This document shows positions 1-64,000 of a stretch of DNA of 64,000 nt, piece after piece. Both the position numbers and the translations under genes were made by a program. The stretch's first letter is position 1; the number at the start of each line of letters is the position of its first letter. This DNA is from Sphingobacteriales bacterium 50-39 (GTDB lineage Bacteria; Bacteroidota; Bacteroidia; Chitinophagales; Chitinophagaceae), in NCBI GenBank assembly GCA_001898505.1, contig MKTZ01000001.1:124001-188000 (forward strand), in the 5' to 3' direction. The notes below the pieces were generated by a model. That model ran no database searches. It worked only from the letters and a program-made list of their open reading frames with translations, and was not told the DNA's origin.

Positions 1-140
1 TGGGTAATATCGGGGCACAAATGCTCAGCACTACGGAGCATGGGTATGTATTGCCTTTCGAGGCGATCAGTATCCTGTTGCTGGCGGCCATGGTCGGCTG
101 TATCGTTATTGCTATCAAAACAAAACCGGGAGACAAATGA
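1..140 (+). CDS. nuoJ: NADH-quinone oxidoreductase subunit J, C-terminal part
   Basis: Open at the left edge; the reading frame begins at base 3 and ends with TGA at 138-140. The visible 45 residues carry the conserved end of NuoJ: the VLPFEAISILLLAAMVG stretch that forms the last transmembrane helix, then a short basic tail (IKTKPGDK). NuoJ is a membrane-arm subunit of complex I. Its stop overlaps the nuoK start by three bases (ATGA), the usual J-K coupling. The order J-K-L-M-N that follows confirms the identity. Confidence 0.9.
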   Translation, partial: GNIGAQMLSTTEHGYVLPFEAISILLLAAMVGCIVIAIKTKPGDK

Positions 141-451
141 GTCCGATACCATTGAGCCATATTTTAGTTGTAAGCGCTGCTCTCTTCTTTATAGGCATGT
201 ATGGCTTGTTGACGAGGCGGAATATGATCACGATGCTGATGGCGGTGGAGCTGATCCTGAACAGCGTGAACATCAATTTTGTCGCTTTTAATAAGTACCT
301 GTACCCGGACAAACTGGAGGGGGTGTTCTTTACTTTGTTCATCATCGCCATTGCGGCTGCGGAAGCGGCCGTGGCTATTGCGATCATAATCAATCTATAC
401 AGGAATTTTCATTCCATCGATGTGGAGGATGCGGATGAAATGAAATTTTGA
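137..451 (+). CDS. nuoK: NADH-quinone oxidoreductase subunit K
   Basis: 104 residues, the normal length for NuoK, a three-helix membrane subunit of the proton-pumping arm of complex I and homologue of the MrpC antiporter subunit. The sequence has the expected features: a first helix (LVVSAALFFIGMYGLLTRRN), then MLMAVELILNSVNINFVAF with the buried glutamate of helix 2 (VEL), and a third helix AEAAVAIAIIINLYR with the second conserved glutamate (AAEAA). It overlaps nuoJ at its start and nuoL at its end, so the genes are probably translationally coupled. Confidence 0.96.
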   Translation: MSPIPLSHILVVSAALFFIGMYGLLTRRNMITMLMAVELILNSVNINFVAFNKYLYPDKLEGVFFTLFIIAIAAAEAAVAIAIIINLYRNFHSIDVEDADEMKF

Positions 452-2397
452 ATACGCCGCTTATGCCAAACTATGCTTATATCGCCTTGATCCCCTTACT
501 GCCGCTGGCGGCCTTTGTGGTGCTGGGTTTGTTCGGCAGGAGATATTTCCGGGGCTGGTCGGGCGGCATTGGGACATTGGCTGTCCTGTTCTCCACGGGG
601 CTGTCGCTTTGGGCGGCTTATCGGTACTTCTTTGTCGACGGGAAAGTGGGTGAAGGGTATCATCAGGTGATCGCCCTGAAGACGACCTGGCTGTCCTTTT
701 CTCCGGGACTGTCCATCGATATGAGCGTTGTCCTCGACCCTATATCGGTGATGATGATCGTTGTGGTCAGCTTTGTCTCCCTGATGGTACATGTTTTCAG
801 CATGGGGTATATGAAGGGAGAAACGAGGTACGGCACTTATTTTGCTTTTCTCGGGCTCTTCACTTTTTCCATGTTGGGGCTGGTGTTGTCGGGGAATATC
901 TTCGAGATCTATATATTCTGGGAATTGGTCGGCTGTTCCTCGTATCTGCTGATCGGGTATTATTTCGACAGGCCTACGGCGGTCGCTGCGGCTAAAAAGG
1001 CTTTTATCGTCACACGACTGGCGGACCTTGGGTTTCTTATCGGGATATTGATCCTGTCTTTCTATGCAGAGACGCTGGATTTTCGCACATTGATCCAACG
1101 GCTGACCGATCCTACTTCTCAGCTGGCTGGCATCACTTCGGCGTCTTTCCTGGGGATATCTCTGCTGTCATGGGGGCTGTTCCTCGTATTTGTCGGCGGG
1201 GCGGGGAAATCGGCGCTGTTCCCGCTGCATATCTGGCTGCCGGATGCGATGGAAGGACCTACGCCTGTGTCCGCGCTGATCCATGCTGCCACGATGGTGG
1301 TGGCGGGGGTGTACCTGGTAGCGAGGTTGTATCCCGTGTATATCTATTCGGACGCAGCCGTGTTGCAGGTGGTCCTTTATGCCGGTGCGGTCTCCGCTCT
1401 TTTGGCGGCGCTCATCGCCTGTACGCAGACGGATATCAAGCGGGTGCTTGCTTATTCGACGATGTCGCAGATAGGGTATATGATGCTGGCGTTGGGGACG
1501 GTGCATTCTGCAGGAGAAGCGGGGACGCTGGGATTTACAGCATCCATGTTCCATCTCTTCACCCATGCGTTCTTTAAAGCTTTGCTCTTCCTTTGTGCGG
1601 GCGTGATCATTCATCGGGTGCATAGCAACGAAATGAAGGATATGGGGGGATTGAGAAAATTACTGCCCTTGACACACGGATGCTTTTTGATCGCCTGTCT
1701 GGCGATCTCGGGTATCCCTCCTTTCTCGGGGTTCTTTAGTAAGGAGGATATTCTGCTATCGGCCTGGCATGCGAATAAGTTCGTGTATGGCATTGCGTTG
1801 TTTACTTCAGGGCTGACGGCTTTTTATATGTTCCGACTGTATTTTTCTGTTTTTTGGAGGCGTCAGGTGTGGGGCGGGGATGGTCATCATGGAGAGGCGC
1901 CCGTGACGATGAAGATACCATTGGTGATACTGGCGGCGGGGGCTGTTTTTGCGGGGTTCATTCCTTTTTCCCGGTTGGTCACTTATGATGGCCTGCCTCA
2001 GGAGACCCATCGTGTGGGAGTTTTTGCGATAGCGCCGGTGGCGATGGCGCTCATAGGGATATTTATAGCTCGTTATTTGTACTTTAAAGAGAGTAGCCGG
2101 CCTGGCCGGGTTGCCGCTGCGCTTGGTGGGCTGTACAGAACGGCGTATCATAAATTTTATATCGACGAGGTATATTCCTTTGTAACAAAAAAGATCATTT
2201 TTAATCTCATCGGAAGGCCGGCAGCGTGGATAGACAGGCATATTGTTGATGGGCTGATGAATCTTCTGGCAACGGTGACGGCAAGGATCTCTGCGGGGAT
2301 CAAAGGGGTCCAATCGGGGAAGGTACAGGATTACGCCTTGTATTTCTTTGCCGGGATCGCGGGATTAACGGTCTTATTTATTTATCTATACACATGA
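448..2397 (+). CDS. nuoL: NADH-quinone oxidoreductase subunit L
   Basis: 649 residues, a multi-spanning antiporter-like proton channel subunit at the distal end of the complex I membrane arm. Recognisable landmarks are the WELVGCSSYLLIGYYF helix, the core FVGGAGKSALFPLHIWLPDAMEGPTPVSALIHAATMV (lysine and histidine residues of the proton path), and the KRVLAYSTMSQIGYM helix. The long C-terminal part holds the lateral helix typical of NuoL. The outermost start is TTG at 448, which overlaps the nuoK stop (TTGA); the ATG at 463 is an equally plausible start and would remove five residues. The gene ends inside the nuoM start (overlap of 4 bases). Confidence 0.96.
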   Translation: MNTPLMPNYAYIALIPLLPLAAFVVLGLFGRRYFRGWSGGIGTLAVLFSTGLSLWAAYRYFFVDGKVGEGYHQVIALKTTWLSFSPGLSIDMSVVLDPISVMMIVVVSFVSLMVHVFSMGYMKGETRYGTYFAFLGLFTFSMLGLVLSGNIFEIYIFWELVGCSSYLLIGYYFDRPTAVAAAKKAFIVTRLADLGFLIGILILSFYAETLDFRTLIQRLTDPTSQLAGITSASFLGISLLSWGLFLVFVGGAGKSALFPLHIWLPDAMEGPTPVSALIHAATMVVAGVYLVARLYPVYIYSDAAVLQVVLYAGAVSALLAALIACTQTDIKRVLAYSTMSQIGYMMLALGTVHSAGEAGTLGFTASMFHLFTHAFFKALLFLCAGVIIHRVHSNEMKDMGGLRKLLPLTHGCFLIACLAISGIPPFSGFFSKEDILLSAWHANKFVYGIALFTSGLTAFYMFRLYFSVFWRRQVWGGDGHHGEAPVTMKIPLVILAAGAVFAGFIPFSRLVTYDGLPQETHRVGVFAIAPVAMALIGIFIARYLYFKESSRPGRVAAALGGLYRTAYHKFYIDEVYSFVTKKIIFNLIGRPAAWIDRHIVDGLMNLLATVTARISAGIKGVQSGKVQDYALYFFAGIAGLTVLFIYLYT

Positions 2398-3848
2398 ACC
2401 TGTCATTGCTGGTCTTAGTGCCATTGATCACGGCTGTTGCCGTACTTTTCTGCAAGGGGCTTAACGGGATACGCTGGGTATCCCTGGCGGGCGCTACGGT
2501 GCAATTGCTGCTGTCTTTTGGGTTGCTGGCGTTGTACTGGAGGGAACGTGCGGCGGGGGATAGTGCGGCCTTTCTTTACGAGTACCGGCATGCCTGGTTC
2601 CCGTCCTGGAATATCTGGTATCATGTCGGTGTGGATGGGGTCTCCATTGCCATGATCCTGCTGACCGCCCTGGTCATGGAGGCGGCGATACTGGTGTCCT
2701 GGGCCATTAAGCCGATGAGCAGGGAATTCTTTATTCTTTTGCACTTCCTCAGTGCGGGCGCTTATGGGTTTTTTCTTTCACTGGATCTTTTTACGCTGTT
2801 CTTTTTCCTGGAGGTGTCGGTCATACCGAAGTTCCTGCTGATCGGTGTCTGGGGCAGCGGACGGAAAGAATATAGTGCCATGAAGCTGGCGTTGATGCTG
2901 ATGGGTGGATCGGCATTGGTATTTGTGGGACTGATGGGGTTGTACTATAACACGGGCGGGGCCGGGGGGACGCATAGTTTTGATTTGATGGAGATCGCGC
3001 AGATGCATATTCCGGTGGAGGTGCAGCGACAATTTTTTCCTTTTTTATTTGTGGGGTTTGGCATCTTTACGGCGCTGTTCCCTTTTCATACCTGGGTGCC
3101 GGATGGTCACTCTTCCGCGCCGACGGCGGCGTCGATGTTCCTGGCGGGCATCTCCATGAAACTGGGTGGCTATGGTTGTCTGCGGGTGGTGGTATTTCTG
3201 ATGCCCGAAGCGGCCCGGGAATATTCACCTGTCATCGTCCTGCTGGCAACGATCGCGATCGTGTATGGAGCCTTTGCCACCATGATGCAGAAAGACCTAA
3301 AGTACATCAACGCGTATTCGTCGGTGAGCCACTGTGGCTTTATTATCCTTGGTATCGGGATGCTGACGCGGACGGCGATATCAGGCGCTGTCATGCAGAT
3401 GATCTCTCATGGGTTGATGACGGCCCTTTTCTTTGCCGCCATCGGGATGATATATGACCGGACGCATACGAGGATGGTCCAGCAACTGGGCGGCCTGTTG
3501 AAAATAATGCCTTTTATCTCTACTGTATTTGTAGTCGCGGGTCTGTGCTCGCTGGGGCTGCCGGGGCTCAGTGGATTTGTAGCCGAGATCACGGTTTTTA
3601 TGGGCTCGTGGGAACGTGCGGGCGAAATGTATCGTCTGGCGACGATACTGGCCTGTGCCTCGATAGTGATCACGGCGGTGTATATCCTTCGGGCGACGGG
3701 ACAAGCGATCATGGGACCGGTGAAGGACCCGCATTACAACGGACTTGGGGATGCTACGTGGAATGAGAAGCTGGCAGGGATATTGTTGGGAGCCGGCATT
3801 ATTGCGATAGGTGTTGCGCCTTTTTGGCTGCAGGCGTTAATTAAATGA
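2394..3848 (+). CDS. nuoM: NADH-quinone oxidoreductase subunit M
   Basis: 484 residues, antiporter-like subunit of complex I. Family landmarks are the GVDGVSIAMILLTALVM motif, FFLEVSVIPKFLLIG with the conserved glutamate of the proton path, FGIFTALFPFHTWVPDGHSSAPTAASMFLAGI, and KDLKYINAYSSVSHCGF. The start ATG (2394) overlaps the end of nuoL by four bases. Only eight bases separate it from nuoN. Nothing is truncated or unusual. Confidence 0.96.
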   Translation: MNLSLLVLVPLITAVAVLFCKGLNGIRWVSLAGATVQLLLSFGLLALYWRERAAGDSAAFLYEYRHAWFPSWNIWYHVGVDGVSIAMILLTALVMEAAILVSWAIKPMSREFFILLHFLSAGAYGFFLSLDLFTLFFFLEVSVIPKFLLIGVWGSGRKEYSAMKLALMLMGGSALVFVGLMGLYYNTGGAGGTHSFDLMEIAQMHIPVEVQRQFFPFLFVGFGIFTALFPFHTWVPDGHSSAPTAASMFLAGISMKLGGYGCLRVVVFLMPEAAREYSPVIVLLATIAIVYGAFATMMQKDLKYINAYSSVSHCGFIILGIGMLTRTAISGAVMQMISHGLMTALFFAAIGMIYDRTHTRMVQQLGGLLKIMPFISTVFVVAGLCSLGLPGLSGFVAEITVFMGSWERAGEMYRLATILACASIVITAVYILRATGQAIMGPVKDPHYNGLGDATWNEKLAGILLGAGIIAIGVAPFWLQALIK

Positions 3849-3856
3849 ACTAATTT

Positions 3857-5269
3857 ATGTGGGTGGACATTATTCTTTCTCTCCGGCAGGAATTGATAGT
3901 AGCGGTTATCATCTTCCTTCTATTGTTTATAAAGATAGGGGCTGCAGCGTACAGGACGGAAGCAATGTTGCATTTTATCAATTTATTGCTGTTGGCGAAT
4001 CTTTTGCTTGGTTTTTTCCAGGGTGGGGATGCCACTTTGTTCAGCGGTATGTTCCATACGAACCGGCTGATCGTTCTGGAGAAGAGCATGCTCAACCTGG
4101 CGACGCTGATCGTCTCACTACAGGCATATAGCTGGTTGAAGGGGCACCGGCAGGTGCTGGAATTCTATATGTTGTTGTTATCTACCTTGTTGGGCTTTTT
4201 CTTTATGATATCGTCGGGCAATCTGCTAATATTCTATCTTGGCCTCGAGCTGTCTACGATCCCGCTGGCGGCGCTTTCTTCCTTCGACCTGGAAAAAAGG
4301 CGGTCTTCGGAGGCGGCTATGAAATTTATCCTATCGTCTGCTTTTTCTTCCGCCCTCCTTTTATTTGGTATTTCCCTGCTCTATGGGGCTACGGGGACCC
4401 TTGGTTTCGATACGCTGGCCGGGCGACTGGATGGAAGCGCCTTTCAGCTTTTTGCTTTTATATTTATATTATCCGGATTTGCGTTCAAGATATCGGCTGT
4501 CCCTTTTCATTTATGGACGGCGGACGTTTATGAAGGGAGCCCGGTGACGGTGACGGCGTACTTATCTGTCGTTTCGAAAGGGGCGGTGTTCTTTATTTTC
4601 ATACTGGCGCTGTATACTGTCTTTAAGCCGTTGGCGGGCAACTGGTATAAGATCGTAGTCCTTTTGTCGGTGCTGACGATGGTGACGGGTAATCTGTTCG
4701 CCTTGCGTCAGGACGGGCTCAAGCGGTTGCTTGCCTTTTCGTCTATAGCGCAGTCGGGGTTTATCCTGGCGGGTATAACGGGTAGCTCGCGGGGAGGCGA
4801 GGCGTCGGTGATCTATTTTATCCTGGTCTACATTTTTTCCAACCTGGGGGCATTCGGGGTCGTATCTTTTATCAGCGCGCAAACCGGACGGGAGAGCGTC
4901 AATGACTACAGGGGGCTATACGCCACAAACCCTTTGCTGTCCTGGGTCATGGCGATCTCTTTGTTCTCGCTGGCGGGTATTCCGCCTACGGCGGGATTCT
5001 TTGGTAAGTTCTTTTTACTGATGGCGGGTGCGGGAAAGGGTAACTTTGTATTCATCGGCATTGCCGCGTTGAATATGGTGATCTCGTTGTATTATTACCT
5101 GCGGGTGATAAAAGCTATTTTTATGGATAGTCAGCCGGAACCGATAGGGAAACTGAAGATACCGTTGCTGCCTAAGATCGCTTTTTTGGTTTGTGTGGCG
5201 GGTATTGTTATGACGGGGCTGGTGGGGGGGATATACGATTATATTTATTCATTGAGTAAAGGGTTTTAA
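3857..5269 (+). CDS. nuoN: NADH-quinone oxidoreductase subunit N
   Basis: 470 residues, the third antiporter-like channel subunit of complex I. It shows the LELSTIPLAALSSF segment, FKISAVPFHLWTADVYEGSP with the conserved lysine and histidine, KRLLAFSSIAQSGFILAG, and SLAGIPPTAGFFGKF near the C-terminus. It is slightly short at the N-terminus compared with the E. coli protein, as is common in Bacteroidota. It is the last subunit gene of the operon; a small unknown gene follows after five bases. Confidence 0.96.
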   Translation: MWVDIILSLRQELIVAVIIFLLLFIKIGAAAYRTEAMLHFINLLLLANLLLGFFQGGDATLFSGMFHTNRLIVLEKSMLNLATLIVSLQAYSWLKGHRQVLEFYMLLLSTLLGFFFMISSGNLLIFYLGLELSTIPLAALSSFDLEKRRSSEAAMKFILSSAFSSALLLFGISLLYGATGTLGFDTLAGRLDGSAFQLFAFIFILSGFAFKISAVPFHLWTADVYEGSPVTVTAYLSVVSKGAVFFIFILALYTVFKPLAGNWYKIVVLLSVLTMVTGNLFALRQDGLKRLLAFSSIAQSGFILAGITGSSRGGEASVIYFILVYIFSNLGAFGVVSFISAQTGRESVNDYRGLYATNPLLSWVMAISLFSLAGIPPTAGFFGKFFLLMAGAGKGNFVFIGIAALNMVISLYYYLRVIKAIFMDSQPEPIGKLKIPLLPKIAFLVCVAGIVMTGLVGGIYDYIYSLSKGF

Positions 5270-5274
5270 GGTAT

Positions 5275-5664
5275 ATGGCTATCAATCAAAATCATTTATT
5301 CGAGGAGCTGAATGGGGTGAAATGCGCCATTGTCGAGAAGAATGTGGCGAGCGGGCGGGTGGATTTTCTTCGGGGGCTGTTGGAGTACAATGGGTTTACG
5401 GTGGTGGTGGTGGCGAGTCCGCCGCCAAAGGCGGCGCCGGCGGCCTCGGCTGGTTCGGGGGCTGCGGACCTGGCTGATGGGGGCGTCCCAACTGCTCCGG
5501 CGCCTGAGACGTTTACGGTGGGGGTGACGGATGTCATGTTCAATCCGGTGAATGCTGTCTTCGGAAGGTTGTTGAAAACGCCGGGCGGACATGTCGTGAC
5601 ATTGGCTTACTGGCAGCAGCGGGAAGAGGGGGAGGAGGAGGGGAGGCCTTATTTTGAGAAGTGA
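5275..5664 (+). CDS. small unknown protein following nuoN
   Basis: 129 residues, function not recognised. The start lies only five bases after the nuoN stop, so it is probably co-transcribed with complex I. Residues 1-48 and about 83-120 look like a compact alpha/beta domain (LNGVKCAIVEKNVASGRVDF; VGVTDVMFNPVNAVFGRLL). Between them sits a 30-residue low-complexity insert rich in Ala, Pro and Gly, and the tail is acidic (EEGEEEGR). No signal peptide or membrane segment. The two flanking halves look constrained and the linker free, which suggests a real structured protein rather than a spurious frame. A role in complex I assembly would be a guess from position only. Confidence 0.7.
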   Translation: MAINQNHLFEELNGVKCAIVEKNVASGRVDFLRGLLEYNGFTVVVVASPPPKAAPAASAGSGAADLADGGVPTAPAPETFTVGVTDVMFNPVNAVFGRLLKTPGGHVVTLAYWQQREEGEEEGRPYFEK

Positions 5665-5786
5665 GGAGCCAGCGGCTCAGGTGATGTTATGTTGTCGTAA
5701 TCAACACTTAAGATTGTCGCAAGCGCCAAGCGCTCCTTCTGTCTTTTATATTCAATTTTGACATAAGAAATTTTAAATAAACTCTT

Positions 5787-6377
5787 ATGCAAATCGCAGT
5801 TAAAAAAATAGTCGGCGCGGCATTGGCAGGAAGCGTTGTAATGTTTATCTGGGGCGGCTTTTCGCACATGGTATTGTTCGTTGGCGCGGGCTTTAAACAC
5901 TTACCGGACGAGGACAAACTAATAGAAACACTCAAAACCAACAAAGACGAGCAAGGGCTTTACTTTTTTCCAAGCAAGGATTTCAGACACAGCACAAAGG
6001 AGCAAGATGTGGTTTGGGAGAACAAGTTTCGCAATGGACCTGCCGGTTTACTGGTTTTTCGTGCCGTTGGAGGTAACCCCTTTTCGGTGGGTAAGCTGGG
6101 TATACAATTTTTAAGCAACTTATCATCCGTATTGATAGCGGTATTCATTGCTGCCTCCGTGTGTGCCGGCTTTTGGAGACGAGTTCTTGTCGTCACAGTA
6201 ATAGGTGTAGCGGCTTGTTCAGCGGTAAGCACGATTTATTGGAATTGGTATGGCTTTCCGACCGAATTCTTTATTGCCCAGCTGTTGGATATGGTCATCG
6301 GGTTTTTTCTTTCCGGCCTGGTGATATGCAAATTGGTCCAGGAAAGAAAATTATCTTCAGCCCTTGATAATCAATAA
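5787..6377 (+). CDS. unknown inner-membrane protein
   Basis: 196 residues. An N-terminal helix (about 7-30, AALAGSVVMFIWGGFSHMVL) is followed by a soluble loop of about 80 residues (31-108) and then three more hydrophobic helices (about 109-185), ending in a charged tail (LVQERKLSSALDNQ). The layout, one helix, a periplasmic or cytoplasmic domain, then three helices, is like several uncharacterised Bacteroidota membrane proteins; no family is assigned. The gene stands alone between the nuo operon and the sensor kinase, with 120 bases upstream and 46 downstream. Confidence 0.75.
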   Translation: MQIAVKKIVGAALAGSVVMFIWGGFSHMVLFVGAGFKHLPDEDKLIETLKTNKDEQGLYFFPSKDFRHSTKEQDVVWENKFRNGPAGLLVFRAVGGNPFSVGKLGIQFLSNLSSVLIAVFIAASVCAGFWRRVLVVTVIGVAACSAVSTIYWNWYGFPTEFFIAQLLDMVIGFFLSGLVICKLVQERKLSSALDNQ

Positions 6378-6423
6378 TATTGGTTATATTTAAAACGCGA
6401 AAAACCACTTTGTTCACGCGCAT

Positions 6424-8889
6424 ATGGCCAACGCTACCACAAACCTTACTCTAAGCAATTTTCGGACATTATTTGAATCCGCTCCGGATCACTATCTTGT
6501 CCTGTCACCAGAACTCAAGATTGTAGCTGCAAGTGATGCGTATTTGCGTGCCACCCTGACCAAAAGGGAGGATATCGCCGGCAAGCATGTCTTCGAGGTA
6601 TTCCCCGATAACCCTGCAGAAAACGAAGCATCAGGGGTTAATAATCTCAGGGCATCGCTCAACAGAGTGCTCAGGACCAAAGAGCCCGATGCCATGGCGG
6701 TTCAAAAATACGATATACAACAACCCGCCTCCGAAGGCGGAGGTTTCGAAGAACGCTACTGGAGCCCGCTGAATACCCCTGTGCTCAACCAGCAGGGGGA
6801 GGTAGAATATATCATCCACCGTGTGGAGGATGTGACGGCGTTCATCCGGATGACACAACAGCGGTCCGATGAGCGCAAGCAGGCAGAAGAGCTCAAAAGC
6901 CGCACCGAACATATGGAGGGGGAGATCGTTCAGCGAGCACAGCAATTACAGGCGGCCAACGAAAAACTCCGGGAAGCGGAGCGGGTAAAAAGCGATTTCT
7001 TCGCCAATGTATCTCATGAATTACGAACTCCGCTGTCCCTGATCCTCGCGCCCGCCGAATCACTTTTATCCAGCAGGCATGGAGAGATGCCTGCTGCGCA
7101 ACAGGGCCTGCTCCACACCATCCATAACAATGCTGTCCGGCTGCTGCAAATGGTCACAGGGCTCCTTGACTTTGCGAAGACCGAAGCAGGCAGGATAGAA
7201 GTCAGCTCCCGCCCAACCAATGTCATCCGGCTTATGCAAATGCTGATCCATGATTTTCAGCCAATGGCAAGGGAAAAGAATATCGGGGTTTCACTACAGC
7301 TGCCGGAAAAGGAAAATCATGTCAACATCGACCCTTACCTGCTGGAACGCATCGTTTTTAACCTGCTGTCCAATGCCATCAAGTTCACGCCCTCCGGTGG
7401 TCTTATTTCCGTCCGGCTCGGACTCGACAATGATACCCTTGAGCTAACTGTAAAGGACAATGGTATCGGCATCGCACAGAAGGATCTGCCTCTCCTTTTT
7501 CAGAAATTCAGACAGGTGGAAGGCTCCTCCACCCGGAGGTTTGAAGGTACCGGTCTTGGCCTTGCCCTGGTGAAGGAGTTTTCGGGGCTGATGGGTGGCG
7601 CCGTATCCGTGACCAGTGAACCAGGCATCGGGTCCACTTTTACTGTAGTATTACCTGCGCCGTTGGTTGCCAGGCCCGAGAAGGAAGCTCCCGACACACA
7701 CCATTCTATAGAGCTGCTCGAATACAGATCGGCCGTTACCGCGGATTACCATACGAACGATGATCGTGATAAAATACCGGCGGACCATCGGCTCCTGAAA
7801 GTTCTTATATGCGAGGATAATGAACAGCTGGCTGGTTACATCGCCTCGCTTTTGCAAGGGGTTTGCCAGATCATGATCTGCCACGACGGAGAAAGGGGGC
7901 TTGAGCTTGTGCGGTCCTGGTCGCCAGATCTTGTTCTTACGGATATGATGATGCCCCGTCTGGATGGTATTGGACTGTGTTCTTTTATTAAATCCGACCC
8001 GCAGACGGCAGGGATCATCGTCGTACTGCTGACCGCGCAGACGCATCGCCAGGCCATGTTGAGAGGCTGGGAGGCCAGGGCCGATGAATACCTGTTTAAA
8101 CCATTCCATCCCGACGAACTTGTCACTCGTATCCGGAGCCTGCTGGCAATTATTGCCGAACGGAGGACCCATGCCAAATGGGTGAAGGAGAGGCATGCAT
8201 TGGAACGCACGAATAAGGAGCTTGAAGAGTTCGCCTATATCAGCGCACACGATATGAAGTCGCCCATTGCGAGTATGACGGGCCTGCTCCGGCTATTGGA
8301 ACAAAAGGATGCCATAAAAGAAGCACACGGGCAATTGTTCCAAATGCTCAAGCGATCGGCATCGCAGATGCAAAAAACGATCGACACGCTGAATGAGACC
8401 ATGGCCTTCCGGAAAACCCTAACCATACAGCCGGAAAAGATCCGATTCGAAAATATATTCCAGGGAGTCTGTGAAAGCATCTCTGCATTCATCGTTAGCT
8501 CCGGCGCCATCATCCGTACAGATTTTTCGCAATGCGCCGATATCAGCTTTCCATCCATCCACCTGAAAAGTATTTTTCAAAACCTGCTCACCAATGCCAT
8601 AAAATATGCCGGAGACGGCGCCCCGGTGATCGAGATTACCACTGCCCGCGAGGACCAATACATCGTCCTGAAAATAAAAGATCAGGGGCTTGGAATGGAC
8701 CTTCAGCTGTATAAGGACAGAATATTTCGTCTGTTCCAGCGTTTTCATACACACAAGGAAGGCGCGGGAATAGGGCTTTATCTCGTACATTCGATAGTGG
8801 AGGCCTACGGGGGAAGGATAGAAGTCCAAAGTCAGGTTGGAAAAGGAACAATATTCACTATATATTTCAATAATGGCCAAAGTAAATAA
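6424..8889 (+). CDS. hybrid sensor histidine kinase with two kinase modules
   Basis: 821 residues, no membrane segments, so probably cytoplasmic. Domains in order: a PAS sensor (about 12-150); a coiled linker; a HisKA/HATPase module with the phosphorylatable histidine at about 198 (SHELRTPLSL), N-box NLLSNAIKFT and G-boxes DNGIGIA and GTGLGLAL; a receiver domain with its acceptor aspartate at about 507 (LVLTDMMMPRLDG); and a second kinase-like module with H-box histidine at about 609 (SAHDMKSPI), N-box NLLTNAIKYA and G-box GAGIGLYLVHSIVEAYGG. The receiver between two transmitters suggests internal phosphorelay. The last 17 bases overlap the next response regulator, its likely partner. Confidence 0.9.
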   Translation: MANATTNLTLSNFRTLFESAPDHYLVLSPELKIVAASDAYLRATLTKREDIAGKHVFEVFPDNPAENEASGVNNLRASLNRVLRTKEPDAMAVQKYDIQQPASEGGGFEERYWSPLNTPVLNQQGEVEYIIHRVEDVTAFIRMTQQRSDERKQAEELKSRTEHMEGEIVQRAQQLQAANEKLREAERVKSDFFANVSHELRTPLSLILAPAESLLSSRHGEMPAAQQGLLHTIHNNAVRLLQMVTGLLDFAKTEAGRIEVSSRPTNVIRLMQMLIHDFQPMAREKNIGVSLQLPEKENHVNIDPYLLERIVFNLLSNAIKFTPSGGLISVRLGLDNDTLELTVKDNGIGIAQKDLPLLFQKFRQVEGSSTRRFEGTGLGLALVKEFSGLMGGAVSVTSEPGIGSTFTVVLPAPLVARPEKEAPDTHHSIELLEYRSAVTADYHTNDDRDKIPADHRLLKVLICEDNEQLAGYIASLLQGVCQIMICHDGERGLELVRSWSPDLVLTDMMMPRLDGIGLCSFIKSDPQTAGIIVVLLTAQTHRQAMLRGWEARADEYLFKPFHPDELVTRIRSLLAIIAERRTHAKWVKERHALERTNKELEEFAYISAHDMKSPIASMTGLLRLLEQKDAIKEAHGQLFQMLKRSASQMQKTIDTLNETMAFRKTLTIQPEKIRFENIFQGVCESISAFIVSSGAIIRTDFSQCADISFPSIHLKSIFQNLLTNAIKYAGDGAPVIEITTAREDQYIVLKIKDQGLGMDLQLYKDRIFRLFQRFHTHKEGAGIGLYLVHSIVEAYGGRIEVQSQVGKGTIFTIYFNNGQSK

Positions 8890-9256
8890 GATCATGCTCG
8901 TGGACGATGATGAAGCGTCCAATTTTCTTTCCCGTGTCATCCTGGATGATATAGAAGCAGCCCGGGAGATAGAGGTTGCCGAAGATGGGGATATAGCCTG
9001 CAAGATGCTGGATAAGAATGATTGTCCGGATATCATATTTCTCGACATCCGGATGCCGCGCATGAGTGGGTTCGACTTCCTGAACAGCCTGGTCAAAAAG
9101 GGCAGCTGTAGTAAGTCCAAAGTCGTACTCCTTACCAGCTCCTTCAGGAAAGAGGACAGGGAAAAGGCTTTACAATATCAAAACGTGATCGACTATTTGG
9201 AAAAGCCGCTGACCGAAGAGGCGGCGCAAAAGGTAATTGATGTATACTATTCTTAG
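8873..9256 (+). CDS. single-domain response regulator
   Basis: 127 residues using the ATG at 8873 (MAKVNKIMLVDDDEASNF). A longer frame reaches back to 8837, but this start keeps the normal receiver N-terminus. It has the acidic pocket (VDDD), the phosphoacceptor aspartate in IIFLDIRMPRMSG, the Thr/Ser switch in VVLLTSSF, and the lysine in YLEKPLTEE. No output domain. It overlaps the upstream hybrid kinase by 17 bases, so it is most likely the phosphoryl target of that kinase. Its end overlaps the convergent SMR gene by four bases. Confidence 0.9.
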   Translation: MAKVNKIMLVDDDEASNFLSRVILDDIEAAREIEVAEDGDIACKMLDKNDCPDIIFLDIRMPRMSGFDFLNSLVKKGSCSKSKVVLLTSSFRKEDREKALQYQNVIDYLEKPLTEEAAQKVIDVYYS

Positions 9257-9579
9257 TGCGACATGGATTTCAAACCCACTATGGAGCCTATCAATGTTAT
9301 TATAAAGAATAACCTCCAGAAGCTTACCGTTTCATTAAATACAAATATGCCCATTAGCACGGTGCCCACAGCGCCTATGCCTGTCCATACCGCATAGGCT
9401 GTCCCCATCGGCAGGGTCTGGGTCGCCCTCATCAACAAAAGCATACTCGCCACCAGCGAAAATACGAATGCCGCATACCATAAATACATTTCCAGTCCTG
9501 TCGTTGCCTTTGCCTTTCCCAGGCTCGAGGTAAAAGCCACTTCAAATAAGCCTGCGATGATCAATATGATCCAATTCAT
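9253..9579 (-). CDS. SMR-family exporter, SugE/Gdx type
   Basis: 108 residues with four transmembrane helices. The conserved membrane glutamate sits in helix 1 (WIILIIAGLFEVAF), and the LPMGTAYAVWTGIGAVGT segment of helix 3 is that of the SugE/Gdx branch of small multidrug resistance proteins, which export guanidinium or some quaternary ammonium compounds. Members work as antiparallel dimers in the inner membrane. It is downstream of, and probably co-transcribed with, the Crp/Fnr-type gene 75 bases upstream. The assignment to guanidinium export is inferred from the motif, not proven. Confidence 0.88.
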   Translation of the reverse strand: MNWIILIIAGLFEVAFTSSLGKAKATTGLEMYLWYAAFVFSLVASMLLLMRATQTLPMGTAYAVWTGIGAVGTVLMGIFVFNETVSFWRLFFIITLIGSIVGLKSMSH

Positions 9580-9654
9580 GACCTGTAGATTTTATACCTG
9601 CAAGTTCGTGAGCCGACGGCCATAAGGAATTATCAAATGATAAGAAATGTCCTC

Positions 9655-10224
9655 TCATTTAAACTCAGCCCGTATCCTGCTCAGGGACACCGGCGTTATT
9701 CCCAGGTAAGAAGCTATGTGCACCAATTGAACCCTTTTCAATAGATCAGGATCATTATTCATTAATTCTTTGTAGCGTTCCACGGCAACTTTACACTGCC
9801 TCGAGATAAACCGCTCCTCGATCTTTACCAACTCCTGCTCTGCAAACTTTCTTCCCCAATTGGCAACCTCTATATCATTTTTGTACAAAGCTCTCAAATC
9901 TTCCGTTTGTATTTCATAGAGCTCGCATGGTTCCAGCAATTCAATGGTTTCGTACCCCCTTTGGTCCTCAACATAATTCTTCATGGAAATAACGGCATCT
10001 CCTTCCTTTCCAAACCAGAAAGTTATTTCTTCTTCATTCTGATTGGCATAGGCACGCACTATTCCTTTCTTAATGAAATATACTTTTGATGCGATCCTGT
10101 TCGCCCTAAATAAAATGGTTGCCTTGGGATAAGCGATCTCGTAGATCCTTTCTTTTAGTAATGCCTTTGACCGATCAGGCAGCGGGTATATATTGTCGAT
10201 GATGTTATCAAGGTTCATATGCAA
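9655..10224 (-). CDS. Crp/Fnr-family transcriptional regulator
   Basis: 189 residues. An N-terminal cyclic-nucleotide-binding-like beta roll (about 20-120, with YPKATILFRANRIASKVYFIKKGIVRAY) is followed by a long helix and a short C-terminal helix-turn-helix (about 165-185, VHIASYLGITPVSLSRIR). This is the compact Bacteroidota Crp/Fnr type; the ligand, if any, is unknown and the classical cAMP-contact residues are not evident. The start may be the first or third codon (both ATG). It reads towards the SMR exporter, so it may control that gene. Confidence 0.87.
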   Translation of the reverse strand: MHMNLDNIIDNIYPLPDRSKALLKERIYEIAYPKATILFRANRIASKVYFIKKGIVRAYANQNEEEITFWFGKEGDAVISMKNYVEDQRGYETIELLEPCELYEIQTEDLRALYKNDIEVANWGRKFAEQELVKIEERFISRQCKVAVERYKELMNNDPDLLKRVQLVHIASYLGITPVSLSRIRAEFK

Positions 10225-10293
10225 CGTTGAGAAACGAAAATACCCCGTATTTGCAATATGACCTTGAGAAAAAGGAGGATGAGCCGGAGATTA

Positions 10294-12903
10294 TCATGCC
10301 ATCTGCCCCATCAATGGATCACTGAAGCTTTCTTTGCCTGTCTCCACATGGCCGGCAAATCTCCTTTCAAAGACGCTGTTACCGGTGATGCGGACGGTTA
10401 CATCATACCATCCAAAACTCTTGCTACAGTCGATGGCGATAATATCCCTGGCGCCGGACGTTCCTGCCTTATCCAATGTACTCCGGACTACCCTGCCCCC
10501 ATAGGCGTTGTCAGTGATCGTTACCAGCGCGTGCTGCTCTTTGTTATGATTGGCGATCTCCAATTGTATATTTCCCGTCAACTTCCGCCTGTCCAACCTG
10601 CTCCTTTGATATTCGCATGCGATATCCAGCTCAGGGTCGGTCGCGTTGCCTCCAAACACCCTGTAGTAGCCGTTGGGACCGTATATTTCCAGGTGATACG
10701 CGGCCTCGTCGAAATCGGCGAGGTTCCAACTATCGGTCAGCGTGTCCCCGGCGGCGACGGTATAGTTCCAGACACGCATCTCTCGGATGGGCGACCAGTT
10801 TGCGGCTTCACCGGGAAGGCCGGGATGCCAGGGGCCATCCTTCCAGACGCCGGTGGCATAGACGATAAAGGGGCAGCCGGCCGCCGTATCCCGGAAGACC
10901 TCCTTTGACGCATGGAAGGAAACGGAAAAACTTTTTTTGTCCCTGTTCAGACTTCCTCCTGTATACAGCTGATAAGGCAGTGGCCTCGACGGACGAATAC
11001 CTTTCTCCTGCTGCGGCATAAGGAGAAACTTGCGCGGGTCCTTATTGACTGCTGCGATCTCTGCGGGCGACAAGGGGGTGAACGCGGGAATAGGCGGTTT
11101 GAACCGGGCATTCGTGATCAGCTCCATATGCTGGTCTCTTCTCACCGGCTGCAAGGTGGGCATGGTCTCGCCGTGGTAGGGCTTGAAGCAGGCGCTCAGA
11201 TCGCCGCATACCGCTCTTCTCCAGGCGCTGATATTCGTCTCTTCAATCTTTTTACCGGACTTGTGACTGCAAAACTTTTCCAGGAGCTGCAGCACACTCG
11301 TGTGGTCGAATACCTGCGAACAAACTGCTCCCCCTCTGCTCCAGGGACTGGCGACAATCATCGGCACGCGATAACCAAGACCGATGGGACCTGTTCGTCC
11401 TTGCTGGCCCGGCTGCTCCTTTCCGTGCTCGATCTCCTGCCAGGGGGCTACGTGTTCGACACGGGTGTCGATATGGGCAGATGCCTTGCCGCTGTTGGGA
11501 AAATGAGGGTTGGGAGCTACAAACGGGGGAACATGATCGAAGTAACCATCGTTCTCGTCATAGTTGAGTATAAATATCGTTTTCTTCCATACATCGGGGT
11601 TCTTCGTAAGGATATCGATCACTTCGGACAGATACCATACCCCATACCATGGACCACCGGGATGGTCGGAAAATCTTGCGGAGGCCACGAGCCAGGAAAC
11701 TGCCGGCAGGGCGCCATTATTTACATCTTCACGGAATTGATGTAAGACATCTCCTTTGGGTATGCGAACGGATCTTTCGGTGTCGCCGTCCATATAGGTA
11801 TGTGTCATCAGCTCATGGAAATGAGGGTCCTTGCTGTTGATGGTAAATGCCTTTTCATGAAGGTTTTTTGACCGCTGGGACAGATTTTCATAACCCTCCG
11901 GGGGCCAGTTCTTCAGATCTGCGATCACATTGGGCAGCAGTTCCTCGGCATCGGCGAGGGATTCCATCAACTGGCTTTTCTCCTGTTCAGTACCGGAAAA
12001 AGTTTCCAGTTTTTTCTTCATCCCGGCGATTGCCTCCGGCAGCCTGTCCTTTTGATCCTGCAGCCAGGCATAATATCCGGGGGAATAGCGGACATTGAAC
12101 TGTTCGAACCATTCGATGGGGTTGTCGGTGAAATTGCAGAGCCATTCCTGTTCATCGAATGGCAGTCCTTTATCCAGGCTAAGCTCATTCTGATAAATTT
12201 TCCAGGAGACGCCGTTGTCTTCCAATCTCTCGGGAAAGGTAGTCCAGGACGCCCAACGCCAGTAGTCTACATCACTGTTTCTGACATTGGCCTTGGAATG
12301 TATGTCCGGCCGCTCCCTGATGGTCCCTGTCCAGTGGTAAACCCTGTTGGGCGTGGTTCCGGTGAGTGACGAGCAGAAATTGTGATCGCAAATGGTAAAG
12401 GCGTCTGCCAGCGCATAGTAGAATGGGATATCCTCCCTGTTATAAAACCCCAGTGCGAGGGGCATGGGTCTGTATTCGGGGTTGCCGGATTTTTTTATTT
12501 CCAGCCATTTGTCATAACGTCCATGGTTCCGTGCATCGGACTGGTCCTCCCAACGATGAGGGAGGGAGCTCATCCAGGTGATCTTTGTATCCTTGAGGTT
12601 ATAGCGGAATGGGAGGTAGGTATTGTTCTTTTCGTCCGTCTGCAGCCAGACGCGATTTTGGTTTGGCAGGCTGATGGCTCTGGGGTCGTTGAACCCTCTT
12701 ACGCCCCTCAATGTGCCGAAGGTGTGGTCGAAGGACCTGTTCTCCTGCATCAGGATCACGACATGCTCTGCATCCAGCCAGGTTGTGCCGGGATCGGGAT
12801 TGATGGCGAAAGCTTTTTGGATGGATGAGGGGAGTACGCCTGACAGGCCGGCTGCACCGGAAAGGAGGGCTGCTTTTTTCAAAAAATCTCTTCTGTTGTC
12901 CAT
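10294..12903 (-). CDS. phosphocholine-specific phospholipase C, Tat-exported
   Basis: 869 residues using the ATG at 12903; a longer frame begins at 12954, but the protein then lacks an N-terminal signal. From 12903 it starts MDNRRDFLKKAALLSGAAG, a twin-arginine signal (RRDFLK) followed by a hydrophobic segment. The catalytic phosphoesterase domain follows, with MQENRSFDHTFGTLRGVRG and the YDENDGYFDHVPPP-like stretch of acid-phosphatase/PLC enzymes. Two C-terminal beta domains (about 660-850) are typical of non-haemolytic PlcN-type enzymes. It hydrolyses phosphatidylcholine-like lipids in the periplasm or outside the cell. No clear operon partner. Confidence 0.9.
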   Translation of the reverse strand: MDNRRDFLKKAALLSGAAGLSGVLPSSIQKAFAINPDPGTTWLDAEHVVILMQENRSFDHTFGTLRGVRGFNDPRAISLPNQNRVWLQTDEKNNTYLPFRYNLKDTKITWMSSLPHRWEDQSDARNHGRYDKWLEIKKSGNPEYRPMPLALGFYNREDIPFYYALADAFTICDHNFCSSLTGTTPNRVYHWTGTIRERPDIHSKANVRNSDVDYWRWASWTTFPERLEDNGVSWKIYQNELSLDKGLPFDEQEWLCNFTDNPIEWFEQFNVRYSPGYYAWLQDQKDRLPEAIAGMKKKLETFSGTEQEKSQLMESLADAEELLPNVIADLKNWPPEGYENLSQRSKNLHEKAFTINSKDPHFHELMTHTYMDGDTERSVRIPKGDVLHQFREDVNNGALPAVSWLVASARFSDHPGGPWYGVWYLSEVIDILTKNPDVWKKTIFILNYDENDGYFDHVPPFVAPNPHFPNSGKASAHIDTRVEHVAPWQEIEHGKEQPGQQGRTGPIGLGYRVPMIVASPWSRGGAVCSQVFDHTSVLQLLEKFCSHKSGKKIEETNISAWRRAVCGDLSACFKPYHGETMPTLQPVRRDQHMELITNARFKPPIPAFTPLSPAEIAAVNKDPRKFLLMPQQEKGIRPSRPLPYQLYTGGSLNRDKKSFSVSFHASKEVFRDTAAGCPFIVYATGVWKDGPWHPGLPGEAANWSPIREMRVWNYTVAAGDTLTDSWNLADFDEAAYHLEIYGPNGYYRVFGGNATDPELDIACEYQRSRLDRRKLTGNIQLEIANHNKEQHALVTITDNAYGGRVVRSTLDKAGTSGARDIIAIDCSKSFGWYDVTVRITGNSVFERRFAGHVETGKESFSDPLMGQMA

Positions 12904-12973
12904 GCGATGGGGGGATTTGTCATATAGAGGAGCGGAGAGGGCCAGGATACTCATTACCGGTGAGAAAGAATAG

Positions 12974-13508
12974 TTATCTTATTCCGGCAGGCGGAGAGGG
13001 AGGTACGAGATCCACTGTTGCATTCAGGGGCTTGATCTGATTGTAAAAAATGTTTCGTTCCCTATCAAATGTCAAGGCGAAATTGCTTGTACGATCATAG
13101 CCTTTTTTTGATTTCAGGTATTCTCTGACATCAATGGCCATTTTATAATTGCATACATTTTGACCTTTCAAGTGTAAGTGAAGATTATAAAAGCAGTACT
13201 CGTCCATTGTTGCAAACTCATGCACGGACTCTATTTCCATCACTATACAGAATTTACCCTTTTTAATCCCAAGTATCAGTGCATTGTCATATCCATCGTC
13301 AGAGCCGCCCCGGGGGCTATATACGACCTCCAACAAATCTTTTCGTAGGATGTGCACTCTTGCGAGGCTATAGAAGTCACGGATCAACAGACTATCGGTG
13401 GGGCACCCTATAGTTCAGGTATCGCCATATTTGTGCAGGTGCGGTATAACTACCCGCCAATAGAAAAAGGGCTATCGACATGGTTGCGGCCTTTATTGTG
13501 AAAGACAT
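12974..13508 (-). pseudogene. secreted unknown protein, split by a frameshift
   Basis: The downstream frame (12974-13417) has no ATG and opens only with a TTG at 13387. Reading further upstream in another frame gives a good start at 13508 with a classical signal peptide (MSFTIKAATMSIALFLLAG, then a TAPAQ cleavage site) that runs into a stop near 13395. The two frames overlap around 13410-13417, where skipping one base restores a single protein of about 175 residues. So this is either a real +1 frameshift mutation or a base-calling error. The mature part (YSLARVHILRKDLLEVVY and following) is not recognised. Confidence 0.65.
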
Positions 13509-13642
13509 ACGGAAGGGGTTTGGGGGTATTTACACGAAGTTAGAATAATCCTGCAAATCGGATCAGGGTTGAGCTGCTTTTTGACTTCTTAACCAATTCA
13601 AATGTCAAATTATTAGGAGGTGTAAGCGTTCTTAAGATATTT

Positions 13643-15352
13643 TTATGGGTATTGTGAAGCCGTCGAAAGAGCGCTGGCGGAAAGCGGGATCTTCCAGGTC
13701 GTAAATAGGGAAGTTAGGTTTTTGTTTCCTGTCTTACATGCCGCCAAAAAGAAATTATCCACCGCGTCCTGCGTCGTAACAGCATCTGGACGCAGCGTCA
13801 CATTCTTCCAGATATTGTACAGAAAATTGTTGCCGCCGTAGTCCCGCTTCAATCTCATACACATCGAGGTAAATAAGTCCGCCGCATTGCAAACTCCGGG
13901 TATGCCGCTATTGACAGCAAAGGTGTTGCCCCAATTTAGATTCGGACTGGCTACGTACTGATCAACATAGCCGGCAAACATCGACTTAAATTGTTGATAT
14001 GTTTGCCCATTGTAGGTGAAGCCAGGAACGCCAACGGCATCTCTTCCCTCTACCGAACCCATCCAAACAGCAAAGGTTCCTGCAACTGGAAAACTGGTTG
14101 GTTCCTTGTAATCAAGTTTGCTCCCAAAAAACCAGAAATTTCTTCCAAATTCATAAAAGCACAGATGGTCAAATTGATTATAATTATAGATTGCGTTGTA
14201 ATTAAAATCAAAAAATCCATTCTGCAATTCGATTCCGGTGAATCCAACATAACTGCACCCTGCGCCACACGTGCTTGGCACGTCTGAAATGGTCGTATGA
14301 TTATTGATGTATGTGGGTGAATAAACGGCCGGATCTCTTCCCGTGCAGGCTTTGTAATAGTTATACGTGGTGTCCATTGTCTTTAACCAGTTGAACATGG
14401 TTGCTCTATCCAGGTTGATATTTCTTGACAGGATCATTACTTTATTTCCTGGCCAATCTCCTTCCCATGCGAATAAGTTCAGCAGCCCTGCGGAGATACT
14501 CGAATAGGTTTGCGGGTAAGGTGAAATTCTCAGCTCCTTTGTGATGCTGTCGCTACCACTTGCATTAGTCGCTACTAACTTAATATTGTAAATGCCTCCT
14601 GATGTGAAGTTGTCCGTCGGATTGATTTGGGTAGACGTATTGGTCCCAAATGTCCATGCGTAGGTTGTATTGGAACCTACAGTTGTGTTAGTAGTGGTTA
14701 GAGTGACCGGCAGCACTTCAAGATTGGACGTGGTAAAATTGAAGCCAGCAATAGGTTTGTTGAGTGTCAGGTTTACCTGTTTAGTGATGCTGTCGCTGCC
14801 TGCGGCATTAGTGGCTACCAATTTTACATAAAAGGCTCCTTGGAGAGTGAAAATATTGCTCGGATTGTTTGCAGTATCAGATTTGCCATCTCCAAAATAC
14901 CATTTCAGCGATGTGGCGTTTTTCGTGGTAGATACAAAATCAACAGTGTCAGGCAAAAAACCTTGCTTTCGGATAGTGAAGTCGAAATCAGGGGTAGGCT
15001 TGTTAAGCGTTATTTTTACCTGCATGGTAACGCTGTCGGCGCCGTACTGACTAGACACAACCAACTTAACGTTGTATGTACCAGATCTGGTGTAAACGGT
15101 TTGAGGGGTAGCCAGAGTGGAAGTAATTCCATTGTTAAAGTCCCATCTTAAGGAAGTGCTGTTTGTTGCCGTGGAAGTAAAGCTGACCGTGTCAGGCAGT
15201 GAGCCTTGATTTTTTATTATAAACGTAAAATTGGCTTTGGGCTTGTTATAGATGCTCCCCGAATCTGTTTTCTTGCAATTCGCTCCAATATATAAAACAA
15301 CTATTGTCCAGATCATAAACAAAATTGGTCTGACAGCTGGTTGTTTTTTCAT
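13643..15352 (-). CDS. PKD-repeat surface lipoprotein
   Basis: 569 residues. N-terminal signal (MKKQPAVRPILFMIWTIVVLYIGANCKK) with a cysteine at about 26; Asn at -1 makes the lipobox atypical. Three tandem PKD domains follow (about 38-115, 118-197, 200-278), each with the ...W.FG/W.F.N... and SGGIYNIKLVATNASGSDS pattern; they bind sugars or act as spacers in secreted Bacteroidota proteins. The C-terminal 290 residues form a separate domain with conserved Trp and Cys residues (FEGLQNG-like core, DHLCFYEFGRNFWFFG). Its function is not recognised. It is followed on the same strand by nothing closer than the frameshifted 12974 gene. Confidence 0.8.
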   Translation of the reverse strand: MKKQPAVRPILFMIWTIVVLYIGANCKKTDSGSIYNKPKANFTFIIKNQGSLPDTVSFTSTATNSTSLRWDFNNGITSTLATPQTVYTRSGTYNVKLVVSSQYGADSVTMQVKITLNKPTPDFDFTIRKQGFLPDTVDFVSTTKNATSLKWYFGDGKSDTANNPSNIFTLQGAFYVKLVATNAAGSDSITKQVNLTLNKPIAGFNFTTSNLEVLPVTLTTTNTTVGSNTTYAWTFGTNTSTQINPTDNFTSGGIYNIKLVATNASGSDSITKELRISPYPQTYSSISAGLLNLFAWEGDWPGNKVMILSRNINLDRATMFNWLKTMDTTYNYYKACTGRDPAVYSPTYINNHTTISDVPSTCGAGCSYVGFTGIELQNGFFDFNYNAIYNYNQFDHLCFYEFGRNFWFFGSKLDYKEPTSFPVAGTFAVWMGSVEGRDAVGVPGFTYNGQTYQQFKSMFAGYVDQYVASPNLNWGNTFAVNSGIPGVCNAADLFTSMCMRLKRDYGGNNFLYNIWKNVTLRPDAVTTQDAVDNFFLAACKTGNKNLTSLFTTWKIPLSASALSTASQYP

Positions 15353-15435
15353 TGTTTGTAAGTTATTGACAGTTTGTCATCTTAAAAAGGAATTGTATTC
15401 CTGCGGCCTTTGCTCATGAATTGTATATCTGACGG

Positions 15436-16752
15436 CTATTGAATACCAATTTTCCTAACCTTGTAATTGAGATAATCCGTTATATATAGACCCCCCTGAC
15501 TATCAATACAGATTCCCGCAGGCCAATTAAACTGTGCCGTTGCTGGATTTCCATCGGCGAATCCTGGGTTACTCCCAGCCAGGGTACTTACAATACCCGA
15601 AGGCGTGATCTTTCTGATCCTGTTATTAAAAGAATCTGCTATATAAAGATTCCCCTGGCTATCGACACATATTCCGACAGGCAAATTGAACCGCGCCGCT
15701 GTTCCATTTCCATCTGCGAATCCAAAGCTGCTTCCGGCCAACGTGCTTACCATTCCGGCAGGCGTGATCTTCCTGATCCTGTGATTATATGTATCCGCTA
15801 CATAAAGATTTCCCTGGCCATCGACACAGATTCCGCTAGGTTCATTGAACTGTGCCGTTGTTGCACTCCCATCAGCAAATCCTTGGGTGCTCCCTGCCAC
15901 CGTACTTACCATTCCGGCAGTGGTGATCTTCCTGATCTTGTGATTATACTCATCCGCTACATAAAGATTCCCCTGTCCATCGACACAGATCCCCGCAGGT
16001 CCGTAGAACAGAGCTGTCGCAGTGCTTCCATCGGCGAAACCCTGGCTGCTTCCGGTCAACGTATTCACCATGCCAGTGGGCGTGATCTTCCTGATTCTAT
16101 TATTCCCAAAATCCGCTACATAAAGGTTCCCCTGGCTATCGACACAAATCCCCAAAGGCCCACTGAATTCCGCTACTGCTGGATTTCCATCGGCGAATCC
16201 TGGCTTACTCCCATCCAGTGTACTTACAACGCCCGTTGCCGTGATCTTCCTGATTCTGCTGAAGTCAAATTCAGTCACATAAAGATTCCCGCGGCTATCG
16301 ACGCAGATTCCCCCTTCAAGTGCATTGAATTGTGCCGTTGCTGTATCTCCATCGACCTGTCCGTTCGTAGTTCCGGCGACAGTCGACACAGTTACGATAT
16401 ACGTATAATTAAATACCGGCCCCGTCGCCGTTTTCCCACCCACGGTAACACTCACCGGTCCCGTCCCAGCCGATACAGGCACTTTCACCGTCAGTTGAGT
16501 GGCCGTCGCACTGGACACGACCGCATTGCTATCATTGAATTTGACTACATTATCTGTCGCATTGGCCGAAAAACCCGATCCACTAATAGTCACGGTAGTG
16601 CCTAATTGGCCGCTATCGGGCGATACAGAATTGATCACCGGCGCCGGAGCAGGAGGGGGCGTCGAGGCAGACGAGTTTCCCTTGGTACAAGAATAAAAAT
16701 AACCCGCTCCACCCACCAGGAGGCAGAATAATGCCTTGTTAGAGGTCTTCAT
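15436..16752 (-). CDS. IPT/TIG plus NHL-repeat lipoprotein
   Basis: 438 residues. Lipoprotein signal with the lipobox FYSC at about residue 22. Next comes one IPT/TIG immunoglobulin-like domain (about 38-115, SPDSGQLGTTVTISGSGF), then six NHL-type repeats of 56-57 residues (about 130-435), each built on GICVDSQGNLYVADxxNNRIRKIT. NHL repeats fold as a beta propeller. It is probably an outer-membrane-anchored binding or adhesion protein; the ligand is unknown. It lies 83 bases upstream of the PKD lipoprotein on the same strand, so the two may be expressed together. Confidence 0.85.
   Translation of the reverse strand: MKTSNKALFCLLVGGAGYFYSCTKGNSSASTPPPAPAPVINSVSPDSGQLGTTVTISGSGFSANATDNVVKFNDSNAVVSSATATQLTVKVPVSAGTGPVSVTVGGKTATGPVFNYTYIVTVSTVAGTTNGQVDGDTATAQFNALEGGICVDSRGNLYVTEFDFSRIRKITATGVVSTLDGSKPGFADGNPAVAEFSGPLGICVDSQGNLYVADFGNNRIRKITPTGMVNTLTGSSQGFADGSTATALFYGPAGICVDGQGNLYVADEYNHKIRKITTAGMVSTVAGSTQGFADGSATTAQFNEPSGICVDGQGNLYVADTYNHRIRKITPAGMVSTLAGSSFGFADGNGTAARFNLPVGICVDSQGNLYIADSFNNRIRKITPSGIVSTLAGSNPGFADGNPATAQFNWPAGICIDSQGGLYITDYLNYKVRKIGIQ
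15480..16325 (-). repeat. six in-gene tandem NHL repeats, about 170 bp period
   Basis: Nucleotide-level tandem repetition inside the lipoprotein gene. The phrases for ICVDSQGNLY and RIRKIT recur about every 168-171 bases with high DNA identity between neighbouring units. This level of identity suggests recent duplication or gene conversion, and the copy number may vary between strains. Confidence 0.75.
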
Positions 16753-16892
16753 GAAATAATTTTTATATGGTATGACTAGTTTTCCCCTCTATTAAAGAAG
16801 GAGACTTTACATGCTGCAAAATTTCTTAATCTTTTCAGGTGCTGCAATAGCCTTTTCCAGCTATATTGTGGTCCATTCATAATAACTGATCT

Positions 16893-17705
16893 ATGCCCAC
16901 CCCCCAAACCTTAGTAATAGAAGGCAAAACAATTGCCGTCAGCGTCAGCGGTACAGGTAACAAAAATATTGTCTTCGTGCATGGCGCTTCCCAGTCGGGA
17001 GAAACCTGGCTACCTCAATTGAATGACCCCGCCTTGAAACAGGCATACAGGATGTTTGCGATCGATCTGCCCGGGCATGGCAGCTCGCAGCGGTTGGACC
17101 ATCCCAATGCCTACGGTTTGAAAGAACTTGCCAATATACTTATGAAGACGATAGAAGCGCTGCAGTTAGACCAATTCATACTGGTCTCTCTTTCATTTGG
17201 AACCTGTCTGACAGGCGAGATGGCGCCGCCGCCAGCCAATTGTCTTGGCATCATACTGGCAAGTCCCTGTATACTGAACCATCAACTCGATTTGAGCGAA
17301 ATTATGACGCTAGGCCCCTTGGGCCATGTTATAGCAGCAGAAAACCCCAGTGACGACGACCTGCGAGAATATATTCGTAATAGTACAACGAGCGAAGTTG
17401 TTACCCGAACTTTTTATCATTCCTACCGGAATACCGACCCCGCATTCAGGAAAAGTATCGGCAATATAATGATGAACGGAGAATGGACGGATGAACTGAT
17501 GAATATCAAAAAATGGGCTGTACCTGTTTGCGTGGTGTTTGGAGAGGAAGAGAAATTGGTAAATCCGAATTATCTGGACAATTTTGATCCATTGTGGAGC
17601 GGGAAAGTTGTCAGGATTGAAAATGCCGGGCATGCAATTAATGAGGAAAACCCCGACGCCTTTAATCGATTGATCGACAATTTTGCATCTGAGGTCTTTC
17701 GTTGA
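16893..17705 (+). CDS. alpha/beta hydrolase
   Basis: 270 residues, no signal peptide. Alpha/beta hydrolase fold: oxyanion loop FVHGASQSGETW (about 29-40), AIDLPGHGSS (about 55-64), nucleophile elbow around 98-103, where the usual GxSxG reads LSFGT (the residue before Ser is Leu instead of Gly: SLSFGTC), aspartate candidate in VFGEEEKLVNP and the catalytic histidine in NAGHAINEENP. The substrate cannot be told; the family includes esterases, lactonases and haloperoxidase-like enzymes. An AATAGCC/GGCTATT hairpin follows the stop at 17712-17731. Confidence 0.85.
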   Translation: MPTPQTLVIEGKTIAVSVSGTGNKNIVFVHGASQSGETWLPQLNDPALKQAYRMFAIDLPGHGSSQRLDHPNAYGLKELANILMKTIEALQLDQFILVSLSFGTCLTGEMAPPPANCLGIILASPCILNHQLDLSEIMTLGPLGHVIAAENPSDDDLREYIRNSTTSEVVTRTFYHSYRNTDPAFRKSIGNIMMNGEWTDELMNIKKWAVPVCVVFGEEEKLVNPNYLDNFDPLWSGKVVRIENAGHAINEENPDAFNRLIDNFASEVFR

Positions 17706-17790
17706 ACAGAAAATAGCCATAAAAGGCTATTGGCAAAGGTAAAATAAGTAGAATCTTCGCCTGCCATTTCAGCAACAATTGTCTACCCCA

Positions 17791-19006
17791 ATGATGAGCA
17801 GGGCCTTTGTCATATTTTTCTTGATTGCACTTTCTCTTAGGTCCCTTTCACAGAACTGCAGCATCGATATTTTACAAAACGATACAAGTATCTGTCCTGT
17901 AAGTCAGGTCAAATTAAATTCAGTACTGGTCACGAATAATTCGTCGTGCAATACGTACAGCCTGAGTGCTGCATTGCAAAATAACCTTTTAGGTTGGTTC
18001 CCCTTTTGCGGAAATACGGATGATATTGGCCCGCAACACAATAATGCAACGGCATTCGGCCCTCTGACATATGGCCCCGACAGATATGGTAACCCCAACG
18101 CTGCCATTTATTTTACCGGGAATGGCGAATCAGTCCATACAAGTAAAATCGAAAGAACTACAGTAAATTCATTTACCTATGTTACATGGGTAAACACAGC
18201 TAATAGTGTCGTCCTTCCTCAGGAGACGCTAACACCTTATATTGTTCATCCTTCTTTTGGCTGCGATAGCTTTTTTTAACGGGAGATATGCATATATCAC
18301 AAGCGGCTTCGGCAAAGGGTTCAATCCATCCGGGGTAACGGTGCCGTCCAATAATTTTAAAGGGGCAATTGATGATATTAAAATTTACAACAGAGCGCTT
18401 GCTGATGCGGAGATCCTTGAATTATATCAAAAAGATATTTATAAAGTATTATGGAGCACCGGTGATACGGTGCAGCAGATAGGCGTAACGCCAAAACATT
18501 CCTCAAAATATTGGGTGACAGCAACCAATGGGCAAATTTCATGTAGTGATACCGTCAATCTGGCTGTAATTATTCCTCCTCTTATATCTCTTGGCAATGA
18601 TACGACACTCTGCATGGACGATTCTCTCCAGTTAAATGCGCCGGAAATGCCAGGATACTCTTTTTTATGGCAAGATAACAGCACTGGAGACACATACTTC
18701 TTTCACTTTAGGGGTTGATACAAGTTTGTGCAATCATCAGGTTTTAAAGCTGAACCCATCTTTACCTAAAGGCTATTACCTATGGAATACCGGTAGCAGT
18801 TTGCCATCGATGGATGTGACATCCTCAGGTGTTTACTGGCTCCAGGTATCCAGCCAGGGATGCGCAACGAGGCGCAGACCGGATGGGATGGAAAGCGGAA
18901 CTTCCATCCGCAGCCCCAAGGTACCTATGTTTGGTTTTTATCTTATAAAGATGGTTTGACGGGAAAGGACGTGCAAAAAAGGGGGACGGTTGTACTAATA
19001 CGGTAG
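17791..19006 (+). pseudogene. remnant of a LamG-domain protein with T9SS-type C-terminal sorting domain
   Basis: Four pieces in three frames make up one decayed gene. Piece 1 (17791-18279): signal peptide (MMSRAFVIFFLIALSLRSLSQ) and the start of a LamG-like lectin domain ending at LPQETLTPYIVHPSFG. Piece 2 (about 18262-18718): the end of LamG (IDDIKIYNRALADAEILELY) and immunoglobulin-like repeats (STGDT; LGNDTTLC). Piece 3 (about 18695-18880): another repeat (LGVDTSLCNHQVLKLNP). Piece 4 (18884-19006): WDGKRNFHPQPQGTYVWFLS and following residues up to VVLIR-stop, the end of a gliding-motility-type (CHU_C-like) sorting domain. The middle of LamG and the front of the sorting domain are missing, so deletions as well as frameshifts have occurred. 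Confidence 0.8.
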
Positions 19007-19134
19007 CCCAGGTTCGTTTGGAGGTGAGATTATGGTCTAAAAATTAGCCATAAACAGCTATTTGTAAAAGCTCCAATTAGCGGGACTTTTACATAACAGG
19101 GAGAACGATCTACCCTGGAATAACAGGATATAAA

Positions 19135-19896
19135 ATGGCATACATTGTCGCTCATCTGCCTCTGGGATACAGGCTTTTTGAAGAAATAAATTACCAGTCG
19201 AATACGGAGCTCATGGACGAAATGACTGCTGTCGCGGCTCCAAGTTATAACGGGACCCGCAGCTTGCTGGAGCGGGAATTTGCGCACAATCATTTCGTTT
19301 ACTTTATCCGGAACAAGGGGCAGGAATTAGTTGCCTTCTTCCTGACGAATTTCGATGAAATCGACAATGAGTTGATCAGCTATATGGGCTTGCTGGCCGT
19401 CGATACACGCTATAAAAATTCGTTCCTGTCCGCGCCCCTGGTGTTCCACCATATCCGCAGGTTGAAAGAGAAGGAATTCCTTTTAGGTCGATCCATACAA
19501 ACTTGGGCCACCACGGCATCCCTTACCATCCTAAAACTCTTCTCTTCCTTTTGCCACTATGAGCCGGCGCTGGACGGATCCTTTACAGAAGAAGGCAAGG
19601 CTATCGCCCGGAAGATCGGCCATTATTATAATCTCACTTCCGACCGGCAAAATCCCTTTGTCGTGAGAAAGCTCGCCTACGAAACCCAATATTCCAAAGA
19701 AGAGAATCTTAGAATGGAGCACGTAGCGCGGCCTAAGAGCGTCAATGTCTTTGAGCAATTCGGGATAGATGAGAAGCTAGGCGACCGACTCATTGTAGTC
19801 GTACGCTCCCTGGATGTCCAAAAATTTCTAAAATGGTCACAAAAGCTGAAACTGGATCCTGGCCATATTCAGCCCATCGCTTGCTTTATAGGATAA
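19135..19896 (+). CDS. unknown cytoplasmic protein
   Basis: 253 residues, function not recognised. No signal or membrane helix. The central part (about 45-140: FVYFIRNKGQELVAFFLTNF, ISYMGLLAVDTRYKNSFLSAPLV) resembles the beta strands and pocket of GNAT acetyltransferases, but a clear acetyl-CoA loop (Q/RxxGxG/A) cannot be pointed out, so this is only a suggestion. It stands just upstream of a PAS-LuxR regulator on the same strand (36 bases), so the two may form a unit. Confidence 0.7.
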   Translation: MAYIVAHLPLGYRLFEEINYQSNTELMDEMTAVAAPSYNGTRSLLEREFAHNHFVYFIRNKGQELVAFFLTNFDEIDNELISYMGLLAVDTRYKNSFLSAPLVFHHIRRLKEKEFLLGRSIQTWATTASLTILKLFSSFCHYEPALDGSFTEEGKAIARKIGHYYNLTSDRQNPFVVRKLAYETQYSKEENLRMEHVARPKSVNVFEQFGIDEKLGDRLIVVVRSLDVQKFLKWSQKLKLDPGHIQPIACFIG

Positions 19897-19932
19897 GATT
19901 TGCTACCTTCAGAAACAATCTTTTAACACCTC

Positions 19933-20730
19933 ATGCCCCCTAAAAAGATCATTACCTATACCGGATTATTAACCGACATTTATTACCGGCCCAAAGACAT
20001 CGGCAGCCGGGAAGTGCTACAGTTATTGAGGCAGGCCGAAGCGATACCCCGGCAATTATTACCTTTTAAAGGCATTATTCATTTAATTGATTATACTCAG
20101 CGCAGGCATGTGGCGCTAAGCGGAGAAGCCAAAAATATGATTGGTTTCGATGCCAGAGAAGTCATTGAAAATGGATTGGAATTCGTTATAAGTATCTTTC
20201 ACAAAGATGATTTTAAGATTTATAATGAAAGCATCTTCGGACAAGCCATTGAATTTTTGCGTCGAACACCTCATGAAGACCACAGCCAGTATGTTTTTAC
20301 TTATTCCTATAGGATGAAAAGAGCAGACGGGAAATGGATACAAATTTACCAGCAGGGAAGCTATGTTACGGACCCCAAGACCCGGCTGCCTCTTTATGGC
20401 ATTGCTTTGGTCACGGACATCTCACCACTGAAAAAGGGCAGTTCCATGATCTTTTCCATCGACAAGAAGAAAAATGAAGACAGCCGATTTGACTATGACA
20501 ATATTCTTACCCATAATTATTATCCGGATCCCGAAGAATCGAGACTAACGGGCCGGGAACGAGAAATACTCGGACGCCTTGCTGATGGGCTCAGCAGTAA
20601 ACAAATTGCAGGCAAGTTGCATTTGAGTGAGAATACCATTGTCAATCATAGAAAGAATATTCTAAGAAAAACAAACACAAAGAACGTGGCTGAATTGATC
20701 CGTTATGCCATCAACAATGGAATTATTTAG
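19933..20730 (+). CDS. PAS-LuxR transcriptional regulator
   Basis: 265 residues. An N-terminal region of about 60 residues is followed by a PAS-like sensor (about 55-175; GFDAREVIENGLEFVISIFHKDD, RMKRADGKWIQIYQQGSYV) and a C-terminal LuxR/GerE helix-turn-helix (about 203-262: LTGREREILGRLADGLSSKQIA, LSENTIVNHRKNI). The layout, PAS then LuxR HTH with no receiver, is common among Bacteroidota sensors responding to an unknown ligand. The neighbouring genes give no clear target. Confidence 0.88.
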   Translation: MPPKKIITYTGLLTDIYYRPKDIGSREVLQLLRQAEAIPRQLLPFKGIIHLIDYTQRRHVALSGEAKNMIGFDAREVIENGLEFVISIFHKDDFKIYNESIFGQAIEFLRRTPHEDHSQYVFTYSYRMKRADGKWIQIYQQGSYVTDPKTRLPLYGIALVTDISPLKKGSSMIFSIDKKKNEDSRFDYDNILTHNYYPDPEESRLTGREREILGRLADGLSSKQIAGKLHLSENTIVNHRKNILRKTNTKNVAELIRYAINNGII

Positions 20731-20768
20731 GCGAGTTTATACGCCAGTGGAGTCAAAATAATGCCGGA

Positions 20769-22061
20769 TTACACATCGTGTGACGTGGACTCGTTCTCGT
20801 CCATCTCTAAGCTATTTTCTGGTACGCTCACTTCCCTTATGGCTACGTCTACCGGCTGTATTTCTGGCAGTACATTTCTGGTATAGGCTGATCCCAGCGC
20901 ATGCAACTTCCTTGCCTGTGGTGTAAAACGGCTTTCCAGGGATGCCACGGCATTGTTGAAATGTGTCACGGCAGACTGCAATCCGCCACCGATGTTGCTA
21001 AAATGTTTCAGCAGAACAGTGGTCCGATTATAGAGCTCGATACCTGTCTCTCTTATTTGATCTATGTTTTCCGCTACGCTACGCTGCTGCCATACAAATC
21101 CTACCGTCCGGAGCAGCGTTATCAGTGTGGTGGGAGTTGCCACTATGATGTTGTGACGGATGCCTTCTTCGATCAGCGTAGGATCGACCTGGAGTGCGGC
21201 TGCAAAGGAGGATTCAATTTGCATATACAAGATCACATAGTCCGGTGAGCTCGGGAATTGGCTCCAATATCCCTTGGTGCTAAGGTTTTTCAAATGATCT
21301 TTTACGGCTACCGCATGTTGCGTTAAAAACATCTGTCGTTCCGTTTCCTTCTCAGTTTCAAAAGCTTTCATGTAGGCGTCCAGGGGAGTCTTGGAATCGA
21401 CGATGATCGTTTTCTTTTCAGGAAGATTAATGATCATATCAGGTCGAAGCAGGCCTCCTTCTGACTGGACAGTCGCCTGTTCCACAAAATCACAATGCTC
21501 CGTCATCCCTGCATATTCAACTACGCGACGAAGGCCGATCTCCCCATATCTACCCCGTGTACTGCTACTTTTTAATGCACTGATCAGATTTTGCGTTCCT
21601 TTATCCAACTTCTGGGCGCTTACCTGCATGGCTTCCAGCACAGTCTGCATGCTACTGTATGCGCCTTCTCGTTTGATTTCCAATTCGTTGATCTTTGTTT
21701 CCATTTTATCCAGGCTATTCTTTAAAGGGGCTACCAAGCCTTCGATCGCCTTTTCCTTCGTTTCCAATGATCCTTTTGCTTCTATAACTTTTTCATTTAG
21801 CCTGGACTCGGCCAGGGAAACAAATGCATGATTATTCTTTTGCAAAGCATCCGCTGCAAGCGATCCAAATGCTTCGCGCATTTCCTTCTCCGAATTTGCA
21901 TAAAATGCGCTTTGTTCATCAAGTCGCCGTTGAAGCCCGTCGAGGTTACCTTGGGCGAGGGCTAGCTTGGCTGTCCAACGAGCTTTGACGATCTGCCAGG
22001 CAAAAAGGGCGCCTAGAAGAAAAGCTACTACAGTAATCAGGATCATCTCAAACGTGCTCAT
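20769..22061 (-). CDS. rmuC: DNA recombination protein RmuC
   Basis: 430 residues. One N-terminal membrane helix (MILITVVAFLLGALFAWQI), a long coiled coil (about 30-170), then the RmuC nuclease-like domain (about 190-400) with RGRYGEIGLRRVVEYAGM, DMIINLPEKKTIIVDSKTPLDAY and LNKGYWSQF-like residues near VKDHLKNLSTKGYW. RmuC limits inversion at short inverted repeats and belongs to the restriction-endonuclease-like superfamily; DSK in VDSKTPL is part of the predicted active site. The acidic tail (MDENESTSHDV) is variable in the family. Confidence 0.93.
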   Translation of the reverse strand: MSTFEMILITVVAFLLGALFAWQIVKARWTAKLALAQGNLDGLQRRLDEQSAFYANSEKEMREAFGSLAADALQKNNHAFVSLAESRLNEKVIEAKGSLETKEKAIEGLVAPLKNSLDKMETKINELEIKREGAYSSMQTVLEAMQVSAQKLDKGTQNLISALKSSSTRGRYGEIGLRRVVEYAGMTEHCDFVEQATVQSEGGLLRPDMIINLPEKKTIIVDSKTPLDAYMKAFETEKETERQMFLTQHAVAVKDHLKNLSTKGYWSQFPSSPDYVILYMQIESSFAAALQVDPTLIEEGIRHNIIVATPTTLITLLRTVGFVWQQRSVAENIDQIRETGIELYNRTTVLLKHFSNIGGGLQSAVTHFNNAVASLESRFTPQARKLHALGSAYTRNVLPEIQPVDVAIREVSVPENSLEMDENESTSHDV

Positions 22062-22067
22062 AATCGT

Positions 22068-22277
22068 CTATATCAAGATCAGAAAATAAATCACTCCCCA
22101 TATCAACGTGAAGATCGAGCCAAGGACCAATTCAAACCGGTGTTTTTTTGCATCCCTTGCTATGAGTAGCCTATACAGAGCGTAGAGGATAAAGGGACAA
22201 TCCCGATAGGAAGGAGCATCATGTTTAAGCGATTTTATACGCCTTATAAAGGTACAATAAAAAATTTGTGCTGCCAT
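22068..22277 (-). CDS. possible small membrane protein
   Basis: 69 residues from an ATG at 22277, within a longer open frame. The C-terminal 25 residues form a clear hydrophobic helix (LGSIFTLIWGVIYFLILI) preceded by a basic segment (IARDAKKHRFE). It begins eleven bases after the Gly/His-rich secreted protein and ends just before rmuC (7 bases), so it could be co-transcribed with rmuC. No family recognised; a small annotated gene here is plausible, not certain. Confidence 0.4.
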   Translation of the reverse strand: MAAQIFYCTFIRRIKSLKHDAPSYRDCPFILYALYRLLIARDAKKHRFELVLGSIFTLIWGVIYFLILI

Positions 22278-22287
22278 CCGCTTGGGG

Positions 22288-22494
22288 TTAATGCCTTCTG
22301 CTACTCTTGTGAGTACCGTATCTGTTATAACTACTGGCATTCCGGTAATGACCACCACGGTGCGAAGACCCCGAACCTCCGGCATAGTGACCTCCATGGC
22401 TGGTGGTATGATGTCCCCCACCATAGTGTCTGCGTTGTGCCTGACTGACAAGAGCTATTGAGATCAGAAAGATAAGGAAAAGGATTTTTTTCAT
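22288..22494 (-). CDS. small secreted Gly/His/Ser-rich protein
   Basis: 68 residues: a signal peptide (MKKILFLIFLISIALVSQAQ) and a mature part made of Gly, His, Ser, Tyr and Arg (RRHYGGGHHTTSHGGHY...). This composition could bind metal ions or be disordered. Such short secreted His/Gly-rich proteins are frequent in Chitinophagaceae with no known function. Confidence 0.65.
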   Translation of the reverse strand: MKKILFLIFLISIALVSQAQRRHYGGGHHTTSHGGHYAGGSGSSHRGGHYRNASSYNRYGTHKSSRRH

Positions 22495-22798
22495 AATTGT
22501 TAGATTTTATAGCCACAATATAATCATTGAGGGTTTTTGCTGCAACCGTTAAAACACCTGATTGTATAACTCTTTGTAAATCAAGTGGTATAATCGTGGC
22601 GGACTTTTTGGGGAGCTTTTCCAATCAGGACGAAGCAGAAAGATCTACCTGCCAGGCAGATTGTCCATTTATTACCGTGAAATTTCCTTAGTCACGCTGA
22701 CCGCCGGAACCCGAAAATCCAGCTATTAATGTAACTCCCGCCTGTAGCCGCAATACAATGAGAAAATCCTCGTTTTATTGCCAACCCAACCCCTGACC
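22495..22798. other. intergenic region, no gene seen
   Basis: About 300 bases between two divergent secreted-protein genes. No open frame with coding character and no clear RNA structure. Promoters for both flanking genes should lie here, but I cannot point to a convincing -33/-7 pair. Confidence 0.5.
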
Positions 22799-23194
22799 AT
22801 GAAATATTGGACCCTCCTGCTGTTTTCCTTCCTTACGATCTCCTCCTCTGCCCAGGTCATCAAAATGAGATGTACCCGGACCGTCTTGTCTCACTGGGAA
22901 TCCGACCATTATGAACGGGTGGACGAGCACGAGACCAATTTTCTGGTAGTCGTCGATCATAAGAACGGTAGGATCACCATATACGCTAATGAAGAGACCA
23001 GCTATGACATTGTAAAGGTCGACAGGCAATGGGTGGACGAAAGGGGAGTGGCCTGGATAAATTTCCAGGCCGTTGATGAGGACGGGAAAAAAAGGACCGT
23101 TTCATTCGCCGCCAACAGTACAGAAAATGTCTATTCGCTGGGCATCGCAAAAGGAGAGTACATGCTTTTGTATCAGATGAAAAGAGACGAATAA
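22799..23194 (+). CDS. secreted unknown protein
   Basis: 131 residues from ATG 22799 (the frame opens earlier, but this start gives a signal peptide: MKYWTLLLFSFLTISSSAQ). The mature part is rich in beta strands and ends in YMLLYQMKRDE. It reads like a single small beta domain (RITIYANEETSYDIVKV). No family recognised. Confidence 0.7.
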   Translation: MKYWTLLLFSFLTISSSAQVIKMRCTRTVLSHWESDHYERVDEHETNFLVVVDHKNGRITIYANEETSYDIVKVDRQWVDERGVAWINFQAVDEDGKKRTVSFAANSTENVYSLGIAKGEYMLLYQMKRDE

Positions 23195-23395
23195 AAGACA
23201 TATAGCGCATTGGCTATTTTCCTCCATCAGTACCTTTTGAAGGCCTGGGACTGCCGATTTTCATGAGACCAAGATAGAACATTGTTCGTTCAGTCGCAAA
23301 GGGATGGGGATCACCGAGGTATCGGCGTGCGCAGGGAGCTGGGCGGTGACGGGCGAGTTGAACACGGCATCCCGGAAAATGGTTTATATTTGAAC

Positions 23396-24001
23396 ATGAA
23401 CAGATTAATGCTGCTTTTCTTGTTTGTCCTGGGCGTCCTGAGCGGTTCTGCGCAGAAAATAGATGCCAGGGGATATATGGATTCGATAAAAGCTTTCCGG
23501 GCTGACTACATTCAAACCCATGAACTGCTGACCAGTGCGGAGCAAAAGGCCTTATTGCGATTTTATCCGTTAGACCCGAAGTACCGAGTGGTAGCACACT
23601 TTGAAAAATTTACCGACAGCCCTTGGTTTCCGATGGCGACATCGGGAAAAACACCTCAGATCCAGCGTAAATATGGCCGCTTAACCTTTTCGATGCATGA
23701 TACGGTTGTACACCTTACGATCTACCAATCGCAGGCATTGATGCAAAAAGCAGCTACACACGACTATCTTTTCATTCCCTTCACCGATGCGACCAGCGGT
23801 ATCGACAGTTATGGCGGTGGTCGGTACATCGACTGCGCGGTTAACGATATCCGGAGCGGCATCATGGTGCTAGATTTCAATAAAGCGTATAACCCCTATT
23901 GTGCTTACGCGACTGGATACAATTGCCCGATTCCCCCGCGCGAAAATGATCTGTCTGTGGCGATCCAGGCGGGAGAGAAAAATTATGGGAAGCTACATTG
24001 A
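23396..24001 (+). CDS. DUF1684 family secreted protein
   Basis: 201 residues from the ATG at 23396 (the frame is open 114 bases earlier, but this start gives the signal peptide MNRLMLLFLFVLGVLSGSAQ). It has the DUF1684 features: YIQTHELL near the start, DATSGIDSYGGGRYIDC, LDFNKAYNPYCAY and the end motif CPIPPRENDLSVAIQAGEK. DUF1684 proteins are secreted or lipid-linked and of unknown role. Intact, unlike the sequence immediately after it. Confidence 0.88.
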   Translation: MNRLMLLFLFVLGVLSGSAQKIDARGYMDSIKAFRADYIQTHELLTSAEQKALLRFYPLDPKYRVVAHFEKFTDSPWFPMATSGKTPQIQRKYGRLTFSMHDTVVHLTIYQSQALMQKAATHDYLFIPFTDATSGIDSYGGGRYIDCAVNDIRSGIMVLDFNKAYNPYCAYATGYNCPIPPRENDLSVAIQAGEKNYGKLH

Positions 24002-24031
24002 CGAAGGCCGGACCCGTCCTGCACCAAAATG

Positions 24032-24205
24032 CCGGGCGCGTGCTTTTTTAGGGATTATGTCCCGGGCGCCGAAGCGTATGAACATGTCCGTGATAAAGAG
24101 ATCCAATCTTTAAGAAAGAATATGGAAAGATTTGTAACCAGCATGGAAGAGATCGGCATCCCCTTCTCTATACATGACAATACCGAGCCATGGAGTAAAG
24201 AACAC
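24032..24205 (+). pseudogene. fragment of an unrecognised gene
   Basis: An open frame with protein-like composition (FFRDYVPGAEAYEHVRDKEI, MERFVTSMEEIGIPFSIHDN) starts just after the DUF1684 stop and lies opposite the end of the lipocalin-like gene. The last residues before the stop at 24241 correspond to DNA that belongs to the lipocalin gene. It is therefore probably a cut-off piece of another gene, joined at about 24205. The family is not recognised. Confidence 0.4.
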
Positions 24206-24550
24206 CCTTGGTTGTGTCTGTCCGGTCCAGTTTGGAAATAGTGAAACGGACATGGAATGCGTCATCGTTTGTTTTTCTTCATCCACCTGGAAAGGGCCCG
24301 AATAGGCGATATAGGTCGAAGCCTCTTGTTTGTATTCCGCATCCGTTCCATCAAACCAGTCCCCAGATTCAAAGTTTTTTCGATTCTGCTGCATCAATTG
24401 CGCGGACATATATCCATCCGGTGTGTACATTATAATGCCCATTGGTTTGTCACTCAACGGGTGGAACGGAGCAGACCCATCGACAGGCCTTTCTTCATAG
24501 GATTCCAATTTCCATGCACCGATCAACTGATCCCGTAGTGTTATTGACAT
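24110..24550 (-). CDS. lipocalin-like domain protein, C-terminus replaced
   Basis: 146 residues. The first 115 match the lipocalin-like type (PF13924-like) with LIGAWKLESYEERPVDGSAP, MGIIMYTPDGYMSAQLM, ASTYIAYSGPFQVDEEKQ and VSLFPNWTGQTQPR. The family normally goes on for about 30 residues with a DGDxLxLST strand; here it is replaced by an unrelated tail (VFFTPWLGIVMYREG...) read antisense to another gene piece. The domain therefore lacks its last strands. It follows the SDR gene on the same strand (29 bases). Confidence 0.7.
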   Translation of the reverse strand: MSITLRDQLIGAWKLESYEERPVDGSAPFHPLSDKPMGIIMYTPDGYMSAQLMQQNRKNFESGDWFDGTDAEYKQEASTYIAYSGPFQVDEEKQTMTHSMSVSLFPNWTGQTQPRVFFTPWLGIVMYREGDADLFHAGYKSFHILS

Positions 24551-24579
24551 AGCTTGTCATTTAAATGGTTGAGAGCGGT

Positions 24580-25341
24580 TTAAGAGGCTTTTTGGGTATC
24601 TCCGTCAATTGGAATGATCTGTCCTGAGATCGATTTGGCGCTGTTCGATGCCAGGAACACAGCCAGTGCTGCTATATCTTCGGGGTCCACAAATGATTTA
24701 ATGGATTGGATCGATAACGCGTTCCGCCGTTCGGCCTCGACGGTAGTGTGGTGCGCTTCTGCTCCGCCTTTCAACACGTTTTCTATTCTGGCGCCGGCCA
24801 CCGCTCCGGGCAGGATCGCATTTGCACGAATGCCATATTTGCCCAGTTCTATGGAAAGTGTTTTGGTGAAGCCGACAATGCCCCATTTTGCTGTTGAATA
24901 AGGACTCCTGTTCTCATATCCAAATCGTCCGGCGACGGAAGACATGTTAATGATCACGCCAGCGGAAGATTTCTTTAAATAGGGGATCGCCATCCGGGTC
25001 GTGTTAAACGTGCCATTGATGTCCACCTGGATGACTTTTTCCCATTCATCTGGCTTAATTTCTTCCACTGGTGCCGTGGGGCCCGAAATGCCTGCGTTAT
25101 TAACAAGCACGTCCAATCCTCCCATTGTGTCAGCACAATACGTAACCATTGCCTCAATGTCACTTCGCTTGGAAATATCACATACATTAATGACGATGTC
25201 GGGTACTTGCTTTTTAAGCGCGGTTAATCCCTTTTCATCTATATCGCAAACAGACACTTTTGCGTCTGTCGCAGAGAAAGATTTCACAATTTCCAGACCG
25301 ATGCCCGAGGCGCCGGCTGTAACCAGGACTTTTTGGTTCAT
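24580..25341 (-). CDS. short-chain dehydrogenase/reductase
   Basis: 253 residues, classical SDR. NAD(P) loop TAGASGIGLEI (the Gly-rich motif with Ala in place of the first Gly), acidic residue CDID at about 35 suggesting NAD preference, NNAG at about 87-90, catalytic Ser in NMSSVAGR, YxxxK as YSTAK (about 153-157), and IIPIDGD near the C-terminus. Oxidises or reduces an unknown alcohol or ketone. It lies just upstream of the lipocalin-like gene and downstream of the NDH-2 remnant. Confidence 0.9.
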   Translation of the reverse strand: MNQKVLVTAGASGIGLEIVKSFSATDAKVSVCDIDEKGLTALKKQVPDIVINVCDISKRSDIEAMVTYCADTMGGLDVLVNNAGISGPTAPVEEIKPDEWEKVIQVDINGTFNTTRMAIPYLKKSSAGVIINMSSVAGRFGYENRSPYSTAKWGIVGFTKTLSIELGKYGIRANAILPGAVAGARIENVLKGGAEAHHTTVEAERRNALSIQSIKSFVDPEDIAALAVFLASNSAKSISGQIIPIDGDTQKAS

Positions 25342-25360
25342 AGCTGAAATTTAAAAGAAT

Positions 25361-26000
25361 TCAAATCGGGTTATTGGCATTTCTTTTCTCATTGTCAGGT
25401 TTTAAGATCAATCGTAGTGACTGATCCTTTGTAAAAAATGCAACGGCCCATCGAAACAACGTAGATACCTTATTTTCGACGTTCACCAAGGAGAGCAGAT
25501 GCACCGCCAGCCACATCAGCCAGGCGAGAGATCCGTGAAGATGCATTTCGGGTTTGGGAAGATCTGCGACAGCCTTGCCCCTACCGATGATGGCCATGCT
25601 GCCTCTGTCGTGGTAGATAAACGGCTTTAAAGGCTTTTTGTCGGCCATAGCTTTAAACGTATCGGCCAGGTGTTTTCCCTGCTGAATGGCTACCTGCGCG
25701 AGTTGCGGATGCCCGTTTGGGAAACCGGGATCGGTCGTTTGAAGGCTGGTGTCCCCGATCGCATAGACATCAGTAAGACCTTGAACGGCATTGTGTTCGT
25801 TGACAAATAGCCTTCTGCCCCTGCCATAGCTTTCCTTCGGGATACCCTGGAACACCTTTGACGTCACGCCGGCCGTCCAGATCAGCAATTTGGTGGGGAT
25901 TTTCTCACCATCGGCAAATACTACCGCATCATCCACGTAATCTTTTGCACGCTTGTTTAATTTCACGATCACGTTCATCCGGGTTAATTTTTCCATGGCA
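25361..26000 (-). pseudogene. type II NADH dehydrogenase, N-terminal half missing
   Basis: The last 213 residues of the open frame are a good match to Bacteroidota NDH-2: VIVKLNKRAKDYVDDAVVF, PTKLLIWTAGV, LTDVYAIGDTSLQTTDP (FAD-binding), GHPQLAQVAIQQGKHLADTF and a hydrophobic C-terminal membrane anchor. The N-terminal FAD-binding GxGxxG part (about 200 residues) is absent. Upstream of about 26000 the frame runs antisense through an acyl-CoA dehydrogenase fragment and a different gene, giving a nonsense N-terminus. The open frame runs to 26311 but is not a functional NDH-2. Confidence 0.8.
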
Positions 26001-26002
26001 AA

Positions 26003-26116
26003 GCGGGGTCCGATGCGACAAGCCAGCGGACAACGGCCGAAGACAAAGGAGACCACTATATCCTGAATGGAACGAAGAACTGGATCACCAATGGTAAAAC
26101 GGCCGCCACCAACGGC
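26003..26116 (+). pseudogene. acyl-CoA dehydrogenase fragment (about 38 codons)
   Basis: On the plus strand, [16 protein letters not shown] and [20 protein letters not shown] are in one frame (gcg at 26003, onward). This is the substrate/FAD loop of acyl-CoA dehydrogenases. Nothing upstream or downstream continues the enzyme. It sits between the cut NDH-2 and the gene at 26136, so it is an island left between two breakpoints. Confidence 0.75.
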
Positions 26117-26135
26117 CCGCCATTTCCGGCGGGCT

Positions 26136-26423
26136 TTATTTTGTGCCTGCCACCACCACGAGCGTGCCGTCTTCGGGATGCTCCGCCCAATGCTGAAGGA
26201 GTTCGCTTTCCAACGGTTCGTAAATGTCTCTCTGCTCTTCCCGCGTGGGAAGTTCCCGATTGGGAACAAGCGACAGCCGGCTCGGCTCCGTATAATCGTA
26301 ATGATTATCAACCGTGATTCCCTTTACCTGGACAAACTTGTAGCCCTTCTTCCTGAGCGATTCAAGCATTCCAACTGTCAGAATGCGACTGATCGATCTC
26401 GCGTCCGCAATGGCTTTTCTCAT
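26136..26423 (-). CDS. unknown small protein
   Basis: 95 residues, no signal or membrane segment. [18 protein letters not shown], then a beta-rich part ([18 protein letters not shown]) and a charged C-terminus with [17 protein letters not shown]. Its composition is coding-like and conserved in style, but no family is recognised. It abuts the acyl-CoA dehydrogenase fragment (19 bases) and could itself be cut at its 3' end, although it has a natural-looking stop. Confidence 0.6.
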
Positions 26424-26574
26424 GGCCGAATATTTGTATCAAAATTACTTTAGGAAGAGATGGGGCAAAACGGCTGTTTAAGTTATTCACCGCCTGATAT
26501 TCCGGGGGCTAAACCCGCTTTCATAAGGGGGAGCCTGGTCGCCAGGCGGCAACGACTACTACCGTATTGTCCTG

Positions 26575-27756
26575 TCATGTGGCCTTAAAGCCCGGCGCCT
26601 TCCTGGTCGAAATCCGGCGCAAGCCAAATATTTCGCCAAGGGCCGCACGTAGAAAGGGGCCTTTCGGAAGCGACCGGATGACCGCCCAATCCTGTGCAGG
26701 GATGCTTTTATTGTCCAGGAAGGCCAGCAGGTCGGGCAAGTCGGTCTTTGTAAATAAAGAAGAAAAGAGCCGTTGCCCGGACAGCTTTTGAGTGACTAGG
26801 ACATTCAGCAGTATCCTGTCGTATAAATGCCACTTCCGGTCAACAGGCTGGCGGGCGGGAACACCGCGCTGAACAAGCGAATCGACAATGGCATCGGAAT
26901 CCTGTTGGATATAATTGAAAGTGTAACCACTGGACGGCTTGGTCAGGCCTGCGGCCGAGCCAATTTGGTATATATGATTATGTTGCTGCGGAAAAACGGC
27001 GGTGGTCATTGGAATGACGCCAAATTCCTTTTCCATGATAACATAATCCCGTATCCCGAGGATCCGGCTGATATACTGCGTAAGCATTGTTGTATATTCC
27101 CGGTCGGGAAGGATATCCCCGGAAAAGAAGGTACATTCCACCAGCGCTTCGGTAGGGGAGAACGGCATCACGTAAAAGAACGATGTTCCCCGCTGCTGGG
27201 GTGTCCGGAAGTCCATGATCGTCGCTTCCCCCGGATCGAATACCGGTCGCAGGCTCCTGATCACCCAACCTTTGAAGTGCTGCAGCAGTCGCCAGGCTGG
27301 CGTATCGGCTGGCTTGCGCGGCGGCATACTATTGAAGATGAGGCCTGCCGTGATCTTCCGGCCGTCGACGACCGCGTAAGTGGACCGGGCGTTGCTTTCC
27401 AGGCTCTCCACAATGCCGGGCCGAAAGCAGACGTTGTCAAGATATTTGATGAAGCCGAAACAGTAGTTGTAAAAGTCGATACCGCGGATCATCTTATAGG
27501 TGTAGGGATCGGTAGTGAGCCGGCGCGATTGTTCATTGTCATGGAACAACAGCTTCGACCACTGGCGATACACAAGCTGTTCAAAATAGCCCTCGCCCTT
27601 TTCCCAAAAGCACCAAGTGCGATCGTTGGTATTTTTAAGGTGCCCGTCGACAAGCAGGATCTTCTTATGGCGCAGCGAAGGTTGCGCCAGGATACGCATC
27701 AGCAAACTCAGGCCGGCACAGCCTGCCCCCGTCAGGCAAAAATCGTAGTCAGGCAT
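26575..27756 (-). CDS. crtY: lycopene beta-cyclase
   Basis: 393 residues, bacterial CrtY-type flavoprotein that closes both ends of lycopene to beta-carotene. N-terminal FAD motif DYDFCLTGAGCAGLSLLMRI, followed by the family residues DRTWCFWEKGEG and GIDFYNYCF. FFYVMPFSPTEALVECTFFS and GSAAGLTKPSSGYTFNYIQ are the mid and C-terminal CrtY signatures. Last gene of the crtB-crtZ-crtY operon, three bases after crtZ. Complete length. Confidence 0.93.
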   Translation of the reverse strand: MPDYDFCLTGAGCAGLSLLMRILAQPSLRHKKILLVDGHLKNTNDRTWCFWEKGEGYFEQLVYRQWSKLLFHDNEQSRRLTTDPYTYKMIRGIDFYNYCFGFIKYLDNVCFRPGIVESLESNARSTYAVVDGRKITAGLIFNSMPPRKPADTPAWRLLQHFKGWVIRSLRPVFDPGEATIMDFRTPQQRGTSFFYVMPFSPTEALVECTFFSGDILPDREYTTMLTQYISRILGIRDYVIMEKEFGVIPMTTAVFPQQHNHIYQIGSAAGLTKPSSGYTFNYIQQDSDAIVDSLVQRGVPARQPVDRKWHLYDRILLNVLVTQKLSGQRLFSSLFTKTDLPDLLAFLDNKSIPAQDWAVIRSLPKGPFLRAALGEIFGLRRISTRKAPGFKAT

Positions 27757-27759
27757 ATA

Positions 27760-28218
27760 CTATAGTTTTTTACTCTTTTGCCGGTATTTGGGCGGAACGA
27801 AAAGGAGGCCGAACGCCTCGCCTTCTTCTTTTCCGAGATGCTTGTGATGCATTTTATGCGCCAGCCGGATCGCTTTGAGATACCGGTTATTCGATCGGGA
27901 GAACCACTTGAACCGCTGATGAATGATGACATCATGAACAAGAAAATAGGCCGCACCGTACGTCATAACGCCGAATCCGAAGGCCTGGAGCGCATAATGC
28001 CGGTGCAGCGTACCCCACAGAATTGAAAGAAAACTGGGAACGGCAAAAATGAGGAAGAACGCGTCGTTCTTTTCGAAGAACCCCTTGCCAGGCCGGTGAT
28101 GGTCTGCATGAAGGACCCACAGGAATCCGTGCATGACGTATCGGTGGGTGCACCAGGTGACTGCTTCCATCCCGGAAAAGGTCAATAAGACAATGACAAT
28201 ATAGAAAAAGATAAACAT
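27760..28218 (-). CDS. crtZ: beta-carotene hydroxylase
   Basis: 152 residues from the ATG at 28218 (a longer frame opens at 28269 but lies inside crtB). CrtZ-type non-haem di-iron membrane hydroxylase, converting beta-carotene to zeaxanthin. The histidine clusters are all present: HRYVMHG, HADHHRPG, HDVIIHQRF and AHKMHHKH, spaced between four hydrophobic helices. The start codon shares one base with the crtB stop (TAATG), so the two are translationally coupled. Confidence 0.92.
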   Translation of the reverse strand: MFIFFYIVIVLLTFSGMEAVTWCTHRYVMHGFLWVLHADHHRPGKGFFEKNDAFFLIFAVPSFLSILWGTLHRHYALQAFGFGVMTYGAAYFLVHDVIIHQRFKWFSRSNNRYLKAIRLAHKMHHKHLGKEEGEAFGLLFVPPKYRQKSKKL

Positions 28219-29054
28219 TACGATTGGTTTAATTGATGATGCAAACTGGCACTGAGCAGGATAAACCATTTACGGTAGTTGGGCACGCGGATCCTTTGCT
28301 CGAAAATGTTCATTGGCGCGGTGGCCTGTATCTTTTTGAACAAGGATACATAGTATTTGTAGGCCACATACACCCCCAGTCTGGCCTTTACCGGCAGCTG
28401 ATGGATCCCTTGCTCGGCATGCTGAAAGTCGGCAAGGATATCCTTCTCTATCTCCCGCTTCGCGGATTCGGTGAGTACTCCTCCGGACAGCCCTGGGAAA
28501 TAACTCCGCTCAAGCTGGTGGTAGTCGGCGCCAAGGTCGCGGAGAAAGTTGACTTTCTGAAAGGCGGACCCCAAACTTCGTGCATAGGAAGCAAGACGCG
28601 AGTAAAGCGCGTCCTCGCCTTCGCAAAACACCCGCAGGCACATGAGACCAACCGCTTCCGCGCTGCCGAATATATAACGGCTGTAGGAGCTGGGATCGTG
28701 CCGGGTTTCATAAAGATCTGTTTCCATACTCGTGAAAAAGGCCTCGATCAGGTTGGTATCGATGTCGTACTGTTTGACTGTCAACTGAAAGCCGTGAAGG
28801 ATGGGATTGAGACTGATGCCTTCCTCGATGGCCGAGTAGGTTTGCAGCCGGAATCCGGAAAGCAACTTCGGCTTGTTGTGATGGTGGAATGTATCGACAA
28901 TCTCATCGGTCAGCCGCACAAAACCATAGATGGAATAAATGGCATCACGCAGATCGCGATGAAGGAGACGGACAGACGAAGCAAAAGAAGTGCTGTAACA
29001 TTCGGTGACGACACGTCCGCAACGGCGGCTCATGTTGTGAAACAAATTCATCAT
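28218..29054 (-). CDS. crtB: phytoene synthase
   Basis: 278 residues, all-alpha squalene/phytoene synthase that joins two geranylgeranyl diphosphates. Both aspartate-rich motifs are seen: VRLTDEIVD (about 45-53) and KVNFLRDLGADYHQLERSYFPG (about 164-185). First gene of the leftward crtBZY operon, divergent from the gene pair at 29214-31234 that ends with crtI. The start may be either of two adjacent ATG codons. Confidence 0.93.
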   Translation of the reverse strand: MMNLFHNMSRRCGRVVTECYSTSFASSVRLLHRDLRDAIYSIYGFVRLTDEIVDTFHHHNKPKLLSGFRLQTYSAIEEGISLNPILHGFQLTVKQYDIDTNLIEAFFTSMETDLYETRHDPSSYSRYIFGSAEAVGLMCLRVFCEGEDALYSRLASYARSLGSAFQKVNFLRDLGADYHQLERSYFPGLSGGVLTESAKREIEKDILADFQHAEQGIHQLPVKARLGVYVAYKYYVSLFKKIQATAPMNIFEQRIRVPNYRKWFILLSASLHHQLNQS

Positions 29055-29091
29055 TAATCAATTTACTCCGCTTCTGACATTACCCTCGGGT

Positions 29092-29101
29092 TTGTTCAAC
29101 T
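29092..29101 (+). promoter_or_regulatory. possible CarH half-site in the crt divergent promoter region
   Basis: The 159-base gap between crtB and the 29214 gene should hold both promoters. TTGTTCAACT at 29092-29101 differs by one base from the TTGTTTAACT arm of the perfect inverted repeat before the carH-like gene (35555-35587). No inverted partner is obvious next to it, so this is a weak site at best. Confidence 0.3.
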
Positions 29102-29213
29102 TTCATTGATAATGAGCTTATAATTCTTTAACAACGGGCAATACGTGTACGGAAGTCTGGTAACTTGTTCGCGGGGAAGAAATTAACGCGGAAGAAAGGG
29201 AACATTGTAAAGT

Positions 29214-29717
29214 ATGAAAACGATTGTTATGGGTTGTCTGATGCTGTGGGCCGGGTCGGGTCATTCTCAGGATTTGCACGCGGTAAGATCGCTTTATTTA
29301 GAGGCCGGCTCCAGCGAAAGAGCTTGCCAAGACCTGCTATCAAAGACACGGTCCTGCGCGGAAGCCGACGCTATAATGATGGGATATGGCGGGGCGGCGG
29401 CAATGATCATGGCAAAGCATGTAATCAATCCCCTGACTAAACTGGATTGGTTCCGTCAGGGAAAGGAATTGTTGGATAAAGCACTCCTGATGGATGGTCG
29501 GTCGGCGGAGCTTCACTATCTGAGGTACTGTATACAACGCAACTGTCCGCGTTTCCTGGGATATAGCGGGAACGTTCCGGCCGACAGGGAATTTCTCTTT
29601 CATTTTCTGGAAGGCAATGGAGATTCCGAACTAAAAATGATGATCCATGCGGCCTTGACGAAGGATCCATCCGTGCGCAAACCGCTTCCGTCAATAAAGA
29701 CCGACAAAGCCCGATGA
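29214..29717 (+). CDS. secreted unknown protein coupled to crtI
   Basis: 167 residues. Signal peptide (MKTIVMGCLMLWAGSGHSQ) and an all-alpha mature part resembling a TPR-like fold (AVRSLYLEAGSSERACQDLL; KLDWFRQGKELLDKALLMDG). Several Cys residues (CMLM and QRNCPRF) may be functional. It shares four bases with the crtI start (ATGA), so they are translated together. Function unknown; coupling suggests a link to carotenoid synthesis or localisation. Confidence 0.78.
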   Translation: MKTIVMGCLMLWAGSGHSQDLHAVRSLYLEAGSSERACQDLLSKTRSCAEADAIMMGYGGAAAMIMAKHVINPLTKLDWFRQGKELLDKALLMDGRSAELHYLRYCIQRNCPRFLGYSGNVPADREFLFHFLEGNGDSELKMMIHAALTKDPSVRKPLPSIKTDKAR

Positions 29718-31234
29718 AGCGGCAAAAAGGGCAAGCCAATCGAATGCAAAACAATAAGCAAATAGCGGTCATCGGGGCAGGCATCAGCGGCCTTAGCGCT
29801 GCAGCCTATCTTGCCAATGCGGGTTTTCAGGTTGATATTTACGAAAAGCATGCATCACCTGGCGGCAGAGCCCGGCAATTCTCGGCGGCAGGGTACACTT
29901 TCGACATGGGGCCTTCATGGTATTGGATGCCCGATGTGTTCGAACGGTTCTTCCAGGATTTCGGGTCAAGAGTCTCCGACTGGTATCGGCTGCGCCTCCT
30001 GGACCCCGCTTTCGAAATGGTTTTCAGTGAAGGCGAGACCCTTCATATCCCCGACGATTTTTCGGGGCTTTGCCGGCTTTTTGAGTCCAGGGAGCCGGGC
30101 TCGGCCGCTCGCCTGGCCGATTTTATGCGCCTGGCCCAGTTCAAATACGAGCGGGCTATGGCCGATGTCGTATATAAGCCGGGGCTTCACTTTACCGAAC
30201 TGCTTGACCCCAAGCTGGTATCGGCTGTACTCCGTTTTCAATTGTTCTCGTCGATCCGGCGCCAGGTACGCAGGAATTTCCGTCATCCTCACTTGGTAGC
30301 GTTAATGGAATTTCCCATCTTGTTCCTCGGGGCAATGCCCGCCAGTACGCCGGCTCTCTATACACTGATGAATTACGCCGGTTTGAAGTTGGGAACCTGG
30401 TACCCCGAAGGCGGATTCGGGGCAGTCGCCAAGGGGATCGCCGGCCAGGCAGAACGTAACGGCGCCCGCATCTTCTACAATACGGAGATAAGAAGGATCG
30501 TAACACGCGGCAACCGGGTCACGGGGATCGAAGCCGGCGGAAAAGTCATTCCGTACGACGGAGTCGTCGCCGCCGGCGATTACAGCAATATGGAAGCGTC
30601 CTTGTTGCCGGCGGAATTTCGCAACTACGGCAAGGAATACTGGCAACGGAAGACCTTTGCGCCGTCCTGCCTCCTTTTTTACCTCGGCCTGCGCAAGACC
30701 TTCCCAAGCCTCGGGCACCATACATTATTTTTCGAGGAAGACCTCGATGCACACGCGCTCGATATTTACAAAACTCCTGTTTGGCCTTCAAAGCCCCTAT
30801 TCTATGTCTGCCGGACCACGGCATCCGACAAGACGGTGGCTCCGGTGGGGCACGATAACCTTTTCCTTCTCATGCCGGTCGCAACGGGGCTCTCCGATTC
30901 ATCACTGACAAGAGAAGCCTATTTTGAATTGATGGCCAACCGGATCATGAGACGTTTAGGGGAAGATATCCGGCCTTATATTGATTATAAGCGTAGCTAT
31001 TCTATCACCGATTTTATCGAAGATTACGGCGCATATCGCGGCAACGCCTATGGACTGGCAAATACCCTGTTGCAGACAGCGATCTTCAAACCGAAGATCA
31101 GGAATCGAAAATTGCCAAACCTGGTCTATTCGGGCCAACTGACCGTCCCCGGACCCGGAGTTCCCCCGGCACTGATCTCCGGCAAGGTGGCGGCCAATAT
31201 TTTGGCGGGACATTTTAAGACGAAGATCGAATGA
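29714..31234 (+). CDS. crtI: phytoene desaturase
   Basis: 506 residues, CrtI-type FAD-dependent desaturase taking phytoene to lycopene. N-terminal FAD motif AVIGAGISGLSAAAYLANAG, then EKHASPGGRARQF, and C-terminal signature NLVYSGQLTVPGPGVPPALISG with the preceding GLANTLLQTAIF helix. Alternative starts are ATG 29714 (overlaps the previous stop) and ATG 29744; the second matches usual CrtI N-termini more closely. Together with crtB, crtY and crtZ it gives a route to zeaxanthin. Confidence 0.93.
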   Translation: MKRQKGQANRMQNNKQIAVIGAGISGLSAAAYLANAGFQVDIYEKHASPGGRARQFSAAGYTFDMGPSWYWMPDVFERFFQDFGSRVSDWYRLRLLDPAFEMVFSEGETLHIPDDFSGLCRLFESREPGSAARLADFMRLAQFKYERAMADVVYKPGLHFTELLDPKLVSAVLRFQLFSSIRRQVRRNFRHPHLVALMEFPILFLGAMPASTPALYTLMNYAGLKLGTWYPEGGFGAVAKGIAGQAERNGARIFYNTEIRRIVTRGNRVTGIEAGGKVIPYDGVVAAGDYSNMEASLLPAEFRNYGKEYWQRKTFAPSCLLFYLGLRKTFPSLGHHTLFFEEDLDAHALDIYKTPVWPSKPLFYVCRTTASDKTVAPVGHDNLFLLMPVATGLSDSSLTREAYFELMANRIMRRLGEDIRPYIDYKRSYSITDFIEDYGAYRGNAYGLANTLLQTAIFKPKIRNRKLPNLVYSGQLTVPGPGVPPALISGKVAANILAGHFKTKIE

Positions 31235-31241
31235 CCCGCAC

Positions 31242-32057
31242 TTATTGCCCCGCGGCCTCCCTTAGCCATTGGAACCAATTGTCGACCTTGAACCGGTAGT
31301 CGAATACCGGTTCAAGATAACGGCTCTTGACCTCCTTCCAGGATTTTTTTTCTGCGATAAAACCGGGCGGGAGCTTGCCGGACGCGAGCGCCGCTGCGGT
31401 ATAGAAGGTCTTGCGCGTAGGATGATGGGGGCTGACAGCATTGACGGTCAGGTTCAGATTGGGCGTTTCGACTAGTTGGGTAGTGATACGGACACAATCG
31501 TCTAAGTGAATAAGGTTGACGGGCGCCAGGCCGTTTGGGATTTTACTGGCGTCCTTGAAGAAATTCGCCGGCGACCTGCCCGGACCGACCAGGCCCCCGA
31601 AACGGACACACACAAATTCGAATGCCGGCTCCGAACGGAGAATATTCTCGGCGTCCCGGATCATCCGGGATGAGGGCATGGACGGGGCCACCGGCGAAAG
31701 TTCATCTACGATAGCATCGGGCGTGCCGTAGACACTGATTGAACTGGTATAAATGATCCTCCGGATGCCCCGGGCTTTGGCCACCTCGCTCAAAATTTGA
31801 ATGATGCCGGCATGATCCTCCCCGGCTTTGGGTGGGAGGGTGACGACCAGGATATCGCAATGAAAGAACGGGATAACGCTTGAGTCCTGATGGAGCAGCT
31901 GTCGCAAATCAAGCAGGAAGGGCTCTGCCCCCGCGACGCGTATTTTGGGAAATTTGTCCTTCGTGGTGGTAGAACCCTTTACAAGATGGCCCCGGCTGGC
32001 TAATTCTGCCGCAAGTGGAAGGCCAAACCAACCGCAGCCAAGAATGCTGATTGTCAT
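31242..32057 (-). CDS. NAD-dependent epimerase/dehydratase (SDR-like)
   Basis: 271 residues. Extended-SDR-like nucleotide-binding fold starting MTISILGCGWFGLPLAAELASR (GxGxxG-like), with YTSSISVYG as the serine/tyrosine motif and RFGGLVGPGRSPANFF further on. Resembles the YeeZ group of NAD(P)-binding proteins. The active-site YxxxK is not clearly present, so the reaction is unknown. It follows the LytTR gene by three bases on the same strand and is convergent with crtI. Confidence 0.82.
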   Translation of the reverse strand: MTISILGCGWFGLPLAAELASRGHLVKGSTTTKDKFPKIRVAGAEPFLLDLRQLLHQDSSVIPFFHCDILVVTLPPKAGEDHAGIIQILSEVAKARGIRRIIYTSSISVYGTPDAIVDELSPVAPSMPSSRMIRDAENILRSEPAFEFVCVRFGGLVGPGRSPANFFKDASKIPNGLAPVNLIHLDDCVRITTQLVETPNLNLTVNAVSPHHPTRKTFYTAAALASGKLPPGFIAEKKSWKEVKSRYLEPVFDYRFKVDNWFQWLREAAGQ

Positions 32058-32060
32058 ATA

Positions 32061-32576
32061 TTATGAGTCCGCCCATTTTTTGAAATCCGCCACGCGGTCA
32101 CGGCTTACGATCACCTCCTCGGCCTGCAAGGGATTCTTTAATGTTATTCTAAGCCGATGATTGATGAACGGTTTCACCTGTTCTACGGCACGGGCGTGGA
32201 GGATAATGCTACGGTTGATACGAAAAAAAGCGGAGGGCTCCAGCTCTCGTTCCAATTGATCGAGGGTATGGTCGACGAGATATTTGGTCCTGTTCATCAG
32301 CACGATGTGCACCATCCGGTTTTCGGCTTCGATGATGGCGATATCCTTGGTATCTATAAAGAACCAGCGCCGGCCCATCCTTCCAAGCAGGCGGACCTTA
32401 TAACAGCAACGCCGGACAGCAGGGGATTCCGGCACCAATTCCTGGCTACAGAAGCCAACCACGGGTTCTATATCGTCAGGCGCGGCGATGATCCGGATCG
32501 CCGGTTCGATCTGCCGGAGGAGAAGCACAAGTCTTTCGGCCGCCAGGGGCTCAACCTCGAGTATGATGACCTTCAT
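32061..32576 (-). CDS. LytTR DNA-binding protein with most of the receiver deleted
   Basis: 171 residues from ATG 32576. A receiver-like start (MKVIILEVEPLAAERLVLLL; the usual acidic EDEP here reads EVEP) breaks off at about residue 36. It is followed by a short unrelated segment (FCSQELVPESPAVRR) and then a complete LytTR domain (about 65-171; RWFFIDTKDIAIIEAENRM, FFRINRSIILHARAVEQV). The phosphoacceptor aspartate region, about 80 residues of a normal receiver, is absent. Either a constitutive DNA-binding protein or a dying gene. It pairs with the downstream epimerase gene. Confidence 0.8.
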   Translation of the reverse strand: MKVIILEVEPLAAERLVLLLRQIEPAIRIIAAPDDIEPVVGFCSQELVPESPAVRRCCYKVRLLGRMGRRWFFIDTKDIAIIEAENRMVHIVLMNRTKYLVDHTLDQLERELEPSAFFRINRSIILHARAVEQVKPFINHRLRITLKNPLQAEEVIVSRDRVADFKKWADS

Positions 32577-32752
32577 GCCAGTAAGGATACGAAAAAAAGG
32601 CAGCAGGCTTGTTTTATGTTGATGTTTTGACAGCTTATCGGCAGCTTCCGTTGAGCAGGGCTGAACAAAAGGATCAGACCTTTCGCAAAGAAAGGCCTGA
32701 TCATCAGCGACGCCGGCGGTCTGGAAGCGCTGGCAATACAAGAAAAGACGAT

Positions 32753-33691
32753 CTACGGAAGAAGGACCTGGTCAATGACGTGCACAACACCGTTGGTCGT
32801 TACGATATTGGCTGCCATGACGGTCGAGGGAGTGCTGTTCCCATTTCCTTTCACCTGTACACTGCTCCCCACAAGAATGTGGACGGTTTCCCCATTGACG
32901 GTCGCGGGCATGCTGTTATTGACAAGATCCGACGAAAAAATCCGCCCGGCAATGACATGGTAGGTGAGGATTTTCGTCAACGTATTCGGATCCGCGGCAT
33001 TAATGGCCGCTGAATTGACGAACCCGGCGTTGATGAAGGCCTGGTTGGTGGGCGCGAAGACTGTAAAGGGCCCTGTGCCGGAAAGCACCGCGGCCACATT
33101 CGTACTTCCCTGGCTGGCGCGCAGGACGGCAGTCACCAACAGGCTGAGATTCGGATTGGCTATCGCCGTTTGTACGATAGTACCCGTCGCCGGCAGCAGA
33201 ACAGCCGAAATGTCATGGATCACGCCGTTGGTGCACAGGATATCAGCCTTGGTGACGGGTACGCCGTTGATGAACACCTGGCCGCTTGGTGTTCGGGTGG
33301 CAAATGCGGGCTGACCATTCAGCGTATTTACAGGGGTATTGGTAGCCTGGGGGATATCCGCCGCCTTTACCTGCCCACCGAGTACATGGTAGAGCAGGAT
33401 GGCCTTCAGCGTGGAATCGGGTAGGGTAGAAAGAGCCGAGGTAGAACTAAGGCCCAATGCCGCGAAAGCCTTGTTGTCTGGGGCGAATACAGTAAAATCC
33501 TCTTCGGATTTGCTGTCGAGGGTGGCTTTCAGCCCTTCTTTATTGATCGCCGCCACCAGGATGGAATAAGAAGGGTCGGCAGCCAGCGTAGCATAGATGC
33601 TGCCGTGATGATTGAGATTGGATTTCCTGCAGGCAGTGCCCAATAGGCCAAATGCCAGGAGAATTGCCGCGAAAGTTTTGATGGATTTCAT
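32753..33691 (-). CDS. fasciclin (FAS1) lipoprotein, two domains
   Basis: 312 residues from ATG 33691 (the frame is open to 33973, but this start gives a lipoprotein signal ending LLGTAC). Two FAS1 domains (about 45-180 and 185-312) with the family motifs FTVFAPDNKAFAAL / FTVFAPTNQAFINAG and TNGVVHVIDQVLLP at the very end. FAS1 proteins mediate adhesion or matrix contact. A second single-domain FAS1 protein lies at 37359. It is divergent from the broken regulator gene at 33906. Confidence 0.88.
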   Translation of the reverse strand: MKSIKTFAAILLAFGLLGTACRKSNLNHHGSIYATLAADPSYSILVAAINKEGLKATLDSKSEEDFTVFAPDNKAFAALGLSSTSALSTLPDSTLKAILLYHVLGGQVKAADIPQATNTPVNTLNGQPAFATRTPSGQVFINGVPVTKADILCTNGVIHDISAVLLPATGTIVQTAIANPNLSLLVTAVLRASQGSTNVAAVLSGTGPFTVFAPTNQAFINAGFVNSAAINAADPNTLTKILTYHVIAGRIFSSDLVNNSMPATVNGETVHILVGSSVQVKGNGNSTPSTVMAANIVTTNGVVHVIDQVLLP

Positions 33692-33905
33692 AACATGTTT
33701 TTGGAAATCATAACAAAAAAAAGCGCCTCGATAAATAACCAACGGGCGAATCATCGTCTTTTCAGTATCAATCGTCATTCCTATTGAACTGTTTAGATTT
33801 GAGGTGAGTGTAGCAGAAAATACGTCAACAAATTTCGCCCGTCCCGGCATCAATCGATATGTTTGTCCCATCGGTGCTGACCAATTGTCAGACAAAAGGC
33901 AGATT

Positions 33906-34645
33906 ATGGATACAATTGATACCTTTTCAATGAGGGATGTCGAACGGCTGATGGGAATAAAGGCCCATACCATCCGGATATGGGAGAAACGCTACGGCAT
34001 AGCGGAACCGCGACGCTCGGCGACAAATATCCGCTTTTACAGCAATGAAGAAGTACGTTTGTTGATGACAGTGAGGATGCTCAATGGCTACGGTCATAAG
34101 ATCTCGGCGATCGCGGCAATGTCCCGCGATGAACGGAACCGCCGGCTCGACGAGGCGCTCGAACATAAGCCCGTCCCGGGGCAGGCGGAAGAGGCGCTGA
34201 TCGTAAGTCTGCTGGAGGCGGACGAATGGCGGTTCGCCAGGGTCTTCTATGCTGAGGTGCATCGAACGATAAGACAAGACCGTCGGTGTTACTATTTTTG
34301 CCCGAACACGAACTGCATGAGCTGGGGTTATTATTCTATAACTATGCATTCCGGGTGCGTGGCTACAGAACCTATTACTTGGGTCAATCGGTGCCCTTCG
34401 ACGGGCTCGAACGGATGCTTCGGCTGGCCTGCCCCGATGTAATCGTCACCGGAATGACAAATCCCATCAACCCGCTTGGTTTCCGCCAATTCTATGAAAA
34501 GCTGCAACAGCTGACCGGTCCGGCTACAATTTATTATACCGGTCCCCAGCCTTCCACGATGAAGACCTACTATAAAAATCTCCGAACCACGGCCCATCTG
34601 ATCCGCTTTCTGCAATCGATCCCCCTGAGGGAAGCACATACATAG
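33906..34645 (+). pseudogene. CarH/MerR-type B12 regulator, internal deletion and frameshift
   Basis: N-terminal part (from ATG 33906): MerR HTH with FSMRDVERLMGIKAHTIRIW and RRSATNIRFYSNEEVRLL, running to FARVFYAEVHR (about 34265), after which the frame goes wrong. The B12-binding C-terminal half continues in another frame from about 34270 (PSVLLFLPEHELHELGLLF, with ExHxxG) to the stop at 34645. Compared with the intact paralogue at 34652-35551, about 55-60 residues are missing, including the whole W-x9-EH helical bundle that caps adenosylcobalamin. So it cannot be a light sensor and is not one reading frame. Confidence 0.82.
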
Positions 34646-34651
34646 GAACCA

Positions 34652-35551
34652 TTAATTTCTCGACGGGTCGGGCCCGTTAAGAACAGCGGTCAAATCCTCC
34701 ACTGTGTGTAGCCATTGAACCCTCCGGTAGTTGGCCGCGTTTGCCGGTCTGGTCGGATTACCTGCTAGGTATATTTTCTTCCCACTGAACGTCAGATCAA
34801 GTTCTTTAAGAAAGGCCAGTATGGGCTTCGAGAGTTCGGATTGAAGGGTAAAGATCAGTATCCGGTCCGCACTGATCTCCTTCACAGCGGCCGCCATCGA
34901 CGCCAGCGGTACATTGGCGCCCAGGTAGACCGCACCATGGCCGGAAAGCCGGATGATATTATAAGCGAGGAGAAGCCCCATTTCATGGAACTCATTTTCA
35001 GGAAGCATCAGCAACCATCGTTCGGCGCTGGGGTCCGGCGCTGGGAGCGCATCCACGAGCGCAAATAATTTCCGTCGCAGCAAATTGCTCACGAAATGCT
35101 CATGCGTGGGAGATATCTTGTCGCATCGCCAAAGGAGCCCTATCCGCTCGAGCATCGGCAACAGAACGTAACGATAGGTATTCTTTAACCGGTATCGAAC
35201 GATGCAATACGCAAGGATCTGTTCGAACCGGGCCTCATCGTAGGTCAAACCCGCCGCGATCAGCTGCGATATGAAGTAATCTTCGGTGGCGTTGGTCCGG
35301 GTGCTGACAATGGATTCCAACAGCTGATGCAGCTTATCGTCCGAAAGCGGCCCTACCTCGGAGGCCCGGTATCCTGCATTTACCAGGCTGACCATGTTCA
35401 GAAGCCGTCTCATTTGGGAACCGTCATAATAACGGGTATTACCCCGTGACCGGGAAGGTGTCAGTGCATTATATCTCGCCTCCCAAGCCCGGATGGTATG
35501 CGGCTTAAGACCGGAGAACCGGCCCAACTGGGAGATGGAAAAGAGATTCAT
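34652..35551 (-). CDS. CarH/LitR-type B12-dependent photoreceptor regulator
   Basis: 299 residues. N-terminal MerR helix-turn-helix (1-70; ISQLGRFSGLKPHTIRAWEARY), then the helical cap (about 90-165) and a Rossmann-like B12-binding domain (about 175-299). It carries the adenosylcobalamin photoreceptor signature W-x9-EH exactly: W141, then nine residues (RCDKISPTH), then E151-H152. ExHxxG (E187, H189, G192) supplies the lower axial histidine. In Thermus and Myxococcus such proteins repress carotenoid genes in the dark, and light breaks the cofactor and releases DNA. The crt genes 5.6 kb away are the expected targets. Confidence 0.9.
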   Translation of the reverse strand: MNLFSISQLGRFSGLKPHTIRAWEARYNALTPSRSRGNTRYYDGSQMRRLLNMVSLVNAGYRASEVGPLSDDKLHQLLESIVSTRTNATEDYFISQLIAAGLTYDEARFEQILAYCIVRYRLKNTYRYVLLPMLERIGLLWRCDKISPTHEHFVSNLLRRKLFALVDALPAPDPSAERWLLMLPENEFHEMGLLLAYNIIRLSGHGAVYLGANVPLASMAAAVKEISADRILIFTLQSELSKPILAFLKELDLTFSGKKIYLAGNPTRPANAANYRRVQWLHTVEDLTAVLNGPDPSRN

Positions 35552-35554
35552 TGT

Positions 35555-35587
35555 TTGTTTAACTATTTAGCAAATTTAGTTAAACAA
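35555..35587. promoter_or_regulatory. perfect inverted repeat before the carH-like start codon
   Basis: TTGTTTAACTA at 35555-35565 and its exact reverse complement TAGTTAAACAA at 35577-35587, separated by 11 bases. The carH start codon ends at 35551, three bases away. The position is right for autoregulation by the CarH-like protein; MerR proteins bind such inverted repeats. Related half-sites (TGTTTAGAT at 33791-33799; ATCTAAACA at 35674-35682) lie near the other regulator gene. Confidence 0.6.
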
Positions 35588-35652
35588 AATGGTCCGACCA
35601 AAAATACAAATTGTTAATAATGAAGTACTAACGATTCATTTCTGTTTAAGGG

Positions 35653-35698
35653 CGTTTCAATTCACGGGCGAATATCTAAACAAATCTCGATTGAAACG
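35653..35698. promoter_or_regulatory. second inverted repeat upstream of carH
   Basis: CGTTTCAAT at 35653-35661 and ATTGAAACG at 35690-35698, a perfect 9+9 pair separated by 28 bases. The spacer includes ATCTAAACA (35674-35682), a half-site variant of the carH-proximal repeat. Possible operator or hairpin in the divergent region between carH and the SDR fragment. Confidence 0.4.
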
Positions 35699-35732
35699 AT
35701 ACCGGTTATTAGATTCCAGTTAAAACCGTCGG

Positions 35733-36125
35733 ATGAAAGTTTGTTTGGTCACAGGGGTCACCCTCGAGCAAGGCCTCGGATTTGCGATCGCCCTTCGCAT
35801 GTATCAGCGGGAATATGCAGTATATCTTGGCGGCCGCCGCGGTGAAAGAGCCGTTGAACTCGGATTATCTATCGACAAATCAGGCTTCTGGGTAAAAGCT
35901 CACACGTTGGACATCACCGATGATACCAGCGTGACGCAATTCCTTGCCCGGGTCCGCGGCGAACAGGGAAAAATCGACGCCTTGATCAACAACGCGGGCG
36001 CTGGGTTTGATGCCGGGGTACATCCTTTGGATGTCAATTTTGCAGACGCCCGCCAGACCTTTGAGACCAATCTTTTCGGCGCATGGCGCATGACCCGGGG
36101 GAGCCAGATTGGGCCCCCGATATAA
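35733..36125 (+). pseudogene. short-chain dehydrogenase, cut before the catalytic residues
   Basis: 130 residues of open frame. Good SDR N-terminus: CLVTGVTLEQGLGFAIALRM (with degenerate Gly motif), LDITDD at about 60-65, INNAGAGF at about 87-94, and TFETNLFGAWRMTR at about 108-121. The Ser and YxxxK catalytic elements, which should follow, are missing. The frame ends ten residues after the join with the alpha/beta hydrolase gene (about 36098-36112). So roughly the last half of the gene is lost. Confidence 0.8.
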
Positions 36126-37072
36126 ATGACGCCAAGTGGGTCGTAGTGGAAAAATTGCAAAGTTATGGTGACAGACCCATCGAAACCCTTACTGCGCCGG
36201 AAGCCCGCAAGAATCATACCCCTGCCGATGCTGTAAAAGATGTTGTGCAGGAGCATCATATCCCTATGCCGGTTTCCCAGGTTGATACAGTAGGAAAAGA
36301 GATACCGGTCACAGGCGGAGGCATCCATGCCAGGATCTATACACCCAAAAATGCCGGTAGCCCAATGCCTGTCATCGTATACTATCATGGAGGAGGATGG
36401 GTGATCGCGGACATCAATACTTATGACGCGTCTGCCAGGGGGCTGGCCGAAAAGACAGGCGCTATTGTGGTTTCTGTTCATTACCGGCAGGGTCCGGAGC
36501 ATAAATTTCCTACGGCCCACCACGATGTTTTCGCAGCCTACCAATGGGTGTTGCAGCATGCCGCTTCCTGGAGGGGCGATCCTAAAAAGGTCGCGTTGGC
36601 AGGCGAAAGTGCAGGAGGTAATCTGGCCTGTAATGTCAGCATAATGGCACGCGATAAAGGCATACAGTCACCGTTATGCCAGGTATTGGTCTATCCCGTC
36701 GCGAACAACGATATGAACAGCGTTTCTTATCAAAAATATGCCAACGCAAAACCTCTTAGCAAATCTATCGTAGCCTGGATGGTCAAAAATTATCTGCCGG
36801 ATATTTCTATGTCGGGCGACCCGCGTATAGCATTGGTAAAAGCCGATTTAAAAGGGCTGCCCCCTACTACGATCATTGGCGCCGAGATCGATCCACTGAT
36901 GACAGAAGGCGAAATGTTACGAGATAAACTAAAGGAAGCCGGTGTCGCTACAGATTATAAACTCTACAATGGGGTGACACATGAGTTTTTCGGCATGGCA
37001 GCCGTAGTCCCCGAGGCAAAGGACGCGCAAAATTACGCCTCCGGCGTTTTGAAAAAGGCTTTCCGAAAATAA
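36083..37072 (+). CDS. alpha/beta hydrolase (esterase/lipase type), N-terminus replaced
   Basis: 329 residues. Hormone-sensitive-lipase-like hydrolase with oxyanion motif YYHGGGWV (about 99-106), nucleophile GESAGG (about 165-170), Asp in AEIDPLMTEGE and His in NGVTHEFFG. A normal homologue would have a signal peptide before APDINDAK; here the first 15 residues come from the dehydrogenase fragment fused upstream (AHDPGEPDWAPD). The enzyme core is complete, but export and proper start are lost. It starts inside the SDR frame. Confidence 0.78.
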   Translation: MAHDPGEPDWAPDINDAKWVVVEKLQSYGDRPIETLTAPEARKNHTPADAVKDVVQEHHIPMPVSQVDTVGKEIPVTGGGIHARIYTPKNAGSPMPVIVYYHGGGWVIADINTYDASARGLAEKTGAIVVSVHYRQGPEHKFPTAHHDVFAAYQWVLQHAASWRGDPKKVALAGESAGGNLACNVSIMARDKGIQSPLCQVLVYPVANNDMNSVSYQKYANAKPLSKSIVAWMVKNYLPDISMSGDPRIALVKADLKGLPPTTIIGAEIDPLMTEGEMLRDKLKEAGVATDYKLYNGVTHEFFGMAAVVPEAKDAQNYASGVLKKAFRK

Positions 37073-37358
37073 AGCAGGGTGAATGATTATGGCTCGAGCG
37101 TGGCGAAACCGTGGCGCTGGATATTTGTTTACCTTTTTTGATCCTTTTTGGCTGACTAATTAGACAGATGAGCATAAATAATACCACGGTCGGCTCTCAT
37201 TTCTAAAGTAACGCCTACAATTGCTATTCCGGCAGGCTGTCAAATGGCAACAATCCAGATGCTCGCTTCTCAGGTCGGGATCAGCGGCTTAAAAAATATT
37301 CTGCCTTGTATAAATCCACAGCATTATTGTTTTCCGTATCTATAGTAAAATTTGAAAA

Positions 37359-37907
37359 ATGAAAAAGCACACTATCGTAGCGCTCATTTTATTCATGTTC
37401 GCTTTTATGACCCGTACATCTGCACAGACAAAAATGGTTGGTGGAGCACCCATGTATCCGACAAAGAACATTATTGAGAACGCCATGAACTCCAAGGATC
37501 ATACTACACTGGTAGCCGCCGTCAAAGCGGCCGGACTTGTGCAAACCTTGGAAGGGGAAGGGCCTTTTACAGTATTTGCGCCGACAAATGAGGCTTTTAA
37601 AAAGCTGCCAGCCGGAACAGTCGACAATCTTTTAAAGCCAGAGAATAAAGCTACCCTCACCAAAATACTCACCTATCACGTTGTATCGGGCAGGATAACC
37701 GCAGCCGATCTTATGGACATGGTGAAAAGAGGAATGGGCAAGGCCGCCCTTGCAACCGTCCAGGGTGGTAAACTAACAGTCATGCAGGATGGAAAGGAAC
37801 TTTACCTGGTGGATGAAAAGGGAGGAAAATCCCGGATCACTATATCCGATGTTTTTCAGAGTAATGGTGTTATCCATGTAGTTAACACCGTCCTATTGCC
37901 AAATTGA
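37359..37907 (+). CDS. fasciclin (FAS1) domain secreted protein
   Basis: 182 residues. Signal peptide (MKKHTIVALILFMFAFMTRTSAQ) and one FAS1 domain (about 40-182): FTVFAPTNEAFKKLPAGTVD, LTKILTYHVVSGRITAADL, NGVIHVVNTVLLP at the end. Secreted adhesion-type protein; paralogue of the lipoprotein at 32753. Preceded by a 285-base gap with no gene seen. Confidence 0.9.
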   Translation: MKKHTIVALILFMFAFMTRTSAQTKMVGGAPMYPTKNIIENAMNSKDHTTLVAAVKAAGLVQTLEGEGPFTVFAPTNEAFKKLPAGTVDNLLKPENKATLTKILTYHVVSGRITAADLMDMVKRGMGKAALATVQGGKLTVMQDGKELYLVDEKGGKSRITISDVFQSNGVIHVVNTVLLPN

Positions 37908-38516
37908 TCTATCGTTACCAGATAGTTTAAACCAGGGTCGGTCGGTTTCTACCGGCTGTGTCCTTTTTTTACCTTTAATCTTTTGGATAAAACATTCCAG
38001 TTCTTTTCCGTTTTTGCATCGACACTAGTCAACACCTTTCCCGGTTGCTTGGAAGAGCACTGGGCTTGTACTCCATGCCTGTCTTGTTTGGCCGGAAATA
38101 ATCTATAATTCTGGGAACCCAAATTTTGCCACTATCCTGGAATGTCAATGGAAAGAACTTCTTGCATAACCTTCGGGTGACGGCCGAAAAATGCTGCTTT
38201 GGCATGTAAGCGTGTACCTTATTCCTTGAGGTCATTTATGTCAACCAATAACTTAACCTGAGCGGGCGGAAACTCACCATGGCACAATTTTATAATAAAA
38301 TAGAAAGATTCGGAGTATACACAATAGCGTTACTAGTGCATGTACGAAGAATTAGCCCTTCGATGTAGAATCAGTTTCCGAATACAATGCTGCGGAGCCA
38401 GGGGCTCATTCGGGCTGCAGTCTATTCCCCCAGGGTCTAAAATAATTGGTGGGATCAAATCCGGACTCAAATAAATAACGTATTTAGATTCATTCAAACA
38501 TAAAACATCGATGATC
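37908..38516. other. intergenic region with only a doubtful frame
   Basis: A 68-codon minus-strand frame (38029-38235, KKFFPLTFQDSGKIWVPRII) has no start context, no signal and no recognisable family. The rest is AT-rich non-coding sequence. Possible remnant of a decayed gene. The promoter of the operon beginning at 38517 must be near its right end. Confidence 0.4.
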
Positions 38517-38951
38517 ATGAAAAAAAGAAGAATCATTAAAATACTTCTTTGGACAGGGACAGTCACACTTGGCCTGGTATTAGCCCTGGCCATCCATATT
38601 TATATCGTTATGCGGCCAAAAGCACCCGATGCCAATACCCGGGTCATGGCGCGCATTGATATACATCAACCGCTGACGGACACTGAATCTGACAGGATTA
38701 CTGCATGGCTCTACAGGCAGAAAGGAGTAGATCATGTTATGTGCAATCCGGGTACTTCCATTGTTGTATTCACCTATTCGCCGCTACAGGCCAATGCCAA
38801 TAAAATAGTCGCGAGCTTTAAGACCGATTTGAATTATCCCAAAAGTGTTCGTTATATCCCGACTGAAAAGGATCTCCAAGGAAGTTGTCCTGTTGCATCC
38901 TCTTCTGCCATGTACAAAATATCTACGTCCATTAAGCATCTGATACAATAA
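38517..38951 (+). CDS. unknown membrane-anchored protein before the globin-like gene
   Basis: 144 residues from ATG 38517 (38511 is also ATG in frame). One N-terminal membrane helix (IIKILLWTGTVTLGLVLALAI) and a soluble domain (about 40-120; GVDHVMCNPGTSIVVFTYSP, ANKIVASFKTDLNYPKSVRY) that resembles the small ferredoxin-like fold of heavy-metal-associated domains. Such a fold would be periplasmic. It is 10 bases upstream of the globin-like gene, so they share an operon. Confidence 0.7.
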   Translation: MKKRRIIKILLWTGTVTLGLVLALAIHIYIVMRPKAPDANTRVMARIDIHQPLTDTESDRITAWLYRQKGVDHVMCNPGTSIVVFTYSPLQANANKIVASFKTDLNYPKSVRYIPTEKDLQGSCPVASSSAMYKISTSIKHLIQ

Positions 38952-38961
38952 ATACAAACAC

Positions 38962-39525
38962 ATGAAAGCAGTAAAGTTTTTATCTCTATTAACATTGACA
39001 GCAGTAGCAGGTTTGACAGTTCCTTCATGCAGCAAGAGTAAGAGCAGCACGCCTCCTAAACCCACTTTGTACGATTCGCTGGGCGGTACAGTAATGGTTT
39101 CTGACCCCGCTCATTCCGGCACCATGATCGAAAAAGGCCGGTTGCTGATCCGTAATATAGTGGACAGCACTATTTTTGTGATCGCCGGGGATACCGCTAT
39201 TAACGGCCATTTCACTACACTTTTATCAGAGGTCGGGTCTGGCAACTTCAGCGGGTTCCAGACATTAAGTAAAAATCTTACAGATTTTGTTGCTGTAGGC
39301 ACGGGTGCTAAAGATTATACCTATACTGGCAAATCCATGGTAGCTGCCCATGACCCGGCACAGAACCCCAGGATGAACGGCAAGGCAGATAACAGCGATT
39401 TTAATGCATTCGAAACAGACTTGGTTACCGGCGCTGGTAAAGCAGGTGTGCCCTCCAACAACCCTGCATTAATGAGTGTTGCCAAGATAGTGGAGTCATT
39501 GCGGTCACAGGTGGTGCAGCAATAG
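38962..39525 (+). CDS. truncated-haemoglobin-like lipoprotein
   Basis: 187 residues. Lipoprotein signal with lipobox VPSC (MKAVKFLSLLTLTAVAGL...), then TLYDSLGG, the start of group 1 truncated haemoglobins. NLTDFVAVGTGAKDYTYTG and GKSMVAAHDPAQNPRMNG correspond to the family's mid helix and the proximal-histidine helix, where MxAAHD supplies the haem-binding histidine. The loop between helices A and E is longer than usual. Function could be oxygen or NO handling at the cell surface. Confidence 0.7.
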   Translation: MKAVKFLSLLTLTAVAGLTVPSCSKSKSSTPPKPTLYDSLGGTVMVSDPAHSGTMIEKGRLLIRNIVDSTIFVIAGDTAINGHFTTLLSEVGSGNFSGFQTLSKNLTDFVAVGTGAKDYTYTGKSMVAAHDPAQNPRMNGKADNSDFNAFETDLVTGAGKAGVPSNNPALMSVAKIVESLRSQVVQQ

Positions 39526-40065
39526 CAATTCCTTATTGCCCCACTCGGTAAGGCAAACTGAAACACAACAATCTTCGTATATTCGGTCTGATATAAACAC
39601 CGCTTGGTTGGCTAACCCTACCGGGCGGCTGTTTAGTCATAGATGCGTGCCGTGTAGGCTTGGATTTGCAATTGGACTAAGGATGTCGCTTTCATTTTTG
39701 TATTTTTTCTGATAAGTGAGGGAAAATCGCCAAATTATCGACTCATTAATGCTTGGCTTATGCAAGACAGTATTCTGTATACAAATCGAATCAAACCAAT
39801 AGCCTCAATATGGGTTTACAGCTTAATAAAAATAGATTAAGAAGGTTTATTGGGTCAAATTTCTAATGGAGACCAACTGAAATATTTCATTCATATTTTG
39901 TCGCGGAAGGATCATTTATGCTATGGAACATTCACAAAAAAGGTATTGTACTGATGAGCAATATATCCGGGTCGGCGCTTACTATTTTTCTTCCTGCACA
40001 TTTTAGCAAGAACATGGCAGCTGTCGTCTATTTCCCTGGGGTGGTTATTGGTTCATCTGAAATCA
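39526..40065. other. intergenic region with no supported gene
   Basis: About 540 bases. The longest frame (39918-40115, 65 codons plus strand) has no recognisable family and overlaps the end of the chimeric response regulator. The sequence is AT-rich and looks like decayed or non-coding DNA. Confidence 0.45.
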
Positions 40066-40614
40066 CTAGTGCTGTAATATCGTTAGCAGCATTTCCTTTG
40101 TTAAAGGCTTCATGATAAAATCCGTGATCGCATCTGTCGCCCTTGCCTTACGCTCATCATCCGGGTCCAATGAAGTAGTCAGCATAACAATTTTTATATC
40201 ATCCTGCTTTTTCTCATGCAGGGTCCTGAATCTTTCAAGGAATTCCCTTCCATCCATGCCCGGCATGTTGATATCCAGGAAAATCAGGTCAGGTTTGGGA
40301 TGTGTATTACCTTTGATAATGTATTTACCGGTACCCCTCAGATAGTCGAGCGCTTCATACGCTGTTTCTGCCACATGGATCTCATTGGCGCAATCGAGTT
40401 CTCTCAGTGTCTGCTTCTTACCCCTCCCGTTCTTCCGGTTAGCCTCTTCCCCTTCCTCAATATGCGCCTCCAACTCGCCTTCGAAAGCCCCTTCCGGGAA
40501 CTCCTTCAGCAACGGCGTCAGCACACCTTCCTTGCCCAACAGCGTCTCTCCGCTCTTGATCCGCGTCGCAGCTTGCTTTTTAAATGCCTCAAAATCGAAT
40601 GATTGCTTTTCCAT
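40066..40614 (-). CDS. IS256-type transposase N-terminus fused to a response-regulator receiver
   Basis: 182 residues, chimeric. Residues 1-68 (MEKQSFDFEAFKKQAATRIK, LLGKEGVLTPLLKEF, EGELEAHI and RKNGRGKKQ) are the N-terminal region of IS256/mutator-family transposases of Bacteroidota. From about residue 69 (40410) it becomes a receiver (ELDCANEIHVAETAYEALDY, LIFLDINMPGMDGREF with the phosphoacceptor Asp, VMLTTS, MKPLTKEML). The first about 25 receiver residues, including the acidic pocket, are lost, so phosphorylation by Mg2+ chemistry is unlikely. Transposase domains downstream of the N-terminus are absent. Confidence 0.82.
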   Translation of the reverse strand: MEKQSFDFEAFKKQAATRIKSGETLLGKEGVLTPLLKEFPEGAFEGELEAHIEEGEEANRKNGRGKKQTLRELDCANEIHVAETAYEALDYLRGTGKYIIKGNTHPKPDLIFLDINMPGMDGREFLERFRTLHEKKQDDIKIVMLTTSLDPDDERKARATDAITDFIMKPLTKEMLLTILQH

Positions 40615-40642
40615 TGTTTATCAGTTTAAAGTTAGTTAACTT

Positions 40643-40905
40643 TTAGCTGACACAGTTAATGGAATACTCTCGTAAAAATCGCGTAGCATCCCGTCCGGAT
40701 GCTATGCGTATCGAATAATAATGACCATCAAAAATCATTACCATACTGCTGTCGCAAATAGATTCTTTTTCCGGAGTTTTCGATAAATGCTTTTCAATGC
40801 TTTGTTCAAGCAGTTCTAGGACCTTGTTGCAACAGACGCTAGGATTGCAGCCATGAATCGGCTGTTTCTCACCCTCACCTTACGCGTTGTTGCTTGCTTT
40901 TTCAT
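40643..40905 (-). pseudogene. unrecognised small gene with a frameshift
   Basis: A coding-looking frame ends at TAA 40643: NKVLELLEQSIEKHLSKTPE, MVMIFDGHYYSIRIASG, ATRFLREYSINCVS. It has no start before an upstream stop, but a neighbouring frame begins with ATG at 40905 (MKKQATTRKV) and would join it with one missing or extra base at about 40870-40880. Total about 88 residues. Function unknown. It lies immediately upstream of the transposase part of the chimera, possibly the gene into which the IS element inserted. Confidence 0.4.
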
Positions 40906-40988
40906 TCGACGAATTTACAAAACGTTTTTATTTGAAAACAGGATACAAACGTTATTTAAGCCTTGCCAGGCAACACTAAGGATATCTT

Positions 40989-41447
40989 TTACTTGATACG
41001 TTTGTAAAAATCGATCAACTTTCCGTCCGGGGCTATACACAAAACATGGTAACAGCCGTCAAAATTTATTGCAGTAATGCCAGCACGAGTAAATTCTTTT
41101 CCCGGTGTCACCGAAAAATGATGGTCAATATCCTCTTTCAATCTCTCCAGCAACCGAGTAACAATTTTCTTTGCCTTTTCAAAATAAGCGATTAAATGCT
41201 CTTCCTTTTTGCTTTGATCTGCTTCAGACATACTTTCTATATACCGGATGGAAATTTGGACACAACTTTCGCAATCCCACCAAACGGCAAATTTTCCATC
41301 TGACAGCCTGTCCAAATGATGTGCCTTGAGATGATAGAGAATCTGCGTTCGAAAATGGATATTCATCCGTTGTAAGCTAAGCAATTTGGGTGCTGCCTTT
41401 AAAGCACCATGCAGGACCGGCCGCCTTTCTTCCAAACGGTATAGCAT
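40989..41447 (-). CDS. unknown protein, start uncertain
   Basis: 152 residues from ATG 41447; coding-like sequence continues 27 codons further upstream (HIKYLAFAADLKILSDAFER) to the TAA stop of the 41529 gene, in the same frame, without any ATG, GTG or TTG. All-alpha first half (ERLKEDIDHHF) and a short C-terminal beta part (GCYHVLCIAPDGKLIDFYKR). Conserved histidines and a CESC motif (WWDCESCVQIS). No known family. Confidence 0.65.
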   Translation of the reverse strand: MLYRLEERRPVLHGALKAAPKLLSLQRMNIHFRTQILYHLKAHHLDRLSDGKFAVWWDCESCVQISIRYIESMSEADQSKKEEHLIAYFEKAKKIVTRLLERLKEDIDHHFSVTPGKEFTRAGITAINFDGCYHVLCIAPDGKLIDFYKRIK

Positions 41448-41528
41448 AATGCGTTCAAAGGCGTCTGATAGTATTTTTAAGTCGGCTGCAAACGCCAGAT
41501 ACTTGATATGGTTTATTTGAAAAATATG

Positions 41529-41738
41529 TTAGGCAATATTTATTTTTAAATCCTTTGTAGACTTGTCTATCAAAATACCGTGATATGTCTCATCGGACAA
41601 TATCTCGGGCTTTATGTCATACAGAAAGGCATGATAATAATCCTGTTCATCCGGCGTCAATCGGTAGCCTTGGTGCAGCAATTTTTCCAAGTTGTCAAAA
41701 GAGTAATGCGCAGTTTTTTCTTTAGGTAAGATGTTCAT
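41529..41738 (-). CDS. unknown small protein, in frame with the next gene
   Basis: 69 residues from ATG 41738 (TTG 41795 is an alternative start). MNILPKEKTAHYSFDNLEKL, PDEQDYYHAFLYDIKPEILS. It ends with TAA at 41529-41531, and the downstream gene lies in the same frame with no start until 41447. So the two may be one gene interrupted by a stop codon or a translationally coupled pair. Function unknown. Confidence 0.6.
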   Translation of the reverse strand: MNILPKEKTAHYSFDNLEKLLHQGYRLTPDEQDYYHAFLYDIKPEILSDETYHGILIDKSTKDLKINIA

Positions 41739-42050
41739 ATGATGCTGTCTAGTTCTGGCGATTTTCGATTTAAAAGATGGGCGATTATCTCTCAAGTAGA
41801 TATAAAGAACCTTGGTTCCAACCTCTTTAATCCTTTCAGATTGGAACCGATAACTACTGATTATTAACTTGTAAGCAAGGGTTTGTGGGCAAAAATCCCG
41901 TTCCTTTCCTGGAAAAGAATAATGGGAGTTGAACCCTTCCTCTTGATAATCAATACAGTAACATCAATACGATTTTGGTCAAGGTATTATAAATACCCAT
42001 ATAGATGAGATTGTCAAATTTGTAAAAAAGTGACAATCAATTAGAATATT

Positions 42051-42082
42051 AAAAAAAGCCACTGTTTTCAGTAGCTTTTTTT
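42051..42082. terminator. intrinsic terminator next to tRNA-Met
   Basis: AAAAAAAGC, CACTG, TTTT loop, CAGT, AGCTTTTTTT: a stem of seven pairs with one mismatch, flanked by A-run and T-run, so it could work in both directions. It lies 20 bases beyond the tRNA 3' end. Confidence 0.75.
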
Positions 42083-42101
42083 AACAAAACTTTAACTTTT
42101 G

Positions 42102-42175
42102 TAGCGAGATCGGGAGTTGAACCCGAGACCTCCGGGTTATGAATCCGACGCTCTAACCATCTGAGCTATCTCGCC
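42102..42175 (-). tRNA. tRNA-Met (anticodon CAT)
   Basis: 74 bases. Acceptor arm GGCGAGA with TCTCGCT (one G-T pair at the end), discriminator A, D arm GCTC...GAGC, anticodon loop TTCATAA giving CAT, T arm CGGGTTCAA...CCCG. The anticodon stem has one A-C mismatch. No CCA is encoded. An elongator methionine tRNA is most likely, as it has no three G-C pairs of the initiator type. Confidence 0.9.
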
Positions 42176-42775
42176 GGGTGCCGTTGCGGGAGAGAGACCT
42201 CTTCCTAAACGGGTTGCAAATGTAGAGAAATTTGGGGAATAAATTGACAGAAAACTGGGGGAGACTTTGATAGACATTTTCAAGGTGTTGATCGAACCGG
42301 GCGGTTCGATCAGGATTTTGCGGCTAATGATGGCCTCCCTGACGGGAGGCGGGCCTTTTTGTTTGTGGCCACAAACAAAAAGGCCCTCTGTAGAAACAGA
42401 AGGCCGTCTAACGATTGCTTGCCATATGAAAAGAGATAATGATCTTGTTTGCGAGCACAAAATTAAGCGATGAATTCTAAAACCCAAGAGCTTAAGATTA
42501 TCAAATAGTTAAAAAGATTATTCACTCTGCTAAAACCTTTTTTTAACCCCTTATTTTCTCTCTAACTACCTGTCTGTGCTATTCTGAATCAAATGTCGGA
42601 AGAATTTTTGGAACCTGCAAATTAGTTTGTCAACATTTTCAAAAAAATCGTCTAAAAATAAAAAAAACAGTATATGTAATTTATTTTAATATGTTTTTTG
42701 GCTAAAAAAAGGGTTAAAAATGGCCTTTTGGGGTGGAGTTGACAAATGTGTCTATATATGTAATTAATTATAATG
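42176..42775. other. 600-base region without genes, with palindrome and diverged repeats
   Basis: Very AT-rich from 42470 on. It contains the perfect palindrome at 42351-42386 (separate entry) and two similar 30-base AT-rich stretches beginning TATATGTAATT at 42670 and 42755. No frame looks coding. It separates tRNA-Met from the aminotransferase. Confidence 0.55.
42351..42386. repeat. perfect 36-bp palindrome with no loop
   Basis: The left arm GGGCCTTTTTGTTTGTGG (42351-42368) is followed directly by its exact reverse complement (42369-42386). It is flanked by two smaller hairpins, CCTCCC/GGGAGG at 42335-42349 and TCTGT/ACAGA at 42387-42400. As RNA it forms a strong stem with U-rich arms. Could be a bidirectional terminator, a binding site or an IS-end relic. 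Confidence 0.85.
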
Positions 42776-43978
42776 TTATTTTGTCTTAATTCTTCCCGGA
42801 TATTGTTCCAATGCCTTCTCCAGGCAGTCCATTGCTTTGTGGAGTGCGTCGGTGTTGAGGACATACGCCAAACGTATCTCTTTTTTGCCTAACTCGGCGT
42901 TGCCATAGAACCCTCCTGCGGGGGCCAGCATGACGGTCTGGTTGTCATATGAAAAGGATTCTAATATCCATTGACAGAACTTGTCGGTGTCATCCACGGG
43001 AAGGCTGGCCATGGCATAGAACGCTCCCCCTGGATTGGGACAGAACACACCGGGTATGGCGTTGAGACGGCTGACGAGCACGTCCCTTCTCCTCAGGTAT
43101 TCGGCTTTGGTGGCGTCGAAGTAATCCATCGGCAGGTCGGTGGCAGCCTCTCCCAGTATCTGGGCGAAGGAGGGCGGGCTGAGCCTGGCCTGGGCGAATT
43201 TGAGCACGGTGTCGAGGACAGCCTGGTTGCGCGTGACGAGGGCGCCGATCCTTCCTCCGCAGGCGCTGTACCTTTTGGAGATGGTGTCGATCATAATGAC
43301 GCGGTCTTCCACACCCGCCAGGTTCAGGGAGGCGATGTGCTGGCCGCTGTAGCAGAAATCACGATAGGCTTCGTCGGCAAAAAGGTAGAGATCGTACTTT
43401 TTTATCAGCTCCTTTAGGGTCTCCATCTCCTCCCGGCTGTAGAGATAGCCGGTGGGGTTATTGGGATTGCATATGACGATGCCTTTGGTCCGGGGACCGA
43501 TGAGCTTTTCGAAGTCTGACACGGGGGGGAGCGCAAACCCTGTATTTATATAGGATGTGAGGGGCTTCACCACCACACCGGCGGCCACGGCAAATCCGTT
43601 GTAATTAGCGTAGAAAGGCTCGGGGATGATGACCTCGTCACCGGCATCGAGGCAGCTCATAAAGGCAAAGAGAATGGCTTCGGATCCACCCGTGGTGACG
43701 ATGATCTGCTGATAGTCCACCTCCATACCCGCGCGCTTGTAGTAAGCTGCCAGCTTCCTTCTGTAACTCTCATTACCTGCGCTGTGGCTGTATTCCAATA
43801 CCTTAAAATCAAAATGGCGGACGGCGTCCAGGGCCATTTTGGGGGTTTCAATATCGGGCTGGCCGATGTTGAGATGGTATACTTTAACGCCTCGCTTTTT
43901 GGCAGCCTCGGCATACGGCACGAGTTTCCGGATCGGCGAAGCCGGCATTTGCTGTCCACGGTGACTGATAGTTAACAT
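42776..43978 (-). CDS. pyridoxal-phosphate aminotransferase, class I/II
   Basis: 400 residues from ATG 43978 (frame open to 43993). Fold type I aminotransferase: YHLNIGQPDIETP near the N-terminus, TTGGSEAILFAFMSCLDAGD (PLP phosphate region), NPNNPTGYLYS with the conserved Asn-Pro, DEAYRDF with the Asp binding the ring nitrogen, and the Schiff-base lysine in DTISKRYSACGGRIG. Probably an aspartate- or kynurenine-type aminotransferase; substrate not determinable here. Confidence 0.9.
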   Translation of the reverse strand: MLTISHRGQQMPASPIRKLVPYAEAAKKRGVKVYHLNIGQPDIETPKMALDAVRHFDFKVLEYSHSAGNESYRRKLAAYYKRAGMEVDYQQIIVTTGGSEAILFAFMSCLDAGDEVIIPEPFYANYNGFAVAAGVVVKPLTSYINTGFALPPVSDFEKLIGPRTKGIVICNPNNPTGYLYSREEMETLKELIKKYDLYLFADEAYRDFCYSGQHIASLNLAGVEDRVIMIDTISKRYSACGGRIGALVTRNQAVLDTVLKFAQARLSPPSFAQILGEAATDLPMDYFDATKAEYLRRRDVLVSRLNAIPGVFCPNPGGAFYAMASLPVDDTDKFCQWILESFSYDNQTVMLAPAGGFYGNAELGKKEIRLAYVLNTDALHKAMDCLEKALEQYPGRIKTK

Positions 43979-43998
43979 CCGGCAAAAATACAAAATAC

Positions 43999-44031
43999 AA
44001 AAGGCTCCCCGCTAACGCTGAGGAGCCTTTT
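43999..44031. terminator. intrinsic terminator between DUF1573 pair and aminotransferase
   Basis: AAAAGGCTCC at 43999-44008 and GGAGCCTTTT at 44022-44031 form a 10-bp stem with a 13-base loop and T-run on either strand. Lies just downstream of the DUF1573 gene pair on the minus strand. Confidence 0.85.
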
Positions 44032-44048
44032 ATTAAATAGTTGGATTA

Positions 44049-44495
44049 TTATTTACCGCCTGTCTTGGCGCCTTTGGATGCCTCGTATTTGGTATAGGCG
44101 TCTGCGGTCAATACTTCGCCGGTGATCTTCAACGTAAGGGGCATATCGATGCCTGCAACCTTTACAGTAATAGACTTATTGAACGGACCTGCTGCTGCTG
44201 CGTTGAATCCCGCTGTGATCTTATTTTCTTTGCCTTTGGGAATTGCGCCCTCGGGCTTGACGGGGGTGGTACATCCGCAGGACGGTGTAGCTGATTCGAT
44301 GATGACGGGAGCATCGCTGGCGTTGACAAAAAGGAAATCATGTGTTACCGGAACACCTTGTTTGATCTTGCCAAAATCGTAAGCCAATTCTTTGAACTTC
44401 ACAACGTCTTCGGCCTTTTTTTGCGGAGCGGCCTGCTGAGCGAACAGGGTGGTTGAGAGGACAACGGCGCTGGCAAATAGGAATAGTTTCTTCAT
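44049..44495 (-). CDS. DUF1573 secreted protein
   Basis: 148 residues from ATG 44495; a TTG at 44504 is also possible. Signal peptide (MKKLFLFASAVVLSTTLFAQ), then the DUF1573 domain, an immunoglobulin-like beta sandwich with the family core KFKELAYDFGKIKQGVPV, PVIIESATPSCGCTTP (conserved CGC) and PFNKSITVKVAG. Second of a tandem pair; function of the family is unknown, but a periplasmic or surface role is likely. Confidence 0.9.
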   Translation of the reverse strand: MKKLFLFASAVVLSTTLFAQQAAPQKKAEDVVKFKELAYDFGKIKQGVPVTHDFLFVNASDAPVIIESATPSCGCTTPVKPEGAIPKGKENKITAGFNAAAAGPFNKSITVKVAGIDMPLTLKITGEVLTADAYTKYEASKGAKTGGK

Positions 44496-44500
44496 GGTGA

Positions 44501-44959
44501 TCAATTTATTTGTTTTAATAATTGTATAGAGGGGTTCTCCGGGGCGGAGCTGGCCGGACTTTTCAATACTTCCCCCGAGATGGTGATGGTCTTTGTCATA
44601 TTGGTATTATAGACCACGGTCACTGTCTTTGTAAAAGGGCCTTCGGCGTAGGCGTTGTACCCGACCTTGATCTGAGCGGTGGCTCCGGGCTCGATGGCGT
44701 CACGGCTCCACTCGGGAGTAGTACATCCGCAAGATGCCTGGACATTATCCAGCTTGAGCGGGGTCTTTCCCGTATTGGCCACTTCAAAAACATAGACGGC
44801 TGGCCGTCCCTGGGGTATTTTCCCGAAATTGTGGGTGTTCTCCTTCAATTGAAGCGCATCTGCCGGACGGGGCAGGGCTTCTCCCTTTCCATTTGTCAGC
44901 TGTGCCTGACTGGAAAAAATGGTGAAAAATAGGCCGACAACAATTGCTATTTTTTTCAT
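44501..44959 (-). CDS. DUF1573 secreted protein
   Basis: 152 residues. Signal peptide (MKKIAIVVGLFFTIFSSQAQ) and DUF1573 domain with LKENTHNFGKIPQGRPAVYV, VQASCGCTTPEWSRDAI and GPFTKTVTVVYNTN. Upstream member of the tandem pair; its stop is five bases from the next ATG, so they are in one operon. The two proteins are clear paralogues. Confidence 0.9.
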   Translation of the reverse strand: MKKIAIVVGLFFTIFSSQAQLTNGKGEALPRPADALQLKENTHNFGKIPQGRPAVYVFEVANTGKTPLKLDNVQASCGCTTPEWSRDAIEPGATAQIKVGYNAYAEGPFTKTVTVVYNTNMTKTITISGEVLKSPASSAPENPSIQLLKQIN

Positions 44960-45120
44960 AGTTTGCCCGCTGTAAACGTGTATAAAATTAGGTTTTTAAC
45001 GCCAGTCTGGCCAATAAATTATGGGGGTAACCTATTTTTTTAACAATCAATGGAGTAGGCTGGTTTTGTATCAATAATAGATCGGTAACTTTGTTCCGGA
45101 CATTCACTTAATTGACTCTA

Positions 45121-47544
45121 ATGGAAAACCTTTCTACTAACACATTGATCGACCAGGAGAAATTATCTTTCGACAAGTTCCGGGAGGAGGTGTTGAAAGA
45201 CTATCGTTGTGCCTGTGACAGCCGGGAAGCCAGCCTGCTGGGGAGGAAAGAAGTACTGACGGGTAAGGCCAAGTTTGGGATTTTTGGCGATGGGAAGGAA
45301 GTACCCCAGGTGGCGATGGCCAAATTCTTCCGGCCGGGCGACTTTTATGCGGGCTATTACCGGGACCAGACCTTTGCGTTTGCCACAGGCGCCGCTACTA
45401 TCGAAGAATTCTTCTCTCAGCTATATGCAGATCCTGACGTGCGGCATGATCCACACAGCGCGGGCAGGCAAATGAACTCGCATTTTGCCACAGCTTTTAT
45501 AGACAGGGATGGGGAGACACTGGACCTTGTCCATCGCAAGAATCTCACGGCGGGGCTGGCGCCTACGGCTGCCCAGATGCCGAGGGCGCTTGGGCTGGCC
45601 TATGCCTCCAAAGCCTTCCGGGAAATAGAGCAGCTGCATCAATTTACGGGTCTGTCGAACAACGGGAATGAGGTATGTTTCTGCACCATCGGGGATGCAT
45701 CGACGAGCGAGGGACATTTTTTTGAAACGGTGAATGCGGCGGGTGTGCTGCAGGTGCCACTGGCGATCTTTGTATGGGATGATGGATACGGCATTTCGGT
45801 GCCACGGAAATTCCAGACGACGAAGGGATCTATCTCGGAGGCCCTGAAAGGGTTTCAGAAAGAGGAGGGGACCAACGGGGTAGAGATCTACCGGGTGAAG
45901 GCCTGGGATTATGCGGGCATGTGTGAAGCATTCGAAGCGGGCATCCGGGCCATCCGGGTAACGCATACGCCGGTGATATTCCATGTGGAAGAGGTGACCC
46001 AGCCACAAGGACATTCCACTTCGGGCAGCCACGAGCGATACAAGTCGCCTGAGCGCCTGGAATGGGAGCGGGAATGGGACGGTATCAAAAAAATGAAGGA
46101 GTGGATCATCGACAACGAGCTGGCCAGCGAAGAGGAGCTGGACGAGATCGAGACGACGGCCAAAGAATATATCCGTCACTGCCGGAACCTGGCCTGGGAA
46201 AAATACCAGGAGCCTATCAAGCGCCAGGTGGCCCGTTCTGTAGAACTGATCAGAGGGCTGGTGGATCATTTCCCCCACCATAGCCATAGCCATGGCGAGA
46301 CCCCCGACCACAGGGAGACCCTGGAAAAGCTGGCAGCAGAGCTGGCGGCCAACCGGGAGCCGGGGCGTAAGGAGGTTTTGAGAACTTTACATCAGGCATT
46401 GGATATCGTGTCGGGAGATGCAATTGGCGGACCGTTGAAGGAATATTATCTCGAGCTGAAAAAAGAGAATGCAGCGTTGTACAATTCACACCTGTATCAT
46501 GAGGGGGCAAAGAATATTTTGAATGTGGAGGAAGTAAAGCCGGAGTTCGACGAAGAATCTCCCTTGATCAACGGATATGAGATACTGAACCATTATTTCG
46601 ACACGCTGTTCACGCACAACCCCAAGGTATTGGCCTTTGGGGAAGACCTTGGCAAGATCGGAGATGTCAACCAGGGCTTTGCAGGGCTGCAGGCCCGGCA
46701 TGGCTCGAGCAGGATCTTCGATACGGGCATACGGGAACTGACGATCATGGGGCAAGGTATCGGCATGGCCTTCCGTGGTCTACGCCCTATAGCAGAGATA
46801 CAATATCTGGACTATCTCCTGTACGGATTGCAACCTTTGAGTGATGATCTTGCTTCCTTACAATATCGTACGGCGGGCCAGCAGACAGCGCCATTGATCG
46901 TGCGTACGCGGGGACACCGCCTGGAGGGGATCTGGCATAGCGGATCGCCTATGGGTATGGCGATCCATGCGCTGCGAGGTTTGCATATCTGTGTACCGCG
47001 AAATATGGTACAGGCGGCGGGCATGTATAATACCCTGCTGGAAGGCGCCGACCCGGCGATCATGATCGAATGTCTGAATGGCTACCGGCTAAAGGAAAAG
47101 CTGCCTTTCAATCTTCTGGAATTCAGGGTCCCTCTCGGCGTGCCGGAAGTGGTGCGGGAAGGGGAAGACATCACGCTGGTGTCCTATGGCTCAACGCTCC
47201 GTATCGTACAGGAAGCGGCTGCCACGCTGGCGGAACTGGGTGTCAGCTGTGAAGTGGTGGATATACAGACATTATTGCCTTTCGACATACATCATAAGAT
47301 CGTCGAGTCCCTTAAAAAGACCAGCCGGATCATCATCATCGACGAGGATGTACCGGGTGGGGCCGCGGGTTATATCTTCAATAAGGTTATGGAGGAGCAG
47401 GGTGGCTATCGTTGGCTGGATACGGCCCCGAGGACCATTACGGCTCAGGCGCATCGCCCGGCCTATGCCAGCGACGGAGATTATTTCAGCAAGCCCAATG
47501 CAGAGCAGATCATCGATGCGGTGCGGGAAATGATGTCGGAGTAG
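45121..47544 (+). CDS. 2-oxoacid dehydrogenase E1 component, alpha and beta fused
   Basis: 807 residues from ATG 45121. The first half (1-400) is the E1 alpha unit with the thiamine diphosphate motif FCTIGDASTSEGHFFETVNA and VPLAIFVWDDGYGISVP; the second half (about 480-807) is E1 beta with VLAFGEDLGKIGDVNQGF, IFDTGIRELTIMGQGIGMAF and VVDIQTLLPFD. The two halves are joined by a linker containing a His-rich stretch (HHSHSHG). Such fused E1 proteins act in branched-chain 2-oxoacid or pyruvate dehydrogenase complexes. E2 and E3 genes are not in this window. Confidence 0.92.
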   Translation: MENLSTNTLIDQEKLSFDKFREEVLKDYRCACDSREASLLGRKEVLTGKAKFGIFGDGKEVPQVAMAKFFRPGDFYAGYYRDQTFAFATGAATIEEFFSQLYADPDVRHDPHSAGRQMNSHFATAFIDRDGETLDLVHRKNLTAGLAPTAAQMPRALGLAYASKAFREIEQLHQFTGLSNNGNEVCFCTIGDASTSEGHFFETVNAAGVLQVPLAIFVWDDGYGISVPRKFQTTKGSISEALKGFQKEEGTNGVEIYRVKAWDYAGMCEAFEAGIRAIRVTHTPVIFHVEEVTQPQGHSTSGSHERYKSPERLEWEREWDGIKKMKEWIIDNELASEEELDEIETTAKEYIRHCRNLAWEKYQEPIKRQVARSVELIRGLVDHFPHHSHSHGETPDHRETLEKLAAELAANREPGRKEVLRTLHQALDIVSGDAIGGPLKEYYLELKKENAALYNSHLYHEGAKNILNVEEVKPEFDEESPLINGYEILNHYFDTLFTHNPKVLAFGEDLGKIGDVNQGFAGLQARHGSSRIFDTGIRELTIMGQGIGMAFRGLRPIAEIQYLDYLLYGLQPLSDDLASLQYRTAGQQTAPLIVRTRGHRLEGIWHSGSPMGMAIHALRGLHICVPRNMVQAAGMYNTLLEGADPAIMIECLNGYRLKEKLPFNLLEFRVPLGVPEVVREGEDITLVSYGSTLRIVQEAAATLAELGVSCEVVDIQTLLPFDIHHKIVESLKKTSRIIIIDEDVPGGAAGYIFNKVMEEQGGYRWLDTAPRTITAQAHRPAYASDGDYFSKPNAEQIIDAVREMMSE

Positions 47545-47592
47545 GCGGGCGCCGGCCAGAGGAGGGCTATGACGAGGCCGATGGTGGTGCGA

Positions 47593-47997
47593 TCAATCCA
47601 AAAATCTTTCTTTCCACTCGGGGCGGGGTAACCAGCAGGAGTCTTCTTTACCAAACCAGCGGTAGCGGTTCCGTGCTACCCAATCGTACAGTTTATCTCT
47701 TACAGGGCGGGGAACGATCCATAGACCATATAAGAGGGACAAGAGACCACCCAGCCTCTTCAAAACGCGTAGCGCCCCCGAACTGCGGGTATATATCTTA
47801 CCATTATCTATCAGTACGAACGAGTCCAGTCCGTCGGTGGGGAGCCCGGACTGTTGCAGAAGAGATTGTCCTAAGGAGCTTTGAAGGGAGGCGAAGCGGA
47901 AAATGCCCCGCCTGTCCCTTTTCAAAATAAATTGAACGCTGCGGCTGCAAAGATTACAGACTCCATCGAATAGGACGATGGGATAGAAACCTGGCAG
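47593..47997 (-). CDS. DCC-family thiol-disulfide protein, start codon missing
   Basis: The family's defining start, LFDGVCNLCSRSVQFILKRD with the CxxC-type pair (here CNLC), lies at about 47900-47975. Coding sequence clearly extends to at least 47985, but no ATG, GTG or TTG occurs in frame until the YebC gene; the only late option, TTG 47925, would delete the active motif. I give CTG 47997 as a nominal start. C-terminal features WIVPRPVRDKLYDWVARNRYRWFGKED are the usual DCC tail. Either a rare start, a frameshift near the 5' end or a dead gene. Confidence 0.7.
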   Translation of the reverse strand: MPGFYPIVLFDGVCNLCSRSVQFILKRDRRGIFRFASLQSSLGQSLLQQSGLPTDGLDSFVLIDNGKIYTRSSGALRVLKRLGGLLSLLYGLWIVPRPVRDKLYDWVARNRYRWFGKEDSCWLPRPEWKERFLD

Positions 47998-48056
47998 GCC
48001 TGCGGGGGGTGGTGAACCAGACGGGCCTCCGATGGATGGCGAACCGGGCGTATGCG

Positions 48057-48779
48057 CTATTTTAAGTTGTAAAATACTTTCTGAACGTCCTCATCCTGCT
48101 CGAGCTTGTCTACGAGCTTCAGTACATCCTGCACCTGTTCTTCAGGTAATTCCACGGTGCTGGCGGGTATCCATTCTATCTCGGAGCTGATGGGGGTAAT
48201 GCCTTTTTCTTCCAGGGCTTTCTGCATATTGCCGAAGTCGCCGAAGGCAACCCGGAGCACGATGACGGGTATGTCATTCTCGCCTGTGCCTTCTCCCATT
48301 TCTTCCAGGCCATGATCGATGAGCTCTAATTCGAGATCGTCCACGTTGAGGCCTTCGGGTTTCAGCTTGAACACACCCATCTTTTTGAACTGGAAGCTGA
48401 CGCTGCCGCTGTTGCCGAGGGTGCCGTTCCCTTTATTAAAATGGGATTTTACGTTGGCGACGGTGCGGACGTGGTTGTCGGTGGCTGTTTCCACGAGTAT
48501 GGCAACTCCATGAGGACCATAGCCTTCATAGAGGATCTCTTCATAATTCTCCATTTCCTTGCCCTGGGCGCGTTTGATAGCGGCCTCGACCCTGTCCTTG
48601 GGCATGTTGACACTCTTGGCGTTCTGGAAGCAGCGACGGAGGGCGGGGTTGGTGGCGGGATCGGGCCCTCCTGCCTTGACGGCGATGGCTATTTCTTTTC
48701 CAATACGGGTAAATTGCTTGGCCATCCGGTCCCAGCGGGCGAACATGGCATGTTTACGTACTTCAAAAATGCGACCCAT
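48057..48779 (-). CDS. YebC/PmpR-family transcriptional regulator or translation factor
   Basis: 240 residues from ATG 48779 ([20 protein letters not shown]). YebC/TACO1 domains in order: basic N-terminus with [54 protein letters not shown] and an acidic C-terminal half. A longer frame begins at 48827 but adds an unlikely extension. YebC-type proteins relieve ribosome stalling and were long annotated as regulators. Confidence 0.92.
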
Positions 48780-48814
48780 AGTAAGATGAAATTTATATGC
48801 GGCTGCAAAGTTAC

Positions 48815-48846
48815 AAAAAAGGCCCATCTGACGATGAGCCTTTTTA
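48815..48846. terminator. intrinsic terminator between amino-acid permease and YebC
   Basis: AAAAAAGGC-CATC, TGAC loop, GATG-GCCTTTTT: about nine base pairs with one asymmetric mismatch and a T-run on both strands. It lies 14 bases downstream of the permease stop. Confidence 0.8.
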
Positions 48847-48860
48847 TGAAGAAGATCAAT

Positions 48861-50342
48861 TTATTGCAACTTGCTGTGCTTCTTGCTATAGCCAAAATAA
48901 ATGAGGAGTCCGATGAGCATCCATACCAGCGCTGTCAGTTGGGTTTTCGTATCCAGGCCGATGATCATGGCCGTACAAACGATGACCCCCAGGGCGGGCA
49001 CAATGGGAACCAGCGGCGTCTTGAAGGGCCGGGGGCGGCTGGGATCTGCCTTGCGCAGGATGATCACCCCAATACAAACCAGGATAAAGGCGAACAGGGT
49101 ACCTATGCTGGTCAGGTTGCCTGCCACGCTCTCCGGAATAAAGCCGGCGAATAAGCCTACAAAGACAAACAACAACGCATTCGACTTATAGGGGGTGCGC
49201 CATTTGGGGTGCAGCTCACAGAATACCTTGGGAAGGAGCCCATCGGAGGCCATGGTGTAGAAGACACGGCTTTGGCCGAGCAACATTACCAGGATCACGG
49301 ACGAGAACCCTCCCAGGATGGCAATGGTAACCAGGGTCGACAGCCAACCAAAACCGTGCATATAGGTGGAGATGGCATAGGAGACGGAGGCCTCTTTGCC
49401 TGCCTTCATGAAATCAGTATAAGGGGCGACGCCCGTGAGCACCCAGGAGAATAATATATACAGGATCGTGCAGATCAGGAGTGAACCCAGGATACCGCGG
49501 GGCATATCCTTCGCGGGGTTCTTGGCTTCCTGCGCGGCAGTGGAAACGGCGTCAAATCCAATAAAGGCGAAGAATACGACACCTGCTCCGGAGAGAATGC
49601 CTCCCCACCCGTGCCGGAAGAAACCTTCATAGGAATAAAATGTGCCGTCACGCAACTGTACAGGAGGGGCATCGGCTGGTATCACATAGGGTGTGTGGTT
49701 AGCCGGATTGATATAGTGCCAGCCGACTGCAATGAATACCAATACGATGGCTACTTTTATAAATACGATGATGGAATTGACGGTGGCGGACTCCTCGGTG
49801 CCTTTCATCAGCAGCAGGGACAGCACCAGCAGGATAAAGAGGGCGGGGATATTGATGATACCATGGTGCATTACGCCCGCGGTATCCAGCGCTCTTTCAA
49901 AAGGAGAATGGCACCATTCGAACGGAATGCTCCCTCCCAGGAGCTGATTCAGGTATTCACTCCAGGAGATGGAAACCGTGGCGGCGCCCAGGGCGTATTC
50001 CAGCACCAGCGCCCAGCCAATGATCCAGGCGGTGAGCTCTCCCATAGTAGTGTAAGCGTAAGTATAAGCGCTGCCCGCAATAGGGATCATGGAAGCGAAT
50101 TCGGCATAACAGAGACCTGCAAATGCACAACCAACGGCGGCTACCAGAAAGGAGATGGTTACGGCGGAACCGGCATGTTCCCCGGCTGCGGAGGCTGTCC
50201 GTACGAACAATCCCGCACCGATGATTGCGCCTATGCCCAGAGCGATCAGACTCCAGGCTCCCAGCGTGCGCTTGAGGCCCTTCTCCGAATCCGCGGCCTG
50301 CGCCATGAGGGAGTCCAGGGACTTCTTCCGAGATAAACTCAT
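48861..50342 (-). CDS. APC-family amino acid permease
   Basis: 493 residues with about twelve membrane helices. Helix 1 has GIGAIIGAGLFV, helix 3 YTYAYTTMGELTAWIIGWAL, and VVFFAFIGFDAVSTAAQEAKNPAKDMPRGI, features of the cationic amino acid transporter branch of the APC superfamily. A basic C-terminal tail (YSKKHSKLQ). Substrate likely cationic or general amino acids. Divergent from the next transporter across 176 bases. Confidence 0.9.
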   Translation of the reverse strand: MSLSRKKSLDSLMAQAADSEKGLKRTLGAWSLIALGIGAIIGAGLFVRTASAAGEHAGSAVTISFLVAAVGCAFAGLCYAEFASMIPIAGSAYTYAYTTMGELTAWIIGWALVLEYALGAATVSISWSEYLNQLLGGSIPFEWCHSPFERALDTAGVMHHGIINIPALFILLVLSLLLMKGTEESATVNSIIVFIKVAIVLVFIAVGWHYINPANHTPYVIPADAPPVQLRDGTFYSYEGFFRHGWGGILSGAGVVFFAFIGFDAVSTAAQEAKNPAKDMPRGILGSLLICTILYILFSWVLTGVAPYTDFMKAGKEASVSYAISTYMHGFGWLSTLVTIAILGGFSSVILVMLLGQSRVFYTMASDGLLPKVFCELHPKWRTPYKSNALLFVFVGLFAGFIPESVAGNLTSIGTLFAFILVCIGVIILRKADPSRPRPFKTPLVPIVPALGVIVCTAMIIGLDTKTQLTALVWMLIGLLIYFGYSKKHSKLQ

Positions 50343-50518
50343 AATTAGTTTGTTTTGAGTGTAGTTCTTAAATAAGATGACATGTGATGACTAGGGTCGA
50401 AAATAAACAAATATTTAATATTCAACCTTCAATTCTGTACTACCGGGGGGATTTTCGGGATTAAAGTTTTGCCAAGTCAGGATTTTTCAATTCATTGCAT
50501 GATAAACAGGAGTGATAT

Positions 50519-51766
50519 ATGCGAAAGATCAGCCTTACAAGCTGGATCATGATCGCCATGCTGACTGGCGTGATCGTGGGGTTATGGGTTCATTATACGG
50601 GGTCTGCGGGGCAGATCGATACTTTTTCCAGTGGTATCTCGGTATTGACGGATATATTCCTGCGCCTGGTCAAGATGATCATCGCTCCCCTGGTTTTTTC
50701 CACCCTGGTGGTGGGGATCGCCAAGCTGGGAGATGTGAAGGCGGTGGGGCGAATTGGGGGTAAGACCCTTTTATGGTTTATGGGGGCATCGCTCTTATCC
50801 CTGATGCTGGGGCTGGTGATCATGCATGCCTCGCAGTTAGGGAGCGACCTGGGTCTTCCGCTGCCGGCTTCCAATGCATCGACGGGGCTGGATCAGGCTT
50901 CCCTGAGCTTTAAAGGATTTATCACGCATGTCTTTCCCAGCAGCATATTCCAGGCTATGGCGGAGAACCAAATATTGCAGATAGTCGTATTTGCGGTGTT
51001 CTTTGGCATTGCCACGGCCTCTATCGGCGAGCAGGGGAAGATCGTCATCAAGGCGCTGGAGGCGGTGTCCCATGTGATCCTGCGGGTGACGGGGTATGTG
51101 ATGTATTTTGCACCGGTGGCTGCCATGGCGGCTATCGCCTCGGTGCTGGCGGTGAAGGGACCGGAGCTGTTGTTGACCTATGGGAAATTCATCATCAGCT
51201 TCTACCTGAGCATATTGGGTCTTTGGCTGATCCTGCTGCTGATATCCTCTCTGTTCATCGGCAGGAGGGTGATCGATCTGGCGTTGGCGGTAAAGGATAT
51301 GATCCTGCTGGCTTTTAGCACGGCCAGCTCGGAGGCTGCTTTTCCCCGGCTGACGCAGGAGCTGGAAAATTTTGGATGCCCGCCGAAGATCGTCAGCTTC
51401 GTGTTGCCGCTGGGCTATTCATTCAACCTGGACGGGAGCATGTTGTATATGACGTTTGCCTCGCTGTTTATCGCACAGGCATATGGGGTGGAGCTGACGC
51501 TGGGGCAGGAGATATCGATGCTGCTGGTGCTGATGCTGACGAGCAAGGGAATTGCGGGCGTGCCGCGGGCGGCGCTGGTAGTTGTGGCAGGGACCCTGAC
51601 GTTGTACAATATTCCGCAGCAGGGAATGTTATTGTTGTTGGCGATAGACCAAATAATGGATATGGCGCGGAGCGCTACCAACGTATTGGGGAACAGTATT
51701 GCGGCAGTGGTGGTGAGCAAATGGGAGGGAGAACTTGGGGAAGCTGCCGTGGATACATATAAATAA
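50519..51766 (+). CDS. dicarboxylate/amino acid:cation symporter
   Basis: 415 residues, DAACS family (GltP/DctA type). Hairpin HP1 with FSTASSEAAFPRL, the unwound helix motif FVLPLGYSFNLDGSMLYMTF (NMDGT variant NLDGS), and HP2 MLVLMLTSKGIAGVPRAALVV. Imports glutamate, aspartate or C4-dicarboxylates with Na+ or H+. First gene of a rightward group, but 49 bases separate it from dedA. Confidence 0.93.
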   Translation: MRKISLTSWIMIAMLTGVIVGLWVHYTGSAGQIDTFSSGISVLTDIFLRLVKMIIAPLVFSTLVVGIAKLGDVKAVGRIGGKTLLWFMGASLLSLMLGLVIMHASQLGSDLGLPLPASNASTGLDQASLSFKGFITHVFPSSIFQAMAENQILQIVVFAVFFGIATASIGEQGKIVIKALEAVSHVILRVTGYVMYFAPVAAMAAIASVLAVKGPELLLTYGKFIISFYLSILGLWLILLLISSLFIGRRVIDLALAVKDMILLAFSTASSEAAFPRLTQELENFGCPPKIVSFVLPLGYSFNLDGSMLYMTFASLFIAQAYGVELTLGQEISMLLVLMLTSKGIAGVPRAALVVVAGTLTLYNIPQQGMLLLLAIDQIMDMARSATNVLGNSIAAVVVSKWEGELGEAAVDTYK

Positions 51767-51814
51767 ACAGAAACCATTGTAGAGCCTAATATACCTATCA
51801 AATAGCACCTTTTT

Positions 51815-52498
51815 ATGATCGAACTTTTGGATTTCACCTGGCGACAGCTTCTTAAACCTGACTTCTATATCAACAACGGCGGCTTATGGGTCCTTTTATT
51901 TATCGTATTTGCTGAGACGGGACTGATGGTTGGCTTTTTCCTGCCGGGAGACAGCCTGCTTTTTGTAGCGGGCATTTATAGTGAGAACCTTATTGCCAAA
52001 CTACCTACTGGAGGGACGGGCGTCGAGTTCCTCGACCTGGTTATCCTGCTGGTGCTTGTGTCTGCCAGTGGCATACTGGGAAATTCTGTGGGTTACTGGT
52101 TTGGCCGGAAGAGCGGCCCTTTCCTGTTCCATCGAAAGGATAGTTTTCTCTTCAAGCAAAGATATCTTTACCAGGCGAAGGAGTTCTATGACAAGCATGG
52201 AGGACAAGCCATCGTCTTTGCCCGATTTTTACCCATCGTGCGGACCTTTGCTCCTATCATCGCGGGTATTGTCAGCATGGATAGAAAGAAGTTCACCTAC
52301 TACAATGTCGTAGGCTGTGTGGCGTGGGTGTTCCTCATGCTCTTTGCGGGGCATTATCTATGGAAGTTCATTTTGGTGAAGTATCATTTTGATCTGAAGG
52401 AACATCTGGAGGTGATCGTTATCGGCATCGTGGTGGTTACTACTTTCCCGGTGCTGTACAAGATATTTTTCGGGAGGAAAAAAACTGTAGAGAAATAA
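51815..52498 (+). CDS. DedA-family membrane protein
   Basis: 227 residues. DedA/SNARE-associated family: FVIFAETGLMVGFFLPGDSLLF-like start (here VFAETGLMVGFFLPGDSLLF), the conserved FxRFxPxxR motif as FARFLPIVRTFAPIIAG, and about five membrane segments. Family members are flippases for undecaprenyl phosphate or phosphatidylethanolamine; which one this is cannot be told. Four bases before the MFS gene, so the two share a transcript. Confidence 0.9.
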   Translation: MIELLDFTWRQLLKPDFYINNGGLWVLLFIVFAETGLMVGFFLPGDSLLFVAGIYSENLIAKLPTGGTGVEFLDLVILLVLVSASGILGNSVGYWFGRKSGPFLFHRKDSFLFKQRYLYQAKEFYDKHGGQAIVFARFLPIVRTFAPIIAGIVSMDRKKFTYYNVVGCVAWVFLMLFAGHYLWKFILVKYHFDLKEHLEVIVIGIVVVTTFPVLYKIFFGRKKTVEK

Positions 52499-52502
52499 TA
52501 AC

Positions 52503-53747
52503 ATGGAACAAAAGAAACAGTCTCTTTTCAATCTGGCGGTGATCGTTGGAGCGTTGGGTTATTTTGTCGATATCTATGATCTTCTTCTTTTCAGCATAAT
52601 ACGGGTGCCGTCGCTGAAGGCGTTGGGTTTGAGCGCGGACGATATTGCCAAGCGCGGGGCGGACATCATCAGTACGCAAATGATCGGGCTGCTCATCGGC
52701 GGGATCATCTGGGGCGTGCTGGGAGATAAGCTGGGTCGTCTGCGAGTATTGTTTGCTTCCATCATATTATATTCCCTGGGCAGCATTGCCAATGGGCTGG
52801 TGCATACGGCGGGGCAGTACGAGCTGGTGCGGTTCATCACGGGCCTTGGCCTGGCGGGTGAGCTGGGCGCGGGTATCACCCTGGTGAGCGAGATCATGTC
52901 GAAGGAGCGCCGGGGGCTTGGCACTTCGCTGGTGGCGGGGATAGGATTGAGCGGCGCGGTGTTTGCTTATTTCATCCGTGTGTGGCTGGTACAGCCTAAC
53001 GGAGAGGGATGGAGGACCTGCTATTTTATCGGAGGCGGACTTGGCTTCGTGCTGCTGTTGCTTCGTGTGGGTGTCCTTGAGTCGGGCATGTACAAGAATA
53101 TGGCGCATGCATCGGTGAGAAGGGGTAATTTTTTTATGCTCTTTACGAATGGGAGGCGTTTGAAAAAATATCTGACATCCATATTGATCGCCCTGCCGAA
53201 CTGGTATGTCATCGGCGTCCTCATTACTTTCGCGGATAAGTTTGCCAAAGAAATGAATGTGAGTGGACCGGTGGACCCGGGATTGGGCATCATGGTGGCA
53301 TATGCGGCCATCTCGATTGGAGACGTGGCCATCGGATTTATCAGCCAATGGTTCAGAAGTCGTAAGAAGGCCCTTTGGCTTTTTAATTTTATTACCGTTG
53401 TAGCTGTCATATGGTATTTCAACCTGCAGAACGCCACTCCGACCACGTTGTACTGGGCCTGTGTATTGCTGGGTTTGGGAACGGGGTTCTGGGCCATGTT
53501 CGTCACGATGGCGGCGGAACAGTTTGGTACGAACATCCGGGCAACGGTGGCTACTACGGTGCCCAATATGGCGAGGGGGTCGTTGTCGCTGGTGGTGCTG
53601 CCCCTGTTCCATGCGCTGCAGCCTTCGGCAGGAGCGTTCTATAAAGCGGGCTGGATGACAGGCATCATCGTGTTCGCCGTCGCATTTATCGCACTGGCGT
53701 TGACGGAAGAGACATTTGGAAAAGATCTGAATTACATCGAGGTATAG
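52503..53747 (+). CDS. MFS transporter
   Basis: 414 residues, twelve membrane helices. MFS signatures: GDKLGRLRVLFASIILY between helices 2 and 3 and FRSRKKALWLF in the second half. It starts four bases after dedA and its stop (TAG, 53745-53747) immediately abuts the glycosyltransferase ATG. Substrate unknown; the sequence resembles sugar/metabolite:H+ symporters of the PP-1/sialate type, without certainty. Confidence 0.88.
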   Translation: MEQKKQSLFNLAVIVGALGYFVDIYDLLLFSIIRVPSLKALGLSADDIAKRGADIISTQMIGLLIGGIIWGVLGDKLGRLRVLFASIILYSLGSIANGLVHTAGQYELVRFITGLGLAGELGAGITLVSEIMSKERRGLGTSLVAGIGLSGAVFAYFIRVWLVQPNGEGWRTCYFIGGGLGFVLLLLRVGVLESGMYKNMAHASVRRGNFFMLFTNGRRLKKYLTSILIALPNWYVIGVLITFADKFAKEMNVSGPVDPGLGIMVAYAAISIGDVAIGFISQWFRSRKKALWLFNFITVVAVIWYFNLQNATPTTLYWACVLLGLGTGFWAMFVTMAAEQFGTNIRATVATTVPNMARGSLSLVVLPLFHALQPSAGAFYKAGWMTGIIVFAVAFIALALTEETFGKDLNYIEV

Positions 53748-54776
53748 ATGAAGTTTCTTATTATACGCTTCAGCTCCATCGGGGACATTGTCCTCACTAC
53801 TCCTGTCGTGCGGTGTCTGAAAAAACAGGTGGTCACGGCAGAGGTGCACTATCTTACAAAGGCTTCTTTCCGGAGTGTATTGGAGGCGAACTCCTACATT
53901 GATAAGTTACATTTGCTGGAAGATGATTGGGATGGATTGATGGAAGAGCTGCGTCGTGAGGATTTTGATTATGTGATCGACCTCCACCATAATGTCCGGA
54001 CGCTGAAGGTGAAGAAGGCGCTGGGGAAAAAGTCTTTTTCCTTTAACAAGCTGAATGTGGAGAAATGGCTGTACACGAACTTTAAGTGGAACAGGATGCC
54101 GGACGAACATATCGTGGACCGCTGTCTTGCCACCGTAAGTTCCTTTGGGGTGCGAAATGACGGGGCGGGGTTGGATTATTTTATTCCAAAGAAAGACGAG
54201 CTGAAGCCGGAGGATATTCCCATGTCGCACCAGGCGGGTTATATAGGGCTGGTGATCGGCGCGGCGCTGGCGACCAAGAAGCTGCCATTCCACAAACTAA
54301 AAGAATTGTGTACGTTGATCGAGCATCCGCTCGTCCTGCTGGGCGGACCGGAAGATGCGGCGGTGGGTGAACAGCTGGCGGCCATCGATCCTGTCCGGAT
54401 ATACAATGCCTGCGGGAAATTCAACCTGAATGAGTCGGCGGGATTAGTGAAGCAGGCGAAGCTGATCGTAACGCATGATACGGGGTTGATGCATATTGCG
54501 GCGGCCTTTGGGCGGCCAGTCATTTCCGTATGGGGCAATACGGTGCCGGAGTTTGGGATGTATCCTTATTATGGCGGGAACTATCTGAGCAATTATAAGC
54601 AGATGGGGTCTGTCACTTTCAGCCGGCCGTATGATGTGGTGGAGATAAGGCCTCTGTATTGTCGCCCTTGTTCGAAGATCGGGTATAAAAAATGTCCCAA
54701 GGGGCATTTCAAGTGTATGGAACTGATAGACCCCCGGCAGCTGGTGGAAGATATATATAAGAGATTAAAGGGCTGA
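53748..54776 (+). CDS. glycosyltransferase family 9 (heptosyltransferase-like)
   Basis: 342 residues, GT-B fold. N-terminal FLIIRFSSIGDIVLTTPVVR with the GDI motif for acceptor binding, GLVIGAALATKKLPFHKLKEL, VLLGGPEDAAVGEQL, VTHDTGLMHIAAAFGRPVISV (nucleotide-sugar site). C-terminal CRPCSKIGYKKCPKGHFKCM with clustered cysteines, found in many LPS heptosyltransferases. Transfers a sugar to lipid A core or related glycolipid. Last gene in the dedA-MFS-GT run. Confidence 0.92.
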   Translation: MKFLIIRFSSIGDIVLTTPVVRCLKKQVVTAEVHYLTKASFRSVLEANSYIDKLHLLEDDWDGLMEELRREDFDYVIDLHHNVRTLKVKKALGKKSFSFNKLNVEKWLYTNFKWNRMPDEHIVDRCLATVSSFGVRNDGAGLDYFIPKKDELKPEDIPMSHQAGYIGLVIGAALATKKLPFHKLKELCTLIEHPLVLLGGPEDAAVGEQLAAIDPVRIYNACGKFNLNESAGLVKQAKLIVTHDTGLMHIAAAFGRPVISVWGNTVPEFGMYPYYGGNYLSNYKQMGSVTFSRPYDVVEIRPLYCRPCSKIGYKKCPKGHFKCMELIDPRQLVEDIYKRLKG

Positions 54777-54796
54777 CCCTGCGGCCAGCCCTTTTT
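54767..54796. terminator. intrinsic terminator shared by glycosyltransferase and mdh
   Basis: AAAGGGCTG at 54767-54775 pairs with CAGCCCTTT at 54786-54794 around a 10-base loop. The stem overlaps the glycosyltransferase stop (TGA 54774-54776) and ends just before the mdh stop on the other strand, so it terminates both convergent genes. Confidence 0.88.
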
Positions 54797-54799
54797 ATG

Positions 54800-55732
54800 T
54801 TAGAGTGTCTTTAAGACATCGTTCATGCTTCGAACGGCGTCGGCGCTTTTGTTAAAGAGGGCCTGTTCTTCTTCATTCAGACCGAAGTCGAGGATTTTTT
54901 CCCATCCATTGCGGCCGATGACTACGGGTACGCCCAGACAGATGTCCTTTTGTCCGTATTCGCCATTGAGGGATACGCAGCAGGTGAAGAGTTTTTTCTC
55001 GTCACGCAGGATGCTTTCCACGAGGGCTGCGCCGGCTGCGCCGGGTGCATACCAGGCGGAGGTTCCGATGAGCTTGGTAAGCGTAGCGCCCCCAACCATG
55101 GTGTCGGCAACGACCGCCTTCTGCTGGTCGGCGGAGAGGAATTTAGTAACGGGAACGCTGTTCCAGGTGGCCAGGCGGATGAGGGGGATCATGGTGGTGT
55201 CACCGTGTCCGCCTACAACTACTGCATTCAGATCGGCGGGGCTGCATCCGAGGTGCTGGCTCAACTGATATTTGAAACGGGCGCTGTCGAGGGTGCCGCC
55301 CATCCCGATGATACGATTCTTCGGAAGACCTGTGGCGGTGAGGGCTAGATAGGTCATGGTATCCATCGGATTGCTAATGATAATGATGATGGCGTTGGGG
55401 GAGTGTTTGAGAATATTTTCCGCTACGCCCCTGACGATGCCGGCATTGGTGCCGATGAGCTCTTCCCGGGTCATACCAGGTTTGCGGGGCAGGCCTGAGG
55501 TGATGACAACCACGTCGCTGCCGGCTGTCTTGGAATAATCATTGGTGCTGCCGACGATGCGGGTGTCGAATCCCAGCAGGGCGGCGGTCTGCATCATGTC
55601 CTGCGCCTTTCCTTCGGCAAGTCCTTCCTTGATATCCAACAGCACGAGTTCCTGAGCGAGTGCTGCACGGGCGATATTATCAGCACAGGTAGCGCCTACG
55701 GCGCCTGCGCCTACAACCGTAACTTTCATCAT
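54800..55732 (-). CDS. mdh: malate dehydrogenase
   Basis: 310 residues, LDH-like malate dehydrogenase of the TCA cycle (NAD-dependent, malate to oxaloacetate). MKVTVVGAGAVGATCADNIA (NAD loop), ITSGLPRKPGMTREELIGTNAG with the substrate-binding arginines, GMGGTLDSARFKYQL and VVGGHGDTTMIPL with the catalytic histidine. LDIKEG in place of a longer loop and PRKPGMTR identify it as MDH rather than lactate dehydrogenase. Adjacent ATG codons at 55732 and 55729 both serve. Confidence 0.94.
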   Translation of the reverse strand: MMKVTVVGAGAVGATCADNIARAALAQELVLLDIKEGLAEGKAQDMMQTAALLGFDTRIVGSTNDYSKTAGSDVVVITSGLPRKPGMTREELIGTNAGIVRGVAENILKHSPNAIIIIISNPMDTMTYLALTATGLPKNRIIGMGGTLDSARFKYQLSQHLGCSPADLNAVVVGGHGDTTMIPLIRLATWNSVPVTKFLSADQQKAVVADTMVGGATLTKLIGTSAWYAPGAAGAALVESILRDEKKLFTCCVSLNGEYGQKDICLGVPVVIGRNGWEKILDFGLNEEEQALFNKSADAVRSMNDVLKTL

Positions 55733-55790
55733 TCAATATTTATATGGTTATAGAATTATTTGCGGGGCAAAGGTACGGGTATTGCATTTG

Positions 55791-56351
55791 TCAATTGTTA
55801 GTTTCTTCCTGTCCTTTTGCGTGGAAGGCTTTTACGATGGTCTCTACTTTCTGGGTGCCTTCAAAGGTGGTGATCAGATTGCCCTTTTTGTCATAGAGAG
55901 CGAGGTAAGGCAGGTTGCGTATCTTATAGAAGGGGGCTAAAAAGAATTTTTCATCCCTGCCGATCTTGATATTGGGATGATCGGCCAGGTGGTAATGAGC
56001 ATAGAATTCTTTCATTTCGGAGAAGGGTTGGTAGGTGGCCATGACGATCTCGACGTCCTTGAAATCGTTAAAGTCAGCCAGGATGGATTCTGTCTGGTGC
56101 TTGCAGTGGTCGCAATCAGGGCTGAAGAACATGACGATGGTGCGGCGATGCTTCTTTATATCATCCTTTGTCAGGTAACTCGCGCTGTCCAGCTTCAGCA
56201 GGTGGAAGGGGGGGATGGTGGGGTATTTGAGATAGGGGGCCTGGTCCTGGGGCTGTGCCTGGGTTGCAGGGGTGGTGGCGGCTGGCGTCTGCTGAGCAAA
56301 TAAGAAATGGGAAGAGGCAAGGACAAGTACGATCAGGAATGCTCTTTTCAT
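55791..56351 (-). CDS. secreted thioredoxin-like (TlpA-type) protein
   Basis: 186 residues. Signal peptide (MKRAFLIVLVLASSHFLFAQ), a Pro/Gln-rich linker, and a thioredoxin fold: VMFFSPDCDHCKHQTESIL with the CxxC as CDHC (about 79-82), and YLALYDKKGNLI preceded by the cis-Pro in RNLPY. A periplasmic disulfide or redox protein of the TlpA/AhpC type. Divergent from the blaI operon. Confidence 0.88.
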   Translation of the reverse strand: MKRAFLIVLVLASSHFLFAQQTPAATTPATQAQPQDQAPYLKYPTIPPFHLLKLDSASYLTKDDIKKHRRTIVMFFSPDCDHCKHQTESILADFNDFKDVEIVMATYQPFSEMKEFYAHYHLADHPNIKIGRDEKFFLAPFYKIRNLPYLALYDKKGNLITTFEGTQKVETIVKAFHAKGQEETNN

Positions 56352-56422
56352 CTTGATATTAATGTTTAAGGAAGTGAAACTGCCAGTAAAATTAAAAGTT
56401 TAACGAAAAAAGGAATTTTTTA

Positions 56423-56466
56423 TTTGTTTATTACGAAAATGTCGTAGGTTTACGAAAACTTCGTAA
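56423..56466 (+). promoter_or_regulatory. promoter and tandem BlaI-type operators before blaI
   Basis: TTTG at 56423-56426 and TAGGTTTA at 56445-56452 match the Bacteroidota -33/-7 promoter pattern with 18 bases between. Two palindromes overlap the core: TACGA-N5-TCGTA (56432-56446) and the perfect TTACGAA-AAC-TTCGTAA (56450-56466), 19 bases apart centre to centre. Binding of the BlaI-like repressor made by the gene starting at 56471 would block the promoter, so autoregulation is likely. Confidence 0.7.
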
Positions 56467-56470
56467 TTAT

Positions 56471-56836
56471 ATGGAAAAATTGACCACACAGGAAGAAGAG
56501 GCCATGCAGGCCATCTGGAAGGTGGGGGAGGGGAATGTGAAGCTTTTTCTGGAACATATGGAGGCGCCGAAGCCGCCCTATACGACGCTGGCTTCTACGA
56601 TCAAGAACCTTGAAAAAAAGGGTTTTCTCTCCAGCCGTCTGATCGGGAATTCCTATTTATATAAGCCTCTGATCACGGAAGATGAGTACAAGAAGAAGTT
56701 CATGAATGGGTTTGTCAAAGACTATTTCGCGGACAGCTACAAGGAGCTGGTGAATTTCTTTGTGGAGGAAAAGAAGCTGAGCGCAAAGGAGCTGAAAGAT
56801 ATTATCAACCTGATTGAAAAGTCCGCCGAAAAATAA
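56471..56836 (+). CDS. BlaI/MecI-family repressor
   Basis: 121 residues. Winged helix (about 1-75; EKLTTQEEEAMQAIWKVG, PPYTTLASTIKNLEKKGFLS, GNSYLYKPLITEDEYKKK) followed by a dimerisation helix region. Represses its own operon and others until cleaved by the M56 protease encoded next. 17 bases separate them. The operator pair lies 4 bases upstream of the start codon. Confidence 0.93.
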   Translation: MEKLTTQEEEAMQAIWKVGEGNVKLFLEHMEAPKPPYTTLASTIKNLEKKGFLSSRLIGNSYLYKPLITEDEYKKKFMNGFVKDYFADSYKELVNFFVEEKKLSAKELKDIINLIEKSAEK

Positions 56837-56853
56837 CCATTAAACTTTTATGT

Positions 56854-58515
56854 ATGCCTTCGATAGTCCTATACTTAATAAAATGTTCCATTAGTTTGTC
56901 CATCGTCTGGCTGTTCTATCAACTGCTGCTGCGCCGGCTGACCTTTTACTCCATGAATCGCTGGTACCTGTTGGGATATGCCGTGCTGTCCTTTTTACTT
57001 CCACTGATCCATATAACCATTGCGACGGAAGAAGAAATGGCGGGAAAAATGCAGGTGATCCGGTATATCCCTGTCATCAGGGCCCAGCCATCGGTGGGCC
57101 CGGCAACGCCCGGGAGGGTTTATACGGGTTGGGATATGCTGCTGGCTGTGCTGGCTTTGGGAGCGCTGGTGTTACTGGTGCGGCTGCTGATAAGGTGGCT
57201 GTCGCTGCGCCGGATACAGAAGAGGGCTTTGCTGATCGGGGATGGTAACCTGACCATCTACCATGTGAATGAGCCGATCACTCCCTTTTCTTTTGGTAAG
57301 GCCATTTATCTTAATCCCCGCCTGCATTCGGAAAAGGAATGCGAAGAGATCATCCTTCATGAATACGTGCATGTCCGGCAGCGGCATACGGTGGACATCC
57401 TGGTAGGGGAAGCCCTGTGTATCCTGTCATGGTTCAATCCTTTCAGCTGGCTGATCCGTCACTCGATCCGTCAGAACCTGGAATTTATTGCGGACAGGCA
57501 GGTGCTGGCCAGCGGCCTGGACAGAAAAGCCTATCAATATCACCTGTTGAAAGTGGTGGGGGAGTCCAGCTACCGGCTGGCAAATAATTTCAATTTTTCA
57601 TCTCTCAAGAAACGCATTATTATGATGAACAAGTCCAGAAGCGCAAAGCTTCATCTCGTAAAATTTCTTTTTATCGTCCCGTTGCTGGGGGTATTGCTGG
57701 TGGCCTTCCGGGATAAGGCGGATATTCATCTGCCTGCCCTCCATAAGGATCTGTCCTTGCCGGCTGTGGAAAATACGGCTCCTGTGACCGGCGTGCGGAT
57801 GGACACGACGCGTCCTTTGAAGGACACGGTAGCTATGGGGCCTATCGTATTCAGAAAAACTACGGATTCTGTGAAACCCATGTTTGTCATCGACGAGGTG
57901 GAGCTGTCTCAAGGCGAGATGAATAAGCTGAATCCGGCGGATATTTCTTTTATCAATGTACTGAAGAACGAGCCGGCTGTAGCGACTTTTGGGCCAGCTG
58001 CCAAGGGTGGTGTAGTGTTGATATTTACCAAAGCTTATGCCCCCAACAGGAAAAATATGATCCTTTTGAAAAACGGCAAAAAAGTAAAGCTGGCTGTTCC
58101 CGAACCACCGCCACCGGGCCCCACTTCACCGGGCGGGAAACAACTTACGCGTGATACCCTAACGCATGCGCAGCTGACGAAACCCGCTGGCGTGGAGGAA
58201 CTTTCTTCGGATACGACGCGCCTGGACTATCATCCATTAGGGTCTGAAAAATCTATTAAAGAGGCGTTGATCGTATTGGACGGGAAGCCTGTCGACTATG
58301 AGAATCTGCGGCTTGACCCCAACCGTATCGAGTCGGTGAGCATCATCAAGAACAAGTCGGCGCGGGCTATCTATGGGCCGAAGGCAGAAAAAGGGGTGGT
58401 ACTGATCGTGACCAAAAAAAACCTGTCTGTAAAGGGGCAGAGCCTGAACATCGACACGGACAAGGATGGGCCTATGACAATGAAGGCGGATACTATCCTA
58501 TGGAAGCACAATTGA
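56854..58515 (+). CDS. BlaR1/M56-type membrane protease with TonB-plug-like repeats
   Basis: 553 residues. N-terminal half: membrane helices and the M56 zinc protease domain with HExxH as LHEYVHVRQRHTVDIL (about 168-172) and a downstream FIADRQVL glutamate region, as in BlaR1/MecR1. C-terminal half (about 290-553): two copies of a carboxypeptidase-regulated, TonB-plug-like unit, FVIDEVELSQGEMNKLNP...GGVVLIFTK and IVLDGKPVDYENLRLDPNRI...GVVLIVTKK. Such tails are common in Bacteroidota BlaR1 homologues. The trigger is unknown; no beta-lactamase is beside it. Confidence 0.9.
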   Translation: MPSIVLYLIKCSISLSIVWLFYQLLLRRLTFYSMNRWYLLGYAVLSFLLPLIHITIATEEEMAGKMQVIRYIPVIRAQPSVGPATPGRVYTGWDMLLAVLALGALVLLVRLLIRWLSLRRIQKRALLIGDGNLTIYHVNEPITPFSFGKAIYLNPRLHSEKECEEIILHEYVHVRQRHTVDILVGEALCILSWFNPFSWLIRHSIRQNLEFIADRQVLASGLDRKAYQYHLLKVVGESSYRLANNFNFSSLKKRIIMMNKSRSAKLHLVKFLFIVPLLGVLLVAFRDKADIHLPALHKDLSLPAVENTAPVTGVRMDTTRPLKDTVAMGPIVFRKTTDSVKPMFVIDEVELSQGEMNKLNPADISFINVLKNEPAVATFGPAAKGGVVLIFTKAYAPNRKNMILLKNGKKVKLAVPEPPPPGPTSPGGKQLTRDTLTHAQLTKPAGVEELSSDTTRLDYHPLGSEKSIKEALIVLDGKPVDYENLRLDPNRIESVSIIKNKSARAIYGPKAEKGVVLIVTKKNLSVKGQSLNIDTDKDGPMTMKADTILWKHN

Positions 58516-58600
58516 GGCGGGCGCCCGGAGGAAAGAGGCAGGCGCCCCGAGGAAATGGAAGAATGGTTTACTTCTTATAATGTCCGGTGTCTACCGGCGG

Positions 58601-58620
58601 AACCCCCGGAAGGGGGTTTG
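58601..58620 (+). terminator. intrinsic terminator after the blaI operon
   Basis: AACCCCC at 58601-58607, loop GGAA, GGGGGTT at 58612-58618, then TG. Seven perfect pairs, G+C rich, but the T-run is short. It lies 86 bases after the M56 gene stop, before efp. Confidence 0.6.
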
Positions 58621-58761
58621 TCCGTCAGGGGGGATGCGATAACCTGGCGTGCATCGACCATTTGATGAGGCAAGGCCAGTAAGTCTTGGCCGGGTGCCGT
58701 TTTTGCCTTAGATTTGCCCCCCGCCGGTCTGGGGCCGGTGGCGTAAAAATTCACAGGATAT

Positions 58762-59325
58762 ATGGCAAATACAGCAGACATCAGTCGTGGTATGATCATT
58801 AAATTGGACGGCAGCTTGTACACCGTCGTTGAATTCGGGGAAAACAAGACTGCCCGGGCCGCCGCAAAGGTTTGGGCCAAGCTGAAGGGGGTGGATAATA
58901 CAAGGTCTATAGAAAAGACCTGGAATAGCGGCGACACGATCTACCCGGTGCGTGTGGAAAGGAAGAATTTCCAATACCTGTATAAAGACGACTCCGGCTA
59001 TAACTTCATGGATAATGAGACTTTCGAACAGATAGCCCTCCAGGAACATTTGATCGATGCCCCCCAATTTTTAAAAGAAGCTCAAGAGGTCTCTGTATTG
59101 ATCAATACGGAAACAGAACAGCCTATGAGCGTTGAATTACCTGACAAGATCGTCGTGCTGGTGACTTATTCCGAACCGGGTGTAAAGGGCGATACGGCTA
59201 CGCGTACGTTGAAGCCTGCCAAGGTGGAGACGGGCGCTACGGTGAACGTGCCTTTGTTCGTAAACGAAGGTGAGATGATCCGGATCAATACCAAGACGGG
59301 TGAGTACGTAGAAAGAGTGAAATAG
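58762..59325 (+). CDS. efp: elongation factor P
   Basis: 187 residues, full length, three beta domains. Prevents ribosome stalling at polyproline. N-terminal KOW-like domain (MANTADISRGMIIKLDGS), domain II with FMDNETFEQIALQEHLID, and C-terminal EGEMIRINTKTGEYVERVK (with KGDTATRTLKPAKVETGA before it). The loop that usually carries the modified Lys/Arg within PGKG reads EFGENKTARAAAKVW, so it lacks the standard motif; this variant seems shared within the family (from memory of Chitinophagaceae proteins, not checked). 109 bases upstream of accB. Confidence 0.93.
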   Translation: MANTADISRGMIIKLDGSLYTVVEFGENKTARAAAKVWAKLKGVDNTRSIEKTWNSGDTIYPVRVERKNFQYLYKDDSGYNFMDNETFEQIALQEHLIDAPQFLKEAQEVSVLINTETEQPMSVELPDKIVVLVTYSEPGVKGDTATRTLKPAKVETGATVNVPLFVNEGEMIRINTKTGEYVERVK

Positions 59326-59434
59326 TCATAGTACTGATTGTCAGACCGTTGAATTTTGAAATTTCACCGGTGTTTTTGGGTATTTTTAGCTTTAATCCCT
59401 TAATTTGCCGCCCAAACACTGTAAATTCATCCAT

Positions 59435-59926
59435 ATGGATTTTAAACAGATTCAGGAATTGATCAAGATGATCAATAAGTCAAATATTGGTGAGGTTAGT
59501 ATTGAAGAGAAAGGATTTAAATTGACTATCAAGCAAAAAGAAGAACCCGTCCAACAAGTGATCGCTGCCCCGATCCAGGCCCAGCCTGTAGCTGCTATTG
59601 CAGCCGCCGCGGCTCCCGTGGCCCAGTCTGCGCCGGTGGCCGCTCCTGAAAAACCTGCCAAAGCTGCCGAAGCACCTGCCGGTAATACTGTCACTATAAA
59701 GAGTCCCATGATCGGTACCTTCTATCGTAGCCCGTCTCCGGATAAACCTTCCTTTGTCAACGTGGGGGACGATATCGAGCCGGGGAAACCTGTATGTATC
59801 ATCGAGGCTATGAAGCTTTTTAACGAGATCGAGAGCGAAGTAAAAGGCAGGATCGTAAAAGTGCTTGTTGAGGATGCCTCTCCAGTGGAATATGACCAAC
59901 CTTTGTTCCTGGTAGAACCTGCATAG
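59435..59926 (+). CDS. accB: acetyl-CoA carboxylase biotin carboxyl carrier protein
   Basis: 163 residues from ATG 59435 (MDFKQIQELIKMINKSNIGE). A short N-terminal helix domain, an Ala/Pro-rich linker (about 45-95) and the biotinyl domain (about 95-163) with the biotin-accepting lysine in IIEAMKLFNEIESE. It carries CO2 from AccC to the transferase in fatty acid synthesis. 19 bases upstream of accC in the usual order. Confidence 0.95.
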   Translation: MDFKQIQELIKMINKSNIGEVSIEEKGFKLTIKQKEEPVQQVIAAPIQAQPVAAIAAAAAPVAQSAPVAAPEKPAKAAEAPAGNTVTIKSPMIGTFYRSPSPDKPSFVNVGDDIEPGKPVCIIEAMKLFNEIESEVKGRIVKVLVEDASPVEYDQPLFLVEPA

Positions 59927-59945
59927 TTACCACTAAATTGTCAGA

Positions 59946-61283
59946 ATGTTTAAAAAGATACTGATTGCCAACCGAGGAGAGATCGCCCTTCGGGTGATAC
60001 GTACCTGTCGTGAGATGGGTATCAAGACTGTTGCGGTCTACTCCACTGCCGATAAGGACAGTCTTCACGTGAGATTTGCCGACGAAGCTGTTTGTATCGG
60101 CAAACCGGCCAGCTTTGACTCTTATTTGAATATCCCCCATATTATGGCTGCGGCGGAGATCACGAATGCGGATGCTATCCATCCGGGTTATGGTTTTCTG
60201 GCCGAGAATGCGCGTTTTGCCGAGATCTGCGGCGAGCATGGCATCAAGTTTATCGGGCCGACCCCATCGATGATCAATTCCATGGGTGACAAAATCACTG
60301 CCAAGGAAACGATGATCAAGGCGGGTGTGCCTGTGGTGCCTGGGGGCGAAGGCTTGCTGGAAAGCCTGGATCAGGCCAAGAGCCTAGCCAAGGAAGTGGG
60401 GTATCCGATCATACTGAAGGCCACGGCCGGCGGCGGTGGCAAGGGGATGCGGGTAGTATGGTCTGAAAGTGAGATGGAGCGGGCTTATAATACGGCCAAG
60501 GCGGAGGCGGGCGCTGCATTCAAGAACGACGGGGTGTATATGGAGAAATTCGTGGAAGAGCCCCGTCACATCGAGATACAGGTAGCGGGTGATCAGTATG
60601 GAAAGGTATGTCACCTTAGTGAGAGGGACTGTTCCATACAGCGTCGTCATCAGAAGCTGGTGGAGGAATCCCCTTCTCCCTTTATGACGCCGGAGCTGCG
60701 CAAGCGTATGGGCGAGGCGGCTATCAAGGCGGCGTCTGCCATCAACTATGAGAGCGTGGGCACCATCGAATTCCTGGTAGACAAGCATCGCAATTTCTAC
60801 TTTATGGAGATGAACACGCGTATCCAGGTAGAGCATTGCGTGACGGAAGAGGTGGTGAATTTCGACCTGATAAAAGAACAGATCAAAATAGCGGCGGGCG
60901 AACCCATCAGCGGCTTGAACTATGAGCCGGTGGGGCATGCCATCGAATGCCGTATCAATGCGGAGGACCCTTATAACGACTTCCGGCCTTCTCCGGGCCG
61001 TATCACGGTATTGCACCAGCCGGGCGGGCATGGCATACGGGTGGATTCCCATGCGTATGCGGGGTATACGATACCTCCTTATTACGACAGCATGATCGCC
61101 AAGATCATCGCGGTGGCCCGTACGCGGGAGGAGGCGATCAATACGATGCACCGTGCGTTGAGTGAATACGTGATCGAGGGTATCAAGACGACGATACCCT
61201 TCCATCTGCAATTGATGAAGGACGAGCGGTTCCGCAGCGGTGACTTCAACACGAAATTCCTGGAAGGATTTAAGATGGTGTAG
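59946..61283 (+). CDS. accC: acetyl-CoA carboxylase biotin carboxylase subunit
   Basis: 445 residues, ATP-grasp biotin carboxylase. [20 protein letters not shown] start, [32 protein letters not shown] (ATP loop), [20 protein letters not shown], and [16 protein letters not shown] near the active site. Carboxylates the biotin of AccB using ATP and bicarbonate. Complete. Confidence 0.96.
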
Positions 61284-61308
61284 GTATAAATTTTTGGTTT
61301 AGGTGTTG

Positions 61309-61336
61309 TTTGCATAAACTTTATGCAGTATCTTCA
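61309..61336. promoter_or_regulatory. palindrome inside a possible promoter
   Basis: TGCATAAA-C-TTTATGCA at 61311-61327 (8+1+8, perfect) lies between TTTG (61309-61312) and TATCTTCA (61329-61336), which resemble -33 and -7 boxes. A repressor site within a promoter for the 61464 gene is a reasonable reading. Confidence 0.4.
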
Positions 61337-61361
61337 TCCTGCAACCCCTTTTTTCGCTCTT

Positions 61362-61465
61362 ATTTTTAGCAAACGTCAATCCGGACCCGCCCAAGGATTT
61401 TACGGATTGTAACTATTTGACCAGTGTCGTAAGCACTGCTCACCCCTAAATCGTTTGCTAAAAAT
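61362..61465 (+). promoter_or_regulatory. long inverted repeat closing on the 61464 start codon
   Basis: ATTTTTAGCAAACG at 61362-61375 and its exact complement CGTTTGCTAAAAAT at 61452-61465 enclose 76 bases. The right arm covers the first two bases of the ATG at 61464. In the mRNA the stem would hide the ribosome-binding region and start, suggesting translational control; alternatively it marks the ends of a small inserted element. Confidence 0.55.
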
Positions 61466-62996
61466 GAAGAAGCTCATCCTTCCGCTCCTCTTTTTGCTCC
61501 TGTCAGTATGCTCCCAGAAAAGCATTGGCCAGACGATAGAATATGACTTCAAACACCCTGATACTCTTACGGGGTCATTGCCTTTTGACCGCAAGTTCAG
61601 CTTCAAGTTTATCAATATAGACACTGCTGTTAATGCCATTGTCGTACGCGTGTATGAAACAGGCGTCACGAATTACAGGAAGATACTCCGTGGCGCCAGG
61701 TACCAGGCGGCTAAGGCTAGAGGGATAACCCGCAGGATAGAGATCACCAACCAGGATATCATCGATGAACAGTGCGCACTGGTTATGGCGCCGGACTCCA
61801 TCGTCAAAAACAGGGATTTCAAGGATACAGTTGCCTATATGAAGTCGCTGATCACGCTGAGACCCAGCTCGGACTATTTCATCGAGATAACAACCCATGA
61901 GTCCAAACCGCTGTCCGACGATGAGAAAACAGCGCTGGCTAAAAGGATCACTGGTTCAGCAGCATTTAGAAAGCTGACTGGCGAGGCGGCAAGCAGTTTT
62001 ATATCAGAGCCCGGCTTTTCGGGTGGCTTGAATCGGATATCCGATAGCTTGAATGAGACGGTGGCCGATATCGTCCATAAGCAGGGTACGGATTACAACT
62101 ATCATCCGATGGAACCGAAGAAGTTGTCTAAAATGCTGCGTGACAGTCTTCTTCTTTACGTGGCGAATGCCTCCGTTACGCTGGATGACATTGCTGTGAA
62201 CTTCAAGACAAGCGAGCAGAACACGAAATTCCTGCCACAATCTGACAGTATTTTAAAGAATATCCGGCAGATGATGTTAAAGGCGGATTGGATCAATATT
62301 CAAAAAAATGATACCGCTTATAAAGCCATCTTCGATGAGATCGATAAGCAAAAAAAGGCATTTGCGGGGGCACCAGATGAAACCGGAGCACTTGATAACT
62401 TCCAGGACATAATGCAGAATATCGATGCGGCTATCGATAAAAGAAAGTCACTTACAAATAGTTTTGTTAACAACGTGCTGCTCGAGCATGTAGACAAAGG
62501 GGCCGCTTTGGCATCGACCTATCCGAGGGAGTTTTTAAAACAGGCAGGAGAATTCATCCGAAGCGATCTGGGGCTGGCGTATGTCTGGGGCATTGGCCGG
62601 GTGAATCCCTATGTGGCGGCGCAAATCTCGTTGGGACCATTGGATGATTCCATACCCTTGCGCCAGTTCAGAGGCTTTGGGAATTTTATGCGATCGCGCC
62701 TGTCCTTTTTAGTCGGTATATCGGTAGATGCGGTGGCAAAGGACAGTGTAAGAAGAGGCATTATCGGCACCCAGGCGCTCATACTGGGTTCGGGATTCAA
62801 GCTATGGCAATGGTTTAAGGTCAACTCCGGCTTTTATATGTACTACAATGAACCCAGGAATCCTCTTGAGGACAGAAGCCGGCTAACCTTTAAAGCATCG
62901 CCTTTTGTATCGTTGTCCATCGACATACGGGTACAATCCCTGCTGAACGGCATCGGCAACGCGATATTCAAAACACCATCCACCCAAACACCATAA
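61464..62996 (+). CDS. secreted unknown protein, outer-membrane barrel-like end
   Basis: 510 residues from ATG 61464. Signal peptide (MKKLILPLLFLLLSVCSQKSIGQ). The middle is alpha-rich and charged. From about residue 365 the sequence alternates as in a beta barrel (VWGIGRVNPYVAAQISLGPL, LSFLVGISVDAVAKDSV, LILGSGFKLWQWFKVNSGFY). Could be an outer-membrane protein. First gene of a group that continues with the 63007 and 63347 genes, all within 20 bases of each other. Confidence 0.7.
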   Translation: MKKLILPLLFLLLSVCSQKSIGQTIEYDFKHPDTLTGSLPFDRKFSFKFINIDTAVNAIVVRVYETGVTNYRKILRGARYQAAKARGITRRIEITNQDIIDEQCALVMAPDSIVKNRDFKDTVAYMKSLITLRPSSDYFIEITTHESKPLSDDEKTALAKRITGSAAFRKLTGEAASSFISEPGFSGGLNRISDSLNETVADIVHKQGTDYNYHPMEPKKLSKMLRDSLLLYVANASVTLDDIAVNFKTSEQNTKFLPQSDSILKNIRQMMLKADWINIQKNDTAYKAIFDEIDKQKKAFAGAPDETGALDNFQDIMQNIDAAIDKRKSLTNSFVNNVLLEHVDKGAALASTYPREFLKQAGEFIRSDLGLAYVWGIGRVNPYVAAQISLGPLDDSIPLRQFRGFGNFMRSRLSFLVGISVDAVAKDSVRRGIIGTQALILGSGFKLWQWFKVNSGFYMYYNEPRNPLEDRSRLTFKASPFVSLSIDIRVQSLLNGIGNAIFKTPSTQTP

Positions 62997-63006
62997 ACCT
63001 TAGATA

Positions 63007-63327
63007 ATGCCTAAAATAAAACTTAAAGAATTCTCGATAGACCCGGAGAATATTTCTGCTAACGACACGACATCAGTGACGGTAAATTACACGGTAAACA
63101 TAACGGCCGCCAGCCAAAGTCCCATCACGGTGAAATTGTCCAGCGGTTCGGGTATAACCTTTGATCCGGACAGTTGGAATGAAACATTAACTGTCGGAGA
63201 TAATGATCTGTCTAAAGATGTAAGTATCACCACGCATGCTGGAGACGACAGTCCGGCAACAATAACGATGCGGGTGAAGGATGCCGGTGGGTTGATCTCG
63301 ACGAAAATCGCGGGTATCGATTTTTAA
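63007..63327 (+). CDS. small Ig/Calx-beta-like unknown protein
   Basis: 106 residues, no signal peptide seen. Beta-sandwich composition: FSIDPENISANDTTSVTVNY, ITVKLSSGSGITFDPDSW, TVGDNDLSKDVSITT. Resembles the Calx-beta or bacterial Ig type repeats found in surface proteins. Without a signal it must stay in the cell or be exported by another route. It is 10 bases after the previous gene. Confidence 0.65.
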   Translation: MPKIKLKEFSIDPENISANDTTSVTVNYTVNITAASQSPITVKLSSGSGITFDPDSWNETLTVGDNDLSKDVSITTHAGDDSPATITMRVKDAGGLISTKIAGIDF

Positions 63328-63346
63328 GCAGCATAAAAGAACAAAT

Positions 63347-64000
63347 ATGAGAAGAACTGTCAATTGTTTTTTGCTCATCCTTTTGATCTCCTGGTCCGGG
63401 TGCAAGAAGGAAGATGACGCATACACGGTAGGTAACAAGGATGGCGTGTCATTAAACAATGTCCTGGCATTTACCTCCGTCACACCTGTACAACTGGATG
63501 CTGACAGTGCGTCTATCTCCACCCTGACGGTAAAAGTCGATCCGGAAGCAACTGCTGCCAGCAAGGCGGTAAAGTTCCACACGGACGGAGGCAAATTTTC
63601 GAACGGGGATACCACACAGACGGTGACGGCCAATTCGGAAGGCTATGCCAGCGCCTATCTTTTGTGCGACACTCCCAGAAATGCGCATATCCGGGTGTCC
63701 GTATTGGATACATACTCGCTGGATACGGTAGTTATGTTCGTGCCGGCATTGCCTGACGATATGCTGCTCGCTCCCGACAAATATGTAGGGGATACCACTG
63801 CAAGCTTTATCATGACCAGCTCTTTGTTCCGCAATGCACAACGGGGTAAGGTATCCGGTCATATCAAAGTGGTGTTTTTGGTGGAGCCTGTGGACACGAG
63901 TGTCAACCTGGTCTATCCGCCGTTTGCCTTTACCAATGGCAGCAATGCGACTGTTACGCTTTCCAATCCGTACAAGGCAGCCGGGAGGTTCAACGTAACG
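63347..64000 (+). CDS. lipoprotein, unknown, partial at right edge
   Basis: 218 codons seen, open at the window end. Signal with lipobox SGC (MRRTVNCFLLILLISWSGCK) and a first Ig-like domain (SVTPVQLDADSASISTLTVKVD, TVTANSEGYASAYLL, RVSVLDTYSLDTVVMFVP). Likely bound to the outer membrane. Same strand and spacing as the two preceding unknown genes, so part of one surface cluster. Confidence 0.75.
   Translation, partial: MRRTVNCFLLILLISWSGCKKEDDAYTVGNKDGVSLNNVLAFTSVTPVQLDADSASISTLTVKVDPEATAASKAVKFHTDGGKFSNGDTTQTVTANSEGYASAYLLCDTPRNAHIRVSVLDTYSLDTVVMFVPALPDDMLLAPDKYVGDTTASFIMTSSLFRNAQRGKVSGHIKVVFLVEPVDTSVNLVYPPFAFTNGSNATVTLSNPYKAAGRFNVT

Follow-up and report, generated by a model that had tools for sequence, protein, structure and literature searches.

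Association with insertion sequences (IS) is a general idea about how bacterial genes decay. In the parts of two published studies that we draw on here, decay is also ascribed to a deletional bias and to large deletions that remove pseudogenes from bacterial genomes (Kuo and Ochman 2010, PMC2916853), and hotspots of gene turnover are described as lying often at tRNAs, with no sign of mobile elements in half of them (Oliveira et al. 2017, PMC5635113). The window analyzed here is a stretch of 64,000 nucleotides, bases 124001-188000 of contig C1 in a genome of 7.9 Mb assembled into 27 contigs. A first-pass annotation of this window had reported a cluster of chimeric and truncated genes and proposed that it reflected either a real deletion hot spot or a systematic assembly artefact. 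Our results favor a plainer account, to which we assign a probability of roughly 0.86, in which this part of the window is an accessory interval beside a tRNA-Met gene and unneeded genes have been removed from it piecemeal by separate deletions, as in ordinary decay. The apparent hot spot or assembly fault resolves once the boundary between core and accessory genome is mapped.

The right border of the variable interval is the tRNA-Met gene itself (42101-42175, reverse strand, called by ARAGORN), which is present in the stretches fetched from nine relatives. The right backbone lies beside it in seven of the nine (G007, G002, G009, G012, G021, G030 and G011), and gene order is kept from 42.8 to 61.3 kb: 17 of the 20 open reading frames (ORFs) right of the tRNA are found there, and any one of them occurs in three to seven relatives of this set, at 44-97% identity. 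The right backbone was not seen beside the tRNA in G028 and G010, and the three outermost ORFs (61.5-64.0 kb) were unmatched in the relatives' stretches compared. On the other side, only G002 and G009 showed a left backbone block (137-5661) beyond the tRNA. The interval bounded by these anchors (5662-42100) spans ~36.4 kb here, ~16.8 kb in G002 and ~4.9 kb in G009, and its gene content differs. In G007 the nearest shared gene left of the tRNA (10297-12954 in the window) is ~21 kb away, and the six relatives listed carry differing genes on this side. Within the stretches compared, shared content left of the tRNA is restricted to 0.1-5.7 kb (G002 and G009) and to 10.3-13.0 and 13.6-20.7 kb (both G007), and none of the 26 ORFs of at least 90 aa in 20.7-42.1 kb was matched at an identity of at least 40% in the stretches of ten relatives.

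Comparison with the syntenic region of relatives, a check that the first-pass annotation had itself suggested, therefore reveals conserved flanks with differing content between them, and the broken genes fall in the accessory interval. As judged from these alignments, the damage sits in accessory DNA and the clean flanks are core genome. No integrase was found among the proteins scanned against Pfam (10 ORFs of 5.8-17.7 kb, the broken loci and some of their neighbors), and the window holds no second exact copy of at least 12 nt of either tRNA end, such as a duplicated attachment site would give; in these searches neither mark of arrival by site-specific insertion was thus seen.

By our own list and count, the stretch from 17.7 to 42.0 kb holds 33 loci, of which 12 are broken, more than in the earlier tally. 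They comprise a LamG piece, a Usp-like piece, a lipocalin, an NDH-2 gene, an acyl-CoA dehydrogenase (ACAD), a LytTR regulator, a second CarH-like gene, a second SDR, a hydrolase, a receiver, a transposase and a paralogue remnant. Nine of the twelve could be placed against longer homologues, and in these, parts of genes are missing; the lipocalin and the SDR were judged broken from truncation of their profiles. The other 21 loci include some that lack a homologue and are called intact only as open frames; examples of open ORFs without a homologue in the comparison set are 19135-19896, 22068-22494, 22778-23194, 40989-41447 and 41529-41795. All seven of the loci previously named as broken look so, six of them with the backing of a longer homologue or a profile. 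The Usp-like fragment (24050-24202) and the paralogue remnant (40663-40825) had been overlooked.

The leftmost broken locus (17779-18959, forward strand) is a remnant in three frames of a secreted-type protein with a LamG-like piece. It is taken as a putative LamG/T9SS remnant because three reading frames overlap and Pfam gives a match (Laminin_G_3, E=0.00019) below the curated cut-off; no homologue was found among the relatives' loci compared. The two genes that border its 2.2-kb interval are adjacent in G007, so the piece was either gained here or lost in G007. A pair of 28-nt repeats (17710 and 19041) surrounds the remnant; each is palindromic, and to us they look like two terminators. Further right, the lipocalin-like gene (24205-24550, reverse strand) has lost its C-terminus, matching positions 1-108 of the 142 in PF13924. 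Its truncation near 24205 had been recognized, and its partner at the cut had been missed: this is the Usp-like internal fragment (24050-24202, forward strand), which has lost both ends and matches ~51 codons of an intact 273-aa protein of G012 (L210), a protein whose own Pfam Usp score lies below the cut-off.

At the next junction, NDH-2 is 423-434 aa long in three relatives and the window holds only the last half (25361-25993, reverse strand; residues ~222-424 of a 425-aa relative, L160); the genome's other NDH-2 match lies on C20 and shares 44% identity with the L160 query. Directly beside this stub, on the forward strand, is an ACAD remnant (26000-26101) that has lost both ends and retains ~32-37 codons of the 385 in L153 and L154; the intact gene encodes 384-385 aa in G031 and G030. 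Against L154, over 32 codons, the remnant differs at frequencies of 0.06, 0.06 and 0.38 at codon positions 1, 2 and 3. We considered whether the piece is a recent capture of the genome's own ACAD and rejected this: the copy on C16 (L115) has only 79% DNA identity to it over 71 nt, and the piece is nearer to the G030 and G031 genes (86% protein identity versus 78% for the C16 copy). The first-pass annotation had joined NDH-2 to ACAD at about 26000 and 26116. Both stubs are there, but ACAD accounts for only ~100 nt (26000-26101), and 26136-26423 (reverse strand) is an intact small conserved gene. Of 58 genomes, 16, all of this genus and our own included, carry counterparts whose open frames measure 92-135 aa, with a G031 homologue 67% identical; we therefore rejected the idea that it is a fragment of ACAD or NDH-2.

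Two further joins lie near the right end of the interval. An SDR that has lost its C-terminal part (35733-36098, forward strand) matches positions 1-117 of the 195 in adh_short, and a hydrolase of the Abhydrolase_3 family (36101-37072, forward strand) lacks its first 61 residues: it starts at residue 62 of 384 (L151), where SDR homology stops. Both partners of the join reported at about 36100 are truncated there. Across the genome, 2 of 48 SDR loci look broken as judged by frame length, this one and one on C9 that has an internal gap; the 48 loci derive from 50 match rows after two pairs had been merged by hand. At about 40410, the reported union of a transposase with a receiver also holds. 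The left end of an IS256-type element with transposase codons 1-68 (40411-40672, reverse strand; the homologue, L152, has 403 codons) runs in frame into a receiver domain without its first ~19 residues (40066-40410, reverse strand; compared with L163). Mismatches between the transposase remnant and L152 are 0.03, 0.09 and 0.40 at codon positions 1, 2 and 3. Matches to seven IS copies from three relatives all stop at 40671-40672; we therefore regard the left end as complete, with the remainder of the element lost to deletion. The element cuts the frameshifted C-terminal remnant (40663-40825, reverse strand) of a paralogue of 40989-41447. The earlier statement that the region holds no intact IS agrees with what we see, this IS256-type end being the only one seen in the region.

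The carotenoid genes lie inside the interval, and the nearest relative for this block is G031 (L103 and L104), with 70-71% DNA identity over the two crt matches on C304. Family matches confirm CrtI, CrtB and lycopene cyclase, and for these three, as for one CarH-like gene and the gene at 27760-28269, 92-100% of a relative's ORF is covered. For the lycopene cyclase gene, most of the named relatives among the matches listed are Chitinophagaceae or 'Bacteroidetes' MAGs; protein identity is 68% for the closest of them. In G031 the LytTR response regulator and the second CarH-like regulator are both intact, and here both are damaged. The LytTR regulator (32064-32576, reverse strand) has, as had been noticed, lost most of its receiver: residues ~68-139 of the L104 relative are absent, in frame, and the DNA-binding domain is complete. 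One CarH-like MerR regulator (33906-34639, forward strand) lacks ~57 codons at its center relative to its intact counterpart (L104:4016-4948) and changes frame between 34262 and 34280, and another (34652-35551, reverse strand) is intact and 74% identical to an L104 gene. The internal deletion proposed for a CarH paralogue is thus upheld, but the name is limited to 'CarH-like', since the NCBIfam CarH model gives 41 bits against a cut-off of 400.

These remnants raise the question of whether some stubs are remade genes kept by selection, namely the receiver-less LytTR regulator, the signal-less hydrolase and the transposase-receiver fusion. The LytTR domain, with an identity of 0.77, has a ratio of mean first- and second-position to third-position change of 0.30, like the intact neighbors measured (0.28-0.31), and its receiver stub, of 43 codons only, has a ratio of 0.69; the hydrolase and the transposase-receiver fusion are, moreover, open frames. 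Against this, the hydrolase is without 61 N-terminal residues and the receiver without its first ~19, and the codon-position ratios are pairwise and so include the time before the break. We consider selection for remade genes unlikely. The receiver-less LytTR regulator may nonetheless still be functional. That its deletion yielded a signal-independent DNA-binding protein still under selection and, with loss of the second CarH-like regulator, rewired the light or stress control of the adjacent carotenoid genes is a doubtful extension; if the receiver-less protein does work, the locus would offer a modest example of decay that rewires regulation. Among the literature matches listed, nothing was on point for CarH with LytTR in Bacteroidetes. 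In our view the LytTR DNA-binding domain, constrained unlike its receiver stub, is the part of the region likeliest to hide something interesting.

For the joins as a whole, we favor real deletions over a fault of the assembly. For NDH-2, LytTR and the transposase, the three genes tested, the sequence that is missing was not found elsewhere in the 7.9-Mb assembly. Changes in the ACAD and transposase remnants are mostly at third positions, indicating that these stubs diverged mostly as coding sequence and were broken fairly recently; and a simple mis-join is not expected to produce a ~100-nt ACAD remnant with such changes between two other genes. The systematic artefact that had been suggested gains no support from these observations, and misassembly of the region is unlikely. 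That the joins are chimeras of assembly or library is likewise very improbable. Such an origin would suit a draft in 27 contigs and joins of which some abut unrelated genes without a spacer, but, besides the absence of the lost parts from the rest of the assembly, the LytTR and CarH-like genes have lost internal pieces with their two ends still in proper order, the same stretch bears an IS remnant and a frameshift, which are marks of natural decay, and none of 16 places in the right flank is broken.

How far the damage is clustered was examined with a uniform test in which the relatives' ORFs were compared with 448 kb of our genome, taking the best place at an identity of at least 50%. Places with <80% of the homologue covered numbered 4 of 18 in the region and 6 of 76 elsewhere with no rows dropped (p=0.09), 4 of 21 and 10 of 92 at an identity of at least 40% (p=0.24), and 4 of 18 and 4 of 74 when two edge rows at the ends of fetched pieces were dropped (p=0.04); with these rows dropped and coverage <60%, the counts were 4 of 18 and 0 of 74 (p=0.001), all of these p-values being only indicative because the 60% cut-off was chosen after seeing the rows and the region itself served as bait for fetching the relatives. 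We prefer the 50% rows, since at 35-40% identity domain sharing seems to yield many false 'broken' places. General reference loci were tried as a control and set aside, as they gave few matches at an identity of at least 50% (48 places). A coding-potential scan found 6 of 21 gene ends misplaced, versus 21 of 338 (p=0.003); its support is weak, since three of the six are genes intact by homology and the scan misses small genes. Of 23 bins sampled, C1:140001-160000 (16-36 kb of the window) is the one with the least coding sequence, at a fraction of 0.67. The description of the flanks as almost clean is borne out right of the tRNA, where 0 of 16 tested places are broken, but not fully on the left, where one of eight was flagged. 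We read that single flag as an ORF overlapping another frame. Similar damage was seen elsewhere in the genome, in the SDR on C9 and in the bin C1:100-120 kb.

Clustering of this kind could in principle reflect a true mutational hot spot, a local feature that raises the deletion rate independently of selection. About eight joins lie within ~17 kb, several of them fusing two unrelated genes, and the content of the interval varies between relatives as well. However, the same pattern is expected if selection on accessory genes is relaxed, no repeat links the joins among those listed (20 of 36 direct families and 25 of 42 inverted pairs), and the carotenoid genes within the interval are intact. We regard such a feature as quite improbable. 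As a description of clustered losses, 'deletion hot spot' is apt; as a claim of a raised local rate it goes further than these results, and location in an accessory interval between conserved backbone and tRNA-Met can account for the clustering. A raised local deletion rate is not needed to explain it.

We envision a scenario of ordinary decay in which this lineage would gain and lose genes in the accessory interval beside tRNA-Met, separate deletions of ~160 nt to, by our estimate of the upper size, >1 kb stripping those that are unneeded. Each deletion would leave stubs, joined to one another where it spanned two genes. At 40.4-40.8 kb, a gene would first have decayed, losing its N-terminus and acquiring a frameshift. 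An IS256-type element would then have landed in its end, and the rest of that element would later have been deleted together with the start of the receiver gene. Genes that are still useful (CrtI, CrtB, lycopene cyclase, one CarH-like regulator and the fasciclins) would have stayed intact. From the observed losses relative to homologues, and from the variability and boundaries of the interval, we infer a neutral cause, the acquisition of genes and this order of events. The chimeric ORFs (transposase-receiver, SDR-hydrolase and NDH-2-ACAD) should not be taken as new domain fusions.

The locus shares several features with known routes of gene loss. As in IS-associated decay, one join has a truncated IS256-type end; unlike it, only one of the ~8 joins is in an IS. 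With the hotspots of gene transfer and turnover, as presented in the parts of that work considered here (PMC5635113), it has in common conserved bounding genes, differing content, a tRNA at one edge and, as the only mobile element seen, a remnant; it differs in that the comparison is between distant species of one genus and covers nine tRNA neighborhoods, with the left anchor in two and no integrase seen. The parallel with deletion-driven decay of pseudogenes, to the extent of the portions of that study used here (PMC2916853), is that unneeded genes are lost through deletions able to span neighbors, and the difference is that the remnants here are mostly truncations and fusions. Altogether, the pattern looks like normal bacterial gene decay of a kind already known, and neither like an assembly error nor like a new system.

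Two features lie inside the window itself. The DNA-binding domain of the LytTR protein at 32064-32576, which lacks its receiver, appears to be still under constraint, and a small conserved gene at 26136-26423, whose product had no match in a Pfam search, is present in 16 of 58 genomes, every one of them of the same genus.

Elsewhere in the genome of strain 50-39 (G000), a further SDR gene at G000:C9:648903-649348 changes frame and has about 36 profile positions missing from its interior; it is, judged from its sequence, a deletion-type pseudogene outside the window. On contig C13, a Mutator-type transposase remnant (G000:C13:13196-13505) has a TGA inside its frame; the search of the genome for this transposase family returned two rows only. 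The stretch G000:C1:100001-120000 (L131) has a low coding fraction (0.72), with 4 of 15 gene ends misplaced, and may be a second decaying interval.

In G031, the nearest relative for the carotenoid block, a photolyase-related gene at L104:5128-6406, with DPRP and FAD_binding_7 pieces, is split over two frames and thus looks broken there as well; the window has no more than about 230 nt between the two genes that neighbour it in G031.
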